Below, piece after piece: positions 1 to 64,000 of a stretch of DNA of 64,000 nt; the first letter of the stretch is position 1; each line of letters opens with the position of its first letter. Source of the DNA: Phymorhynchus buccinoides (taxonomy: Eukaryota > Mollusca > Gastropoda > Neogastropoda > Raphitomidae); contig CM065699.1 of assembly GCA_017654935.2 (NCBI GenBank), positions 14,233,345 through 14,297,344 on the forward strand, read 5' to 3'. The notes under the pieces are model-generated. The model was not told the origin of the DNA, ran no database searches, and was given only the letters and a program-made list of their open reading frames with translations. Both the position numbers and the translations under genes were made by a program.

Positions 1-48
1 ACCTCATTTTGGATGATTTTTGAAGGTCTTATAAGGGAGGTTCCACTG
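1..48. mobile_element. MITE-A, right end only (cut by window edge)
   Basis: The first 48 bases match the right end of a short inverted-repeat element seen intact at 182-362 and elsewhere. They end in the terminal motif GGTTCCACTG followed by TA. The rest of the copy lies outside the window. Confidence 0.7.
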
Positions 49-181
49 TACTAATAATATAGACGAGCACATAATATAGACACTGACATGATAATTATAC
101 ACCGGGTATTACAAACAGTGAAATACACACGTGCATGGAACTCCAGAACTATTTTGCTCTCTCAGACTACCTTCTATAATA

Positions 182-362
182 CAGTGGAACCTCCATTATA
201 AGACCTTCAAAAATAATCCAAAATGAGGTCTTATAAGGGAGGGGTCTTATAACTATAAGGGAGGTAATGTTAATACTTACAAAGAAGGGCAATGTCTCGG
301 ATCAGTTGGTCTTATATGGGAGGGAGTCTATAATGGGAGGTCTTATACAGGAGGTTCCACTG
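182..362. mobile_element. MITE-A, complete palindromic copy with TA flanks
   Basis: An element of 181 bp starts CAGTGGAACCTCC and ends with the reverse complement GGTTCCACTG, with TA on both sides as expected for a TA target-site duplication. The interior consists of inverted variants of a 'CTTATAAGGGAGG' motif. No transposase is present, so this is a non-autonomous element, plausibly of the Tc1/mariner/pogo superfamily judging from TIR and TA. Other copies in the window: 10331-10509, 21482-21645, 22574-22749, 33561-33705, plus half-copies at 1-48, about 32130-32200 and about 37180-37260. Confidence 0.8.
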
Positions 363-518
363 TATATGCACACAAGTACAGAGGGTTTTTTCTGTTATGC
401 CAGAAGGTACATCACTACATGCACATACACACATCCAATGATCCATACATGTATGTATAATGTACAAATGTGCATACACTCGACACAAAAGGCATCCAAA
501 CATTGTGCATGCATGCTT

Positions 519-550
519 CAAACACACACACACACACACACACACACAGA

Positions 551-600
<50 letters not shown>
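519..600. repeat. (CA)n microsatellite
   Basis: Nearly uninterrupted CA dinucleotides with one short GAGA interruption. Open frames here are poly-Thr/His or poly-Cys/Val artefacts of the repeat. The flanking DNA (363-520, 601-950) holds shorter CA-rich tracts and no recognisable gene. Confidence 0.9.
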
Positions 601-606
<6 letters not shown>

Positions 607-943
607 GCTCAAACTGTGGATCATCTGTGCATGGCTCTCCTGATTGACCCGATTCTTCCAGTTCCAGTCTGAGGTTCTATACACACACCTGTCTGCATGC
701 ACATGCACACAATCATGCATGCATGCAAGCATGCACACGCACATGTATCATGTACGCACACGCACACACACACACACAAAACATGTTGCTTTTTCTATCA
801 ACTGTTACTGGTGAAAATATGGATCTTACTAAGCAAACACGAATATACGCACATACGCACATACACATACACACACACACTAACACTAACATACTGGTGA
901 AAGTGCCAAACACAAAAGAATATGCACATACATGTATGCATGT

Positions 944-949
<6 letters not shown>

Positions 950-978
<29 letters not shown>

Positions 979-992
979 GTGACACACACACA

Positions 993-1079
<87 letters not shown>
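950..1079. repeat. (CA)n microsatellite, long
   Basis: About 130 bp of CA repeats with two CAGTGA interruptions near the left end. The interruption pattern is itself duplicated, suggesting slippage of a compound unit. Confidence 0.9.
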
Positions 1080-1365
1080 GCTCTGGAGTCTGTACACACA
1101 AAATTCACTTAAAATGTTAAATCAAGTTAATGGGTTTGCATGCTGTACACATTCTTCTTCTTCTTTTTTTTCTTCTTTCTGAACCCAACCACCATCATCT
1201 AGTTGATGGTAAGCATGCATTTATAAGCATGCATGCATGCACACACACACACTTTAACACACACACACAGATGCATGCACACACACATGCATACAAACTT
1301 CTAAAGATAAGTTCAACACTGACCGACATGTTGTCATTGCGTGTACAGAATGCACGTGTGTGTGT

Positions 1366-1684
<319 letters not shown>

Positions 1685-1875
1685 TGAATGGGATATTGAA
1701 GTGAATGTGGTTGTCCCTTCCCCATTTCATTTCCTCCCCATCACCCATATTAACAAATGTCCCGGACACAATGGAACAAAGCAAAGAACAATCAAAGTAT
1801 AAACATTGTAAAGTATCAATTAAAAGGACATATCCCGACGGAATAGGTGCTAAATTTCTAAAGTTAGAGACTAAT

Positions 1876-4240
1876 TCATAGGGTTTCTAACATATGAAAT
1901 TTAAGTGCTTTCATAAATGTCTGTCTTGATGTACACGATTTTAAATTAAAAGATAAATTGTTCCACGCCGTACAGCCGGAGTACAATAAACTAGATTTAT
2001 AAAGATTATTACGGGGTCTGGGAAAAGAAAGTTTGTGTGTATGTCTGCTTTCGTTGCTAACAAAATGTTGGGTGATTTTCTTAGGGGCTATTCCATTCAC
2101 AACGCTGTACATGCATACACATTTGTTATATAATAGTCTTTCCTTAAATGGCAGGATGTTTAAAGATTTGTAATCACATTTAGTGAGTGAACTGGACTTC
2201 AACTGTATTAATTTTATGGCTCGTTTGTGTAAACGATTTAATTGTTTCAGATTTGTTTCGCTGCTATTGTCCCAAAGAGTTGATGCATAATTTATAAGGG
2301 ATAAGATATGTGCATGAAAAAAGCTTTTTCGTGCGTCACGATTCAAAAATCTTTTTATTCTTGCAAGTTGATATATTCTTTTTGAAATGCGTTTGCCAAG
2401 ATTAGATATATGATTTGACCATGATAAATTATTGTCTATAACAACACCTAAGACTTTATGTGAAGATACGTCTTCTATCTTTTGATCTTGAATGAACAAT
2501 GATGGGAACGAGGAGTTCATTTTCTGTATTTTTTGTCTCGTGGTAACATACATGCATTTTGTTTTGGTAGCATTTAGAGACATATGATTTTCTTCAGTCC
2601 AGTTCACTAATTTTTCAACATTTTTCTGGAGGTCATTTACCAATTCGTTAGGGTTACTATTACAAGACTGTAAAGATGTGTCATCAGCAAACATTTCAGA
2701 GGAACATTGTAAATATAGCGGTAAGTCATTTACATAAAGAGAAAATAAAATGGGTCCTAATACTGAGCCCTGAGGAACCCTGAGGAATAATGTTGATCTT
2801 TTTGAGCTGATTTCAACGAGCTGATTTCAACGAGCTGTTGACGGTCGCAAAGAAAAGAGGAAATAAATGTAATGGCGTGACTGGACAAATTGTAGTACTT
2901 AAGTTTTCTTGTCAAAAGGGCATGATTAATAACATCAAATGCCTTAGCAAAGTCAATAAAAAGAATTCCAGTAAACTCGTTATTATTAATATTTGAAAGA
3001 CATCTGTCAGTAAGATGTGTCAGAGATGTGTGACACGAGTGGTTTTCACGAAAACATGATTGATTTTCATGAAGTAGATCGTAATGGTTCAGATGCTTAC
3101 ATAAATTCAATTGAATATGTTTTTCCAGTGGCTTTGACAGGAGCGAAAGTACTGATATAGGGCGATAATTCGAGGGATTGGTACGATCACCTGATTTATA
3201 AAAGGGTATTACTTTTGCTTGTTTAAATTGGGTAGGAAATTGTCCTTTATCAATGCAAAGATTGTAAACATAAGTAAGCGTGTCTGCAATGGCAGGTGCA
3301 GCTAGTTTTAAAATCTTACTATCTAATCCATCTAAGTCCCTTGATCCTGACTGTTTTAAATGTAATAAGTAATTCAACGTTTCAGTCACAGAAATGGGCA
3401 GTATGGTAAAGGGTGTTGAAATATTTTTTGAACGACAGTAATCACCCAGTTCTTGTAAATCATTTTCATGTGTTTTGTCATTGGTGATTAACTTATCAGC
3501 AACATTAGCGAAATGAGAGTTTAAATCATCAGGTGATAATTCTGATATTGGACAATGCGCTTTATGGTCAGAATTTCTGTTAGTCAAAAGGTTAATAGCT
3601 TTCCACATTGATTTCTGATTCTGGGAGGAAGTTACCAAATCTTGAAAGTATGTTTTCATTGCCCTTCTCTTCATTGTGTTCACTTTATTCCTCTGTTTAT
3701 TGAATGCCTTTCTGTCTTTTGAAGTAAGTAAGCTATCTCTTTTATATCCCTCATTGTCTATATCTTTAGTTAACCAAGGGGGTTTGTTGGTGTGTTTAAC
3801 TCTCTTTTTAATTAAGGGAGCATGTTGGTCGTATATTTCCTGAAATGTATGTATCCAAAACTCTATCGCTAAGTCCGGGTCCCTAATTTGATAAACATAA
3901 TCTAAATCCGAATTAATTAAGTCATTCAGAAATGAATTTTGATCGAAGTTCCTGAAGCACCTATAAAATATTTCTTTGTGACCGGACTTAGGAATTTTGA
4001 CACCTTTTTTCTTCCAAGTTATGCAAACAGAGGAATGATCACTACAACAGGTCTGTACAGAGGACGCTTCTATTATATTAGCTTTGTTGTTGACATAGAT
4101 GTGGTCAATTACAGTTCTTGAATGATTTGTGATACGAGTCGGAACGTCAATTATTTGTTCCAAATCATAAAGTTCATACATTTGTTTCCATTTTGTCCCT
4201 GTATGTGTGTGTGTGTGTGCGTGTGCGTGTGCGTGCGTGT
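1876..4240 (-). pseudogene. non-LTR retrotransposon ORF2 remnant (endonuclease C-terminus, reverse transcriptase, tail), frameshifted
   Basis: Two minus-strand frames (about 4240-2757 and 2694-1876) form one broken ORF2. The upstream part has the end of an APE-type endonuclease (DHIYVN, then CSDHSSV), a long linker, and reverse-transcriptase blocks including FIDFAKAFDVINH. The motif VPQGSVLGP lies in the shifted frame near 2.76 kb. The downstream part begins with the catalytic FADDTS box and continues through the thumb to a C-terminal region with a WNNLS motif. The 5' end is cut at a TG-rich microsatellite near 4.2 kb, so most of the endonuclease and any ORF1 are missing. The frame breaks at a perfect 14-bp direct duplication (2804-2831). 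The Jockey/CR1-like group is the best guess. It is a dead copy. Confidence 0.9.
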
Positions 4241-4252
4241 GCGCGTGTGTGA
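4200..4252. repeat. (TG)n microsatellite at retrotransposon 5' truncation
   Basis: A TG/CG-rich tract marks the 5' (minus-strand) limit of the retrotransposon. The following 4250-4760 contains no recognisable gene. Confidence 0.8.
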
Positions 4253-4988
4253 ATGAAAAGTTGGCAAAAAGTGTGTAATTCAGCATCTGATCTGGCAATC
4301 CCCACCCCCACCCTCAAAATTCTGTCTATCTCAGTATCTCTCAATTCACTCAAATTCATCTGTGTCGCTAACCTTGATGTCTTTTTGGACAATCGACGGA
4401 TGTGTCGCATGTACTTTCCAAGATATGACTGACGCAGTATGCTGTCACATTTGCATGAGGTTCTGGAATTGATGAAATCAAATACTCGTCCTACTGTCAA
4501 AGACATTTTTGTCAGGAGCACTCAGCACTGGCATGGAAATTTAGGTTTTTAAGGGAGATAAAGCTAAATGATATTCCCAAAACGCAAGGGATTTGTCTCC
4601 CTTGGAGACCGTCAACCGGAAACAGTCTAAAAACATTATGGAGTGTCAAAACAACAACTCAATGATGCCACTGTCGGAGCACCCTAAGATCTGTGTTTCT
4701 GTGTTCTTCGTTTAGGCATTTATCACAAAGAATCTTGCCTGAGGTGTGTCATTAATCGGTTTGTAATATGGTCAGCTCATTGATCGTGGGCCCTCAAGAG
4801 AAGAAGAAGAAATGTGTATCACTGTATCATGTTACGTATCTTACTATCTATCCAGTGTATGCCTTAGATTATCAGACGACAGATAGACACAACAAAAAAG
4901 TGATCTTCTTCCTTCTTTCTTTAAACATCCTCTTTCAGCTTGCTGAAGATTCTGATGTGTATAAAGCTGGGGGACTTTCCAGTCTGGC

Positions 4989-5048
4989 AGCTTCTTCTTC
5001 TTCTTCTTCTTCTTCTTCTTCTTCTTCTTCTTCTTCTTCTTCTTCTTC
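4989..5048. repeat. (TTC)n microsatellite
   Basis: About 19 TTC units in a row. It codes only poly-Ser, poly-Lys or poly-Arg in the various frames, so those frames are artefacts. Confidence 0.95.
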
Positions 5049-5096
5049 CAATACATACATAGGAATACATAGGATGATGTCCGACTGCAGGCCAGC

Positions 5097-5381
5097 CTAG
5101 GCCTCTTCTGTCGGCTCCGAGGTAGTAGTTACTTTGATAGTTTGATCGTGGTCGGCATTGTGTTTGAAGGGTTCGTCCCTCCACAATTTATCCAGGCGTG
5201 CTTCAAAAGATTGAACTGATGGCGCATTCACTACATTGGCTGGCAGATTATTCCACACATCTACACTACGGCAAACAAAAGAGTTCTTTCTTAGGTTTAA
5301 ATTTATCCGGTGTTTTGCCACTTTGTATTGATGACCACGAGTGTATTGCTCTGAATTATGCAGTGGTATAAACTTAGACAC
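5097..5381 (-). pseudogene. LINE ORF2 C-terminal fragment
   Basis: A minus-strand frame of 94 residues shows the C-terminal signature of non-LTR ORF2 proteins: 'FVCRSVDVWNNLP' followed by 'NAPSVQSFEARLDKLW'. The upstream part is missing, and the fragment is bounded by the DNA transposon that starts at 5406. It belongs to a different lineage from the 1.9-4.2 kb copy, because the tail sequence differs. Confidence 0.75.
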
Positions 5382-5405
5382 CTGGCTGTCGTATTTTCCA
5401 ATATA

Positions 5406-6138
5406 CAGTGGAGTCCGGGTAAAACGAATTTTAACGGAACACAGACTCAGTTCGTTGTATCAGGATTTCGTTATACATGTACATGCACAATGTATGTTGA
5501 AAAAAACACCGTTCAAACACTCGCCAATGATAACCGAAAACATAAACTTGACCAGTTTGGATCGTCTGTCTTAATCACGGGATGTACAAGGCTTGAAGTA
5601 GTTCAGCAGTGTTGTCTGACGCTGGTCTGTTTTGGCACACTTTTCAACAAGTTTGTCCATTAAGTGACAACACATCACACAAATTTAGTTTGTTATAGGC
5701 TTTCACGAACTTTTCGATCTTTATTTTGAGCGCGAATTGTAAAGCGACCTTGAGAAACCGAATGATCTGTAGGAAGCCTAGGCCTAGCAGACGACCCAGT
5801 GTGAATCTAAATGAGTTCACGCATGCGCAGTTCATATTTTCCAACTTCCTTCCTCTTGACAACACTTTCTAGCTTGGAGTTTGAAGGCCTAGGTTTTTGC
5901 AGTGCATCGCACAGGCTGAGTTCGTTATAGGCTATTTTTCCAAGTAAATAAAATTATCCTGGGGCGTAGAACATGTGTTCGTAAAAAGCGGATGTTCGTT
6001 ATTTCAAAAGGATTTTTTGTTCGTTATACCCATGGCTTTGCAAGTGACAAATAGAAGGGCATTTGCCGGGAAATTGAAGTCAGTTCGTTAATCGCGAAAT
6101 TTCGTTAAAAGCGAGTTCGTTATAGTTGGACTCCACTG
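5406..6138. mobile_element. non-autonomous DNA transposon with TA flanks (733 bp)
   Basis: It starts CAGTGGAGTCCGGGTAAAAC and ends with an inverted match TTGGACTCCACTG, flanked by TA on both sides. Subterminal sequence on both sides is rich in TTCGTTATA/TCGTTA motifs. This is the layout of pogo/Tigger-like elements of the Tc1/mariner superfamily. No transposase DDE domain can be read, so it is a deletion derivative. Confidence 0.8.
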
Positions 6139-6329
6139 TAGTTGACAAAGTCAATTCTGACCATTATTTCAACTGAAAAGGGCGAAGAGAGAGAAAACAA
6201 AAGAAAAGAAGAAGAAACAAAAACAAAGGAGAGAGAGAGAGGGAGAGAGAGAGAGAGCTTTGGTGGGTAGACAGCCAGACAACCGGCCAGACTGGGACCG
6301 TTCAGCGGAACCCAGCCGTGATGCCGGCC

Positions 6330-6925
6330 CAACCACTGCCTACCCTTGGGTCTGGAGCTTTTAGTGCTCTGCCAACAGCCTCCTGAAGAAGGCTTTGGCA
6401 GAAGGGGCCTGAACAGTTTCTGGAGGCAGGGCATTCCACTCTCTGATGGCGCGGGGGAAGAAGGAGGAGCTGCGCTGCTGGGTGCAGCAGGGGATCCTGC
6501 TGAACTGCTCGCTGTGTCCTCTTCTCGCTCTTGCAGCTAAGGGCTGCAGATGTTCGCACCTGACCTGGAGCTGCCCTTTGAGGATCTTGAAGAAAGTTGT
6601 GAGTCTTGTGGCGGCTCTTCGTTTTTGCAGCGTGGGCCACTCCAGTTTGTTGAGCATGGCAGTCACGCTGGACTTTTGATGGTTGGTAGTCATTCATGAC
6701 GAAGCGTGTTGCTCTACGTTGGACTGCCTCAATGTCGTTGATGTTTCTCTGCGCGGTGGGATCCCACACGCTTGAAGCATACTTAAGATGAGGACGGATA
6801 AGTGCTTTGTAGGCCTGTTCTTTCATGTCCTTCTGGTTCGTCTTGAGGGTCCTTCTGATGAAGCCAAGGGTGTTGTTGGCTTTGGCCACAATGTTGTTTA
6901 TGTGGGTGTCCCACGTCACGGTACA
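6330..6925 (-). pseudogene. LINE ORF2 fragment (thumb and C-terminus), one frameshift
   Basis: Two minus-strand frames join across a shift near 6.69 kb. The first contains 'WDTHINNIVAKANNTLGFIR' and 'LKYASSVWDP', the second 'SSVTAMLNKLEWPTLQKRR' and 'REWNALPPETV'. These blocks follow the reverse-transcriptase catalytic core in many non-LTR elements. The 5' part is absent, and the N gap at 7051 lies about 125 bp upstream. Confidence 0.85.
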
Positions 6926-7050
6926 GGAGGAGGGGGGGGCAGTACTTGAAGAGGCGAGGGGGCTGGATTTAGGGGAGAGGGGATGGGAGAAGGGGGAGGG
7001 GGTTTCTATATTTGGGATTTGAATCCTTCCATTAAGGGTAATGATACAAC

Positions 7051-7550
7051 NNNNNNNNNNNNNNNNNNNNNNNNNNNNNNNNNNNNNNNNNNNNNNNNNN
7101 NNNNNNNNNNNNNNNNNNNNNNNNNNNNNNNNNNNNNNNNNNNNNNNNNNNNNNNNNNNNNNNNNNNNNNNNNNNNNNNNNNNNNNNNNNNNNNNNNNNN
7201 NNNNNNNNNNNNNNNNNNNNNNNNNNNNNNNNNNNNNNNNNNNNNNNNNNNNNNNNNNNNNNNNNNNNNNNNNNNNNNNNNNNNNNNNNNNNNNNNNNNN
7301 NNNNNNNNNNNNNNNNNNNNNNNNNNNNNNNNNNNNNNNNNNNNNNNNNNNNNNNNNNNNNNNNNNNNNNNNNNNNNNNNNNNNNNNNNNNNNNNNNNNN
7401 NNNNNNNNNNNNNNNNNNNNNNNNNNNNNNNNNNNNNNNNNNNNNNNNNNNNNNNNNNNNNNNNNNNNNNNNNNNNNNNNNNNNNNNNNNNNNNNNNNNN
7501 NNNNNNNNNNNNNNNNNNNNNNNNNNNNNNNNNNNNNNNNNNNNNNNNNN
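7051..7550. other. assembly gap, exactly 500 N
   Basis: Five hundred N bases. The round size suggests a placeholder of unknown true length. Confidence 1.
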
Positions 7551-7956
7551 CTCAATGTTTTGTAGTTTTGAGAAAATGAAAAAAAAAAACTTAAAAAAAT
7601 TAACCGCATTTACCACAATTGATTATCTATGATGAATATGTAGTTCAAGACATTATGAGTTTAGTCCAGGCATGTTGTTTTCTAAGATTTTTTTTATATG
7701 TTGGTTAAATACTTTGAAAGAACGAAGAGATGAGGGTCTTTGTAGATCTGAAATTTGTCGGACTTACGAGTTTTTCTTCTAATTTACACAACCTCACTTT
7801 ACCCAAATAGGAACTGCCCCTAAAGTCGTTAGAGATATGAGCTTTTGGTCGGAAGTTGGCTCGGGTGAAAAATGAGAGAGCTGGACTCCATGTATCTGAC
7901 CTCGTAAACACCCAAATAAATTGAGATACGAGGTTTTTGAATTTCACCGACGACTT
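7551..7956. mobile_element. MITE-C, left part lost in gap
   Basis: This matches the interior and right end of the element at 12568-13024. It ends with GAGATACGAGGTTTTTGAAT and TTTCACCGACGA, the inverted form of that element's left terminus. The left end is replaced by the N gap. Confidence 0.65.
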
Positions 7957-8885
7957 AATAACACCATGCCGCTCATCAACACTGTTCAATCATCATTTAC
8001 CATTTACTCACCTGAATCTTGATCTTTGCCTTTTCTTAAGAAACAGTGTAAGCAGTGAGCGATTCTCTGTATGTACAATAACTCATTCCACCCTACGCCT
8101 GACAAATTGTCGCGCACACTTGAGTAACCACCAGCGCCTGCGCCCGACAAATTCCAGGCTGGCACAAACCCTTGTTTACTTTCTCTAATCAATCTCATAA
8201 CTATTAGCAAATAATGGGAGCTTATTCCCCAGCCATTACCTTTTGGAATGACTGTCGAATTTGTGGTGCAATTTCGAAGCAATAGACGATTTTTCGTAAA
8301 AACAGAATATGTCTTTTTACCACAAAATCGCATTGTCCCCCATAAAAAAAAAGTAGGACAACACAAGGCGTTTGTCCTTCCAATTAATGAAAGATCACTC
8401 GCGTCAAACCGCAAAATTATGCCCCTTGGCTATTTGCGGACATTTCCTATATGTCAGTGGGGGTTTTTTGGTGGTCACGTTCTGGTTGTAAAATTCCTGC
8501 CACAACACAACTTCATCGTGTAGTATCCCTCTCCCAGAACCACGCAGGCTGGGAGAGCAACGGTCGCGGAGTCAAATAGCTCAAGACAACCAAAAGGGTT
8601 AATCCGCTACCTGGTACATGGGCGAATGTATCACCCCCCAAGACATCACATACCTACACTCCCACCAAAGGTAGCACGACATCTTGAGCCTCCAAGCCAC
8701 ATCCATAGCCCATGTGTTTGCATATTTTCAGAGCTTAAGTCAGTTTTTTCAATTAAAGTAATGCATGTGAGCATCTTAAAAAACCAAAAAGTTATTGCTC
8801 TCATGTCGGTTGAAATGCAACGGACGACCAAGAACGTAGTAAAATACATGGCGCTAAAAGAGTTACAGATGTCCTGCACCATGTG
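7957..8885. other. intergenic, nothing recognised
   Basis: About 930 bp downstream of the GATB stop codon. A 91-residue frame on the plus strand (8248-8523) and shorter minus frames have no motif that I recognise. Any GATB 3' UTR end and polyadenylation signal should lie here or just above, but I could not pick a convincing AATAAA on the minus strand. Confidence 0.5.
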
Positions 8886-9211
8886 ATCGGTGACGATCCT
8901 TGGGTCTGAGATGATCTGATGATCCAACTCTATCTGGGCAGTTTGTTGAAGATGTCGGTGATGATCTCAGTGATGATCTTGGGGTCTGAGATGATCTGAT
9001 GATGTAACTCTATCTGGGCAGTTTGTTGAAGATGTCGGTGATGATCTCGGTGATGATCCTGGGGTCTGAGATGATCTGATGATCCAACTCTATCTGGGCA
9101 GTTTGTTGAAGATGTCGGTGATGATCTCGGTGATGATCCTGGGGTCTGAGATGATCTGATGATCCAACTCTATCTGGGCAGTTTGTTGAAGATGTCGGTG
9201 ACGATCTCGGT
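8886..9211 (-). repeat. 80-bp tandem repeat made from the GATB stop-codon end
   Basis: Four copies of an 80-bp unit, marked by TATCTGGGCA at 8931, 9011, 9091 and 9171. The highest-coordinate copy is the real end of GATB, coding for [14 protein letters not shown] and the stop. The three lower copies lie downstream of that stop in transcript sense and still read as near-perfect copies of the same coding end. Because 80 is not a multiple of 3, the copies cannot form one extended frame. They would sit in the 3' UTR. Confidence 0.85.
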
Positions 9212-9307
9212 GATGATCTTGGGGTCGGCCCGCCGGTCCAGTTTCAGCTGCACAGGACCCATGACTGCGTTGAGGGCTCTGCTGCCTCCCTTCTTCAGCT
9301 TCTTCAT
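9170..9307 (-). CDS. GATB: GATB last coding exon (YqeY-like C-terminus, stop)
   Basis: Residues 374-418 of the readable part. The acceptor is GTGTGCCGCAG before ATGAAGAAGC. The reading frame contains [17 protein letters not shown] and [16 protein letters not shown] and ends LPR-TAG. This aligns with the conserved end of GatB, where a 'NPRAINKLIG' block and an 'ADP..I.EIL' block close the protein. The stop-codon end is the master copy of the 80-bp array that follows. Confidence 0.92.
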   Translation of the reverse strand: MKKLKKGGSRALNAVMGPVQLKLDRRADPKIITEIVTDIFNKLPR

Positions 9308-12300
9308 CTGCGGCACACAGGCAGGCACAAATGAATGCATGGAAATAAGCAAGAAGGCACACGCACACACATAGGAAGACGCACATGTGCACAAAAGCAC
9401 ATGCAAACGTATGCTTTGATCATATGCACATACGCGCACACACACACTGACACACATTAGATATAAACAAATTAACATCAGATAAGTCACATGCGACAAT
9501 ATTGATTTGATTTACCATACTTAGACATAAACGAATTAACATAAGTCACACGTGACAATATTGATTTGATTTACCATATTTAGACATAAACGAATTAATA
9601 TAAGTCACATGTGACAATATTGATTTGATTTAACATATTTAAACATAAACAAATGAACACCAGATAAGTCGCATGTGACAATATTGATTTGATTTGCCAT
9701 ATTTAGACATAAACAAAATAACATCAGATAAGTCGCATGTGACAATATTGATTTGATTTACTATATTTAAACATAAACAAATTAACATAAGATAAGTCAC
9801 ATGTGCAGGCATCAGAATACTCCAGAGTCCAATCCGTGGACGAACAACACTCGCCATGACTCAGAGTCGACATTGAGTCGGACCCCACAAAACCAATTTC
9901 TCGCGGAAAAGTTCTCACATCATCGTAGTCTCCAGCGATCATATCCTCTAAATCAACTCATTTAAAACCCAAATCGCAATCACTGTCATCAAAACAAACT
10001 CTGAAACAGTGAAAGTAAGAGTCTAGAGAGCTCTAAACTCGGAAGAAAAAACAAACATGGCCACGATTTTTCGTTTCCGAAGGCGCAGTATGAAAACAAA
10101 CCGATTAAGAATACCATTTGAGAATAAGATTGCGCTGCCTCATGAAGTACAAACCTGCGGCCGGCAGTGCCCAAACCGCGGCCAGTGGCTACCAAAACCG
10201 CAGAAATCCGCGGACCGTTCTGATGCCTGCATGTGACAATATCGATTTGATTTACCGTATATTTCGGACTATAAGGCGATACTTTTCCCCCAAAACAAAG
10301 ATCCCTGCGCCTTATATGAAAATTAAAATACAGTGGAACCTCCCGTATAAGACCTTTAAAAATCATCCCAAATGAGGCCTTATAATGGAGGGGTCTTAAA
10401 AGGGAGGTAATTTTAATACTTACAAAGAAGGGCAATGTCTTAGAGAAGTAGGTCTTATGTGGGAGGAGGGAGTCTTAGAATGGGTGGTCTTATAAGGGAG
10501 GTTCCACTGTAGTAAAAAAACAACAATATACAAAATCTGAATTTTGTGTAAAATTTGGGTAGTGCGCCTTGATATATATACATAATAAGGTGTGCCTTAT
10601 AGTCGGAAAAATATGGTAGAATATAATATTTTTTTTGGTTGTCCACTGACCACTTTGGGCTGGGTGTCTAGGACCTCGTGAACCACCTGTTCTATCAGCT
10701 GCCGGTCGCGGATCTGACCCCAGCCCTCTCTGTCCACCACCTCCCGCCCACCCCGCTCCGGGTGGTCAAACAGCACTGACAGCACCTGCCGCAGCACAGC
10801 AAAGGTTAGCAAGTTGACGCCACAACTCGCTGCCAAAGCAGCACAGAAAATACAACAAGAACGAGTAGGTAGGTAGGTAGATAGGGACAGGCTGAAAAGC
10901 CTTAGGCCTCGCGGCCTATTAAACATCCCCTCTTTATTACATCTTTGTAAACGGTTTGATTGCATGCTTTAAATTTTGAAATTATATCACCAATTGTCAT
11001 AATCACAAAAAAGATATCTGAATTTTGGAATTGCATCCAGATGCAAATTTAGTTTGAAGGTTATTCCAATGGTTAACAACTCTTGTGAGAAAATGAAAAC
11101 TTGCATTTGTCAGTTCGGAAAAATTCAACAAAACATTTTTCACTCGGAATTCCTAGTTGTATTAAAATTAGAAACAGAGAAGAGTGTCTCAATGAGTAGC
11201 TTCTTAATGAATTCCTAGTCCATTGTTCAGTACTAATAGGCAGTTTTCTTCTTCGTGGATCGCTTAGACAAGTTTCCTGTCATATCAGCGTAGATGGATC
11301 ATACTGCCGTCATGCGCCTAAGAAATATTCAGGCCCAGCATGTCTGTCTTCAGCTGGAGAAAATCTTTGTAAAAGTTTCTTGAAAAAAGGCAGGAGAATG
11401 GAGCAGTAAGGCAGAACGATATAAAAAAACAACACCAGAAAGCGAATGGAAAAAGCAGTCAAAGAGAGCTTCAGATTAGATTAAGTTACAAGCACAGAAC
11501 TTCCGGAAGGTGGGGGTACTATTTGTATGAACATCCACCCCCTTGGTGTCCCCATGGGAGGGGGGGGGGTAGTTTTCAATGAAGAAACATCACCTTTACT
11601 AAGAACTCTGCCTCTTGATGACCTAACATAGGTTTTCTCCCCTAAGGCTGCTGGTTTCTGATTCAGCAACCTGACAAACTGGGGTATAGCAGGGCTCCCA
11701 GGGACCCCCTTTTGGTGGTCTATGAAGCACTAAGATTCTAAAGGACCCTCTAAAAGAATATGCAGGGGGTCCCAGGGATGCACTAGACAAATTCTTTTTA
11801 GCATTCGCTATGCCACTGGGACCCTCTATCCCGCCTCTAGGACCCTCTATACTGTAAGTGAAGGAGTCCCTGGGACCCCTTGTTTTGCGGGACGATTGGG
11901 AGCCCTAGTATGTCTGTGAGCTGGAATTCGGAATGAGCAGAGAGAGAGCAACGCCACTGTACGGCGCAGAAGATGGGACAGAAAAGAAAAACAAACCTGA
12001 ACAAGCTTGCACAGTATTTACATTGAACAATTGAAAATGCAACGGTAAGAAATGATCAATATTTATACTGTCTAAAATGGTTTTTTAAATGTGTTTTTTA
12101 AAACTGAGTATGCCATAAGTTTCGCTTGTCGCTGCTTCAGTTTTGTTATGGTGTACGTTCACTATTTCAAGACAATAAAATGCTTAAATCAAGAGGTCAC
12201 TCAGGTCCTCAAACACAAAATATCTGAAAGTTCCAAAAACATCTAAAATCGTTTGGTGACTGCAGTTTCAGTTTCAGTTCCCCTGCTGTTTGGAATTCCC

Positions 12301-15300
12301 TCCCAGTCGATCTCTGCCATGAACCAACTATCTCTACTTTCAAAGCTAAACTCAAGACTCACTACTTTCAAAGTTCATTCGGTTTGTAAATTTGTTCTTC
12401 TTGATCTTGCACCTGGGTGAATGATTGGGTGATAATGTTTTGTGTGACTGTGTGTGTATCCGTATAGAAAGGCGCTATAGAAGTGCTATCAATTCGTATT
12501 AGTATTATTAGATGAGTTCAATGTGTGTCCACAGATGCATGGACAGATTTTCATTCTAAGCTACATATCGTTGGTGATATTCAAAAACCTCGTATCTCAA
12601 TTTCGGTAGTTTTGAAAAAGAAAAAAAAAAATGTTTTAAAAATTAACCGTGTTGACCACAATTGATTAACTATGATGAATATGTTGTTCAAGACATTGCG
12701 AGTTCACTCCTGCATTTTGTTAACATTTCTCAAAACATTTTTTTTTTAGACTTGAAAAGAACAAAGATACGAGGATTTTGTCCTTAACTAGATCTGAATT
12801 TGGGACTTATGAGTTTTCCTTCTATTTTCACAACCTCATTTACCACAGATAGAAAGTCGTTAGAGATGCAAGCTTTTGGTGGAAGGTGGCAGGGAAAATT
12901 AGAGAGCTGTCTATGTATCTAACTCAAAACCCCCAAAAATCGAGATCTGGATCTGATCTGGAATTATATGTCGCAGACGCCACTGTATCCAAAGGTATAC
13001 GAGGTTTCTGATTTTCACCAACGATATGCTCACCTTTGTGGCCACAGCTGTGGAGATTTCTCTGGAGGATAACATGTCACACACCTCCCCCAGACAGTCT
13101 GTCCTGATGGGGCTGCACAACGCACAAAACACAGCACTGTTTTTAGAGAGTCTGTCCTGAAGCGGCTGTACAACACACAAAACACAGCACTGTTTCAGTC
13201 ACACACCTCCCCCAGACAGTCTGTCCTGATGGGGCTGCACAACACACAAAACACAGCACTGTTTCAGTCACACACCTCCCCCAGACAGTCTGTCCTGATG
13301 GGGCTGCACAACACACAAAACACAGCACTGTTTCAGTCACACACCTCCCCCAGACAGTCTGTCCTGATGGGGCTGTACAACACACAAAACACAGCACTGT
13401 TTCAGTCACACACCTCCCCCAGACAGTCTGTCCTGATGGGGCTGTACAACACACAACACACAGCACTGTTTCAGTCACACACCTCCCCCAGACAGTCTGT
13501 CCTGATGGGGCTGCACAACACACAACACACAGCACTGTTTCAGTCACACACCTCCCCCAGACAGTCTGTCCTGATGGGGCTGCACAACACACAACACACA
13601 GCACTGTTTCAGTCACACACCTCCCCCAGACAGTCTGTCCTGATGGGGCTGCACAACACACAAAAACACAGCACTGTTTCAGTCACACACCTCCCCCAGA
13701 CAGTCTGTCCTGATGGGGCTGCACAACACACAAAAACACAGCACTGTTTCAGTCACACACCTCCCCCAGACAGTCTGTCCTGATGGGGCTGCACAACACA
13801 CAAAACACAGCACTGTTTCAGTCACACACCTCCCCCAGACAGTCTGTCCTGATGGGGCTGCACAACACACAAAACACAGCACTGTTTCAGTCACACACCT
13901 CCCCCAGACAGTCTGTCCTGATGGGGCTGCACAACACACAAAAACACAGCACTGTTTCAGTCACACACCTCCCCCAGACAGTCTGTCCTGATGGGGCTGC
14001 ACAACACACAAAAACACAGCACTGTTTCAGTCACACACCTCCCCCAGACAGTCTGTCCTGATGGGGCTGCACAACACACAAAACACAGCACTGTTTCAGT
14101 CACACACCTCCCCCAGACAGTCTGTCCTGATGGGGCTGCACAACACACAAAACACAGCACTGTTTCAGTCACACACCTCCCCCAGACAGTCTGTCCTGAT
14201 GGGGCTGCACAACACACAAAACACAGCACTGTTTCAGTCACACACCTCCCCCAGACAGTCTGTCCTGATGGGGCTGCACAACACACAAAAACACAGCACT
14301 GTTTCAGTCACACACCTCCCCCACACAGTCTGTCCTGATGGGGCTGCACAACACACAAAACACAGCACTGTTTCAGTCACACACCTCCCCCAGACAGTCT
14401 GTCCTGATGGGGCTGCACAACACACAAAACACAGCACTGTTTCAGTCACACACCTCCCCCAGACAGTCTGTCCTGATGGGGCTGCACAACACACAAAACA
14501 CAGCACTGTTTCAGTCACACACCTCCCCCAGACAGTCTGTCCTGATGGGGCTGCACAACACACAAAACACAGCACTGTTTCAGTCACACACCTCCCCCAG
14601 ACAGTCTGTCCTGATGGGGCTGCACAACACACAAAAACACAGCACTGTTTCAGTCACACACCTCCCCCAGACAGTCTGTCCTGATGGGGCTGCACAACAC
14701 ACAAAAACACAGCACTGTTTCAGTCACACACCTCCCCCAGACAGTCTGTCCTGATGGGGCTGCACAACACACAAAACACAGCACTGTTTCAGTCACACAC
14801 CTCCCCCAGACAGTCTGTCCTGAAGGGGCTGTACAACACACAAAACACAGCACTGTTTCAGTCACACACCTCCCCCAGACAGTCTGTCCTGATGGGGCTG
14901 CACAACACACAAAAACACAGCACTGTTTCAGTCACACACCTCCCCCAGACAGTCTGTCCTGATGGGGCTGCACAACACACAAAAACACAGCACTGTTTCA
15001 GTCACACACCTCCCCCAGACAGTCTGTCCTGATGGGGCTGCACAACACACAAAAACACAGCACTGTTTCAGTCACACACCTCCCCCAGACAGTCTGTTCT
15101 GATGGGGATGTACAACACACAAAACACAGCACTGTTTCAGTCACACACCTCCCCCAGACAGTCTGTCCTGATGGGGCTGCACAACACACAACACACAGCA
15201 CTGTTTCAGTCACACACCTCCCCCAGACAGTCTGTCCTGATGGGGCTGCACAACACACAAAAACACAGCACTGTTTCAGTCACACACCTCCCCCAGACAG

Positions 15301-18300
15301 TCTGTCCTGATGGGGCTGCACAACACACAAAAACACAGCACTGTTTCAGTCACACACCTCCCCCAGACAGTCTGTCCTGATGGGGCTGCACAACACACAA
15401 AAACACAGCACTGTTTCAGTCACACACCTCCCCCAGACAGTCTGTCCTGATGGGGCTGCACAACACACAAAACACAGCACTGTTTCAGTCACACACCTCC
15501 CCCAGACAGTCTGTCCTGATGGGGCTGCACAACACACAAAAACACAGCACTGTTTCAGTCACACACCTCCCCCAGACAGTCTGTCCTGATGGGGCTGCAC
15601 AACACACAAAACACAGCACTGTTTCAGTCACACACCTCCCCCAGACAGTCTGTCCTGATGGGGCTGCACAACACACAAAAACACAGCACTGTTTCAGTCA
15701 CACACCTCCCCCAGACAGTCTGTCCTGATGGGGCTGCACAACACACAAAACACAGCACTGTTTCAGTCACACACCTCCCCCAGACAGTCTGTCCTGATGG
15801 GGCTGCACAACACACAAAAACACAGCACTGTTTCAGTCACACACCTCCCCCAGACAGTCTGTCCTGATGGGGCTGCACAACACACAAAAACACAGCACTG
15901 TTTCAGTCACACACCTCCCCCAGACAGTCTGTCCTGATGGGGCTGCACAACACACAAAACACAGCACTGTTTCAGTCACACACCTCCCCCAGACAGTCTG
16001 TCCTGATGGGGCTGCACAACACACAACACACAGCACTGTTTCAGTCACACACCTCCCCCAGACAGTCTGTCCTGATGGGGCTGCACAACACACAAAAACA
16101 CAGCACTGTTTCAGTCACACACCTCCCCCAGACAGTCTGTCCTGATGGGGCTGCACAACACACAAACACACAGCACTGTTTCAGTCACACACCTCCCCCA
16201 GACAGTCTGTCCTGATGGGGCTGTACAACACACAACACACAGCACTGTTTCAGTCACACACCTCCCCCAGACAGTCTGTCCTGATGGGGCTGTACAACAC
16301 ACAAAACACAGCACTGTTTCAGTCACACACCTCCCCCAGACAGTCTGTCCTGATGGGGCTGCACAACACACAAAACACAGCACTGTTTCAGTCACACACC
16401 TCCCCCAGACAGTCTGTCCTGATGGGGCTGCACAACACACAAAAACACAGCACTGTTTCAGTCACACACCTCCCCCAGACAGTCTGTCCTGATGGGGCTG
16501 CACAACACACAAAACACAGCACTGTTTCAGTCACACACCTCCTCCCCCAGACAGTCTGTCCTGATGGGGCTGCACAACACACAACACACAGCACTGTTTC
16601 AGTCACACACCTCCCCCAGACAGTCTGTCCTGATGGGGCTGCACAACACACAACACACAGCACTGTTTCAGTCACACACCTCCCCCAGACAGTCTGTCCT
16701 GATGGGGCTGCACAACACACAACACACAGCACTGTTTCAGTCACACACCTCCTCCCCCAGACAGTCTGTCCTGATGGGGCTGCACAACACACAACACACA
16801 GCACTGTGTCATTCTTCATCTTTCTGTATTGGTAATATGTACTGTCCTCTTACATCCCTCTGCTGAACTTATTCTTTACTCTGTGTGCCATATTTTTCGT
16901 ATTACAAGGCAATACTTTTTTTCCCCAGACTAAACATGAATAATAACATAGTAACAAATAAAAAATAAATAAAAAATCTGAATTTTGTGTAAAACATTTG
17001 GGGGTGCACCTCAAACAAGGCTGTTGTGCTGTGACAAAACCATATACACTCACACTCATAGCAGGTATTTGGATCGAAACTTAACTTTATTAAAAAGCAA
17101 AAATATGAGCAAAAACAAGCAAAGCTTTCACAGCTCAGGACTCTCTCTGATTTTGTGTCTGTCTCTCTAAAGATTTAATGTAATTATCTCTCTCTGTCTC
17201 TCTCTCTCTGTCTATAAGCCGCGCTTCTGAGCAGGTGTATGTGTGTGTGTTGTGTGTGTGAGTGTGTTGTGTGTGTTCTGTGTGGGTATATGTGCTTGCA
17301 TGTGTATGAGTGCATGTGTGCGCAGGAGAGATTGTGTTTGGCTAGAGAGAGTGGGGGAGTGTGTGTGTACGAGTATGTGTGTGAGTGTGAGTGCACATGT
17401 GTGTTTTGTGTATGTGAGTGCGCGTGTGTTTGTGTGTGTGTGTGCGTGCGCGCGTGTTTGTACAAGTGCATGTTTGTGCAAGTGTGTGTGCCATTGTGAG
17501 AATGTGCTTTCTGTGTGATTGATGAAATGTGTGTGGGTCTGTGTGTGTATGTCTGTGTGCAAGAACGCGTTCACTCACGTGCGTGCACGTACGTGCGTGT
17601 GTGTCTGTTGTGCGTGTGCGAGTGTTTCAATGCTGATTGTAAAGCGCTTTGTGCTTGATAAAAAGCGCAATATAAGTGTCAATTTATTATTATTCTCTCT
17701 CTCTCTCTCTCTCTCCCTTTCTATCTGTCTCTGTCTCTCTCTCTCATTCTCCTTTCCTCTTTACTCCCCATTCCCCTCCTTTTCTTCTTATCTTTCTTTT
17801 CTTTTCTTATTTTTTGTTTTGTTCCCAGATGCCCACTTATTTTCGGTCCCTCCACATCCCATTTGTTAAGTATTTATGTATAATGCTGAATTTATTATGT
17901 GTCTGTTTATATTGATAATGTGCCTGCTTATGATGATAACGTGTGTTCGTTTTCTTTGCTTTGCATGTCTTTCTTGTTTATTGAATTCTTTGCTTTTGAT
18001 TTTTATTTCCTTTCTCTTTTTTTTTTCTTGAGGGCTGGATGAAAAAAAGTATTTATACTTACTCTATTATCCTCAGAAAATAAAAGTTATTCATTCATTC
18101 ATTCATTCTCTATTCAGTGAGTGACTCACCAGTCAGCAGCGGTGCAGTCGCGTTCACGCAGCACCCCTAGGAACTCATTGAGCAGCAGATTGAGCACTGG
18201 TTTCACCTCCCGGCTGCCCCCCTTCACCAGCGACTCAAAAACACCCAGCATCCCTTCCTCTGTCTGAAGAATACAACGCAAAATGGGCATGAATGCATGC

Positions 18301-21300
18301 ACATGCACATGCACACACACACACACGCACACGCACACACGCACACGCACACACACACACACAAACTCATTCAGAGCAAACGCATGCTCGCATGTACACA
18401 TGTCAGGCATGGGAATTGTCAGAGACAAAAAACTCTGAAAAGCCCCCCCTCATTTTTACAGCGTTAAAATATAATAATATCATAAAAATTGAAGTATTTA
18501 GTAGCTAAAACTTTTCCCTAAAAAAAAACAATTCCGCAGAAATCTGCGGACAATTCCCATGCTGACATGTGTGCGTGGGTGCACACACACATATGTGCAA
18601 TCACACACATATACATATGCACACACACACACTCATTCAGAGCAAACGCATGCCCGCATGTACATATGTGTGCGCGGACGCACACACACATGCTTGCAAG
18701 CACACACAAAATACATATGCACACACACACACTAGAAAACACACGCACACATACACCATGTGCCCATATTCACATCACACATATCGCATTTGTCGGACTA
18801 TAAGGCGATACTTTTTCCCCCAGACTCGGACCCTAAAACAGTAAGAAAATATTATAACAAAATCTGAAATTTGGTTAAAAATTTGAGTTGGTGTGCCTTA
18901 TACAAAGGTGCGCCTTATAGTCCGATAAATATGGTAAACACTCGCACACAATTTAGTGGAAGGACGTTAAACTGAAGAACAACACACACACATGAACACA
19001 CTCACCCCACAAAAACAACAATATACAGTATTTATACGGCGCTGAATCTCGATAGAAATCAAATCAAAGCGCACACACACGTTAGCATTCATAACGCATT
19101 CAAACAAAAACGCAATACAAAGCGAACACACACGGATGACATAAATGGAATATAGCAGAAACAGACCTAATGGCAAGAGAGAGAAGAGAAAGAGAGCAGA
19201 GCTTTACTGACGGGGGAACAGGTGGGTTTTGAGGTTAGCTTTGAAAGCAAAGAGGGTCAGTCGCTGACGGAGGGAGAGAGGAAGTTTGTTCCAGGTCGGT
19301 CCTGAGAACCCCACCCCTACACCAGACCTGTTTATCCCTATTTTGCAAAGTTGTAATTTCTGAAACAAAAAACCCGTAATTTTGAACAAAAAACTGTAAT
19401 CCAACGCGTGACCAATGAACGTCGATATCGTACTGACCTGAGTGTGCAATACTAATGTCCGTCGAGCAGTAGACACAGAACACATGCTCATCACATAGTG
19501 CTGAACGACGTATTCCTGGAATTTTGAGGTAACTTTCCCGGAATTTCTGTGCCACTTTTGATGTCTTTTCTTTGGATTTTCGACCAGAAGATACAGAAGC
19601 TTCAGAATGCACTCGCTTGGACGCCATTTAGAAACAGAAAAGGAAATGGCGTGAAATGACTTTTCACCGCATCGTTTGAAAAGCTTCGCTTACCAACGCA
19701 ACTGTAGTTTTTTTCATTTTATATTTAGGAGAAAAAAAATCCTGTATTTTTTTCCGTAGCCGTAATTTGACTCCCCCCCTGTAAAACTTACGGCAATATC
19801 GGGATGGTAAACAGGTCCGCCAACACTCAACCCCCCCATGCACACACACACATTGATTTGGAATAATCAATTCACATTCAATGCTAAAAAATTACAACAT
19901 GCGATATTACGAAGAATGCAAAACTGTTACATATCATTTTGGAAACTAAAAAAGGGAGAAGTATCACGGCTCAGGTTTTATAATGATGTTACTAAAGAAT
20001 ATCGAATAGAACCGTACCTTTTTAGTACTATTTTGGATAGACAACAAAAACAGGCTCTATGTAAATTGAGAATTAGTGCTCATAATTTAAAAATCGAAAT
20101 TGGTAGACACGAGAATATTGTAAGAGAAAACAGACTTTGCCAAAAATGTCATGAAATAGAAGATGAGCTCCACCTTTTGAATACCTGCGTTATGTATAAA
20201 GAAGATCGTTACAAATTGATGGAAAATGTAGACAAACAAAGTTTAGAATCAAATGTTCAGTCTCCATCAGATATAATGATGTTAGATGAACTACAGCCAT
20301 TTGTGGCAAAATATGTTAGTATTTGTTTTAACAAAAAGCATGAATAGTATTTTGCGTTGTTTGTAATCTTAACCTGTGCCTTATAAGCCTTTGTTTAGGT
20401 TTCATTGCAATAAACCAATGTTCAAATGTTCAAATGTTCACACCCCACAAACACTCACCACCAGCAGTGAAGCAGGGAGAAGAGGGACGCCATACTGTTG
20501 CTGCACTCTGGCACGGACCTGTCCAGGCAGTTCAGGAAGACGCCCGGCCACGTCCTCCAGGACTACTCCACTGGCAAGGAAGGGGGTGTCCTGGGCCCGC
20601 TGCTGCTGCCGACAGCTGTACACATGCAGGGGGGGCAGGTTGGGCTCCGGCATGAAGCGGTAGTCCTGGAGCTTCTCCTTGTCTCGCATCTGCACCGTTT
20701 CACTGGACATCATCATCATTAAATCATCGTTATTAAATCAGCGTCATCACTGTCGCCATCACTGATCATTAGCATCATTTCTGTCGTTATCATTATTATT
20801 GTTATCGCTGCCGTCATTGTTATCATTACCATGGGTCTGCATGAATGAAGTGTGTGCGGATTAGATGGGAGGAGGGGAATGGGGCATGTAGTAACTGAGT
20901 TTGTTTGTTAGTGTGCGCGTGTTTGTGCACGTGCGCATATGTTTGTGTGTGTTTGTGTGCGCTAATGTGAGTTTGCTTGTGTGTGGGGAGGGAAGGATAT
21001 GTTTTGTGCATAGCAATGTGTATATATGCGTGTGCATGTCTGTATATCTATGAGTATGCTCTGCGTGGGGAATGCGAGCGCGTCTGAGTATGTTTGATAT
21101 GTATGATGTAATCTTGCATGTGGAGTGAATTTTAGTTTTGTTAAGCGCCATGAGTAGTTTGTCTAGAATGTGCGCTCTATAAATGTCTTTATTATTATTA
21201 CCATCATCATTTTCATCTTCATTACATCATCATCGTTATCATCGTACTCATCATTGTCATTATCGTCATCGTCATCGTTGTCATTATAATCACCATCCAT

Positions 21301-24300
21301 CTTCTTTTCACCATCGTCACCATCATCATCTTTATTAGTATCCTCATCATTGTCGTCGTCATCATCATCATCATCAATATTATCATAATTGACATCCACC
21401 TCCTCCTTTTCCTCATCATAAATAATGATAAATCTTTTTTTGATGACAGTTCACAATACAGCTCACTGCACTTAACAAATACAGTGGAACCTCCATTATA
21501 AGACCTCCCATTATAAGACTCCCTCCCACATAAGACCTGCTTCTCTCAAACATTGCCCTTCTTTGTAAGTATTAAAATTACCTCCCTTATAAGACCTCAT
21601 TTTGGATGATTTTTGAAGGTCTTACTTGGAAGGGAGGTTCCACTGTATACAGAATAGTGAAATTAAATATGACAGGTTCCTGGAGCCATGAAAAAAGAAT
21701 CGTGTTAAGTTGTGCTATGTTGAGAGGAGTTGAGATGCCTTGTGCCATGTCATGTCTTCTTCTCTTCTTCTTGCATATATCATCCTCCATCAACAATTTG
21801 ATGATTATGACGCTTACGACGTGGAGGGTTTCCAACTAATCAGGAGACTTGTGTGAAGGACTTGCTGCCCGGATGATCAGCATGTCAAGTCGCATTGTGT
21901 TTTGTTGCACCACAATATGCTTTTTCTTCACTGTGCTGTGTTGTGTTAGGTTTAAAGAGAGCCTTGCTAAGTATTGAAGGAATTCTAATGAAAGGTACAG
22001 GAAACAAACAATGCTCAACATCCACAAACAGACACACTTTCGCAACGCACGTGCACGCGCACACACACACACACATATGCATACAAACATGCACACACAC
22101 ACACATGCATACGCACATGCACACACACACACATGTGCACACGCACACACATATATTAATGTTTTTGTGTGTTTTGGGGGCTTTTGGTTTGGGGGGGGGG
22201 GGGGGGGGGGGGGTGTTCTCATGTTTATTTCCTTCTTTAATTGTTGTGTTATAGATGGCTTGATGTAAAAAAAGCAAACCATTATTGCTTATTCAATGTT
22301 CCATCTGAAAATAAAAATGTTGACTTTGACTTTGACATATTATGTGTGTGTGTGCGCATGTGTGTGTGTGTGCATGCATGTGTGTGTGCTATATTATCAT
22401 CTCACTTGGTTTCAGCATCAAAACCAAGGGTTTCGTTCTCCACTAGTCCTCCATTTTCAAGAACACCAATCTGCCTCTGGATCTCAAAATCTGAAATGAA
22501 CAAGCAAGAGAACTGCTACTGTTATACTGTTATTTGGAATCTACTGGTCTCTTTGGGCTTTATTTTTTTAGTACAGTGGAACCTCCCTTATAAGACCTCC
22601 CATTATAAGACTCCCTCCCACATAAGACCTACTTCTCTGAGATATTGCCCTTCTTTGTAAGTATTAAAATCACCTCCCTTATAAGATCCCTCCCTTATAA
22701 TACCTCATTTGGGATGATTTTTGAAGGTCTTATAAGGGAGGTTCCACTGTAGTACCATAATTGTCGGATTGACCTCTGTGCCCAATACATGAGGGTGCAT
22801 TATTTGTGAACAAAAACATGAGGGAAGCAGAGATTGCCCAGAACCATACATGATACATTGATGGCACACTAGAAATCGAAAGTGTTCACCAACTGCTGAT
22901 TAACGGGTACTCACTTTAAAATCCTTCAAAATCACTAGTATTGTCGGATATACCCGTCTATCAAATGCCAAAACCCTTCATTGGATATAAAAATCATCGT
23001 TTTTGACCTTAAAATATCACCACTTTATGAAAATTATATCGGTTTTCACGTAGAAAAGTGCCAAGAAACAACAGGCAGTGGTCAAATGATGCCTAGGGGA
23101 GCCTACTCTTGTCAGTACCGACAGCAATGGCAGCCGTAATGGTTGAAATCGGGCTCCGAGTTTTGACTTTTTCACTTCAGGTTATGGACAAGGGTGCCTT
23201 TTTCTAGGATATTTTAATATTTTTCTTAAAATTTGACGGATTCGCCTTATACACACAACCGCCTAATGGTCCGAAAAATACAGTGAGTTATCTTTTCTGT
23301 TCCCATTGCTGCGAAAATTCAACTCAACGTTGCTTAGCAAGATTATGCGCTATATAAGCATTATTAATTATTATTATTATCATTTTAACGTCAAAATCTA
23401 ATGGGGCAGATGGGAGTATGCTGTTTAACTTTTTCGCAACACGCTGCTCGAATATTAGCAACGCCTGAGTTTACCGTTGCCGACACGCTGCTAGTATTTT
23501 AGCAACAGGCAAAATGCCCCTGAGGCCGACAGTGATGTGGCTGCTTTCAACTCATTCAGTTAAACACAAAATAACGAGTTGGTTTTCAAATTTTATATCA
23601 TGCATAAGATTAAGGATAAATCTAAACCACTATACAAAAATAAAGTCATTGTGATCTCCAGATTTTTAAAGAGAATTAATTGAAAAGGGCCCAAATCGGG
23701 TGTCCTGAAGGAATTTCTACTCCTTGACTGCAGTGTCCTGAGGGAATACGGAGCAGCGAGAGGGGTTGTGTTGAAAGTGTTAACTAAGGTGGTTTTTATT
23801 TTATTTTTATTTTTATCATCATAGAGCTATAAAAAAAAATTTGAAAGTCTTATCTATTTTATTCTTGCTCATTAGGAAAGTTGCCCTTCCTTCAATCCTT
23901 AAAAGAAGAAATAGGGTTCCTTGATTCAAGTCTTGCTGTCCTTCTGACAACAAAAAGAAGAAATAGGGTTCCTTGATTCAAGTCTTGCTGTCCTTCTGAT
24001 AACAAAAAGAAGAAATAGGGTTCCTTGATTCAAGTCTTGCTGTCCTTCTGACAACAAAAAGAAGAAATAGGGTTCCTTGATTCAAGTCTTGCTGTCCTTC
24101 TGACAATAAAAAGAAGAAACAGGGTTCCTTGATTCAACAGTCTTGCTGTCCTTCTGACAACAAAAAGAAGAAACAGGGTTCCTTGATTCAAGTCTTGCTG
24201 TCCTTCTGACAATACAAAGAAGAAATAGGGTTCCTTGATTCAACAGTCTTGCTGTCCTTCTGACAACAAAAAGAAGAAATAGGGTTCCTTGATTCAACAG

Positions 24301-27300
24301 TCTAGCTGTCCTTCTGACAATACAAAGAAGAAACAGGGTTCCTTGATTCAACAGTCTAGCTGTCCTTCTGACAACAAAAAGAAGAAATAGGGTTCCTTGA
24401 TTCAACAGTCTAGCTGTCCTTCTGACAATAAAAAGAAGAAATAGGGTTCCTTGATTCAACAGTCTTGCTGTCCTTCTGACAACAAAAAGAAGAAATAGGG
24501 TTCCTTGATTCAACAGTCTAGCTGTCCTTCTGACAACAAAAAGAAGAAACAGGGTTCCTTGATTCAACAGTCTTGCTGTCCTTCTGACAACAAAAAGAAG
24601 AAACAGGGTTCCTTGATTCAACAGTCTAGCTGTCCTTCTGACAACAAAAAGAAGAAATAGGGTTCCTTGATTCAAGTCTTGCTGTCCTTCTGACAACAAA
24701 AAGAAGAAACAGGGTTCCTTGATTCAACAGTCTTGCTGTCCTTCTGACAATAAAAAGAAGAAATAGGGTTCCTTGATTCAACAGTCTTGCTGTCCTTCTG
24801 ACAACAAAAAGAAGAAATAGGGTTCCTTGATTCAACAGTCTAGCTGTCCTTCTGACAACAAAAAGAAGAAACAGGGTTCCTTGATTCAACAGTCTTGCTG
24901 TCCTTCTGACAAATAAAAAGAAGAAATAGGGTTCCTTGATTCAAGTCTTGCTGTCCTTCTGACAATAAAAAGAAGAAATAGGGTTCCTTGATTCAACAGT
25001 CTAGCTGTCCTTCTGACAACAAAAAGAAGAAACAGGGTTCCTTGATTCAACAGTCTTGCTGTCCTGACAAATAAAAAGAAGAAATAGGGTTCCTTGATTC
25101 AAGTCTTGCTGTCCTTCTGACAATACAAAGAAGAAATAGGGTTCCTTGATTCAACAGTCTAGCTGTCCTTCTGACAATAAAAAGAAGAAATAGGGTTCCT
25201 TGATTCAACAGTCTAGCTGTCCTTCTGACAATACAAAGAAGAAATAGGGTTCCTTGATTCAAGTCTTGCTGTCCTTCTGACAACAAAAAGAAGAAACAGG
25301 GTTCCTTGATTCAACAGTCTAGCTGTCCTTCTGACAACAAAAAGAAGAAATAGGGTTCCTTGATTCAACAGTCTTGCTGTCCTGACAAATAAAAAGAAGA
25401 AATAGGGTTCCTTGATTCAAGTCTTGCTGTCCTTCTGACAACAAAAAGAAGAAACAGGGTTCCTTGATTCAACAGTCTTGCTGTCCTGACAAATAAAAAG
25501 AAGAAATAGGGTTCCTTGATTCAAGTCTTGCTGTCCTTCTGACAACAAAAAGAAGAAATAGGGTTCCTTGATTCAAGTCTTGCTGTCCTTCTGACAACAA
25601 AAAGAAGAAATAGGGTTCCTTGATTCAACAGTCTAGCTGTCCTTCTGACAATACAAAGAAGAAATAGGGTTCCTTGATTCAACAGTCTAGCTGTCCTTCT
25701 GACAATACAAAGAAGAAACAGGGTTCCTTGATTCAACAGTCTAGCTGTCCTTCTGACAATAAAAAGAAGAAACAGGGTTCCTTGATTCAACAGTCTTGCT
25801 GTCCTTCTGACAATAAAAAGAAGAAATAGGGTTCCTTGATTCAAGTCTTGCTGTCCTTCTGACAATACAAAGAAGAAATAGGGTTCCTTGATTCAACAGT
25901 CTTGCTGTCCTTCTGACAACAAAAAGAAGAAACAGGGTTCCTTGATTCAACAGTCTAGCTGTCCTTCTGACAACAAAAAGAAGAAATAGGGTTCCTTGAT
26001 TCAACAGTCTTGCTGTCCTTCTGACAAAAAAAAGAAGAAATAGGGTTCCTTGATTCAACAGTCTTGCTGTCCTTCTGACAACAAAAAGAAGAAATAGGGT
26101 TCCTTGATTCAACAGTCTTGCTGTCCTTCTGACAACAAAAAGAAGAAATAGGGTTCCTTGATTCAACAGTCTAGCTGTCCTTCTGACAACAAAAAGAAGA
26201 AATAGGGTTCCTTGATTCAACAGTCTTGCTGTCCTTCTGACAAATAAAAAGAAGAAATAGGGTTCCTTGATTCAAGTCTTGCTGTCCTTCTGACAACAAA
26301 AAGAAGAAACAGGGTTCCTTGATTCAACAGTCTAGCTGTCCTTCTGACAACAAAAAGAAGAAATAGGGTTCCTTGATTCAACAGTCTAGCTGTCCTTCTG
26401 ACAATACAAAGAAATAGGGTTCCTTGATTCAACAGTCTTGCTGTCCTTCTGACAATAAAAAGAAGAAACAGGGTTCCTTGATTCAACAGTCTTGCTGTCC
26501 TTCTGACAACAAAAAGAAGAAATAGGGTTCCTTGATTCAACAGTCTAGCTGTCCTTCTGACAATAAAAAGAAGAAATAGGGTTCCTTGATTCAACAGTCT
26601 TGCTGTCCTTCTGACAACAAAAAGAAGAAATAGGGTTCCTTGATTCAACAGTCTAGCTGTCCTTCTGACAATAAAAAGAAGAAATAGGGTTCCTTGATTC
26701 AACAGTCTTGCTGTCCTTCTGACAACAAAAAGAAGAAATAGGGTTCCTTGATTCAAGTCTTGCTGTCCTTCTGACAATACAAAGAAGAAACAGGGTTCCT
26801 TGATTCAACAGTCTAGCTGTCCTTCTGACAACAAAAAGAAGAAACAGGGTTCCTTGATTCAACAGTCTAGCTGTCCTTCTGACAACAAAAAGAAGAAACA
26901 GGGTTCCTTGATTCAACAGTCTTGCTGTCCTGACAAATAAAAAGAAGAAATAGGGTTCCTTGATTCAACAGTCTTGCTGTCCTTCTGACAACAAAAAGAA
27001 GAAACAGGGTTCCTTGATTCAACAGTCTTGCTGTCCTTCTGACAATACAAAGAAGAAACAGGGTTCCTTGATTCAACAGTCTAGCTGTCCTTCTGACAAC
27101 AAAAAGAAGAAATAGGGTTCCTTGATTCAACAGTCTTGCTGTCCTTCTGACAACAAAAAGAAGAAATAGGGTTCCTTGATTCAACAGTCTTGCTGTCCTT
27201 CTGACAACAAAAAGAAGAAATAGGGTTCCTTGATTCAAGTCTTGCTGTCCTTCTGACAATACAAAGAAGAAACAGGGTTCCTTGATTCAACAGTCTTGCT

Positions 27301-30211
27301 GTCCTTCTGACAACAAAAAGAAGAAATAGGGTTCCTTGATTCAACAGTCTTGCTGTCCTTCTGACAACAAAAAGAAGAAATAGGGTTCCTTGATTCAACA
27401 GTCTAGCTGTCCTTCTGACAACAAAAAGAAGAAATAGGGTTCCTTGATTCAACAGTCTTGCTGTCCTTCTGACAACAAAAAGAAGAAATAGGGTTCCTTG
27501 ATTCAAGTCTTGCTGTCCTTCTGACAACAAAAAGAAGAAATAGGGTTCCTTGATTCAACAGTCTAGCTGTCCTTCTGATAACAAAAAGAAGAAATAGGGT
27601 TCCTTGATTCAACAGTCTTTGCTGTCCTGACAAATAAAAAGAAGAAATAGGGTTCCTTGATTCAACAGTCTTTGCTGTCCTTCTGACAATACAAAGAAGA
27701 AATAGGGTTCCTGGATTCAACAGTCTTGCTGTTATTGTTCATTACTCTAGCTTTAGTCTACATTCCTAGGAAGCCTGGCAATAGCAGCCACAATTTGGTA
27801 TTGGTATTGGTATTGGTATTGGTTTTATAGACTATCGGGCTGCTCCCAAATGGAGAGAACATCGTAACTAGTGCTGCGTCACCCATTTTTTAATTTTTAT
27901 AGTCACAGAGACTCGTGAAATTCAGGCTGCTCCCACCTAGAGATCGCATCGCTGCTAGCGCTGCGCCACTCCCCTTTTCTTATTGGCATTCATTTTTTTG
28001 TGTGTGACTCACGGGAGGATGGGGGAGGGGTAAATATTGACAAAATAATAACTTTTTTCTTGCAACCAGGTTCTTTAACGTGCGCGAAGTGCATGGACAC
28101 ACTGGAGCTCGGTTTCTGTCGTCTCATCCCAAAAGACTTAACGTTCAGAGGAAAGTGAGCGGGCAAAAACTCCGCTGCGGCCAGGAACGATCCCGGATTG
28201 GTTGCATACTTGTGGGGCATTAATTAAATGAAACTGCCCCCCCGTGGGGATACCGGGGGGTCTTTTGTACAAATAGTTCCCCCACCTTCTGGAAGTTCTG
28301 TGCTTGTAGCTTCCTCTAATCTGTCATTCTCTTTGACTCTGCCTTTTCCCTTTGCTTACTGTCATCTGCTATCATTCTATCTTACTGGTCCATTCTCCTG
28401 CCTTTTTTTTCCTATAAATTCTTATAAAGATTTTTTCAGTCGAAGTCGGACATGCTGGGCCTAACTATATTTTAGTTAGGCGCATAATGGCAGTATGACG
28501 CATCTACGCTCATGTGACAGGAAACTGTCTGAGCGAATGAAGAAGAAGAAGAAAAAGAAGAAATTAAACTGGAAAAGAGCTAGTGCAAACGCACGCATGC
28601 ATGCGCACACGCGCGCACACACACACACACACAAGTGTAGAGTGGCACAGAGGTAACGCGTTCACCTCGCGCTAAATAAACCCGAGTTCGAACCTGGGTA
28701 CAGGGGATTTTTCCTCTCACTCTGCACTAGGCCTTATGGTCTGAACGTGGAGTCATTCGGATGAGACGATAAACCGAGGTCCCGTGTGCCCATGCACTTA
28801 GCACACGCTAAACCCAGTGGCAACGGAAAAGTTGTCATTTGGTCCAGCCCCCATTTCCTTCCTCATCAGTCACACAAAAATCGCATGGAAAAAAAGAAGA
28901 AAAAAGGGTGCCACGCCTCTGGCTGTGACATGCTCCACGAAGCGAACGAGTTACCTCTGAGCCACTGAAGCACCAATTTGTGACATTAGATGTAGATGTA
29001 AAAATAAAGGTGGCGGCTCACCAATGGCTTTGCTGACGTTCCTGATGGAGTTGAGGTTCTTCACCTCGGTTCTCACCCCCCACGGCTCCCCTGGTCTGTT
29101 CACCGATACGTTGGCGTCTACTCGCAAAGAACCCTCTATGAAGAAAAAATAAAACAACAACAAAAAACTGGTTAAACACTCATGGGTGAAAGTAGTTCAG
29201 GCATGCTCCTGAAATCAGGATTAAAAAAGCTGATAGAAAGAGTCTTAAGGATTTGGCCATCTTGACATCTGGAACCACGATCTTATAAAATGAAACATTT
29301 CTGCCAACATCGATGGAAGATTAAAGACCCACCACGTCGCGTGTCAAAATCATGGTTTTCACATGTTTTCCCTCTTATAGTTGGTAAGAAATCTGCCTAG
29401 CATAACAGGGAATGTGACACATGATGTGGGTGGGGGGTCTTTAAAACAAGATGATAGACAAGCAATAGGGCATTTGCCACGAGTGTTCATTCTCTATTGG
29501 CCTCTGCAACTAGGGTTATTAACGCCCTTGACAGTGAGAGTGAAGTCCCCCCTTGCTGGTCAGTAATGGACAAGGGCATTCACTCTTGCGAAAGGCAGCC
29601 ATTTAGTGACCTCAAGTAGGGTTATTGGCGAGAGTTATGCCCTTGTTTGGTCAGTGGTGCAACCATCTCCACCCACCCACCAAGGGTATTCACTCTTGCA
29701 AAAGGTGTTCTTTCGCAGTAGCCAATACTAGACTACTAATTTGCCCGCACTCGTTCTGCCTGAGTTACGCTGACCTTTCTAATTTAACGCTCTAAATTCA
29801 ACTCAGTGAAATTCAAGGTCGCCGACAAGCGGCAAATGCCCTATTCTAACACCAGCCCCACCCATCCTGCATACACAGACACATTGGATTATTTTTAATG
29901 CGGTCATCACTTCAGGAATGGGAAGGTTCAGAGAACATTGAAATTTGTCATTTCAGGATTGAGAGAATGTTATAGCTATACTTTCACCCATGAACACTGA
30001 CGCAGGAAAAGAGCAGGTAAATGAGTGCCTGTTTTCACACAGTTACATGCGCATGCACACATTCATCCACAAACACACAAATTGACATGTGCATGAATTA
30101 CATCACACACACACACACACATACACAAAACACACACACACCTTGCATTTTCCATCACAAGTGCCCAGAGTCTTCAGTAGTAGCTGTAGCTCCTCAAACA
30201 TACACACACAC

Positions 30212-30259
<48 letters not shown>

Positions 30260-30726
30260 ACCACACCTTGCATTTTCCCATCACAAGTGCCCAGAGTCTT
30301 CAGTAGCAGCTGTAGCTCCCTCACACACACACACACACACAACAACTTGCATTTTACCCATCACAAGTGTGCCCAGAGTCTTCAGTAGAGCTGTAGCTAC
30401 TCAAACACACACACACCACACGTTACACACACAAACCACACATTCACACACACACACAACACAAACCTTGAATTTTCCTATCACAGGTGCCCAGAGTCTT
30501 CAGTAGTAGCTGTAGGATCCCTCACACACACACAACACACCACACATGGCACAGACACACACACACACACACACCTTGCAGCTTCCCATCACGGGGGGGG
30601 TGCCCAGGAGTCTTCAGAGCAGCTGTAGCTCCCTCACCACACACACACACACACACGCTGACACACACACCTTGCATTTTCCCATCACAGGTGCCCAGAG
30701 TCTTCAGTAGCAGCTGTAGCTCCCTC

Positions 30727-30763
<37 letters not shown>

Positions 30764-30919
30764 TGCATTTTCCCATCACAGGTGCCCAGAGTCTTCAGTA
30801 GCAGCTGTAGCTCCCTCAACACACACACACACACACACCACACACACACCTTGCCATTTCCCATCACAGGTGCCCAGAGTCTTCAGTAGCAGCTGTAGCT
30901 CCCTCACACACACAACAAC

Positions 30920-30955
<36 letters not shown>

Positions 30956-31072
30956 CAATAAAGATGATTTTGACTTGACTTGACTGACACACACACACAC
31001 ACACCTTGCATTTTCCCATCACAGGTGCCCAGAGTCTTCAGTAGCAGCGGTAGCTCCTCAACACACACACAA

Positions 31073-31111
<39 letters not shown>

Positions 31112-31643
31112 CAATAAAGATGATTTTGACTTGACTTGACTGACATACACAAACACACACACACCTTGCATTTTCCCATCACAGGTGCCCAGAGTCTTCA
31201 GCAGCAGCTGTAGCTCCCTCAACACACACACACACACACACACACCTTGCATTTTCCCATCACAAGTGCCCAGAGTCTTCAGTAGCAGCTGTAGCTCCCT
31301 CAACACACACACACACACACACACCTTGCATTTTCCCATCACAGGTGCCCAGAGTCTTCAGTAGCAGCTGTAGCTCCCTCACAAAGCAGGCCGCGTCCTC
31401 CCCGCTCTGCAGGTCAGGCTGAGTCACCAGCTCCATCAGTCCAATGCCTGAACCCATCACAGCAGCATCAACCATTTCAGTGCTTTGGGGTTTTTTGGCT
31501 TGCCAAAGTCCCATCCATTTATACAATGTACATTTAACCCCTTTCCCTGCCCAGTCGGTGTCTACTACCTGATGAATTATATCAATGATGATGTCATAAC
31601 TTTTGATGTCATAAACCTGGAATTTGTTTTTACTTACAATACG

Positions 31644-31687
<44 letters not shown>

Positions 31688-32061
31688 TGTATACTTTGCT
31701 GCATTTTGAGCAGCTGATGGCATAGATGAGATTTGTGCTTTATAGGCTTACATGAGAGTAGTCAATCGTCTCCTAAACATGCATTTTTCATGCATGGGGG
31801 ATTCTAAAATCGTCAGAGTGACAAATTAATCATTTGTTCTTTTCTTTTTACACCGACAAGCAAGCCATTCTTAATCAGAATGTGTTACAACCGCAGAGGG
31901 GAAACAGAGACTCAGAGAGGCCTACTGTAAAACCGGAAGTTAAAAGCACACCGAGCCTCGTTCTGAGTATAACCCTTGACCTCTACCCAGAGGGGTGAAG
32001 GGTCAGGAAAGTTGTCAATATTAAGACTCTCTCTAAAGTCTAAGAGTCTAAGAGGTCACCA

Positions 32062-32092
<31 letters not shown>

Positions 32093-33527
32093 ACTAATCT
32101 TTTCTCCCCCTTCATATCCGGACTACTGAGTGTCCACCTCCCTATGAAGACCCCTCCCTATTAAGACCTTTTGGGGGCTGATTTTTCAAGGTCTTAATCA
32201 GGTGTAGAGTGGCACAGTGGTAGCGCGTTCACTTCGTGTCAAGTAAACCCGAGTTCGAACCTGGGTACAGGGGATTTTTCCTCTCACTCTGCACTAGGCC
32301 GTACGGTCTGAATGTGGAGTCTTTCGGATGAGATGATAAAACCGTGGTCCCATGCACTTAGCACATGTTAAAACCCAGTGGCAACGAAAAAGTTGTCATT
32401 TGGTCAAAATTTACCCCCCGCCTCCCCCCCCCAGACCTGTTTTACCCTATTTTGCAAAGTTGTAATGTTTCTGAAACAAAAAACTGTAATTTTGAGGGAA
32501 AAAAACTGTAATCCAACGCGTGACCAATGAACGTCGATATCGTACTGACCCGAGTGTGCAAACTTTACTGCAATACTAAATGTCCGTCGAGCAGTAGACA
32601 CAGAACACATGCTCGTCACCTAGTGCTGAACGACGTATTCCTGGAATTTTTAGGTCACTTTCCCAGAATTTCTGTGCCATTTAAGTGACTTTTGATGTCT
32701 TTTCTTTAGATTTTCGACCAGAAGATACAGAAGCTTCGGAATGCACTCGCTTGGACGCCATTTGAAACAGAAACGGAAATGGCACGAAATGACTTTTCAC
32801 CGCATCGTTTCGTTTTTTTGTAATATTTAGGATTTTATTTTCTTGTATTTTTTTTTCGTAGCCGTAATTTGACTTTTCCCCCGTAAAAATTACAGCAAAA
32901 ATCGTAAAGGTAAACAGGCCTGCCCCCCCCCCCCCCCACCTAATCAGTCACACAAAAATCGCATGCCCAAAAAAAATATTGGGTGGCGCGCCTCTGGCTG
33001 GGACGCACTCTCCAGGTGGGAGCAAACCGAATTTCCCAGAGACGCCTCTGTGACAATAAAGTACCTAATACCAGGCATGGTAGAGGGGGCAAAGTGGTTT
33101 TCAAGGAAAATGGCCGGGGGTCCAGGGGGCCGAAGAAAATTCAATAAAATTCAATAAATGAGTGAAATTTTTCACTTTTTCATGCTATTTCAATGCATTT
33201 TTTAATAATTTTGTTTCAAACTGTTTCGCGGATTTTCCGCGATTCACGGAGGTCTTCCATGCCTGTAAAACCTAATGGGAGCTTCCACTGTAAGAGAAAC
33301 GTTTCAATCCACATCCATTCACCTGCCCTGTTGAGGTCGATGAGGCTGCGGTGGCCGTGGAGGTCGTGCAGGGACTTGCCGCTGTCCTGCTCCAGTTGAA
33401 CCTGGATCAGCTGGCAGGTGCGAGCCTCAGCCCGCACCTGCTCCCCCGCCCGCAGCCGCACATGGACAAAGTCCAGCTGACCCCCCCGGGCCAGGGGCTG
33501 CCTCTGCTGGGTGATCTGATACCCTGC
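9170..33527 (-). CDS. GATB: GATB, mitochondrial glutamyl-tRNA(Gln) amidotransferase subunit B (nine exons, N-terminus missing)
   Basis: Join of minus exons 33323-33527, 31325-31447, 29022-29135, 22406-22490, 20459-20702, 18130-18263, 13034-13112, 10651-10785 and 9170-9307. Total 1257 nt, 418 codons plus TAG, with every splice phase agreeing. In the GatCAB complex of mitochondria, GatB activates Glu-tRNA(Gln) and receives ammonia from GatA, so that Gln-tRNA(Gln) is made without a glutaminyl-tRNA synthetase. Recognisable blocks in order are [71 protein letters not shown] and a C-terminal YqeY-like helical domain ending in FNKLPR. Animal GatB is about 550 residues, so about 130 N-terminal residues are not in these exons. 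Several introns hold satellites built from the gene's own exons. Confidence 0.93.
9466..9805. repeat. tandem repeat of ~60 bp in GATB intron
   Basis: About five to six units of roughly 55-65 bp, each containing GACAATATTGATTTGATTTA followed by TAGACATAAAC. A single further fragment of the unit follows the hAT-like element at 10230, so that element inserted into the array. Confidence 0.85.
9806..10229. mobile_element. hAT-like MITE (CAGGCATCAGAA termini)
   Basis: It begins CAGGCATCAGAA and ends TTCTGATGCCTG. It is flanked by CATGTG on both sides (9800-9805 and 10230-10235), compatible with a degraded 8-bp target duplication. It splits the 60-bp tandem array, whose sequence continues on the right. 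No transposase frame is visible. Confidence 0.7.
10253..10618. mobile_element. MITE-B, split by a nested MITE-A
   Basis: The left end reads ACCGTATATTTCGGACTATA and the right end ATAGTCGGAAAAATATGGTA, which is its inverted repeat. MITE-A (10331-10509) sits inside it. Related copies: about 18784-18936 (complete), 22753-23287 (longer), about 16887-17010 and 45475-45600 (truncated). The right end stops 32 bp from the donor side of a GATB exon. Confidence 0.75.
10331..10509. mobile_element. MITE-A nested in MITE-B
   Basis: Complete 179-bp copy with CAGTGGAACC and GGTTCCACTG ends and TA flanks, lying inside the inverted repeats of MITE-B. MITE-A activity at this site is therefore younger than the MITE-B insertion. 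Confidence 0.8.
10651..10785 (-). CDS. GATB: GATB exon (YqeY-like domain)
   Basis: Exactly 45 codons, phase 0 at both ends. The acceptor is TGCTGCGGCAG before GTGCTGTCAG, and the donor follows AAAGTG as GTCAGT. It reads [13 protein letters not shown], then [15 protein letters not shown]. This corresponds to the GatB segment after 'SSSAAKQ', up to the 'HPQVV' block. Confidence 0.92.
10860..11235 (-). pseudogene. decayed LINE tail
   Basis: The minus strand shows [16 protein letters not shown], the conserved 'F..RVVN.WN.LP' block near the end of many LINE ORF2 proteins. It is followed by a 3' tail with AGGCCTAAGG and a short TACC repeat. The fragment is truncated and very degenerate. Confidence 0.55.
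11245..11580 (+). repeat. dispersed repeat family X, copy 1
   Basis: About 330 bp shared with 28225-28545 (inverted) and 48430-48740 (same orientation). Shared landmarks are GACAAGTTTCCTGTCAT, AGGCAGGAGAATGG and GCACAGAACTTCCGGAAGG, followed by a C/G-rich end with CCCCATGGG. No coding signal was recognised. It could be a SINE or a LINE 3' end. Confidence 0.65.
11690..11907. mobile_element. MITE-G (CAGGGCTCCCA termini)
   Basis: The left end CAGGGCTCCCAGGG is mirrored by TTGGGAGCCCTAG at the right. The inner sequence repeats GGACCCTCT motifs in both orientations. A diverged second copy lies at about 36305-36520. The CAGGG start suggests a hAT-type element, but no target duplication is clear. 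Confidence 0.6.
12262..12515 (+). pseudogene. LINE ORF2 C-terminal end and 3' tail
   Basis: The plus strand reads [14 protein letters not shown] and then [12 protein letters not shown], followed by a stop. This is the typical end of an L2/CR1-like ORF2. Downstream is the 'GGCGCTATAGAAGTGC...ATTATTA' tail, a motif that also ends other retroposons in this window. Confidence 0.7.
12568..13024. mobile_element. MITE-C, inserted 7 nt after a GATB splice donor
   Basis: The left terminus TCGTTGGTGATATTC and right terminus TTTTCACCAACGA are inverted repeats, and TA flanks both. In GATB sense the element's TA duplication begins directly after GTGAGCA of the donor at 13033, so only seven intronic bases separate exon and insertion. 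A partial copy lies at 7551-7956. Confidence 0.75.
13034..13112 (-). CDS. GATB: GATB exon, master copy of the 70-bp satellite
   Basis: 79 nt. It enters in phase 2 (one base completes the Cys codon opened by the preceding exon) and ends after AAG, before GTGAGC. It codes for [20 protein letters not shown] and then TAVATK, equivalent to the GatB block '[20 protein letters not shown]'. The first 37 nt and the acceptor TTGTGCAG are the sequence that has been amplified upstream. Confidence 0.9.
13080..16815 (-). repeat. 70-bp satellite: GATB 3' splice site plus first 37 nt of exon, ~53 copies
   Basis: Tandem units of 69-70 bp, with 3-bp insertions in units near 16.54 and 16.75 kb. In GATB sense each unit contains a TG-rich tract, TTGTGCAG, the exon start CCCCATCAGGACAGACTGTC and on to GTGTGAC, then TGAAACAGTGCTGTG. 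The true exon is the last unit in transcript order. Units differ mainly in AAAAC/AAAAAC/ACAC length and in a few substitutions, so they are highly homogenised. Every unit's exon-like part runs into an immediate in-frame TGA after GAC when read in the exon's phase. Plus- and minus-strand frames across the array are repeat artefacts. Confidence 0.92.
16887..17010. mobile_element. MITE-B remnant
   Basis: CCATATTTTTCGTATTACAA and a following AATACTTTTTTTCCCC match the left half of MITE-B. The right half is missing. Confidence 0.45.
17215..17700 (+). mobile_element. retroposon R copy with TG-rich body and 'AAGCGCTTTG' tail
   Basis: A TG-rich body contains GTGTGCAAGAACGCGTTCAC and ends with GATTGTAAAGCGCTTTGTGC, then AAAAAGCGC and an ATTATTATT tail. 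The same order is found at about 35920-36200, 42131-42547 (plus) and 49843-50095 (minus). This is probably a SINE-like retroposon whose body has been invaded by microsatellite growth. A CT-rich tract follows at 17693-17760. Confidence 0.6.
18130..18263 (-). CDS. GATB: GATB exon (helical domain)
   Basis: 134 nt: 44 codons and two bases. The acceptor is TTCTTCAG before ACAGAGGAAG, and the donor is GTGAGTC after GACTG. It codes for [15 protein letters not shown] and [17 protein letters not shown], matching 'NEVGLLEFFQNVI' and 'VLNTFLGYLKQQN' of animal GatB. An AATG-type short repeat starts about 15 bp after the donor. Confidence 0.92.
18404..18564. mobile_element. short hAT-like MITE (CAGGCATGGGAATTGTC termini)
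   Basis: The ends CAGGCATGGGAATTGTC and GACAATTCCCATGCTG are inverted repeats. ACATGT flanks both sides. The flanking 'CATTCAGAGCAAACGCATG' block occurs on both sides (about 18369 and 18635), so a larger local duplication is also present. Confidence 0.65.
18784..18936. mobile_element. MITE-B copy
   Basis: Left end TTGTCGGACTATAAGGCGAT, right end CGCCTTATAGTCCGATAAAT followed by ATGGTA, together an inverted repeat. It is 153 bp with no nested insertion. Confidence 0.7.
19204..19322 (-). pseudogene. LINE ORF2 C-terminal fragment
   Basis: The minus strand reads [15 protein letters not shown] and ends [18 protein letters not shown], a typical last segment of a non-LTR ORF2. Its upstream side is replaced by the hAT-like element at 19323. 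Confidence 0.65.
19323..19819 (-). mobile_element. hAT-like element with BED-type zinc-finger ORF remnant
   Basis: It begins CAGACCTGTTTATCCC and ends GGTAAACAGGTCCG, an inverted repeat. On the minus strand an open frame starts [15 protein letters not shown] and contains [20 protein letters not shown], a C-x2-C plus His arrangement like the BED finger at the N-terminus of hAT transposases. The transposase core is missing, so this is an internal-deletion derivative that kept the first exon. A second copy lies at 32432-32922. Confidence 0.7.
19855..20440 (+). pseudogene. LINE ORF2 C-terminus with zinc-knuckle-like motif and AAATGTTC tail
   Basis: A plus-strand frame (to stop at about 20346) contains [20 protein letters not shown] and [19 protein letters not shown] followed by NTC. 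This is the C-x2-C...H...C region at the end of L1/Tx1-like ORF2 proteins. The 3' end is a short tandem repeat of AAATGTTC, whose last unit stops about 20 bp from the GATB donor at 20458. The 5' part is absent. Confidence 0.8.
20459..20702 (-). CDS. GATB: GATB exon (core domain, MPEPNLPPL motif)
   Basis: 244 nt: one base plus 81 codons. The acceptor is taken at TGTCCAG before TGAAACGGTG, because the resulting phase 2 matches the preceding exon (AA plus T). It codes for [20 protein letters not shown] and NLPPLHVYS, then [17 protein letters not shown], all diagnostic of GatB. An alternative acceptor GTGCAG eight codon-frame bases further on would break the phase. The donor is GTGAGT after CTGCTGGTG. 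Confidence 0.92.
21160..21430. repeat. ATC/CAT-rich low-complexity block
   Basis: Interrupted ATC and CAT triplets (also 20700-20830). Minus-strand Asp-rich and Met-rich frames here are artefacts of the repeat. The part from 20830 to 21160 is TG-rich, with a retroposon-like 'TAAGCGCCATGAG...ATTATTATT' tail. Confidence 0.7.
21482..21645. mobile_element. MITE-A copy
   Basis: 164 bp, CAGTGGAACCTCC to GGTTCCACTG, with TA flanks. Confidence 0.8.
22406..22490 (-). CDS. GATB: GATB short exon
   Basis: 85 nt, not obvious as a long open frame but fixed by phase. The acceptor TTCATTTCAG precedes ATTTTGAGAT, and its AT joins the G of the previous exon to make Asp. The donor AA-GTGAGA joins the T of the next exon. 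It codes for [20 protein letters not shown], equivalent to '[20 protein letters not shown]' of animal GatB. A CA/TG microsatellite begins about 20 bp downstream. Confidence 0.9.
22574..22749. mobile_element. MITE-A copy
   Basis: 176 bp with TA flanks, 84 bp upstream of a GATB acceptor and immediately adjacent to the MITE-B copy at 22753. Confidence 0.8.
22753..23287. mobile_element. MITE-B, long version
   Basis: The left end TACCATAATTGTCGGATT and right end GGTCCGAAAAATACAGTGA resemble the MITE-B inverted repeats, with about 500 bp of interior not seen in the short copies. It could be closer to the parental element, but no transposase frame is visible. Confidence 0.5.
23288..23890. other. 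intronic DNA, nothing coding recognised
   Basis: Contains a retroposon-like tail (ATGCGCTATATAAGCATTAT, then ATT repeats near 23370) and AT-rich sequence. Inside the GATB intron. Confidence 0.4.
23895..27735 (-). repeat. 52-55-bp satellite, ~70 copies, acceptor-like motif in each unit
   Basis: Units have the shared core AGGGTTCCTTGATTCAA, then (CA)GTCT(A/T)GCTGTCC and (TTCTG)ACAA. Two main length classes differ by CA in 'CAACAGTC' versus 'CAAGTC'. A recurrent short form lacks TTCTG. In GATB sense each unit reads TTTCTTCTTTTTGTTGTCAG, a good polypyrimidine tract with AG, then AAGGACAGC. No match to a GATB exon was found. Long minus frames here are repeat artefacts. Confidence 0.92.
27780..28200 (-). 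mobile_element. diverged SINE-like copy
   Basis: On the minus strand it shares the 'CATGCACTT..GCGCACGTTAA' region and the following AAAAGTTATTATTTTG region with the SINE at 28635. The 5' tRNA-like head is not recognisable. The left part has a TTGGTA repeat at 27798-27822. Confidence 0.45.
28225..28545 (-). repeat. dispersed repeat family X, copy 2 (inverted)
   Basis: Inverted relative to 11245-11580. It carries GGAAGTTCTGTGCTTGTAGC, CCATTCTCCTGCCTTTTT and GTGACAGGAAACTGTCTGAG. Confidence 0.65.
28635..29010 (+). mobile_element. tRNA-derived SINE, near full length
   Basis: The head resembles a tRNA gene: an A-box-like TGGCACAGAGGTAACGC at about 28643 and a B-box GAGTTCGAACCTGGG at 28684-28698, then a body with GCACTAGGCCTTATGG, GATGAGACGATAAACC and CCATGCACTTAGC. 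The 3' end lies about 11 bp from a GATB donor (29021). Other copies: 32202-33070 (split), 41549-41849, 54590-54955 (minus), 59838-60222 (minus). The sequence itself is not transcribable as a true tRNA. Confidence 0.8.
29022..29135 (-). CDS. GATB: GATB exon with the EVKNLNS motif
   Basis: 114 nt. The acceptor is TCTTCATAG before AGGGTTCTTT, and AG completes a Glu codon. It codes for [19 protein letters not shown] and [18 protein letters not shown], the most conserved GatB signature. The donor is GTGAGC. The SINE at 28635-29010 ends just beyond the donor. Confidence 0.95.
29325..29440. mobile_element. TTAA-flanked 116-bp palindromic MITE
   Basis: TTAA at 29321-29324 and 29441-29444. Termini AGACCCACCAC and GTGGGTGGGGGGTCT. 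piggyBac-type flanks. Confidence 0.65.
29468..29841. mobile_element. TA-flanked MITE (GGGCATTTGCC termini)
   Basis: GGGCATTTGCC at the left and GGCAAATGCCC at the right, TA on both sides, with inner inverted copies of ACTCTTGCGAAAGG-type motifs. Confidence 0.65.
30138..31324 (-). repeat. array of GATB exon tails plus donor, interleaved with (CA)n
   Basis: Eleven copies of about 56 nt of the following GATB exon's 3' end (GAGCTACAGCTGCTACTGAA ... AAAATGCAAG), each running into GTGTGTGTG as its donor side and separated by CA/TG microsatellite. Copies begin on the plus strand near 30141, 30267, 30344, 30467, 30573, 30670, 30760, 30850, 31005, 31164 and 31245. The true exon is at 31325. Those closest to it are nearly identical, while the distal ones carry indels. 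Two spacers contain the same retroposon 3' end (30954-30988, 31108-31142). Confidence 0.92.
31325..31447 (-). CDS. GATB: GATB exon, master copy of the CA-interleaved array
   Basis: 123 nt. The acceptor GATGGGTTCAG precedes GCATTGGACT, and GC completes the Gly codon of NRAG. It codes for [19 protein letters not shown] and [20 protein letters not shown], equivalent to '[20 protein letters not shown]' and 'VRELQLILQALG'. The donor GTGTGTGT is the start of the microsatellite, so the splice site has no independent intronic context. Confidence 0.93.
31646..31684. repeat. (CA)n microsatellite
   Basis: A pure CA tract. 31450-31645 and 31685-32130 hold no recognised coding sequence. About 31530-31640 resembles the TTAA-type element at 38728. 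Confidence 0.85.
32202..33070 (+). mobile_element. SINE copy interrupted by a hAT-like element
   Basis: The head with GTAGAGTGGCACAGTGGTAG and TTCGAACCTGGG runs to about 32410. The 3' part resumes at about 32936 (CAGTCACACAAAAATCGCAT to GTGACAATAAAGTACC). The interruption is the element at 32432-32922, as judged from the uninterrupted SINE copy at 59838-60222. Confidence 0.75.
32432..32922 (-). mobile_element. hAT-like element, second copy, nested in SINE
   Basis: CAGACCTGTTTTACCC to GGTAAACAGGCCTG, 491 bp, colinear with 19323-19819. The BED-like frame is broken by small insertions, so this copy is more decayed. Confidence 0.7.
33072..33265. mobile_element. hAT-like MITE (CAGGCATGG termini)
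   Basis: Begins CAGGCATGGTAGA and ends TCTTCCATGCCTG, directly after the 3' end of the SINE. Confidence 0.55.
33323..33527 (-). CDS. GATB: GATB exon (first confidently readable)
   Basis: 205 nt, phase 0 in and phase 1 out. The acceptor is CCTGTCCAG before GCAGGGTATC. It codes for [16 protein letters not shown] and [16 protein letters not shown], then SLIDLNRAG, matching '[13 protein letters not shown]', '[13 protein letters not shown]' and 'LIDLNRAG' of GatB. MITE-A starts only 33 bp upstream of the acceptor, so the branch point must lie in 33 bp or inside the MITE. The preceding exon should end in '..HYFYADLP'. Confidence 0.93.
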
Positions 33528-33560
33528 CTGGACAGGGACAGCTTCAGTGGGTAGGGAGTA

Positions 33561-33705
33561 CAGTAGAACCTCCCTTACAAGACTCCCTCCCTATAAGACC
33601 TTGCCCTTCTTTGTAAGTATTAAAATTACCTCCCTTGTAAGACCCCTCCCTTATAAGACCCCATTTTGCGTGATTTTTGAAGGTCTTATAAGGGAAGTTC
33701 CACTG
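33561..33705. mobile_element. MITE-A copy upstream of a GATB acceptor
   Basis: 145 bp from CAGTAGAACC (one mismatch to the consensus end) to GTTCCACTG with TA flanks, 33 bp from the exon. Confidence 0.75.
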
Positions 33706-33724
33706 TACCAAAGTAGTAGCACAA

Positions 33725-34600
33725 CAAAATAGTACAGGTATGACAGCATAGAAGTACTGTAGTGTTTGTGGTCGAACACAGACATACACACACAACATGA
33801 TCATATTCATCATCATCACCATCATCACCACCCTCATCATCAACATCAACATTGTCATCATCATCATCACCACTATCCATCAGAAGTCATCAACATCATG
33901 GTCATCATCAACATGGTCATCATCAATCATCATCGTCAACATCATCATCACCACATCATGATCATGTCATCATCACCATACATCACCACCACCATAAAAC
34001 ATCAACCATCACCCATCATCGTCTCATCATGTCATCATCATTAATCATCATCATCAACACATTGTGCGTGTAATCATCACCATTATCATCAACATTGTCA
34101 TCATCATCAGCAGCAAAGACCTACGGGCATAATCATCGTAGAAGTAGTGTTTGCGGTCAATCTATGACACCGTCATCATCGTCGTCAGCCGAGGGCCAGA
34201 TCAGTCATCACCCCATCATCCACACAGGCCCTGTTCATCAGCTGATCCCAGGTCATTCGTAGTAAGTTTACATGGGTGCAACTCCCCAAAATAAAAAAAA
34301 ACCCTGAAAGGCAGGGATCCAATGACTCATTGCCCTGGCAGGGTACAGGGACAGATCCACATCGTATTATTCAGGGGGGCAACATAATCATCGTCATCAT
34401 CATCAGACAGACAGACCGTTCTCATGATATAGACAAAGACAGTACGAGTCTGATAAACCTCGTAGAAGTAGTGCATTGCCTTTGTCAACTTCCAAGTTAG
34501 AACACCGGGTTGATGTTCAAAACGCCCAAAAGGGCCAGTGGTCAATTTTTTTTGTTTTGGATGCATTAAAGAAGCCTCCAGTTCAGGCCCTGGAAAAATA
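33725..34600 (-). pseudogene. GATB: three corrupted copies of a GATB N-terminal exon in ATC-rich DNA
   Basis: The exon before AGYQIT should read like 'NRRCVEAAVMTGLAL...FDRKHYFYADLP'. Copy B (about 34245-34130) gives MNRACVDDGVMTDLALG and, in another frame, DRKHYFYDD, with stops between. Copy A (about 33775-33725) gives FDHKHY and YFYAVIP separated by a 5-nt insertion, followed by GTACTA at the donor position. Copy C (about 34600-34440) has a strong acceptor TTTTTCCAG, then LEASLM, LALL and AMHYFYE in different frames. None is intact, so the functional exon must be elsewhere, possibly in the gap at 35279. Confidence 0.65.
33790..34115. repeat. (ATC)n-rich block
   Basis: Interrupted ATC/CAT triplets in the midst of the exon copies. 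Frames of poly-His, poly-Ser or poly-Ile are artefacts. Confidence 0.85.
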
Positions 34601-35084
34601 CAAAACATACTGAAAGCAGTGTAAAAAATTCGCAGTAAATTACCCATGACAGTTTATTCATGCAAGCACACACGCACACACATTCGCACATACATACACA
34701 CACACATACACAGCAGATACCACAGAGAAGGACAGATCGTGACAGAAAAAGGCAGACAGAGACACGAGATAAAAACAGGGCGACAAAGATAAAGACAGAG
34801 ACAGTGAGAAAGTTAGAAACAGACGACCGAGAGAGTGCACAGAAATAGCTTCCTTTCAACTGATATCACTTCTAGCAGGAAGTACAAATTCCGAATACGA
34901 TACAAAAGCACTGGCAGATTGAACTTAATTTAAATACTATAATTGTATTGTTGAAAAATTCGGGACTTTACTGGTGTTGCACTGCCTCCAGGCATTGCCT
35001 CCAGGATCGTTCCAACCATCTTTATATCTACTAACGTCCCATATTTATTATAATATGTGTCTGTTCCAGACCAGAGGATGTTAA

Positions 35085-35278
35085 CTCATTCGCATCACAA
35101 CGATTTTGAATTATTAAAAAAAAAAAAAAAAATCACTCCAGCCATAACACACAAACAAAACATACATAAAACAAAAGGAAAAATGAAAGAAGATTAAGGG
35201 TTTTTACTCTCTACACCGATTGGCTACCCCACAACAAACACTACAAAGCAAAAGTCAGAGGCAAAATTGTGGTCTACG
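35085..35278. mobile_element. MITE-E (TTAA type), right part lost in gap
   Basis: TTAA then CTCATTCGCATCACAACGAT, matching the left half of the complete element at 40888-41282. It runs into the N gap. Confidence 0.65.
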
Positions 35279-35778
35279 NNNNNNNNNNNNNNNNNNNNNN
35301 NNNNNNNNNNNNNNNNNNNNNNNNNNNNNNNNNNNNNNNNNNNNNNNNNNNNNNNNNNNNNNNNNNNNNNNNNNNNNNNNNNNNNNNNNNNNNNNNNNNN
35401 NNNNNNNNNNNNNNNNNNNNNNNNNNNNNNNNNNNNNNNNNNNNNNNNNNNNNNNNNNNNNNNNNNNNNNNNNNNNNNNNNNNNNNNNNNNNNNNNNNNN
35501 NNNNNNNNNNNNNNNNNNNNNNNNNNNNNNNNNNNNNNNNNNNNNNNNNNNNNNNNNNNNNNNNNNNNNNNNNNNNNNNNNNNNNNNNNNNNNNNNNNNN
35601 NNNNNNNNNNNNNNNNNNNNNNNNNNNNNNNNNNNNNNNNNNNNNNNNNNNNNNNNNNNNNNNNNNNNNNNNNNNNNNNNNNNNNNNNNNNNNNNNNNNN
35701 NNNNNNNNNNNNNNNNNNNNNNNNNNNNNNNNNNNNNNNNNNNNNNNNNNNNNNNNNNNNNNNNNNNNNNNNNNNNNN
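35279..35778. other. assembly gap, exactly 500 N
   Basis: Placeholder gap next to a MITE-E copy. The missing 5' exons of GATB would be expected on this side. Confidence 1.
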
Positions 35779-35919
35779 TCAATCCAGTCCCGCCATGTAT
35801 ATATACCTGCACTGCCTTGTGATGAAATAATATGCATCTGACTTGTGCGGGCTCTATTAGTTCCTCTGGAAAAGTTCAAGTAGTTCCTGGAAAAAGCGAA
35901 ACATTTTACACTGTATTAC

Positions 35920-36200
35920 GTGTGTATGTGTGTGTGTGTGGAGTCGTGCGCGTGTTGTACATGTGAATGTTTGAGTAAGTTTGTGTGCGTTTCAGTGAGA
36001 ATGGGGTTTTTTTTTTGTGTTTGAGGAAAGTGTGTTGGTGTTGGGAGTGTGTGTATGTCTGTGTGCAAGAACGTGTTCACTTCGTTGAGTGCTAGTACGT
36101 AGTGTGTGTCTTTGTGGTGTAGTGAGTTTTTTACAATGCGATTGTAAAGCGCTTTCGTGCTCGATAAAAACGCTATATAAAATATCCATTTATTATATAT
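35920..36200 (+). mobile_element. retroposon R copy
   Basis: CTGTGTGCAAGAACGTGTTC, then GATTGTAAAGCGCTTTCGTG and CGCTATATAAAATATCC with an ATT-rich tail. Confidence 0.6.
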
Positions 36201-36304
36201 CATACTATTATATATATTCATTACAACACGGGTATGTCTTCTCGTCACACTTAATAACATAGCATAATAAAACACACATATTATACTCAAACAAAATTAC
36301 AATT

Positions 36305-36520
36305 CAACGCTCCTCATTTGGGGGTCTATGAAGTACTAAAAATTCAAAAGGACCCTAAAAGAAATGGGCTGGGCGTCAAGGGGAGGACTAGAAAAATTAT
36401 TATTAGCAATCGCAATGCCACTGGGACCCTCGATCATCCTATAGGACCCTGCTATTTACTGTAAGTGAAAGGAGTCCTGGGACCCTTTGTTTATGTGGGA
36501 CGAGTGGGAGGCCCTAGGAA
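36305..36520. mobile_element. MITE-G, diverged copy
   Basis: Matches 11690-11907 through GGGGGTCTATGAAG, CACTGGGACCCTC and GTAAGTGAAAGGAGTCC. The termini are damaged. Confidence 0.5.
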
Positions 36521-38480
36521 GAGAAAAAATTATTAAGGCAGAATGACCAAAACGATTCAACAGCCTACACCAGACATATTGATTCTCCCTATGGGCTTGT
36601 GGGTCTGGAATGGTGCTAGTCAGTCAGTCAAGCTATGAAATTCATACTGGTTGAATCTCCATAGCTACATAAAATGCATACCGGTAGGTACATATAAAAA
36701 CACAGGTTTTGAATTCAACATCAATGATACTCTCTCTATAGCACTGTCTCATAATTCGGTCTTTGGGGTTTATCTTTACTTCTACTGTCTCGTTTTGAAG
36801 TGGTGTGGGTAGTTCGGGTTCCAAAAAAGAGAATTAAAAACGGAGTTTACCTCCATTTAAAACAACAACAATATTTTGTCTTGTCTTCAAGTCTGGGGTA
36901 TAATGTGGTCGTATCAAGTAAACAAATAAGGAACATAAGTTTAGAGTCAACGAATTGTAAACACTTTAAGAAAAAAACATTGAAACTAGGACTTTCATAT
37001 TTTAAAATCTCCAAACTGATAACTGAAAACAATAAACACCCTTAATTACAATTACGGGCAGCCATGCCGTGTTTACAGCATTTACTAACCGGAACTAAGT
37101 GCCCTAACGGGGCACAGACTCGTCTGTACTTCCGTTTTGATTTCGCAACAGATGCTATAGCTAAGAATACACAATACAGTGGGACCTTCCCCTCCTCCAC
37201 TAAGACCTACTTCTATGAGACCTTGTCCTTTCTTGTGTTAAATAATTAAAATTACCTTCCTATTACATTCCAACTCCTCCATCGCGATCAATTTTCAATT
37301 CATTTTTTCCATTGAAAAGTTCACAAAATTCTCACATCTTCATATTTTCCATTGTAAAATAATCTAAAATTGACTTCATTTCAAGCCCTAATTACAATCT
37401 CTACCATAAAAAAAAACTGCCTGGAAAGCTCTTCGAATCGACGGTAAAAACCTGGCCGCCATTTGCATTCGGTTTCAGTCAACCCTTGCATCTTTTCATA
37501 CAAACGGAAACAAATATTAGACGGTTTTTTTTTTTTCGAATCCCTGGGATTTTCCAGCGTTCACGCCGAAACCAATCCTGAATTTATTATTTTAACCAGA
37601 ATTTTTTCAAATTCCCGGGATAATTCCGGCCAAACCGGAAGGGTAAACAGGTCCTGTAACTGACACAGGCAGAAGGACTTCAAATCAAACAGGGCTTCTG
37701 ATCTTTTTTTTCTCTTTAAGGAGTACGCCTTTGTTTTTTTTGACCCCCTGTTTAGAATGTTTAACAGGTATTTTCAACACCCCCAATTGCACAGCTCATC
37801 CCCTGCAAATCCCCCACGCCCACCCCAATGCACAATGAGCTTTACAAACCGATTTGGGGGGGGGCTTTTGGTCTGCGGGATTCCAGTAGAAATTTAGATC
37901 TAGCCCAGACAGCTTGTGGCAGAAAGCCCTAATAGACGATTGAAATAGGGCCTAAGTAAAACGTTATTAACTTACTGTTAAGTAACGGTTGTGTTCACGC
38001 ATGCATCATCATATTAATGTGTCATTTAGGGGGCTAAATGAGATTTTAAAGGGTAAAATCTCACGCACAGTTTCAGATTCTAAGGGATGATTTGAGAGCT
38101 GTAGTGCTTAAATGCGCACAATCTGTACGTTTTCAGCCCCTACACCCCCACAAATGACAAGTATGTTAATAACTAAAAATAAAATAACTACCAATCAAAG
38201 GGCGCCCTTCTTCTCGTGAGCTTCACGGGCTAACTTCACAATTACTTAAATAAATAATCATATATATATAACATAAGCTAACGTAACAATTATTAACTAG
38301 TCCGCAAACACCGCCACACCAGCCACACCACAAGGCACACCACACCCATACACACCGCACGCGGCGCCACACTAACACACACACACAAATGTGGGTAAAC
38401 ATACGTTTCAAGGCCAGGAAACAGGACAAGGAATAAATCAGAGGTATTGCCGGAAGAGAGGTTTAAGTGGTTGAACAATT
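36521..38480. other. non-coding stretch with decayed DNA elements
   Basis: A half MITE-A at about 37180-37260 and a degenerate hAT-like right end (AGGGTAAACAGGTCCTG at about 37640-37655) are recognisable. The rest holds no coding sequence I can support. Confidence 0.45.
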
Positions 38481-38496
38481 TAACATTTTAAGGGCA

Positions 38497-38634
38497 GAAA
38501 TTTCCATTATTTGACATGCTGCCTAGCCTGTGAAGTAGGAGAACAATCCGGTAATAGAAGGCCCAGTGCCACATGACCCGGGTCTGTTGTTGAGCCTTCG
38601 AACACGCATTTTGAAACACTTTCTGTGGATCCTG
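38497..38634 (-). CDS. orphan exon-like frame, unidentified
   Basis: On the minus strand a good acceptor TTTTTGTTGCAG precedes an open frame that reads DPQKVFQNACSKAQQQTRVM, then WHWAFYYRIVLLLHRLG, and stops soon after (NFCP-stop). Composition is protein-like and unlike the local repeats. No strong donor is seen before the stop, so it would be a last exon or part of a decayed gene. I do not recognise the family. It is not a GatB, SLC7A or BRD7 segment. Confidence 0.4.
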
Positions 38635-38727
38635 CAACAAAAATTGATTTATTTTTAAGATTAAAACTAAAAGCACCCATAGATTTTTTTTAACCCTCCC
38701 TTCCCTTGCCCCCCCATTTGCTAATGA

Positions 38728-38957
38728 GATAGTTAACTCCTTACTGAATGACTGTCATTGATGATGTCATAACTTTTGATGTCATAGTCCTGGAAATGCT
38801 AGTTTTTGGCTTAGACATATCAGGAGATATATATCTCTCAGTAACCATTTTTCTCAGGATTGAGTCTACTTTGAATCTTTTTTGACGGTCGTTTCAAACT
38901 TTTATTATGAGAAAATCGATAATTTTTCAGTTTTCCTCGGGCAGTGAGGGGGTTAAA
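38728..38957. mobile_element. TTAA-flanked element
   Basis: TTAACTCCTTACTG at the left and CAGTGAGGGGGTTAA at the right. It contains GATGATGTCATAACTTTTGA, shared with about 31585-31612, which also begins near TTAACCCCTTTCC. Confidence 0.55.
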
Positions 38958-39119
38958 TCAAACCTAATGTTATGTTTCAACTTGTTGTGCTAAAAATGCA
39001 TTCCTTCCACATTTTAACACATCTATACTTAATTACAAATAAAAGCAAAGTTATGTAATTACAAAAAAAAGCATGGGCATAATAATCCCAAATTGCTCTG
39101 ATAAAACAACAGCAACAAT

Positions 39120-39786
39120 GGCCATTGTGTGTGTGTGGTCTGTGTGGCTACTGTGTCGAAGGTGTGTTTGTGTGTGTGTGGTAGTGTGTGTGTGTGAGTG
39201 TTGATGTGAGTAGCGTGCGTTGTAAAACGCGCATGTGCGTGGTGGTGTGCGTGTGTGCCGGGTGCGAGTGTGCTGTTGTGTGTGTCTGTGTGTGTGTGTG
39301 TGTGTTTGTGTGTGTGATATGTGTGTGTGTGTGTGTTGTGTGTGTGTGGGTGCGTGTGCATGTGCGTGTGTGCGTGCAGTGGATGTGTCTCTGATGCATG
39401 CGTTGCGATGTGCGCGTGTATGCGTGTGTGTGATGTGTGTGCTCTGTCTGTGTTGTAACGTGTAGATCTACACGTGAAGTGTGTTGATATGTGTGTGTCT
39501 GTGTGTAGTTGTCTAGTCTGTGTGTTTGTGGCTGTTGGTGTGGGTGTCGCTGTAGTGTGTGGAGCTGTGTGCTGTGTGTAGTGTAGGAATGTGTGTATAT
39601 GTTTGTGGTGGTGTGCGCGTGCGTATGAGCGTTTGTGTGTCTCTGTGTGCGAGTGCGTGCGTGTGTGTGAGTGTGTGTGTAGTATCTGGTAGCGTAAGTG
39701 TGTGGTGTGTGTGTGTATGTGTGTAATGATGTAGAACTGATGCACTGGAACAAAATGTGTGTGTATGTGTGTGTGTGTGTATGTGT

Positions 39787-39830
<44 letters not shown>

Positions 39831-40030
39831 TGGTGTGTGGTGTGTGTGGTGTTGTGTCGCCCTTCTTGTGTGTGTGTGGCGTGTCTGTGTGTGTAGTGTT
39901 GTGTGTGTGGTGTTTTATACGTACGTACGTGTGCGTGCATACGTAGAATCAGTGGTGTGTGTTATGATAGTGCGGGTGTGTGTGTGGTGTGTGTGTACAT
40001 GTGTGTGTGTGTGTGATGTCCAATAATGTC
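39120..40030. repeat. TG-rich compound microsatellite, ~900 bp
   Basis: Interrupted TG repeats with GTA, GTGC and GCGT variants. The long minus frame of Thr/His residues is an artefact. Confidence 0.9.
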
Positions 40031-40279
40031 TGTTAGCGTGCATGAGTATTATGTGTATTATGTGTATGAGTCTATCTTTGATGTGTCGTCATTTTTAATA
40101 TCATTTCCACCCTTTGTCTTTTGTTCATTCTCATGTCAAGCCACCTATTTAAGGTTGCTTTTTCATCTTTTTTGATAGCCTTTTGTTTTCTAAATCCACC
40201 CTCAATGCGATAATTTCTATCTCCCATTTTTACAATTAAATCTCTGTTGAGGTTATTTTCTTTTTCCCTCATAGAACTA

Positions 40280-40700
40280 CACTAGCGAACAAAAGTTAAG
40301 GCCTCCAGAAAGACAATCATCTCCGGAAAACTCACGAACTCAAAAAATATTCAGTTTGCTCTGCGTTTTACTGAACTCCAATAAATTCAGTTTTGCTTAT
40401 CGAGCCTGGGTCGTTGCGTTTTATTGAGTTCGTGTGTTCCCGCGAAATGATTGTTTAACTTATCTGGGCCTTTTAACTTTTGGTCGCTAATTGATTCTGA
40501 GTGTGATTTTTCAAGAGGAGGGGGAAGTTGTTGAAAGGGGCATTTTGTTGACTGAACTCGTTCTGATTAATGATTTTTTTGAATGAACTTAATGTTAAAA
40601 GAATAAATTCAGTTTTGTTATGAGCTGGGTGCATTTTATTGAGTTCAGTGAGTTTTCGGAGATGATTGTCTTTCTGGGCCTTAACTTTTGTTCGCTAGTG
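40280..40700. mobile_element. Tc1-like MITE (CACTAGCGAACAAAAG termini)
   Basis: Left CACTAGCGAACAAAAGTTAA and right TTAACTTTTGTTCGCTAGTG are perfect inverted repeats with TA on both sides. The similarity continues imperfectly for about 80 bp inward. No transposase. Confidence 0.8.
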
Positions 40701-40887
40701 TATGTCTCAGATTGTTGGCTCCTCATTTAACTAATCAGACAGCCAGCTGCCACATATTGTGCCTATAAATGCATGTTTCTAATAATAGTAAATACACCTA
40801 CATCTTAACCAACGCCTCTCAATTTGTAATCAGTGTAACAGATTGTTGTTGATGGTGGTGGTGGTGGTGGTGTTACTGTTTCATTAA

Positions 40888-41282
40888 CTCATTCGCATCG
40901 CAACGATTTTGAATAATTTAAAAAAACTCACAAATCACTTCGGCCATAGACACAAACAAAACGTACATAAACAGAAGGAGAAATGGAAGAAGATTACAGG
41001 TTTTTTACTTCAGGTTTAGACATAGGGAAGTGGTAGATCAGACTTTTTTTTTTTATATAGACTTTATACAGAAAAATTATCTACACCGATTGGTTACCCC
41101 ACAACAAACCACTACAAAAGCAAAGTCAGAGACAAAATTGTGGTCTAAGGGAGCGAAGCGACAGTTTGAGAAGTGACCAAGGTATTGTGTGCACCCAGAT
41201 TTACTTCCCTTGAAGCAAATGCATCAAATTGACAGTTATCTATAAATTCTGGACATATATGGCCAGAAAAGACTTGAATGAG
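40888..41282. mobile_element. MITE-E, complete, TTAA flanks
   Basis: TTAA at 40884-40887 and 41283-41286. Termini CTCATTCGC and TTGAATGAG. piggyBac-type target. Interior shared with 35085-35278. Confidence 0.7.
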
Positions 41283-41548
41283 TTAATCAGTACAGAAACA
41301 TATCACTTAACAATGTCTTTTTCTACCATTTTAACAACACGGTATTATTACACTCTCTTTTGTCATGTCTTGAACCAATCTATCTGACTAAATCAAAGGA
41401 TACTCTTTAGTAACTTAGAGTAGACTTTTTCCATTTAATTAATTTAAGCAGCTTAAAGTGTACAGAATGTATTTCATTTCTTACCGCCATCAGTTTTCAT
41501 TCACAATATTCTAAAGTTAAAAAAAATAAAAAATCTTTTAATCTTTTT

Positions 41549-41849
41549 AGAGTGGCACAGAGGTAACGCATTCGCTTCGTGTCAAGTAAACCTGAGATCG
41601 AACCTGGGTACAGGGGATTTTATCTCTCACTCTGCACTAGGCCTTAAGGTCTCACTCTGCACTAGGCCTTTACCCACCTCATCAGTCACACAAAAAATTA
41701 AGCAAATATACATTTATTTTTTTAAATTGGGTGGCGAGCCTTACACGCCTTGCGAGGCGCTTCCGAGGCGCTATCAGGTTGGGATACAACCCCCCCGCAT
41801 TTTCACAGAGACGCCTATGTGACAAAGTTAAAGTACCTAATACCTAATA
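41549..41849 (+). mobile_element. SINE copy, internally deleted
   Basis: AGAGTGGCACAGAGGTAACG head, B-box region GAGATCGAACCTGGG (one change), then a duplicated CTCTGCACTAGGCCTT and a jump to the 3' end GTGACAAAGTTAAAGTACC. Confidence 0.7.
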
Positions 41850-41924
41850 ATGTGACGCAAATCTAATGATCAAAATTTGGTGTCATGGCGATCATCAAAT
41901 CCACTCTCCCACTCTATCCTTGGA

Positions 41925-43225
41925 AGATATGGAGAAAGTAGAGCGAAAACAGGAAGAGGAAGATCTATACAACATGACAAAGATAAGACACATGCATGCA
42001 TATAAATTTAAATTATGTACTATTGAAGAGAAAGCTTCTTTACAGAGTAGACAAACAGAGCATGCAGACTGAACTCTAAGACCTGAGAAGGCATTGTGTG
42101 TTCTATATATACCACATCTTTAGGGCCTTGGGGGGGGGGGGGGGGGGAGTGCTATGCGAGCATTGTGTCTGTGAGTGTGAGTACACGTGAGTGTTTTTGT
42201 GTATGTGAGTGCACGTGTGCGCGTGTATATGTTTGTGTGTGTGCCTCGTGTGTGTGTGTGTGTGTGCGTGTGCGCGTGTTTGTACAAGTGTATGTTTGAG
42301 TAAGTTTGTAATTGTGCGTTTCATGTGAGAATGTGTTTTTCTGTGTGTTTGATGAAATGTGTTGTTGGTTAGATGTGTGTGTATGTCTGTGTGCAAGAAC
42401 GCGTTCAACTTAGCGTGCGTTTACACGTACGTGCGTGTGTGTCTGTTGTGCGTGTGTGTGTGTGTTTTTTCAATGCTGATTGTAAAGCGCTTTGTGCTCG
42501 ATAAAAAGCGCTATATAGAAATATCCGTTTATTATTATTATTATTATTACTTGTTGGCCTTTGGGGACTTTTCCCAATGATGTCTGTCCAGAAACCTATT
42601 TCAGAAGGCACTCACCACTACAAACATAGATTAGCCCAGCTGCCTGTGCTTTTCAAAAGCAATAATCAAACTTGACAAACTTATTATATACACTGTAGAT
42701 GTGATTTTGCAATAAATCTGTGATTCGTGCATTTATGCAGTGATGTACTGAGGGTCGAAAAATGAGAAATCATTAGGACAATGTCCTGGCTCATGCAGAA
42801 ATCAATAAGACAAAGCACGCCAGTGTTAGAAAAATATAATAATCAGACATTTGTCCTGACAGGGGAGAGCACAATAGGACATTTTCAATTTTAATTAGGT
42901 CAATGGCCTATGATTGGGGCCTCGGGACATCACTGTTGAATATAAAATTATGGCAATGGCAACACGGGCTTCCTTCTCAGGTCTTAGAGTTCAGTCTGCA
43001 TGCTCTGTTTGTCTACTCTGTAAAGAAGCTTTCTCTTCAATATTACATAATTTAAATTTATATGCATGCATGTCTTATCTTTGTCGTGTTGTATCTTCCT
43101 CTATGTTTGTAGCACTAGGCGAGTGCCTTCTGAAATAGGTTTCTGGACAGACGTCATTGGGAAAAGTCGCCAAAGGCCAACAAGGCCCTAAAGATGCGGT
43201 ATATATATATAGAACACACAATGCC
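41925..43225. repeat. inverted repeat with circularly permuted arms, one arm split by a retroposon
   Basis: The left arm order is A (41925-42075), B (42076-42130), then retroposon R (42131-42547), then C (42548-42625). The right arm (about 42973-43225) is inverted, but in the same sense its order is B, C, A. A includes GCATGCAGACTGAACTCTAA, B CATTGTGTGTTCTATATAT, and C GGCCTTTGGGGACTTTTCCC. Confidence 0.6.
42131..42547 (+). mobile_element. retroposon R copy inside the inverted repeat
   Basis: G-run, TG-rich body, GTGCAAGAACGCGTTCAAC, GATTGTAAAGCGCTTTGTGC, AAAAAGCGCTATATAG and an ATT tail. The insertion point is visible because the second arm lacks it. Confidence 0.65.
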
Positions 43226-43904
43226 TCAAACATTGAGAGTTAGTTTTTCACAAAAGACCACCTCAGTTGTAAAATTAGTTCCCTTTGCTGTAGAAAACCA
43301 TTGATCATATAAGTATTACAACTGCCATGCTCTTGTTACACAGGGGGGGGAAATTGTCTTTCAGAAATAAGGTGGTTTTTTGTTTTTTTTCAGAAATAAT
43401 GTTTCTTAATTTTACCTGAGTCCAAGTGTGATTCTTCTGTGACGTATATAAATAGGGTCCATCTTACTCCCAAAACTTAAGCAATAGGGTCTTTGGATAA
43501 TAGACCACAATTTGATTTTTAGTGACTGAAGCATTGTCCGACTTTGGCGGCAAAAGTGTTAAAACTTTCAGGCATATTTTAGACTGAAGTGATATTTATA
43601 TACTGAACTTTCACTGCATATTATTAAACAACAGAACCAAAAGAACCAATATTTCACAAATTAAATTTATAGTTCACACTACTTTTCATTAAATCATGAT
43701 CAATTCAAACACATTTAATTTTTGATATATACTATTAGCCCATCTTTAAAAAGACAACTTTTCATCGGATGATCGTGCCGAACCATCCTGGTTAGATTTT
43801 TTGCAACAAGCCCAGTTAAAATGAGGAGGAGGAAGAAAAAAGGAGGAGGAGGAGGAGAAGAGGACCAAGGTTACTTTTAAGACAACTTTTCATTGCACAA
43901 ACCA

Positions 43905-43976
43905 TAACATAATATTAGTTAACTACTTACATAATTATGGTGCCAATTTTGACTAGCCCAGTGATGATGATAATGG

Positions 43977-44011
<35 letters not shown>

Positions 44012-44612
44012 GTGATGAAGATGATGAGTTTACCTAAGTTAAAGACATATTTTTCACAGCACAAATACTACTAGTTCATGACCTACCCATGCCGATTTCG
44101 ACGAGTCCAGTGATGATGATGATGATGATGATGCTGAGGAGGAGGAGGAGGAGGAGGAGGAAGGACCGACGATGATGAGCTTACTTTAATTAAGACATTT
44201 TTTCACAGCACAAACATATTGAACAGGGAAAGGGGTAGACGCAACTTGCCAGCAGTCTACAACTCCCTTATTCAGTCGCACGTCGTGAGTTCATCTCACC
44301 GACGTGTTGACTGAATACCAAGTTTCCAACCTCAGTGTTCAAGCGCTGACGAAGCCGGACGGGCGACTGGCGAAAGCTATGCGTGAGTAGTAATACTTCA
44401 ACTGAGAGAAAGTGTTAAAAAATCTTCATTAAACACTATTTAATTTTAGTTCATCACCTACCCATGCCGATTTTGATGAGTCCAATGATGATGATGGTTG
44501 AGGCGATGAAGGAGATGATGATGATGATGACGACGATGAGTTTACTTTACTTTAAGTCAAAGACATTTTTTCACAGCACAAACACTATTAGTTCATGACC
44601 TACCAAAGCCGA

Positions 44613-44648
<36 letters not shown>

Positions 44649-45410
44649 CAATAACGACGATGAGTTTACTTTAGATAAAGACATTTTTTTCACAGCACAA
44701 ACACTACATTGTATTAGTGAAATAAATAAGGGGTAGGAACTTCTCATAAATTAACTCCCTTGTTTTTACCAAAGTTATTTATGGCACCGATTCGCCTGCA
44801 AAGTGAAAGTAGTTGCCACAACAATACAGACCCAAGTTCATCCTTACAAAAAGGATGACCCAGAACCTGCCTTATTATGACAACCACCCACACACAGTAC
44901 ACAACAACAGTGGTGGGAGAGAGTTGCTCACAAACAAATCAACATACATTCAAGAATGGCATAGCCTTCTAGTCTTGAATAATGTTACACTTAAACAACA
45001 CACAACAAGGAACAAACCGGTATGCCTCGATGGAAGTAGGGTTAAGCAATTATGAAATATAGTGAGGCTAAGAGAGAGGATATAACCAAAAAAGTGAAAT
45101 GAATAAGGGGTAGGAACTTCTCGTAAATTAACTCCCTTGTTTTACCAAAGTTATTTATGGCACCGATTCGCCTAGCAAAGTGAAAGTAGTTGCCACAACA
45201 ATACAGACCCAAGCGATGACCCAGGATGTATTGTTGTGGCAACTACTTTCACTTTACAGGCGAATCAGTGCCATAAATAACTTTGGTAAAACAAGGGAGT
45301 TAATTTACGAGAAGTTCCTACCCCTTATTTACTTCACTATATCTTCTCTCTTACTCTTAGCCTCACTACATGTATTAGTTCATGACCTACCCATGCCGAT
45401 TTTGATGATG
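43905..45410 (-). repeat. partial-exon tandem array next to SLC7A exon
   Basis: Five degenerate copies of the tail of the exon at 45751-45876, at about 43937-43990, 44082-44130, 44460-44500, 44602-44640 and 45386-45420. In gene sense each gives a run of Ile codons (ATC/ATT), usually TGLV.IG or IKIG, then GGG-GTAGGTCATGAACTA as donor side. They are followed by a shared intron piece containing TGTTTGTGCTGTGAAAAAAT. The ATC runs have expanded into GATGAT/GAGGAG tracts. Confidence 0.75.
44708..45350. repeat. near-perfect palindrome plus half-copy within the SLC7A array
   Basis: Arms of roughly 140 bp at about 45060-45205 and 45215-45352 are inverted copies (AGGGGTAGGAACTTCTCGTA, CAAAGTTATTTATGGCACCG, AGTAGTTGCCACAACAATAC). 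A third copy of one arm is at about 44708-44830. Confidence 0.8.
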
Positions 45411-45750
45411 ATGATGGCGATTATGACAATCACAACGATAAATTTAGTTGATTTTTTCACAGCACAAACACAATTACCGTATTTTCCGGACTACAAAGCG
45501 CACCGTTGTCTAAGCCTCACACCCCTGAATTTTATTAAAATTCTGGAAAAACAACAACGATAAAGCCGCATTCAGTGTCTAGGCCGCAAGAGACTGAAAA
45601 AGAAAAACGAACCTGAGAAGACGAGCAGACGAGCTCGTGATCGAAAGTCACGGCAACTTCGACGGCCCGTGTTCTTCTTCTTCTTCTTCTTCGCAGTACG
45701 TGGCCACAATCAACACACTGATTATTATGGTAGTTCATATCATGACGTAC

Positions 45751-45876
45751 CCCTGGCGATTCTGACGAGTCCAGTGATGATGATGATGATGAGGGCAAAC
45801 ACCTTGGTGCAGGTGAAGATGTCTTGAACCCGTGTGGCCCATTTCACGTTGGTGCAGTTGATAAACGTTAACAGAG
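45751..45876 (-). CDS. SLC7A-family (LAT-type) amino-acid transporter, single exon
   Basis: 126 nt with acceptor TTTATGTGCAG before CTCTGTTAAC and donor GTACGT after CCAGGG. It codes for [20 protein letters not shown] and then [20 protein letters not shown] plus RG. This corresponds to 'LLTAVNCYSVKAATRVQDAF...LLALALIILLGFVQIGKG' of LAT1-type light subunits: the loop and transmembrane helix between membrane segments 5 and 6. Such carriers exchange neutral or cationic amino acids at the plasma membrane with an SLC3 partner. Phases are 1 in and 1 out. No other exon of the gene was found within 10 kb on either side. The helix contains five consecutive ATC codons, a coding microsatellite. Confidence 0.85.
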
Positions 45877-46439
45877 CTGCACATAAATGCACGTATATAT
45901 GCATAATGATAAATACGAAATAAATACGAATGTTTTATTGAGGGTTAAAAAGGATAAGCTACAATAGCTTCTTTACACACTTGCCCTCTCACTCACACAT
46001 TCATACCATGCATCATGCAAAGAAAATTTGACATAAAACAATCAAGTAAAGAAAATGGAAACAAAAAATTGGCACATGAAATAATTGAAAAAGATATAAA
46101 AAATGGGATTTAAAGCAAACATGGATAATACTTAACAATGGTGAACTTGAATTGGTAGTTTAAAAATTGAGTACGAAAAAAGGGAAACAATTGTGAGACA
46201 ATGACAATTTTTCAGAATAAAGCCACTTTTAACAGTATCTAACAAAATTTAAGGAAGAAAAACACACACAAAAACCCCCAAAAACCCAAACATTATAAGA
46301 TAACATGGGAATATGAGAGAGGGACGAGAGGAGAGAGAGAGAGAGGGAGAGAGAGAGAGAGAGAGAGAGGTAGAGAGAGATTTATAAGAATCAAGGCATA
46401 AGCTGATGGCATTGGTAACGTTTGAAGTAAAACTCATCA

Positions 46440-47285
46440 ATTAGCATTACTAATAAACAAGATTGTCCATTAGGAGCTTGTGATAAGATTTCCGAAAGGA
46501 AGATACGCTAGTTCTATTTTTTAGATAATCAGGGAGGTCGTTCCACAGTTTACCACCAGAGAATGTAAGGGATGATTTAAAAGGAGATCTGTTCTGGGGC
46601 GGGGCATTGTTAATTTAGCTTTGCTTCGAATTGTATGGACTTTAAATTTAGTAATAAGATATTTTGGTGCTAACTTATTTATGATCTTGTACATAAGGGT
46701 ACCTTTGTTTAGTAGGCATTTCAAATCAAATGGTAGAATGTTAAGTTCTTTATAGTCATTGGTTTCTAGGGATGACGATTTAAGGAGTATGAGTTTAAGA
46801 GAGCGTTTATATAGTCTTTCAACATGTGTTTGAGTGTGTTTTTACTAGCTGAATCCCAACATGTTGATGCATAATCAATATCAGGTTGGATATAGGCATG
46901 GAAAAAAAGTCTATGCGTATGTTGATCTAAAAAGTGTTTAATTCTATTGAGCTGAAATACTTTTTTTTTGAAATTTTCTTGGACAGAATGTCCATGTGTT
47001 TTGACCTGGATAAGTTGTTGTCAATGTATACGCCGAGTAGTTTGTGTGAAGTAACTTCTTCTAGAGAGCTTTTCATAGATAGTCGGTGTTCTTAATTGAT
47101 TTTTAAAGTTTTGCCTCTTTTGTCTTGCTGTGATTAACATGAATTTAGACTTTTGGGGGTGTAAGGCCATATGATTTTGCTCTGCCCAGTCAACTAGATT
47201 ATTAATGTCACTCTGCAATCCAGAACAGATTGAATCAGCATTTTTATCCATTTTTATGCACTGTGGTGTCGTCTGCAAAAGGCTC
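46440..47285 (-). pseudogene. LINE ORF2 3' half, decayed
   Basis: The minus strand shows NNLVDWAEQNHMALHPQKSK and FMLITARQKRQ, just downstream of the reverse-transcriptase catalytic box, and at the far end YKIINKLAPKYL and LTMPRPRTDL. It belongs to the same lineage as the 1.9-4.2 kb copy, which has NHMSLNATKTK at the equivalent place. Multiple frame breaks. A GA tract lies at 46321-46380. Confidence 0.75.
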
Positions 47286-47492
47286 AATAATAATAGTGAG
47301 GCATTTATATAGCGCACTCCTACACCCAACGTGGAGTTCTATGCGCTTAACAAAACAAAACAAAAAAACCACAAGAAGTTCAACAAAGACATATAATCAC
47401 TCACACACATGCATGTTGTATATATATATATATATATATATGCAAATAGGCATACACGCACGCACCCCCACCCCCCCCCCCACCCCCCCACA

Positions 47493-47690
47493 CACACTAG
47501 TTTTATGGATTCTAGATTTCCTACTTAAACGCAGGCAGACTGTGATATTTCAAAAAAAACGCTCTGTCCTCCACAAAGTCTGTATCCACCAAGGCACTGT
47601 CTTATCTCCTGTTCTCTTCACCCTTTACACAAATGACTGTAAAGGAACAGATTCTACCCCAGTCATTAAATACGTTGAATATCTATGATC
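47493..47690 (+). pseudogene. reverse transcriptase fragment, Rex1/L2-like
   Basis: A plus-strand frame with LDFLLKRRQTVIFQKKRS and QGTVLSPVLFTLYTNDCKG, which are reverse-transcriptase blocks before the catalytic aspartates. Where FSDD would be expected it reads YVEYL and stops. Likely the same family as the fragment at 60.7 kb, which carries the next segment. Preceded by an AT microsatellite (47418-47440) and a C-run. Confidence 0.7.
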
Positions 47691-47701
47691 ACAATAAAAG
47701 T

Positions 47702-47890
47702 GCGTAGTTCCACAGTTATTTTTAAAAAGAAAATATCACATTTTAATAACCCATTTCTTTTGAAGAGAAAGAAAAACACACACATAAAATGCATTGCGTA
47801 GTTCCACGGTTATTTTTAAAAAGAACATATCACGGTTCAATAATTATAACCCATTTCTTTTGAAGAGAAAGAAAAACACTCACATAAAAT
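47702..47890. repeat. ~95-bp direct duplication
   Basis: Two tandem copies marked by CATTTCTTTTGAAGAGAAAG and GTAGTTCCAC. Confidence 0.75.
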
Positions 47891-47914
47891 ACATTAAGTG
47901 TCATAAACTGATAA

Positions 47915-48156
47915 AGCTGTATTTTAGGAACATTTTTAGCTAATAACCTTTTTGGAATACTAACCCTATCCCTAACCCTAGCCCTAAACCTAACCCTACC
48001 CCCCACTATGTACTGCAGTACACCGCGATTTGTCACAGTTGTGGTTCGTTGCGTTTTTCCGTCTTATAGGGTGGGGGGTAGGGTTAGGGTTAGGGCTAGG
48101 GTTAGGGTTAGTATTCCAAAAAGATAATTTGGTGAAAATGTTCCTAAAATACAGCT
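47915..48156. mobile_element. foldback element FB1 with telomere-like repeats in both arms
   Basis: Arms AGCTGTATTTTAGGAACATT and its inverse enclose CTAACCCTA-type repeats on the left (about 47961-47998) and TAGGGTTAGGG repeats on the right (about 48070-48110), with a unique 65-70-bp loop. The C-rich strand comes first, so the two telomeric tracts are themselves inverted. Confidence 0.8.
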
Positions 48157-48429
48157 GTATGTATGGTAAGAAAGGCAAAAATGGAAAAATGGAATTAACC
48201 GAGAAATGTAGGGGGGGTGGCACATCTTGACCTTTACCCTCAGATCTTTCATTAGTTTCAATGTTAGCATTGTTTTGAAAGACTGGATATGACAAATTTC
48301 GCGTGGCAAGGAATTTCAAACTGATGGGGCCGAAAAGGACAAGTGGACACACAAATAAACAAACACACATACGCATACACTTGTGCGCATGAGCACATAT
48401 TGATGTTTCTTTATAACACTATCAACAGT

Positions 48430-48740
48430 CAGATATTGTACCATTTTTCACTGGTCTCCCCGCTGCATTCAGCCAACACATTCCAATTTCGGAGGAGCTC
48501 ATATGAAACAAAATTGAATTATTTTTTTTTAAAGGCAGGAGAATGGGCCAATAAGTCAGAAAGATAGTAGACCAATGACAGAGAGCAAAGGAAAAAAGCA
48601 GAGTCAAAGAGAGTGACAGATTAGAGGAAGTTACAAGCACAGAACTTCCAGAAGGTGGGGGGACTATTTTTATATACAAAAGACATCCCCACCCCCTCCT
48701 TTTTTCCCCCGATATCCCCACAGGGAGAGACTTGTGGAGG
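48430..48740 (+). repeat. dispersed repeat family X, copy 3
   Basis: AGGCAGGAGAATGG, AGTTACAAGCACAGAACTTC and AGAAGGTGGGGGGAC are shared with 11245-11580. Confidence 0.65.
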
Positions 48741-49320
48741 GTGGTGGGTCGTCCAGCTCCCCGTATGGTGGCATGAGGCATCCACCCACTGCCGGGCAAT
48801 GCATGGATATAAAACAGATCTCAGAATCAGAATGTTTGAACAGACACAACTGCTCAGTAAAACTTGTTTGCAGAACCATTATTTATTGCGCCCTGGCTTA
48901 CTTAAGTTAAACCAGCTCTTGCTCGCACTCTCAACCACACACTCTCGGCTATAACAGTATAAGTATAACAACAAATCTAACTTGGGAAATGCCTCGGCAA
49001 ACAACTCTTGAGTTGGACCCTAACTCTGCGCCAACAAAGTCAAGTGAGCTTTGACATTTCAGAGGTTTAAGGTCAAGCTACAACTTCCAGTATACAATGT
49101 AAAGTAAAGCCTACCATTTTGTAGTGCGAACCCTTGTATTGTCCTTGTCCTTTAAAAAAACAAGAGGCAAAGCCTTCAAAGCTCACTCGAACAGGAACAT
49201 GTGGGACAACAACAAACAAAGATTGAGGGGGTGTCTAAAGTACAAGATTGCCAATAAAAATTTAAAGTACAAATGAAACTATCATTAATGGATACAACTA
49301 AAAAAATTAAACAAAAAAAA
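48741..49320. other. no feature recognised
   Basis: AT-balanced sequence without a frame or repeat that I can assign. Confidence 0.4.
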
Positions 49321-49331
49321 TTTTAAAAAAG

Positions 49332-49403
49332 TGCCCGTGCCGAGAATCGGACCCGGAACTATTGGCATGACAGACAGACACTCTACCAATGAGCTATCGA
49401 GGC
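49332..49403 (-). tRNA. tRNA-Asp(GTC)-like sequence, probably a pseudogene
   Basis: 72 nt fit the tRNA position pattern: TA at 8-9, D stem GCTC/GAGT, loop CTGTCAT with anticodon GTC and U33, T stem CCGGG/CTCGG with loop TCCGATT, then A73 and an oligo-T run (CTTTTTT) suitable as pol III terminator. The acceptor stem pairs in only four of seven positions and the anticodon stem in about three of five. A GTCT micro-repeat lies in the anticodon arm. It is therefore more likely a decayed tRNA or the head of a tRNA-derived retroposon than a working gene. Confidence 0.45.
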
Positions 49404-49642
49404 TTTCAGTGTTGATGAGTTTCTTAACTCATGTTGCCTGTTGAATACTCTCTAACCCACTAATCTAAAATGTTATCTGTTTGTTATCTGTTTACAGTGT
49501 TGTTTTAAGTATTTAATTATTCAAATCATTATTGTTTGAAAGCTTGCATAGACATAGATATATGTGTGCAAAGTTTGAACAATGTACGTCTTCTATTTCC
49601 CGAGAAAATGCCAACGTTAAAGTTTGGAGATTAGACCACTGA

Positions 49643-49645
49643 CGC

Positions 49646-49704
<59 letters not shown>

Positions 49705-49708
49705 ACTA
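49643..49708. repeat. (CA)n microsatellite
   Basis: Pure CA tract. Confidence 0.9.
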
Positions 49709-49842
49709 CAACTGAACAACTATCATACTATAGACTCACTTTGTGTTAACACGAGTGAGCCAAAAAAGATTTGAACTTCATATGCATGCTCAGTACACAT
49801 AGACTAGCGTAGGTAAAGTGAATTTTTAAATTTTTTCTATAA

Positions 49843-50095
49843 TAATAAGTATAAACGGATATTTATATAGCACTTTTTATCGAGCACAAAGCGCTTTACA
49901 ATCAGTATCGAAACACTCACACACGCACACACACGCAAAACAGACACACACGCACGTACGTGCACGCACGCAGAGTGAACGCGTTCTTGCACACAGACAT
50001 ACACACACTTATACCCACACACATTTCATCAAACACACAGAAAACACATTCTCACTGAAATGCACACAAACTTACTCAAACATACACGTGTACAA
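49843..50095 (-). mobile_element. retroposon R copy (minus)
   Basis: AAACGGATATTTATATAGC, GAGCACAAAGCGCTTTACAA and GAACGCGTTCTTGCACACAG are the inverse of the plus copies. Confidence 0.65.
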
Positions 50096-50377
50096 TAGAT
50101 TAATCAACACACCTGTTTTCTTTCAGCTACACAACTGACCTTCTGGGCAAACAATAGACAATACATACAAACAATTAAAAACAACCTGCAGCACTAGCGA
50201 CCCCAAACACCTGAACTTGGCTAAGAATGTAAGAATAAGACGCTGGTGGGACCCAGAAATTACGACTTTGTTCAACAAAGTTTACATACACAGATACGAC
50301 TTTGCTCAACAAAGTTTACATACACAGTTCTAAATTCTATAAACAAACAGGATGCCTCAATCAATTACACTTTTTCA

Positions 50378-50512
50378 GTTTACACACACACACACACACA
50401 CACACAACACACACACACACACACACAACGACACACACACACGCACACACACACACAGTGACACACACACACAGTGACACACACACAGATGTGACACACA
50501 CACACACACAAG
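50378..50512. repeat. CA-rich microsatellite; TTGAC tail follows at 50.65 kb
   Basis: CA tract with CAGTGA interruptions. 50645-50690 carries a TTGACTTGACTTGAC retroposon end, and 50780-50870 is CT-rich. Confidence 0.75.
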
Positions 50513-51300
50513 CAAGAAAAAAAACGAACTAACTGGTCTTGGAATTGTTGGTTCGTGGGTTTTTTTTGCCTTTGTTATAATTCATATTATTGTTGAGGAC
50601 AAGATGTAAATAAAAAAGCTGTCCTACTTCTAGGTTATTCTTTCATCCTCATTAAACGATAATCTTCGTTGACTTGACTTGACTTGACACACACACACAC
50701 ACACACACAACTAATGTATTCTTGCATCTGTGCAACTCACAAACTTTCTCTTCTCTCTTAATTTAAACAAGGTTTTCAGTTTCTCTCTCTCTCTCTCTCT
50801 CTCTCAGGGATCTAATCCTCTCTCTCCCCCCTCTCTCTCTCTCATCTATCTCTCTCCTCTCATCTCTGTCTATCAACTCTGAGCCTCTTTTTTTTTGTAA
50901 TCGGTATAGGTATAACATTAACCGACAATTACGATCTTGTCCATTATGTGGTGCAAGTGAAAAAAATTAAATTCATTTGATCTATGCTTGTCATACAGCA
51001 AACAAACAACTACACGACAAGTGCAAAGTGACGTTATTTTATTCACAAGAGACAAAACAAAACTACTGGATATTTCGGCGAATGCGCCTTTATCAACACA
51101 GACAAGCAATTAAACAGCAAACATCAAATATAGCAAAAGGAGCAAAAAGTAGGCAACAGAAGGAGCAAAAAACAAAAACACACACATCAAGATCAAAATA
51201 AAAAACAATACTTCCCCTCTACAGTCCAACGTGTAAATGATACAACAAAGTTGAAACCCAAAGCGGCAATGCTGTTGAACACAAATCAAGGGGGCGCGGG

Positions 51301-51301
51301 T

Positions 51302-51363
<62 letters not shown>

Positions 51364-51894
51364 TGAACTGTGAGAGAGGTTGGGGACCGTGAGTACGCAA
51401 TCACAGATGGTAGAAATTGGAAACAAGGGTCAGTTGTGTTTAAGGGGTGGGGAGGGGTAGGTTTGGTGAAGAGAACAAATCTCGTGCTTAAGTGAACACA
51501 TGTAGCAAAAAAAGTTGACGCTTACATTTCAATTGAAAAAATGAAAAGGACAGAGAGGAGAAGGGGGGGGGGGGGGGGGGGGGGGGGGGGATAGAGGGAG
51601 GGGCTCGGGGGCGGGGGGGGGGGGGGGGGGGGCATCAAACCCATGGGGGACCCCAGCGGGGGGGGGTTGCCCCACCCTGGGGGGGGGGGGGGAGGGGGGA
51701 AACGGGGGGGGGGGGATAAAAAAAAACGGGTGGGGGGGGGGGGGGGGGGGCTGGGACATGGGGGGGGGGGCAGGCGGGGGGGGGAAAAAAAAAGGCGGGG
51801 GGATTAAGGGGGATAAAACTGGGGGGGGGAAAAAAACATACACAAAACCCCGTGGGGGGGGGGGGGGGGGGGGGTGCAACAAACCCTCTCACAT

Positions 51895-51927
<33 letters not shown>

Positions 51928-52310
51928 GGGGGGGGGGGGGTCCACTCTCACACACACCACAGCAACTGGGAACTAAAGGGGAATGCGGGGGGGGGGGGGG
52001 GTATAAAACATTGGAATGTTTGGAAGGGAGGGTTGGGGAGGGGGTTATGGGGGGGGGAGGGGAGTGGTGGGTATTTGGATTTGGGTTTGGTATTGGGGCT
52101 GTACATCGGATGGATATGGAAATCGGGGGGGGGGGGGGGGTGATTACAATCGGGGGGTAGCTGGGGGGGGGGGGGCTTGGGGTCCCCACGCCGGGGCTGA
52201 GGGGGCTTCGGAGGGGGGGGGGTGGGGTGGGGTGGGCTTAGGGGTGGCTGGGTGGGGGCCTACCACACTGCCACCGTGTGCGGGGGTCATTTCCTTCGGG
52301 GGCGGGGTGG

Positions 52311-52372
<62 letters not shown>

Positions 52373-52407
52373 AAATGAAAACTAGGGGGGGGTGTGGGGG
52401 GGGGGGT

Positions 52408-52470
<63 letters not shown>

Positions 52471-52700
52471 GCGGGGTCGGGGGGTGGGGGGGGGGGGGGG
52501 TATGTATCTAACACTGCCCAGTATACAAGGGGCACTCCTTCACTTAGCTGTGCTATGGGACCCCTGTCCCCTCAACCAGGCGGGTATAATAGCAAGGGAA
52601 GTGGGGGGGGGGGCGGGGGGAGGGGTCGTTGTAGGTGGAAAAAGGGAGGGGGAGGGTTGGGGGCGGGGAGGAGTTTGGGAAGGGGTGAAGGAGGGGGGTA
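51301..52700. repeat. 1.4-kb poly-G-rich block
   Basis: Runs of G up to about 60 bases alternate with short islands. The strand asymmetry is nearly complete. Poly-Gly and poly-Pro frames are artefacts. Confidence 0.95.
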
Positions 52701-53160
52701 GATGGTTCAATAACATGTTACGGCCAAGATATGTTAAAATGGACAGCAGAATAACTATATATCATGAGCTTAAGGCATGCATATATATATATGTGAAAGC
52801 CGTGTTTTCACGTTCTACTACTTACTCAGAGGAAATTACCGGAATACCATTTTCACACTTTCTTTCAATGCTTAACCTTCATTAATGCTTTCAAAATTCT
52901 TAACAGAGTGTCTCAGCATAGAAAAGAAAAGAGTCGCTTTGTCCAATGAAAAAATATAATTCCCTTAGGCGGGCCTACTATTCATCCTTGTGTATTCCTT
53001 TAACGGGTGTGCCTACATTTAATATTATGTTATACTAGAGGCAACACTTGGAGTACCGGTAACGTGTATGTACCGGTTCGATGGGTGTCCGCGAAATATT
53101 ATGAGTAAGGTTTGTCTCTTCCAACTCCTTCCATTTCTTCTCTCATGTACCGTTCCACCC
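52701..53160. other. no feature recognised
   Basis: AT-rich DNA with no supported gene. A poly-C block follows at 53168-53212. Confidence 0.4.
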
Positions 53161-53212
53161 CCCACCGACTCCCCCCCCCCCCCCCCCCCCCACCCCCCTC
53201 CCCCCCCCCCGC

Positions 53213-54589
53213 CCAACCATCCCCCGCCCACCCCACCCAGATACTGTCAGTGTTCCCGGCATCTATACCAATTCCAAATGTGAAGGCCAATCCGTCCAGA
53301 CATAGAGGAGATATGGGCGCCGAAAAGGCCGGGTGGATACGGTTTCGCGCCATTGCTAAATTGCAGCAAATGCTCTACGCGCCTTGGTTGCCGTTGGCCG
53401 TTAGGGGCTGATAGACGACTTGTTGAAGGGATTCGAGTCAAAAAACGGCAGATTTATAAGTCACTTCACTGTTGTAACAACCACACGGAAACCACCACAC
53501 ACACAACAGTTGCCCTTATGTTATATATATAGTGATGTGTGGTCTGTGTGTGGTGTGTGTGTGTGAGTTGTGTGTTGTGGTGTGTGTGGTGTGGGGTGTT
53601 TGTGTGAGAGAGGTTTATAGCCGTTGCATGATTTTATGTTGCTTAAACAATTATTTGTTCCAATTTTGTTTGTTTGTCTTCGGATAGTTGGACGTTTGTC
53701 TGGGCAATTAAAATTTGAGTTCAGTTCGATTCTCTCTGAGCCTATCTGATATCTCCTCCACTGTCTCTTTCACATTCAACTTCAAGAGTTTCACTCGCAT
53801 TCTATCTTCACACACACAGAACACACACTCACTACACACACACACACACACACACACATACACACACACACATGCGACAAAGAGATGGCGGGAAGGATGG
53901 GACTATCTGGTAGGGGGGGGAGGAAGTATCTAAAAATAATTCCATAAGTTCTACCCTGTGTGTAGTCTAAAGCAGTAAACAACTGAACTGATCAATTTGA
54001 CACAGTTGACAGGTATGTCCCCCTGATGTTCCGGAAAAATAAACAGGGTTTCCCATGGTTTGGAAACATAAAATGAAAAAGGACTTATAAGGACATCAAA
54101 AAGATTGTAAAAATGACCTTGCCAAACTGATGTATTCGACATTTGTTCATGATAGTAACGGTGTTCATGAAGTGACAGATTGTTTACCAAGGCACAATTC
54201 CAATATTACATGGATTTGAATCACTACGTCTTGGTGCGGGAAAGATTCTAAACACGGACACAGCCTTGTAAGGAAGTGTATCGCCTTCCAACTGTGAACC
54301 GGACCATTTTTGATAGCCACTAGGGCAGTTTTTTTTTTGTGAGAATGGTTTTAGCTGTTACTGTGTTAGTCAGTTTCTTTATCACTTTTTCTGATAAAAC
54401 AGGACTTACAGTACCTTTCAAAAAGTAAAGGACTCTCAGAATAAAAGGATCTACTTGGCTGAAATACAAGCACTTAAAAGGCCCGTTGACTAAAAACCCA
54501 ATTCACAACGAACTTAAAAGGTGCATGGAACCCTGAATAATGTTAATGCAATTTATATCAGTTTATAATAATTAGTGTTAGTAGTAGAT
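53213..54589. other. mixed low-complexity and unassigned DNA
   Basis: A 99-residue plus frame near 53.11-53.41 kb has no recognised motif. TG tracts at 53530-53610 and CA at 53830-53870. Nothing coding is supported. Confidence 0.4.
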
Positions 54590-54955
54590 TAGGTACTTTA
54601 TATAACAGAGGCGTCTCTGTGAAATTCGGGTTGCTCCACCTGGGAGCGCGTCGCAGCAGAGGCGCGCCACCCCAATGTTTTTTGGGTTTTTTGCATGCGA
54701 TTTTTGTCACTGTGAGGGGGGGGAGGGGGTAAGGTTTTTAACAAGTGACACCTTGTTCGTGGCCACTGGGTCATTGTTATGCTAAGTGCATGGGCAAAAG
54801 GGACTCGTTTATCGTCTCATCCGAAAGACTCCACGTCAGACCGTTTAAGGCCTAGTGTAGAATGAGGAAGAAAAATTCCCCTGTACCAGGTTCGAACTCG
54901 GGGTTTACTGGACACGAGCGAACGCGGCTACCACTGTGCACAATCTACACCAAAT
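54590..54955 (-). mobile_element. SINE copy (minus)
   Basis: CAGAGGCGTCTCTGTGAAAT, AGACTCCACGTCAGACCGTT and CCAGGTTCGAACTCGGG, in reverse order relative to the copy at 28635. Confidence 0.75.
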
Positions 54956-56000
54956 GGCCACATAAAATGAAAAACATACCCACAATGAATTACATTGTTA
55001 GACTATAAATGTAGACAAACAGCTCTGAAACCATTCATATGGACCTAGACAGAATCGTCAGGAGGCTCAAAATATCAGTTAAACTGAATGAACACCATAC
55101 AAATTATACTCCCTCTGACAGTGAACGCTTTGATGGAAAATGTAATTCAATCAACAAGCTATACACCTTGCAATGAACACTGGACAAGCTGTGCTCATAT
55201 AACTACAAAAAACCTATAATGAAAGGGCCATCAGAGGCGCGAGGCCTAGTGCCCTCATACATGACCTGGAACTGACCGGACAGAATGTTTCAGAAGTCGT
55301 CTGACAATGAATCATATCCATGTGTCAATTCACCCAAAGACAGCACCATTATAAACATACTCATGTAATTTGAATTTTCAATTCTGATGGACCTGTTTAC
55401 TTTGTTACCAAATTGAATGAAGGAACACAGATTCAAAATGAAAATTGGTTTACGAGTAGAATCGCAATACTATCGCAGTATCTAATAATTACCTATGCTA
55501 GAGAGTATTAAAATCGCTGTATCATATGTTAAACCAATGAGAAAGCCGTATCTTATGGGAGTATCCTTTGTATAGACTGCTATCATTGTTTTTTATTTGA
55601 CAGTTAATAAAATAACAGCATATATTGCCAACTATTCATCAGATCATGTGTTTAGAACACTACCTATATAGTGATGAAAATTTTAAATTCACTATCATTT
55701 TTGTTCAGTTGTCTGGTTTCGGCACTTGCAGGGGATGAGTGGGGATGGCTTTTGTCAACCAACCAATAAGGGGCATCATGGTCTGGTTTTTAGGCGTGTG
55801 GTGTCTTTTCCTAGGCTAATGTTTCCGTTGAGTTAAATTTATACTCATTCTACCCCATTTACGAGTTTATATCATAACTCACGGCCACAATCATAGCAGC
55901 CGTTCGAGTAACCGATAATACAAACCCACTCTTCAAACTGAAGCGTCTAGCGTAGGCTCTCATCCCAAATTTCACTTTGGTTGCTTATCCTCGTTATATG
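54956..56000. other. no feature recognised, up to the gap
   Basis: About 1 kb of AT-rich sequence without repeats shared elsewhere in the window and without a supported exon. Confidence 0.4.
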
Positions 56001-56500
56001 NNNNNNNNNNNNNNNNNNNNNNNNNNNNNNNNNNNNNNNNNNNNNNNNNNNNNNNNNNNNNNNNNNNNNNNNNNNNNNNNNNNNNNNNNNNNNNNNNNNN
56101 NNNNNNNNNNNNNNNNNNNNNNNNNNNNNNNNNNNNNNNNNNNNNNNNNNNNNNNNNNNNNNNNNNNNNNNNNNNNNNNNNNNNNNNNNNNNNNNNNNNN
56201 NNNNNNNNNNNNNNNNNNNNNNNNNNNNNNNNNNNNNNNNNNNNNNNNNNNNNNNNNNNNNNNNNNNNNNNNNNNNNNNNNNNNNNNNNNNNNNNNNNNN
56301 NNNNNNNNNNNNNNNNNNNNNNNNNNNNNNNNNNNNNNNNNNNNNNNNNNNNNNNNNNNNNNNNNNNNNNNNNNNNNNNNNNNNNNNNNNNNNNNNNNNN
56401 NNNNNNNNNNNNNNNNNNNNNNNNNNNNNNNNNNNNNNNNNNNNNNNNNNNNNNNNNNNNNNNNNNNNNNNNNNNNNNNNNNNNNNNNNNNNNNNNNNNN
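56001..56500. other. assembly gap, exactly 500 N
   Basis: Placeholder gap. The BRD7-like gene would have to continue across it. Confidence 1.
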
Positions 56501-56975
56501 GACTGCCAGAGATTTTTTTTTTTTTTTAAAGCATTGGGCAAATCATGCCACGAAAAAAGACAAACTGATGAGCCAATCTGGCAAAATGGTCGGGGATATT
56601 ACCTCTGGATTGTGTAGAGCAAAAGCCAGCATAGCGGAGTGTAGCACGCCTTAACACCTGAGACATCATCACGCCTCGCACAGTCATCAGACACAGTAAG
56701 TGATACGCTTGTGGCACCCCCATGTTCAAGGGGTTAAATGCACGCTAAAAAAATGATTTTCTTCATTTGAAGACAATAATGAATAAAGAAATTTGAATTT
56801 GAATTTGCACAGCCCCCCTCAGTATTTCCCTTTCGCCCTTGGCAACACTACCCCCCTTCTCACAGTATTAAAACAAAGTTGTTACTTTATTGTGTTTTTT
56901 TGTTTTTTATTGTCAAAATCAACACTTTCTAATTTATAGTTTCTAATTTCTGCTTAGTGCTATAGTTTCACTCAC
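56501..56975. other. retroposon-like tails in BRD7-like intron
   Basis: Holds a TTTGAATTTGAATTTG-type 3' tail after AATAAAGAAA (about 56770-56805) and the end of a GGGGTTAAA element near 56735. No exon seen. Confidence 0.45.
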
Positions 56976-57160
56976 TTCATCCTTTTCCTTCTTCTTTTTC
57001 TTTTTCTTGTGCTTGTGCTTGCTGGCAGGTCTTTCTTCCGTCGGCTGAGCACCGAAGGTTTCCGACGGCTCTTGTAGTCCCACCTTCAGGACCAGTTTTA
57101 GGGGTTTGTCTCCCATGTCTGCAACGTTACTCCCTGAAGAAATGCCATCCCCGCTCATTT
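56976..57160 (-). CDS. BRD7: BRD7/BRD9-like bromodomain protein, exon 2
   Basis: 185 nt: two bases completing a Glu codon, then 61 codons, ending phase 0 at GATGAA before GTGAGTG. The acceptor is ACTGTGTGCAG. It codes for DKPLKLVLKVG, the signature directly after the N-terminal MGKKHKKHK box in BRD7 and BRD9, then a Lys/His-rich KHKHKKKKKKKEKDE stretch typical of these proteins. They are subunits of SWI/SNF-type chromatin remodellers (BRD7 in PBAF, BRD9 in ncBAF). The bromodomain itself is not in the window. BRD7 rather than BRD9 is favoured by exon 1. Confidence 0.82.
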
Positions 57161-57543
57161 CTGCACACAGTGTAATTGCCAAGTTCTAGTTTATACTATC
57201 TCAGTATCTGTTTAACAAAAATGCATTTGATTCATAGGATTTGAGAAATTATATTATTAGGTAAAAGAAAAGCGTAATACTAATAGAAGTCTTACCTCAA
57301 GAGCACTAGTAATAATTTTGCAAAGGTGCGGTTTACCGTTATAATAATAATAATAATAATGGGAATTTATATTTTTTGTTAGCGCTTCTTTTAAAAAAAA
57401 AAAAAAAAAATTTTCCCCCCCACATGAGCTCAGTGCGCTTTACATTGATAACAAGAACATTAAAGGCAAACAAAAATAATGAATCATAAAAAAGCAAAAT
57501 AAACACATGAATGCGCCACAACAATTCTCTTAACTTCCTCACA

Positions 57544-57545
<2 letters not shown>

Positions 57546-57589
<44 letters not shown>

Positions 57590-57610
57590 CACGCACATAC
57601 ACACACACGC
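57546..57610. repeat. (CA)n microsatellite
   Basis: CA tract directly left of foldback FB2. Confidence 0.85.
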
Positions 57611-57613
57611 GCG

Positions 57614-57871
57614 TGTCGCAGCCAAAAATAGTCGCTCGTCCAAATAATTCGCCCGCTACTAGAGAGTGAGAGTGTGTATTTGCGACATTCACAAATTTCA
57701 CTCTTCTTTACTGAAACTAGTAGAAGTTGAACCATTTTACCTAACCCTAACCCTATCCCTAGAAAAAAAGTGAAATTGTGGTTCATGCTCAATATCGCCA
57801 AAATGTCGCAAATACACACTCTCATAGTAGCCGGGCGAATTATTTGAATGAGCGACTATTTGGCTGCGACA
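57614..57871. mobile_element. foldback element FB2 with telomere-like core
   Basis: TGTCGCAGCCAAAAATAGTC at the left and its inverse GACTATTTGGCTGCGACA at the right. The long arms include GTGTGTATTTGCGACATT. The core carries CTAACCCTAACCCTATCCCT on one side. No coding sequence. Confidence 0.8.
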
Positions 57872-58306
57872 ACGCGTACGTGTGCGCACACATACATACA
57901 CACGCACGTACGCACGCCTGTATGCATGCAGGCACACACACACATACATGCACAAACACACACACACATGACACGCACGCACGCACACATACACACACAT
58001 TATACAAAGTCTACAAGAGTAAAATAGTTAGAAATTCTAAGAAGAAACATAGACCACAATTCACATTCTCAATCAAGCTTGAATACAATACTACAACATG
58101 AAATAAATTATAAAATCATACTGCCATCGACATAACCAATTACTTGACTAATTATAATAGAGACAAATTTTGCAATAACAAAAATACCCTTCTACCTCAT
58201 TTAATTTACAAGCATTTAAAGTTTACAAGACGTAGACATTCTACATACAAAATACGAATCATAAAATAAATGTAAATACATTTTTTACAAGATTTATGCA
58301 ATGAAC

Positions 58307-58550
58307 TGTCGCATGAATTTGATGAAAATGAGGTAGCTCGTAAAAATAAATAGCTCGCTATATGAGAGTCTGTATTTGCGACAACCACAAATTTCACTTT
58401 TTCTGTACTTTAACCATTTAACTAACCTCTAACCCTAACCCTAACCCTATAAAAAAGTGGAAATTTGTGGTTCATGCTCAATGTCGCAAATACACACTGT
58501 CATAGGTAGCGAGCTACTTATTTTTACGAGCTACCTATTTTCATGCGACA
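58307..58550. mobile_element. foldback element FB3 with telomere-like core
   Basis: TGTCGCATGAATTTGATGAA at the left, TTTTCATGCGACA at the right. Arms contain GTAGCTCGTAAAAATAA and TATTTGCGACA. The core has AACCCTAACCCTAACCCTA. It shares the inner part (ATTTGCGACA, GGTTCATGCTCAAT) with FB2. Confidence 0.8.
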
Positions 58551-58659
58551 CCCCCCACCTCACGTCACACACAAACACTAATCATATGTCTGAAACAAGT
58601 GAGTTTTTAAGGGCAGAGCGAAAGGCGGAAAAAGAGTCAGATGAGCGGACATGTTGTGG

Positions 58660-59345
58660 AAGGGAATTCCCAGGTAGGTCAGGTCAGGTCAGGTATTTGG
58701 ACGACCAGGCCTTGCAGCCTCTCAATGCGTCCTTCCTTTTGGTTAGTGTTTGGCATTTGCTGTGGCGGTTTTTAGCATCCATATTGATGCACTAATCATG
58801 AACATACTTTAACAGGGCAATTTTTGGATCACTGTCTAGGAGGTTTTTGAATTTGTTAGTATCTTATTTCTGAGGCCAGTTTAGTATGTGCAGGGAGGTT
58901 GTTCCAATATTGGGTGACTGACGTACTAGTGTTAGAACAAAAGTTTTTTCTAATGTTAGTTCTGATGTACCTGGTTAGGATTTTAAGTTCACTGTTACGG
59001 GTTCTTATTTGGTTAGACAAGTGAAACAAGCCTTTGTTAGTTAGTTGTCAGTGCCTTGAAAAATGTTGTAAACATTTATCAAATCTCCCCTTGGTTAGTC
59101 TTCTGTATTTTAAGATGGCAAGTCTAATTCCATAAGTAAGGTGCTAAATAGTAGAAGGATCGCTACCCCTCTCATGTTCACACTTACAGCTTTCATTCAA
59201 CCCTAACTTAGTTAATCAGTTCTTCCTCACACTAGACTCCGAGTTTCTACAAAAACAAAAGGTTTTAATGTTTAGAATGACTCAATGAGAATATAAGATC
59301 CCCTCTAAATCTTCTATATTCTAGGCTTGGTCATTTTAAGTATGA
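58660..59345 (-). pseudogene. decayed LINE ORF2 3' end in BRD7-like intron 1
   Basis: Read on the minus strand, pieces such as RRLTKGRFDKCLQHF, TRNSELKIL and VTQYWNNLPAHT appear in successive frames. This is the usual end of a non-LTR ORF2. The tail has AGGTCAGGTCAGGTC repeats at 58675-58690. Confidence 0.6.
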
Positions 59346-59371
59346 TAATCGTTCTTGATAGCTTAGCTTAC

Positions 59372-59429
59372 CGTCTTGGTCATCCGAAAATTTCTTGTCA
59401 CTCTTGTGCTTTTTGTGTTTTTTACCCAT
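59372..59429 (-). CDS. BRD7: BRD7/BRD9-like bromodomain protein, exon 1 with start codon
   Basis: 58 nt from ATG (59429) to GACG before GTAAGC. It codes for MGKKHKKHKSDKKFSDDQD; human BRD7 begins MGKKHKKHKSDK. The last base pairs in phase with exon 2 (G plus AA gives Glu), linking the two exons across 2.2 kb. The start is chosen because the conserved N-terminal box begins here. Confidence 0.85.
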
Positions 59430-59837
59430 TTTCTTCTTACAAAAACTACAAGCGTCAGTCAAGCAGCGTTTCTTTCGAGTTTATCTTTGTTAATTTTTCA
59501 TTTCCGGTTCCGGTTGTGTCTACAATCGTTTGCCTTACCCTTTCAAAAGTACCCGCGGGGCCGTTCAAGCATGGTGTCAGGGTTGTTTTACGTTTTGGTC
59601 TCGGGGTCGTTTTTCACGTGTTATCATATGTCATTCTTTAAATTCAAGTCAATAACCTGAGCACATGATATGTTGCCTGTCTGTCGTCGTTTCCCACAAT
59701 GACACTGCCAGATAGTAGAGGGGCAGCTGCTATAGTCTGGCCGGCTGGGCAAAAATGTGTTTATAGTGGAAGAAGCCTTTCCCAAGGTACATCCCCACTT
59801 TCTCGGCCAAAGGAATTTGAGGACAGAGGGTTGGGGA
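59430..59837. other. region upstream of the BRD7-like start codon
   Basis: The 5' UTR and promoter of the minus-strand gene should lie here. A modest CpG-containing part (CCCGCGGGGCCG near 59551) is visible. A plus-strand frame across the exon (59327-59641) is its shadow. Confidence 0.4.
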
Positions 59838-60222
59838 CTAATTTGGTACTTTATTGTCACAGAGGCGTCTCTTTGAAATTCGGGTTGCTCCCACCTGGAC
59901 TGAGAGCGCGTCGCAGCCAGATCTATAGAGGCGCGCCACCCTTTTCTTTCTTTTTTTTTACTTGCAATTTTGTGTGACTGACGAAGAGGAAAAAGGGGGT
60001 TGGTGGGTAAATTTTGACCAAATGACAACTAGCTTTTTTCGTTGCCACTGGGTTTAACGTGTGCTAAGTGCATGGGCACACGGGACCTCAGTTTATCGTC
60101 TCATTCCCCCCCCCGAAAGACTCCACATTAAGACCATATAAATCCCGCGCCCTGTACCCAGGTTCGAACTTGGGTTTATCGTGCACAAGGTAAACGCGTT
60201 ACCTCTGTGCCATTCATACACC
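59838..60222 (-). mobile_element. SINE copy (minus), uninterrupted reference copy
   Basis: From TGGTACTTTATTGTCACAGA to GTGCCATTCATACACCACTA, including CCCAGGTTCGAACTTGGG. It carries an unbroken segment at the place where the 32.2-kb copy contains the hAT-like element. Confidence 0.8.
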
Positions 60223-60360
60223 ACTAGAGCTGGGGAAGGTCCCCAAAGGCCAACCAATCCCACTGGCTGCAGGCTCTAGAGCCAGTGCAAATGCCCCCTA
60301 GTTTGAGAGTCATGGTCTTCCACGAAAGACCAAGGTGTGCCGGGGCCCGTTGTGCCAGTA

Positions 60361-60580
60361 GGGGAAGACGGGGTAAAAGCGAATGGGCGGCGGGCGGGTA
60401 AGAAGCCCACCCCAATTATCTCATGAAATGAAGCAAATTTCAGTCTCATTTTGCCCATGGGACGAGCGCTAATGTCTAGCATTCGTCTCATGGTCAAATT
60501 TGACTGAAATTTTCTTTATTTCATGAGATAATTGGGGAGGGCTTCTTACCCGCCCATGCGCTTTTTACCCCGTCTTCCCC
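60361..60580. mobile_element. TA-flanked 220-bp palindromic MITE
   Basis: GGGGAAGACGGGGTAAAAGC to TTTTTACCCCGTCTTCCCC with TA on both sides. About 90-bp arms include CCCAATTATCTCATGAAAT. Confidence 0.85.
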
Positions 60581-60646
60581 TATATTCCAATACTGTATAA
60601 TATCATTAGAGTAGGCCCTACAGCCGCTAATATTTACTATTGGCCT

Positions 60647-60682
<36 letters not shown>

Positions 60683-60709
60683 CCAATGACTTTCGCTCTG
60701 TAAACCCAT

Positions 60710-61415
60710 CTGTTGCAGTTATTAAGTTTTCTGATGACACTACTATGGAGGTGCTCATTACTAATGGCGATGAGGCAGGGTACATGGATGAAGTTTAAAA
60801 GATGGTTGACTGGTGTGCCACTAACAATCTTGAGCTCAATGTTTCCAAAACTAAAGAAATTATAGTTGATTTCAGGAAAAAGAAAACTCCTCTCCCAGCA
60901 TTATCTGTTAAAGGTCAGGTAGTTGAGCAAGTAGAATCATTTAAATTCATAGGTGTGCACATACATTAAGCTGGGAAGTCAACATCACATCATCCTGCAA
61001 ACAGGCACAACAGAGACTATATTTTCTAAGACAGCTCAAGACATTTAGGGTAAATACAGCAGTCTTGACACATGCAGTTCTATCGATCTGTCATCGAAAG
61101 CATACTCAGTTTTTCAATATCTGTGTCTGGTATGGATCAGCTTCAGTTAAAGATAAAAGGAAACTCCATCAAGTCGTCAAGACATCCTCAAAAATCATAG
61201 GTCACAAACTGCCATCCCTAGATAACATCTATAGTGTGCGCATAAGACGCAAAGCTAAATCCATCATATCTGATAGCACACACCCAGCCAACCATCTGTT
61301 TCAATCACTCCCTTCTGGTAAAAGGTTCTGCTCTTTTAAGTACAAATCTAACCGCCTGAAGAACAGCTTTTACCCCTCTGCTGTCAGAGCCATCAATACT
61401 CATTAGGCTCACCCC
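60710..61415 (+). pseudogene. LINE ORF2 3' half, Rex1/L2-like, several breaks
   Basis: VIKFSDDTTMEVLITNGD carries the catalytic aspartates (as FSDD). Then MVDWCATNNLELNVSKTKE, VESFKFIGVHIH, SVIESILSFS in broken frames, and finally a 113-residue frame ending with LFQSLPSGKRFCSFKYKSN and FYPSAVRAIN. In-frame stops and a frameshift mean it is dead. Confidence 0.85.
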
Positions 61416-61778
61416 TCTAGGGGTAGTTTTTGTATCCTATTTTGCTCAGACTTGTGTTAATCGGTGTGCCTGCATGCTCGCGGTCTTGTGTGTGAGTGTG
61501 TGAGTGTGCGTGTGTGAGGAGGGGGAACATGTGTTGGCATAAATGTGTATGCACGTGTATGTGTGTGTGTGTTGATGTGTAGTGTAGGTGTGCGTCTGAG
61601 AGAAAGAAAGAATTTGAGAGAGAGAGACTGATACACGATAATGTAATCTTCTTTTATTGGTTGTCCATTCGATGTGCATGCTTTCGTTGTTGTTGGATTG
61701 TGTCTTGTGCAAAACCAAAACGATTTCCTTTGTATATACCCCCATGCATTGGCTGCGTTAACAGAATCTTGAATCCTT

Positions 61779-61779
<1 letters not shown>

Positions 61780-61839
<60 letters not shown>
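61780..61839. repeat. (GA)n microsatellite
   Basis: Nearly pure GA tract. 61480-61780 is TG-rich with GA at 61615-61626. Confidence 0.9.
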
Positions 61840-61842
<3 letters not shown>

Positions 61843-61849
61843 ATTAATT

Positions 61850-62389
61850 AATTTTTTTGATTTGATAGAGGGTATATAGACGAATAAGCAAAAATAATAA
61901 TACACCCAGTCCTCTTTAAAAAAAAAAATGTTTTTAAAGGACCATACGCATCTCCATTCGGACCTAAAAACGTTCTGGAAAACGTTTCAGCATTATTTCC
62001 TACTACACATAGACACAGTATACAAACTGTATCTATGTAACCTACTTTTATGTTACATTCTTCAAGATAAAGTGAACGCACACACTTTTATTTCGCAAAA
62101 AATCGGTCTCCTGTGGCAGATTTGCCAGCTGCCATTGAATCTCACCAAAAATGGGATTTGTGCGATAATCCATTTGGCGTGACGTAGATTAGGGGAAATC
62201 AATACGGCACCTGTGACTGATGTTGAACTATTTGAAGACAAATTAATTTTACCTGTTTGTGGCCCGTTTTTAATAATAGAACTTGTTGGGACACTTTCAG
62301 ACCTAGCTTATGACGTAACACTGTCAGAGGATACGTATTATTATTATGACGCTAAGTTGTACACCTTCAAGTTCCTCTCTTCTTGTTCT
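61850..62389. other. no feature recognised
   Basis: AT-rich DNA left of the large foldback, with short frames but no recognised motif. Confidence 0.4.
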
Positions 62390-63944
62390 AGTCCAGGCGA
62401 AAAATTATAAAGTTTACCTTGTTTTGTGATATATTAGGTTTCTATGTTGATCTAACATGATTTGAGGGTGCTTAATCAAAATCCGTCCGAGGCTAAGTTG
62501 TAAGTGTTGGGCATTTTGAGTTATGACGTAATATTCAAAATGGCCGCCATGGGACTCTAGAGAACTTTAACGTAATTATTTTGTATCTAATGCTTTTTTT
62601 GGGTAAGAAAAATAGAATAATTTGCTGAAATGATTCAAACTATGTGAACTATATCCTATTTTAGTACTTATTAGCCCCCAGCCACTGCGGAAAGGGCTAT
62701 CACGATATTTCGTGTCCTTTCATTTGCCTGGTAATTATCTTAAGAGCCATGTCACAGGATCACTTCGAATGTGTGTGCTACTATTTTAATGAAGCTGATG
62801 TGCCCCTCAGTATGCCTTGTTGACCTTGACCTTTGACCTTGAGTATGTGATTTTATTGTATCAACTATACTTTTTCAACTTTTGCACTGCTGTCGTAAAA
62901 TGTTTCTAAGCTAAGGTTTGTGGAGGATGCCTGTTTTATGCCTAAACCTTTCATCTTAAATGCTTGACCTTGAATTAGCATTGAATATTTCAACTTTTTG
63001 CTTTAATATATTTTAAATCATTGCAGTAACTGTCTCATAATTGGTACATGAGCCTATGGTTATATAGATGCTAACCTAAGTACCGATGACATCTCTAGCC
63101 TTCATCGTAACGCTTGGCCTTTGTTGTTAAGCGCCAAGCAGAACAACACTGCGATCAGTGTCGATATTATATTTTATTTTATAGGTGGGTAAATGACCAA
63201 CATTTCATTGCACGTCGGCACTTTTACCCACCTATAAATTGGTTAATGCACCAATTATGAGACCATTACTGCAAAGATTTAAAACATATAAAAACAAAAA
63301 GTTAAAATATTCAATGCAAATTCAAGGTCAAGCATTTAAGAAGAAAGGTTTAATAAAATGGGTATCAGGAATTCAATAGTCTCTATACACTTTAGCTTAG
63401 GAAAAAAACACCATAGCTTATTTTACCACAGCAGTGCAAAAGTTGAAAAAGTATAGTGGATACATTAAAATCACATACTCAAGGTCAAATGTCAAGGTCA
63501 ATAAGGTATACTGAGGGGCACATCAGCTTCATTAAAATAGTAGCACACAAATTTGAAGTGATCCTGTGACATTGTTCTTAAGATAATTGCCAGGCAAATG
63601 AAAGGACACAAAATCGTGATAGCCCTCTCCACAGAGTGGCTGGGGGCTAATAAGTACAAAAATAGGAAATATATTTAACATAGTTTGAATCATTTCAGCA
63701 AACTATACTATTTTTCTTACAAATAAAAGCATTAGATACAAAATAATTACAGTAAGTGCATGTTTTAACAGTTCTTTAGAGTCCCATAGTGGCCATTTTG
63801 AATATTTCGTCATAGCTCAAAATGCCCAACATTTACAACTTGGCCTCCAACGGATTTAGATTCAGCACCCTCAAATCATGTTAGATCGACATAAAAACCT
63901 AATATATATCACAAAACAAGGTCAAGCTTAATTTCGCCTGGACT
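62390..63944. mobile_element. large foldback, ~650-700-bp inverted arms
   Basis: AGTCCAGGCGA at 62390 is mirrored by TCGCCTGGACT ending at about 63944. Arms match at many points (AACATGATTTGAGGGTGC, CCTTTCATTTGCCTGG, GCTGATGTGCCCCTCAGTAT) up to a loop at about 63050-63240. The loop contains a smaller palindrome, AGGTGGGTAAATG / TTTTACCCACCTAT. Arms differ by scattered substitutions, so the structure is old. No coding sequence. Confidence 0.8.
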
Positions 63945-64000
63945 ACTACTAAACTAGGCCTACTGACTACCCTTAGCTGCGTCATTTGAGCTAATTGCCC

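Follow-up and report, generated by a model that had tools for sequence, protein, structure and literature searches.

Arrays that copy exon edges in a GATB gene as probable further examples of intragenic mirage minisatellites

The tandem arrays beside exons of a GATB gene are most likely mirages, minisatellites inside a gene that grew, by chance, from a unit lying across the edge of an exon; we put the probability of this reading at roughly 0.8. The gene lies on the minus strand of the window (the whole stretch of 64,000 nucleotides that was analysed), and three arrays within it each copy an edge of their own exon. TRF, blastn and counts of decoy sites agree with the original prediction that the units hold part of that exon together with a stop codon (exon Ei), an acceptor (Eg) or a donor (Eb). 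The prediction had counted at least four such places in GATB; Ei, Eg and Eb are confirmed, whereas the stretch at 33.7-34.6 kb has only short broken pieces and no true exon beside them. It had also held that such arrays belong to no named class. They have been called mirages in amphioxus, in the portions of PMC3087553 and PMC3902484 available to us, and the GATB arrays are a striking further example of these, not a new class.

The largest of the three arrays lies upstream of Eg (13034..13112, minus strand), a GATB exon with its true acceptor at its start. The array (13113..16811, minus strand) consists of 53 copies of a 69/70-nt unit that carries the acceptor and the first 37 exon nucleotides; the TRF call is 13145-16811, with a 69-nt unit and 52.8 copies. 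In addition to the true acceptor there are 52 decoys, all with CAG, and one further unit has lost its CAG. The original prediction placed the edge of this array at the TG-rich acceptor tract. This is incorrect: the unit joins exon GTGTGTGAC to TGAAACAG, and the motif common to the junction and the outer flank is TGAC. Four extra nucleotides (TGAA) at the junction are unexplained. The intervals between units are heterogeneous (12 types among 52), and the exon-proximal unit is deviant, with 53 nt instead of 69/70 and, in an ungapped count, the most mismatches of the 52. A full search of the window gave no match to the Eg unit outside its own array.

The two sides of the Eg unit differ in how well they match the true copy. 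The first 37 nt of the true exon are identical in 47 of the 52 decoys, and on the intron side every decoy is 3-5 edits away from the true copy. Growth of the array from a single founder does not by itself account for an identical exon side together with a differing intron side. Because of this asymmetry, one can conceive of arrays that are born preferentially at exon borders and are also homogenised into the coding edge, such that gene conversion makes the array in the intron and the opening codons of the exon co-evolve. We regard this combination as improbable. Through exon-edge arrays, repeats outside the coding sequence could possibly come to alter it.

The Eb array copies the other edge of its exon. 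Eb (31325..31447, minus strand) ends in the true donor CAAG/GTGTGT, and the intron that follows contains 11 copies (30140..31324, minus strand) of the last ~55 exon nucleotides, the donor and (GT)n. Not counting the true copy, AAG/GT is kept in 10 of the 11 decoys. Between 1 and 18 nucleotides are changed among the decoys, and the exonic part has changed length in three of the 11, with a net frameshift in one. A full search of the window found no copy of the Eb unit outside the array; of 122 matches, 102 lie outside, and three of these overlap the exon by >5 nt, via the TG-rich donor end.

The array at Ei has a different position. Ei (9170..9307, minus strand) is the last GATB coding exon, with the stop codon at its end, and the 80-nt array (8887..9226, minus strand; 4.2 copies by TRF) repeats the last codons, the stop codon and the start of the 3'UTR. 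Four copies appear among the blastn matches listed, with identities of 94.6-98.3%. This array spans the boundary between coding end and 3'UTR and covers no splice junction. Strictly speaking it is no mirage but a sibling case, and the predicted production of decoy splice sites in bulk applies to Eg (52), Eb (11, of which 10 are intact) and the SLC7A-like exon described below (four of five), but not to Ei. Elsewhere in the window the Ei unit has one weak 34-nt GAT-rich match, at 33812, and no full copy. The outer edge of the array could be a decayed terminal unit instead of the founding homology.

Two weaker sites lie in the same region. The GAT-rich stretch at 33700..34560 (minus strand) contains a frame-broken remnant of a GATB exon (VMTDLAL...DRKHYFY), the end of which recurs twice in short pieces. 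These pieces of the DRKHYFY-coding segment, of 15 and 21 nt, reach scores of 12.5 and 16, compared with at most 10.5 in 273 null stretches. No intact exon that matches them was found in the window, and the best copy is frame-broken. The second site belongs to an SLC7A-like exon of the LAT / y+LAT family (45751..45876, minus strand; donor GTACGT), which was identified with an E value of 2e-13 in a local search of the window with an SLC7A query protein; the remaining matches were weak (best E 0.08). Its predicted array exists as five degenerate copies of the donor edge (43930..45445, minus strand), four with the splice signal kept, that start in ATC runs. The spacing is irregular, however, and TRF reports no single array. 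These copies are older and degenerate.

The other GATB exons found, all on the minus strand, have no exon-derived array among the matches listed (Eh, 10650..10785; Ef, 18130..18263; Ee, 20459..20702; Ec, 29022..29135; and Ea, 33323..33527) or no adjoining array (Ed, 22406..22490, with borders read by eye to within a few nucleotides). A local search of the window with a GATB query protein found no N-terminal exon besides the broken piece at 34.2 kb, and the absent exons could be hidden in the gap at 35279-35778 or situated beyond the window ends. For the whole window, Rfam gave no match at gathering scores, and a tRNA scan was likewise empty. A Pfam scan of minus-strand translations between 34.2 and 63.8 kb, in which stops were entered as X, found no family; it also missed the SLC7A exon and thus says little.

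The arrays appear to have separate origins. Independent births, as originally proposed, are supported because the unit lengths and the captured edges differ and no full unit occurs elsewhere in the window. The absence of full copies outside their own arrays within the window also led us to reject a transposon origin of the units. We postulate that the first step was the duplication of a segment of ~70-150 nt that reached from exon into intron (or from the coding end into the 3'UTR), with short sequences, common in part, at its two ends: TG or ATC runs, or 4-5 nt such as TGAC or GACCC. Slippage, unequal exchange or gene conversion might then have amplified it. Edges at TG or ATC repeats had been predicted for three arrays; they are found at Eb, where the array edge has a (TG)n run, and in the ATC runs of the SLC7A copies, but not at Eg. 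The Ei, Eg and Eb junctions share 4-5 nt, compared with P(>=4)=0.037 for random pairs, although the breakpoints were placed by hand, and a role for microhomology is suggestive only. The predicted microhomology-driven birth fits this anatomy, but as a case of a general model and not as a special process. Similarly, general minisatellite birth could have been shared across the locus, as predicted; with two of the five clear arrays free of exon sequence, nothing demonstrates a common process that goes further.

Wherever the copied exon is intact (Ei, Eg, Eb and SLC7A), the array is on its non-coding side. We suspect that arrays persist there and that selection keeps the outermost true exon copy intact. 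The decoy splice sites would then be mostly passive and skipped, with splicing proceeding normally. The contrary idea, that tandem-duplicated exon ends are functional as alternative splice sites or exons, gains something from the retention of AG or GT signals in the Eg, Eb and SLC7A copies. In addition, every listed Eg unit type except the 53-nt boundary unit contains AG/GTGTGT in its exonic part, so a 28-nt mini-exon is conceivable from the sequence. Against this, an in-frame TGA would truncate the products from 51 of the 52 Eg decoy acceptors, and functional alternative exons were rejected on this ground. The length changes and the frameshift among the Eb decoys also speak against function, and published mirages, as far as the available text of their descriptions goes, seemed not to disturb splicing. 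We therefore consider function very improbable. Passive or not, dozens of near-perfect decoys beside a conserved housekeeping exon offer a test case, made by nature, for the way in which the spliceosome selects a single site from many.

It is equally improbable that false tandem duplication or misjoined reads created the arrays during assembly. Copy number is uncertain and there are three 500-nt gaps in the window, but the units differ from one another (the Eg interval types and the Eb substitutions). The three clear exon-edge arrays also differ in their flanks, and all gaps are >1 kb away from them; an artefact derived from the gaps was rejected on account of this distance.

Two further arrays in the GATB gene serve as internal controls. 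The intron between Ec and Ed contains about 72 copies of a 54-nt unit (23901..27732, minus strand) with no match outside itself, and that between Eh and Ei contains 5.6 copies of a 64-nt unit (9457..9805, minus strand) with no exon match. Hidden exon copies were rejected for both, since the units match nothing outside the arrays save one intronic 31-nt piece of the 64-nt unit at 10230-10260.

Whether arrays meet exon borders more often than by chance, as had been proposed, depends on the null. All of the following values are post hoc, for a window picked for its exon-edge arrays. With founder units placed at random, the probability that at least three of the five clear arrays fall on an exon border or stop is 0.0001 (window) to 0.0006 (gene span), or 0.0002-0.0012 if a two-copy array at 47701-47895 is counted as a sixth. 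For splice junctions only (at least two of five), it is 0.004-0.012, and with whole-length arrays placed at random it is 0.09-0.23. The enrichment thus reaches nominal significance for founder placement but not for whole-array placement. Minisatellites in this genome might arise preferentially at exon borders, for example if pre-mRNA splicing or R-loops at GC-richer exons beside TG-/GAT-rich introns promote breaks and template switching. The founder-placement values favour such a preference, as do two further, degenerate cases within the same 37 kb. Given the choice of the window, the weaker values for splice junctions and whole arrays, and the two exon-free arrays, we think it unlikely.

Published systems provide close parallels, as far as the accessible parts of the sources go. 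PMC3389668 summarises two routes of minisatellite birth, slipped-strand mispairing and an origin between direct repeats on the flanks (Taylor and Breden 2000; Haber and Louis 1998); the flanking-repeat model names 5-10 nt, compared with 4-5 nt here. The short sequence shared at the hand-placed unit edges and the shortened exon-proximal Eg unit resemble these models, and the anatomy of Ei, Eg and Eb fits this general scheme. Internal tandem repeats are described at human exon-intron boundaries (PMC2812944), and intron gain by tandem genomic duplication is reported in the literature. In both, as here, tandem copies carry splice sites. Unlike in intron gain, no new intron is evident, and the copies occupy the 3'UTR or introns that were already there; exon-edge arrays are possible raw material for new introns.

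The amphioxus mirages are the nearest relatives. In the available portions of PMC3087553 and PMC3902484, they are minisatellite-like tandem units across either edge of the intron-exon boundary in several genes (Adh3 and the globins BflGb6 and BflGb9, with similar repeats in PGBD5 and troponin C cited). AG/GT signals are kept in many repeats, boundary units lie outside homogenisation, copy number varies, and RT-PCR suggests normal splicing. The Eg acceptor, Eb donor and SLC7A donor units likewise span boundaries of their host genes and keep these signals in many copies. Ei, Eg and Eb are minisatellite-like intragenic tandem arrays, with the SLC7A copies irregular, and the deviant Eg unit recalls the boundaries of mirage clusters. 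If the host is not an amphioxus, the phenomenon is wider than those portions describe. In contrast to amphioxus, several arrays occur here in one gene, one of them on the stop codon/3'UTR side, and copy number reaches 53, compared with 6 and 3 in BflGb6 and one duplicate in BflGb9.

The arrays at exon edges lie in two neighbouring genes. GATB, which encodes glutamyl-tRNA(Gln) amidotransferase subunit B, lies on the minus strand between about 34 and 9 kb of the window; we placed nine exons with open frames there. A protein assembled from eight of these, joined by eye with one exon (Ed) left out, matched GatB chains in PDB (best E=5.6e-55). Apart from a broken piece at 34.2 kb, nothing of the N-terminal part was found in the window. 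The second gene is represented by an exon of an SLC7A light-chain transporter (45751-45876; best PDB match y+LAT1, E=2.7e-12). No further convincing exon of this transporter was found in the window, and the exon may be a relic or part of a gene with very long introns. Together with the exon-intron structure, the transporter family suggests that the DNA comes from an animal. Three runs of exactly 500 N (7051-7550, 35279-35778 and 56001-56500) are probably assembly gaps, whose true length the N count does not give, and the second could be the place of the missing GATB and SLC7A exons.

Three intact GATB exons, here called Ei, Eg and Eb, each adjoin an array built from their own edge. The array at the last exon, Ei (9170-9307), spans 8887-9226 with an 80-nt unit in 4.2 copies (TRF). 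It starts inside the coding exon, within its final 57 nt, and its unit covers the end of the coding sequence, the stop codon and part of the 3'UTR. At Eg (13034-13112; array 13113-16811) every unit contains the acceptor and the exon start. There are 53 GTTGTnCAG sites, and 48 of the 52 intervals between them measure 69 or 70 nt. The final site is the true acceptor, leaving 52 decoys (array copies of the exon edge); one additional unit has lost its AG. Of the 52 decoys, 47 match the true exon perfectly across 37 nt. The end of Eb (31325-31447; array 30140-31324) is present in 12 copies, counting the true one, and AAG|GT is retained in 10 of 11 decoys. Changes relative to the true copy increase weakly with distance from the exon (Spearman 0.55, P=0.08). 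Two spacers in this array (30952-30987 and 31108-31145) contain an identical inserted piece, CAATAAAGATGATTTTGACTTGACTTGACTGA, and thus the insertion was probably duplicated together with the unit.

Two other cases are degenerate. The SLC7A donor edge occurs in five copies at 43.93-45.45 kb, all of which begin in ATC runs. Four of them read GTAGGT in place of the true exon's GTACGT. At 33.7-34.6 kb lies a GATB exon remnant with a broken frame (VMTDLAL and DRKHYFYDD are in different frames). Pieces of 15 and 21 nt from its end recur nearby, scoring above all 273 control stretches. No intact copy of this exon was found in the window. Thus, the four GATB places of the original prediction are reached only if this broken site is counted.

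The units were also predicted to be private. We searched one unit per array against the entire 64-kb window. The Eg and Eb units gave 55 and 12 matches in their own arrays, respectively, and none elsewhere. The Ei unit had one extra match (34 nt at 79%, within a GAT-rich stretch), and the SLC7A unit had one at the extreme edge of its own cluster. As for control arrays, matches of the 54-nt unit were confined to its array (23901-27732, in a GATB intron), which has 72 copies, a 268-nt higher-order period and no exon sequence, and is the largest in the window. The 64-nt unit (9457-9805) also matched a 31-nt intronic piece at 10230.

Could such placement arise by chance? The gene span holds five clear minisatellites (by our choice, unit of at least 20 nt, at least 3 copies, TRF score at least 250), two of which lack exon sequence. 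With gaps included and the Ed and SLC7A exon borders off by up to 4 nt, random placement of single founding units gave P(>=3 of 5 on an exon border or stop) = 0.0001 for the window and 0.0006 for the gene span, splice junctions only gave P(>=2 of 5) = 0.004-0.012, and random placement of whole arrays gave P = 0.09-0.23. Adding a two-copy 100-nt array (47701-47895) as a sixth, with gaps left out and exon borders corrected, gave 0.0002 and 0.0012 for founding units. Placement of founding units is the better question about array birth, but the window was chosen for this very feature.

The founding breakpoints, placed by eye, share 5 nt at Ei, 5 at Eg and 4 at Eb; among random pairs separated by 60-100 nt, P(>=4) was 0.037 and P(>=5) was 0.020. 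As predicted, TTTGTG in exon Eb joins an intronic GT run. The junction proposed for Eg at a TG tract is not the one present: exonic GTGTGTGAC joins TGAAACAG instead. The outer flank of the Eg array ends in ATGAC.

In the true-exon frame, 51 of the 52 Eg decoy acceptors lead to a stop within 22 codons. Use of decoys would truncate the protein, and the true sites should therefore have to win for the gene to function. Wherever the adjoining exon is intact (four cases), its array is on the non-coding side, the position that selection would be expected to demand. Each common Eg unit type, like the true exon, also has AG|GTGTGT, a putative donor by sequence, within its exonic part.

Tandemly repeated exon-intron boundaries inside genes have been named mirages. 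The amphioxus report describes them in two globin genes, citing previous accounts from Adh3 and further loci, with units of 10 to 160 bp at either exon edge, copy numbers that differ between two haplotypes, homogenisation that leaves out boundary units, and RT-PCR that suggests regular splicing (PMC3087553). Other papers report similar imperfect repeats in lancelet PGBD5, citing troponin C (PMC3902484), variable tandem repeats that lie at exon-intron boundaries in human and may form introns (PMC2812944), enrichment of intronic tandem repeats near intron-exon junctions, especially in two green algae (PMC3887541), and two models of minisatellite birth (PMC3389668). Our literature search, limited by its terms and the collection searched, found no mirage by that name outside amphioxus. 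The original prediction, which knew of no named class, described something real and striking, and mostly correctly, but the GATB and SLC7A arrays are one more example of an already known kind, with an ordinary model for their birth. The case would gain weight from a genome-wide excess of arrays at exon borders, if demonstrated, and if array and coding edge were homogenised together, which is a possibility.

The window also contains other elements. Broken open frames at 6302-6970 and 46521-47020 look, from an impression of their translations, like candidate LINE reverse transcriptase remnants. MITE-like elements with inverted ends ACAGTGGAACCTCCCTTATAAG lie at 28-363, 10330-10510, 21481-21646, 22573-22750 and 33560-33706. 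These ends have 11 matches at up to 3 mismatches, with none expected by chance, and one such element sits 33 nt from the GATB exon Ea (33323-33527).
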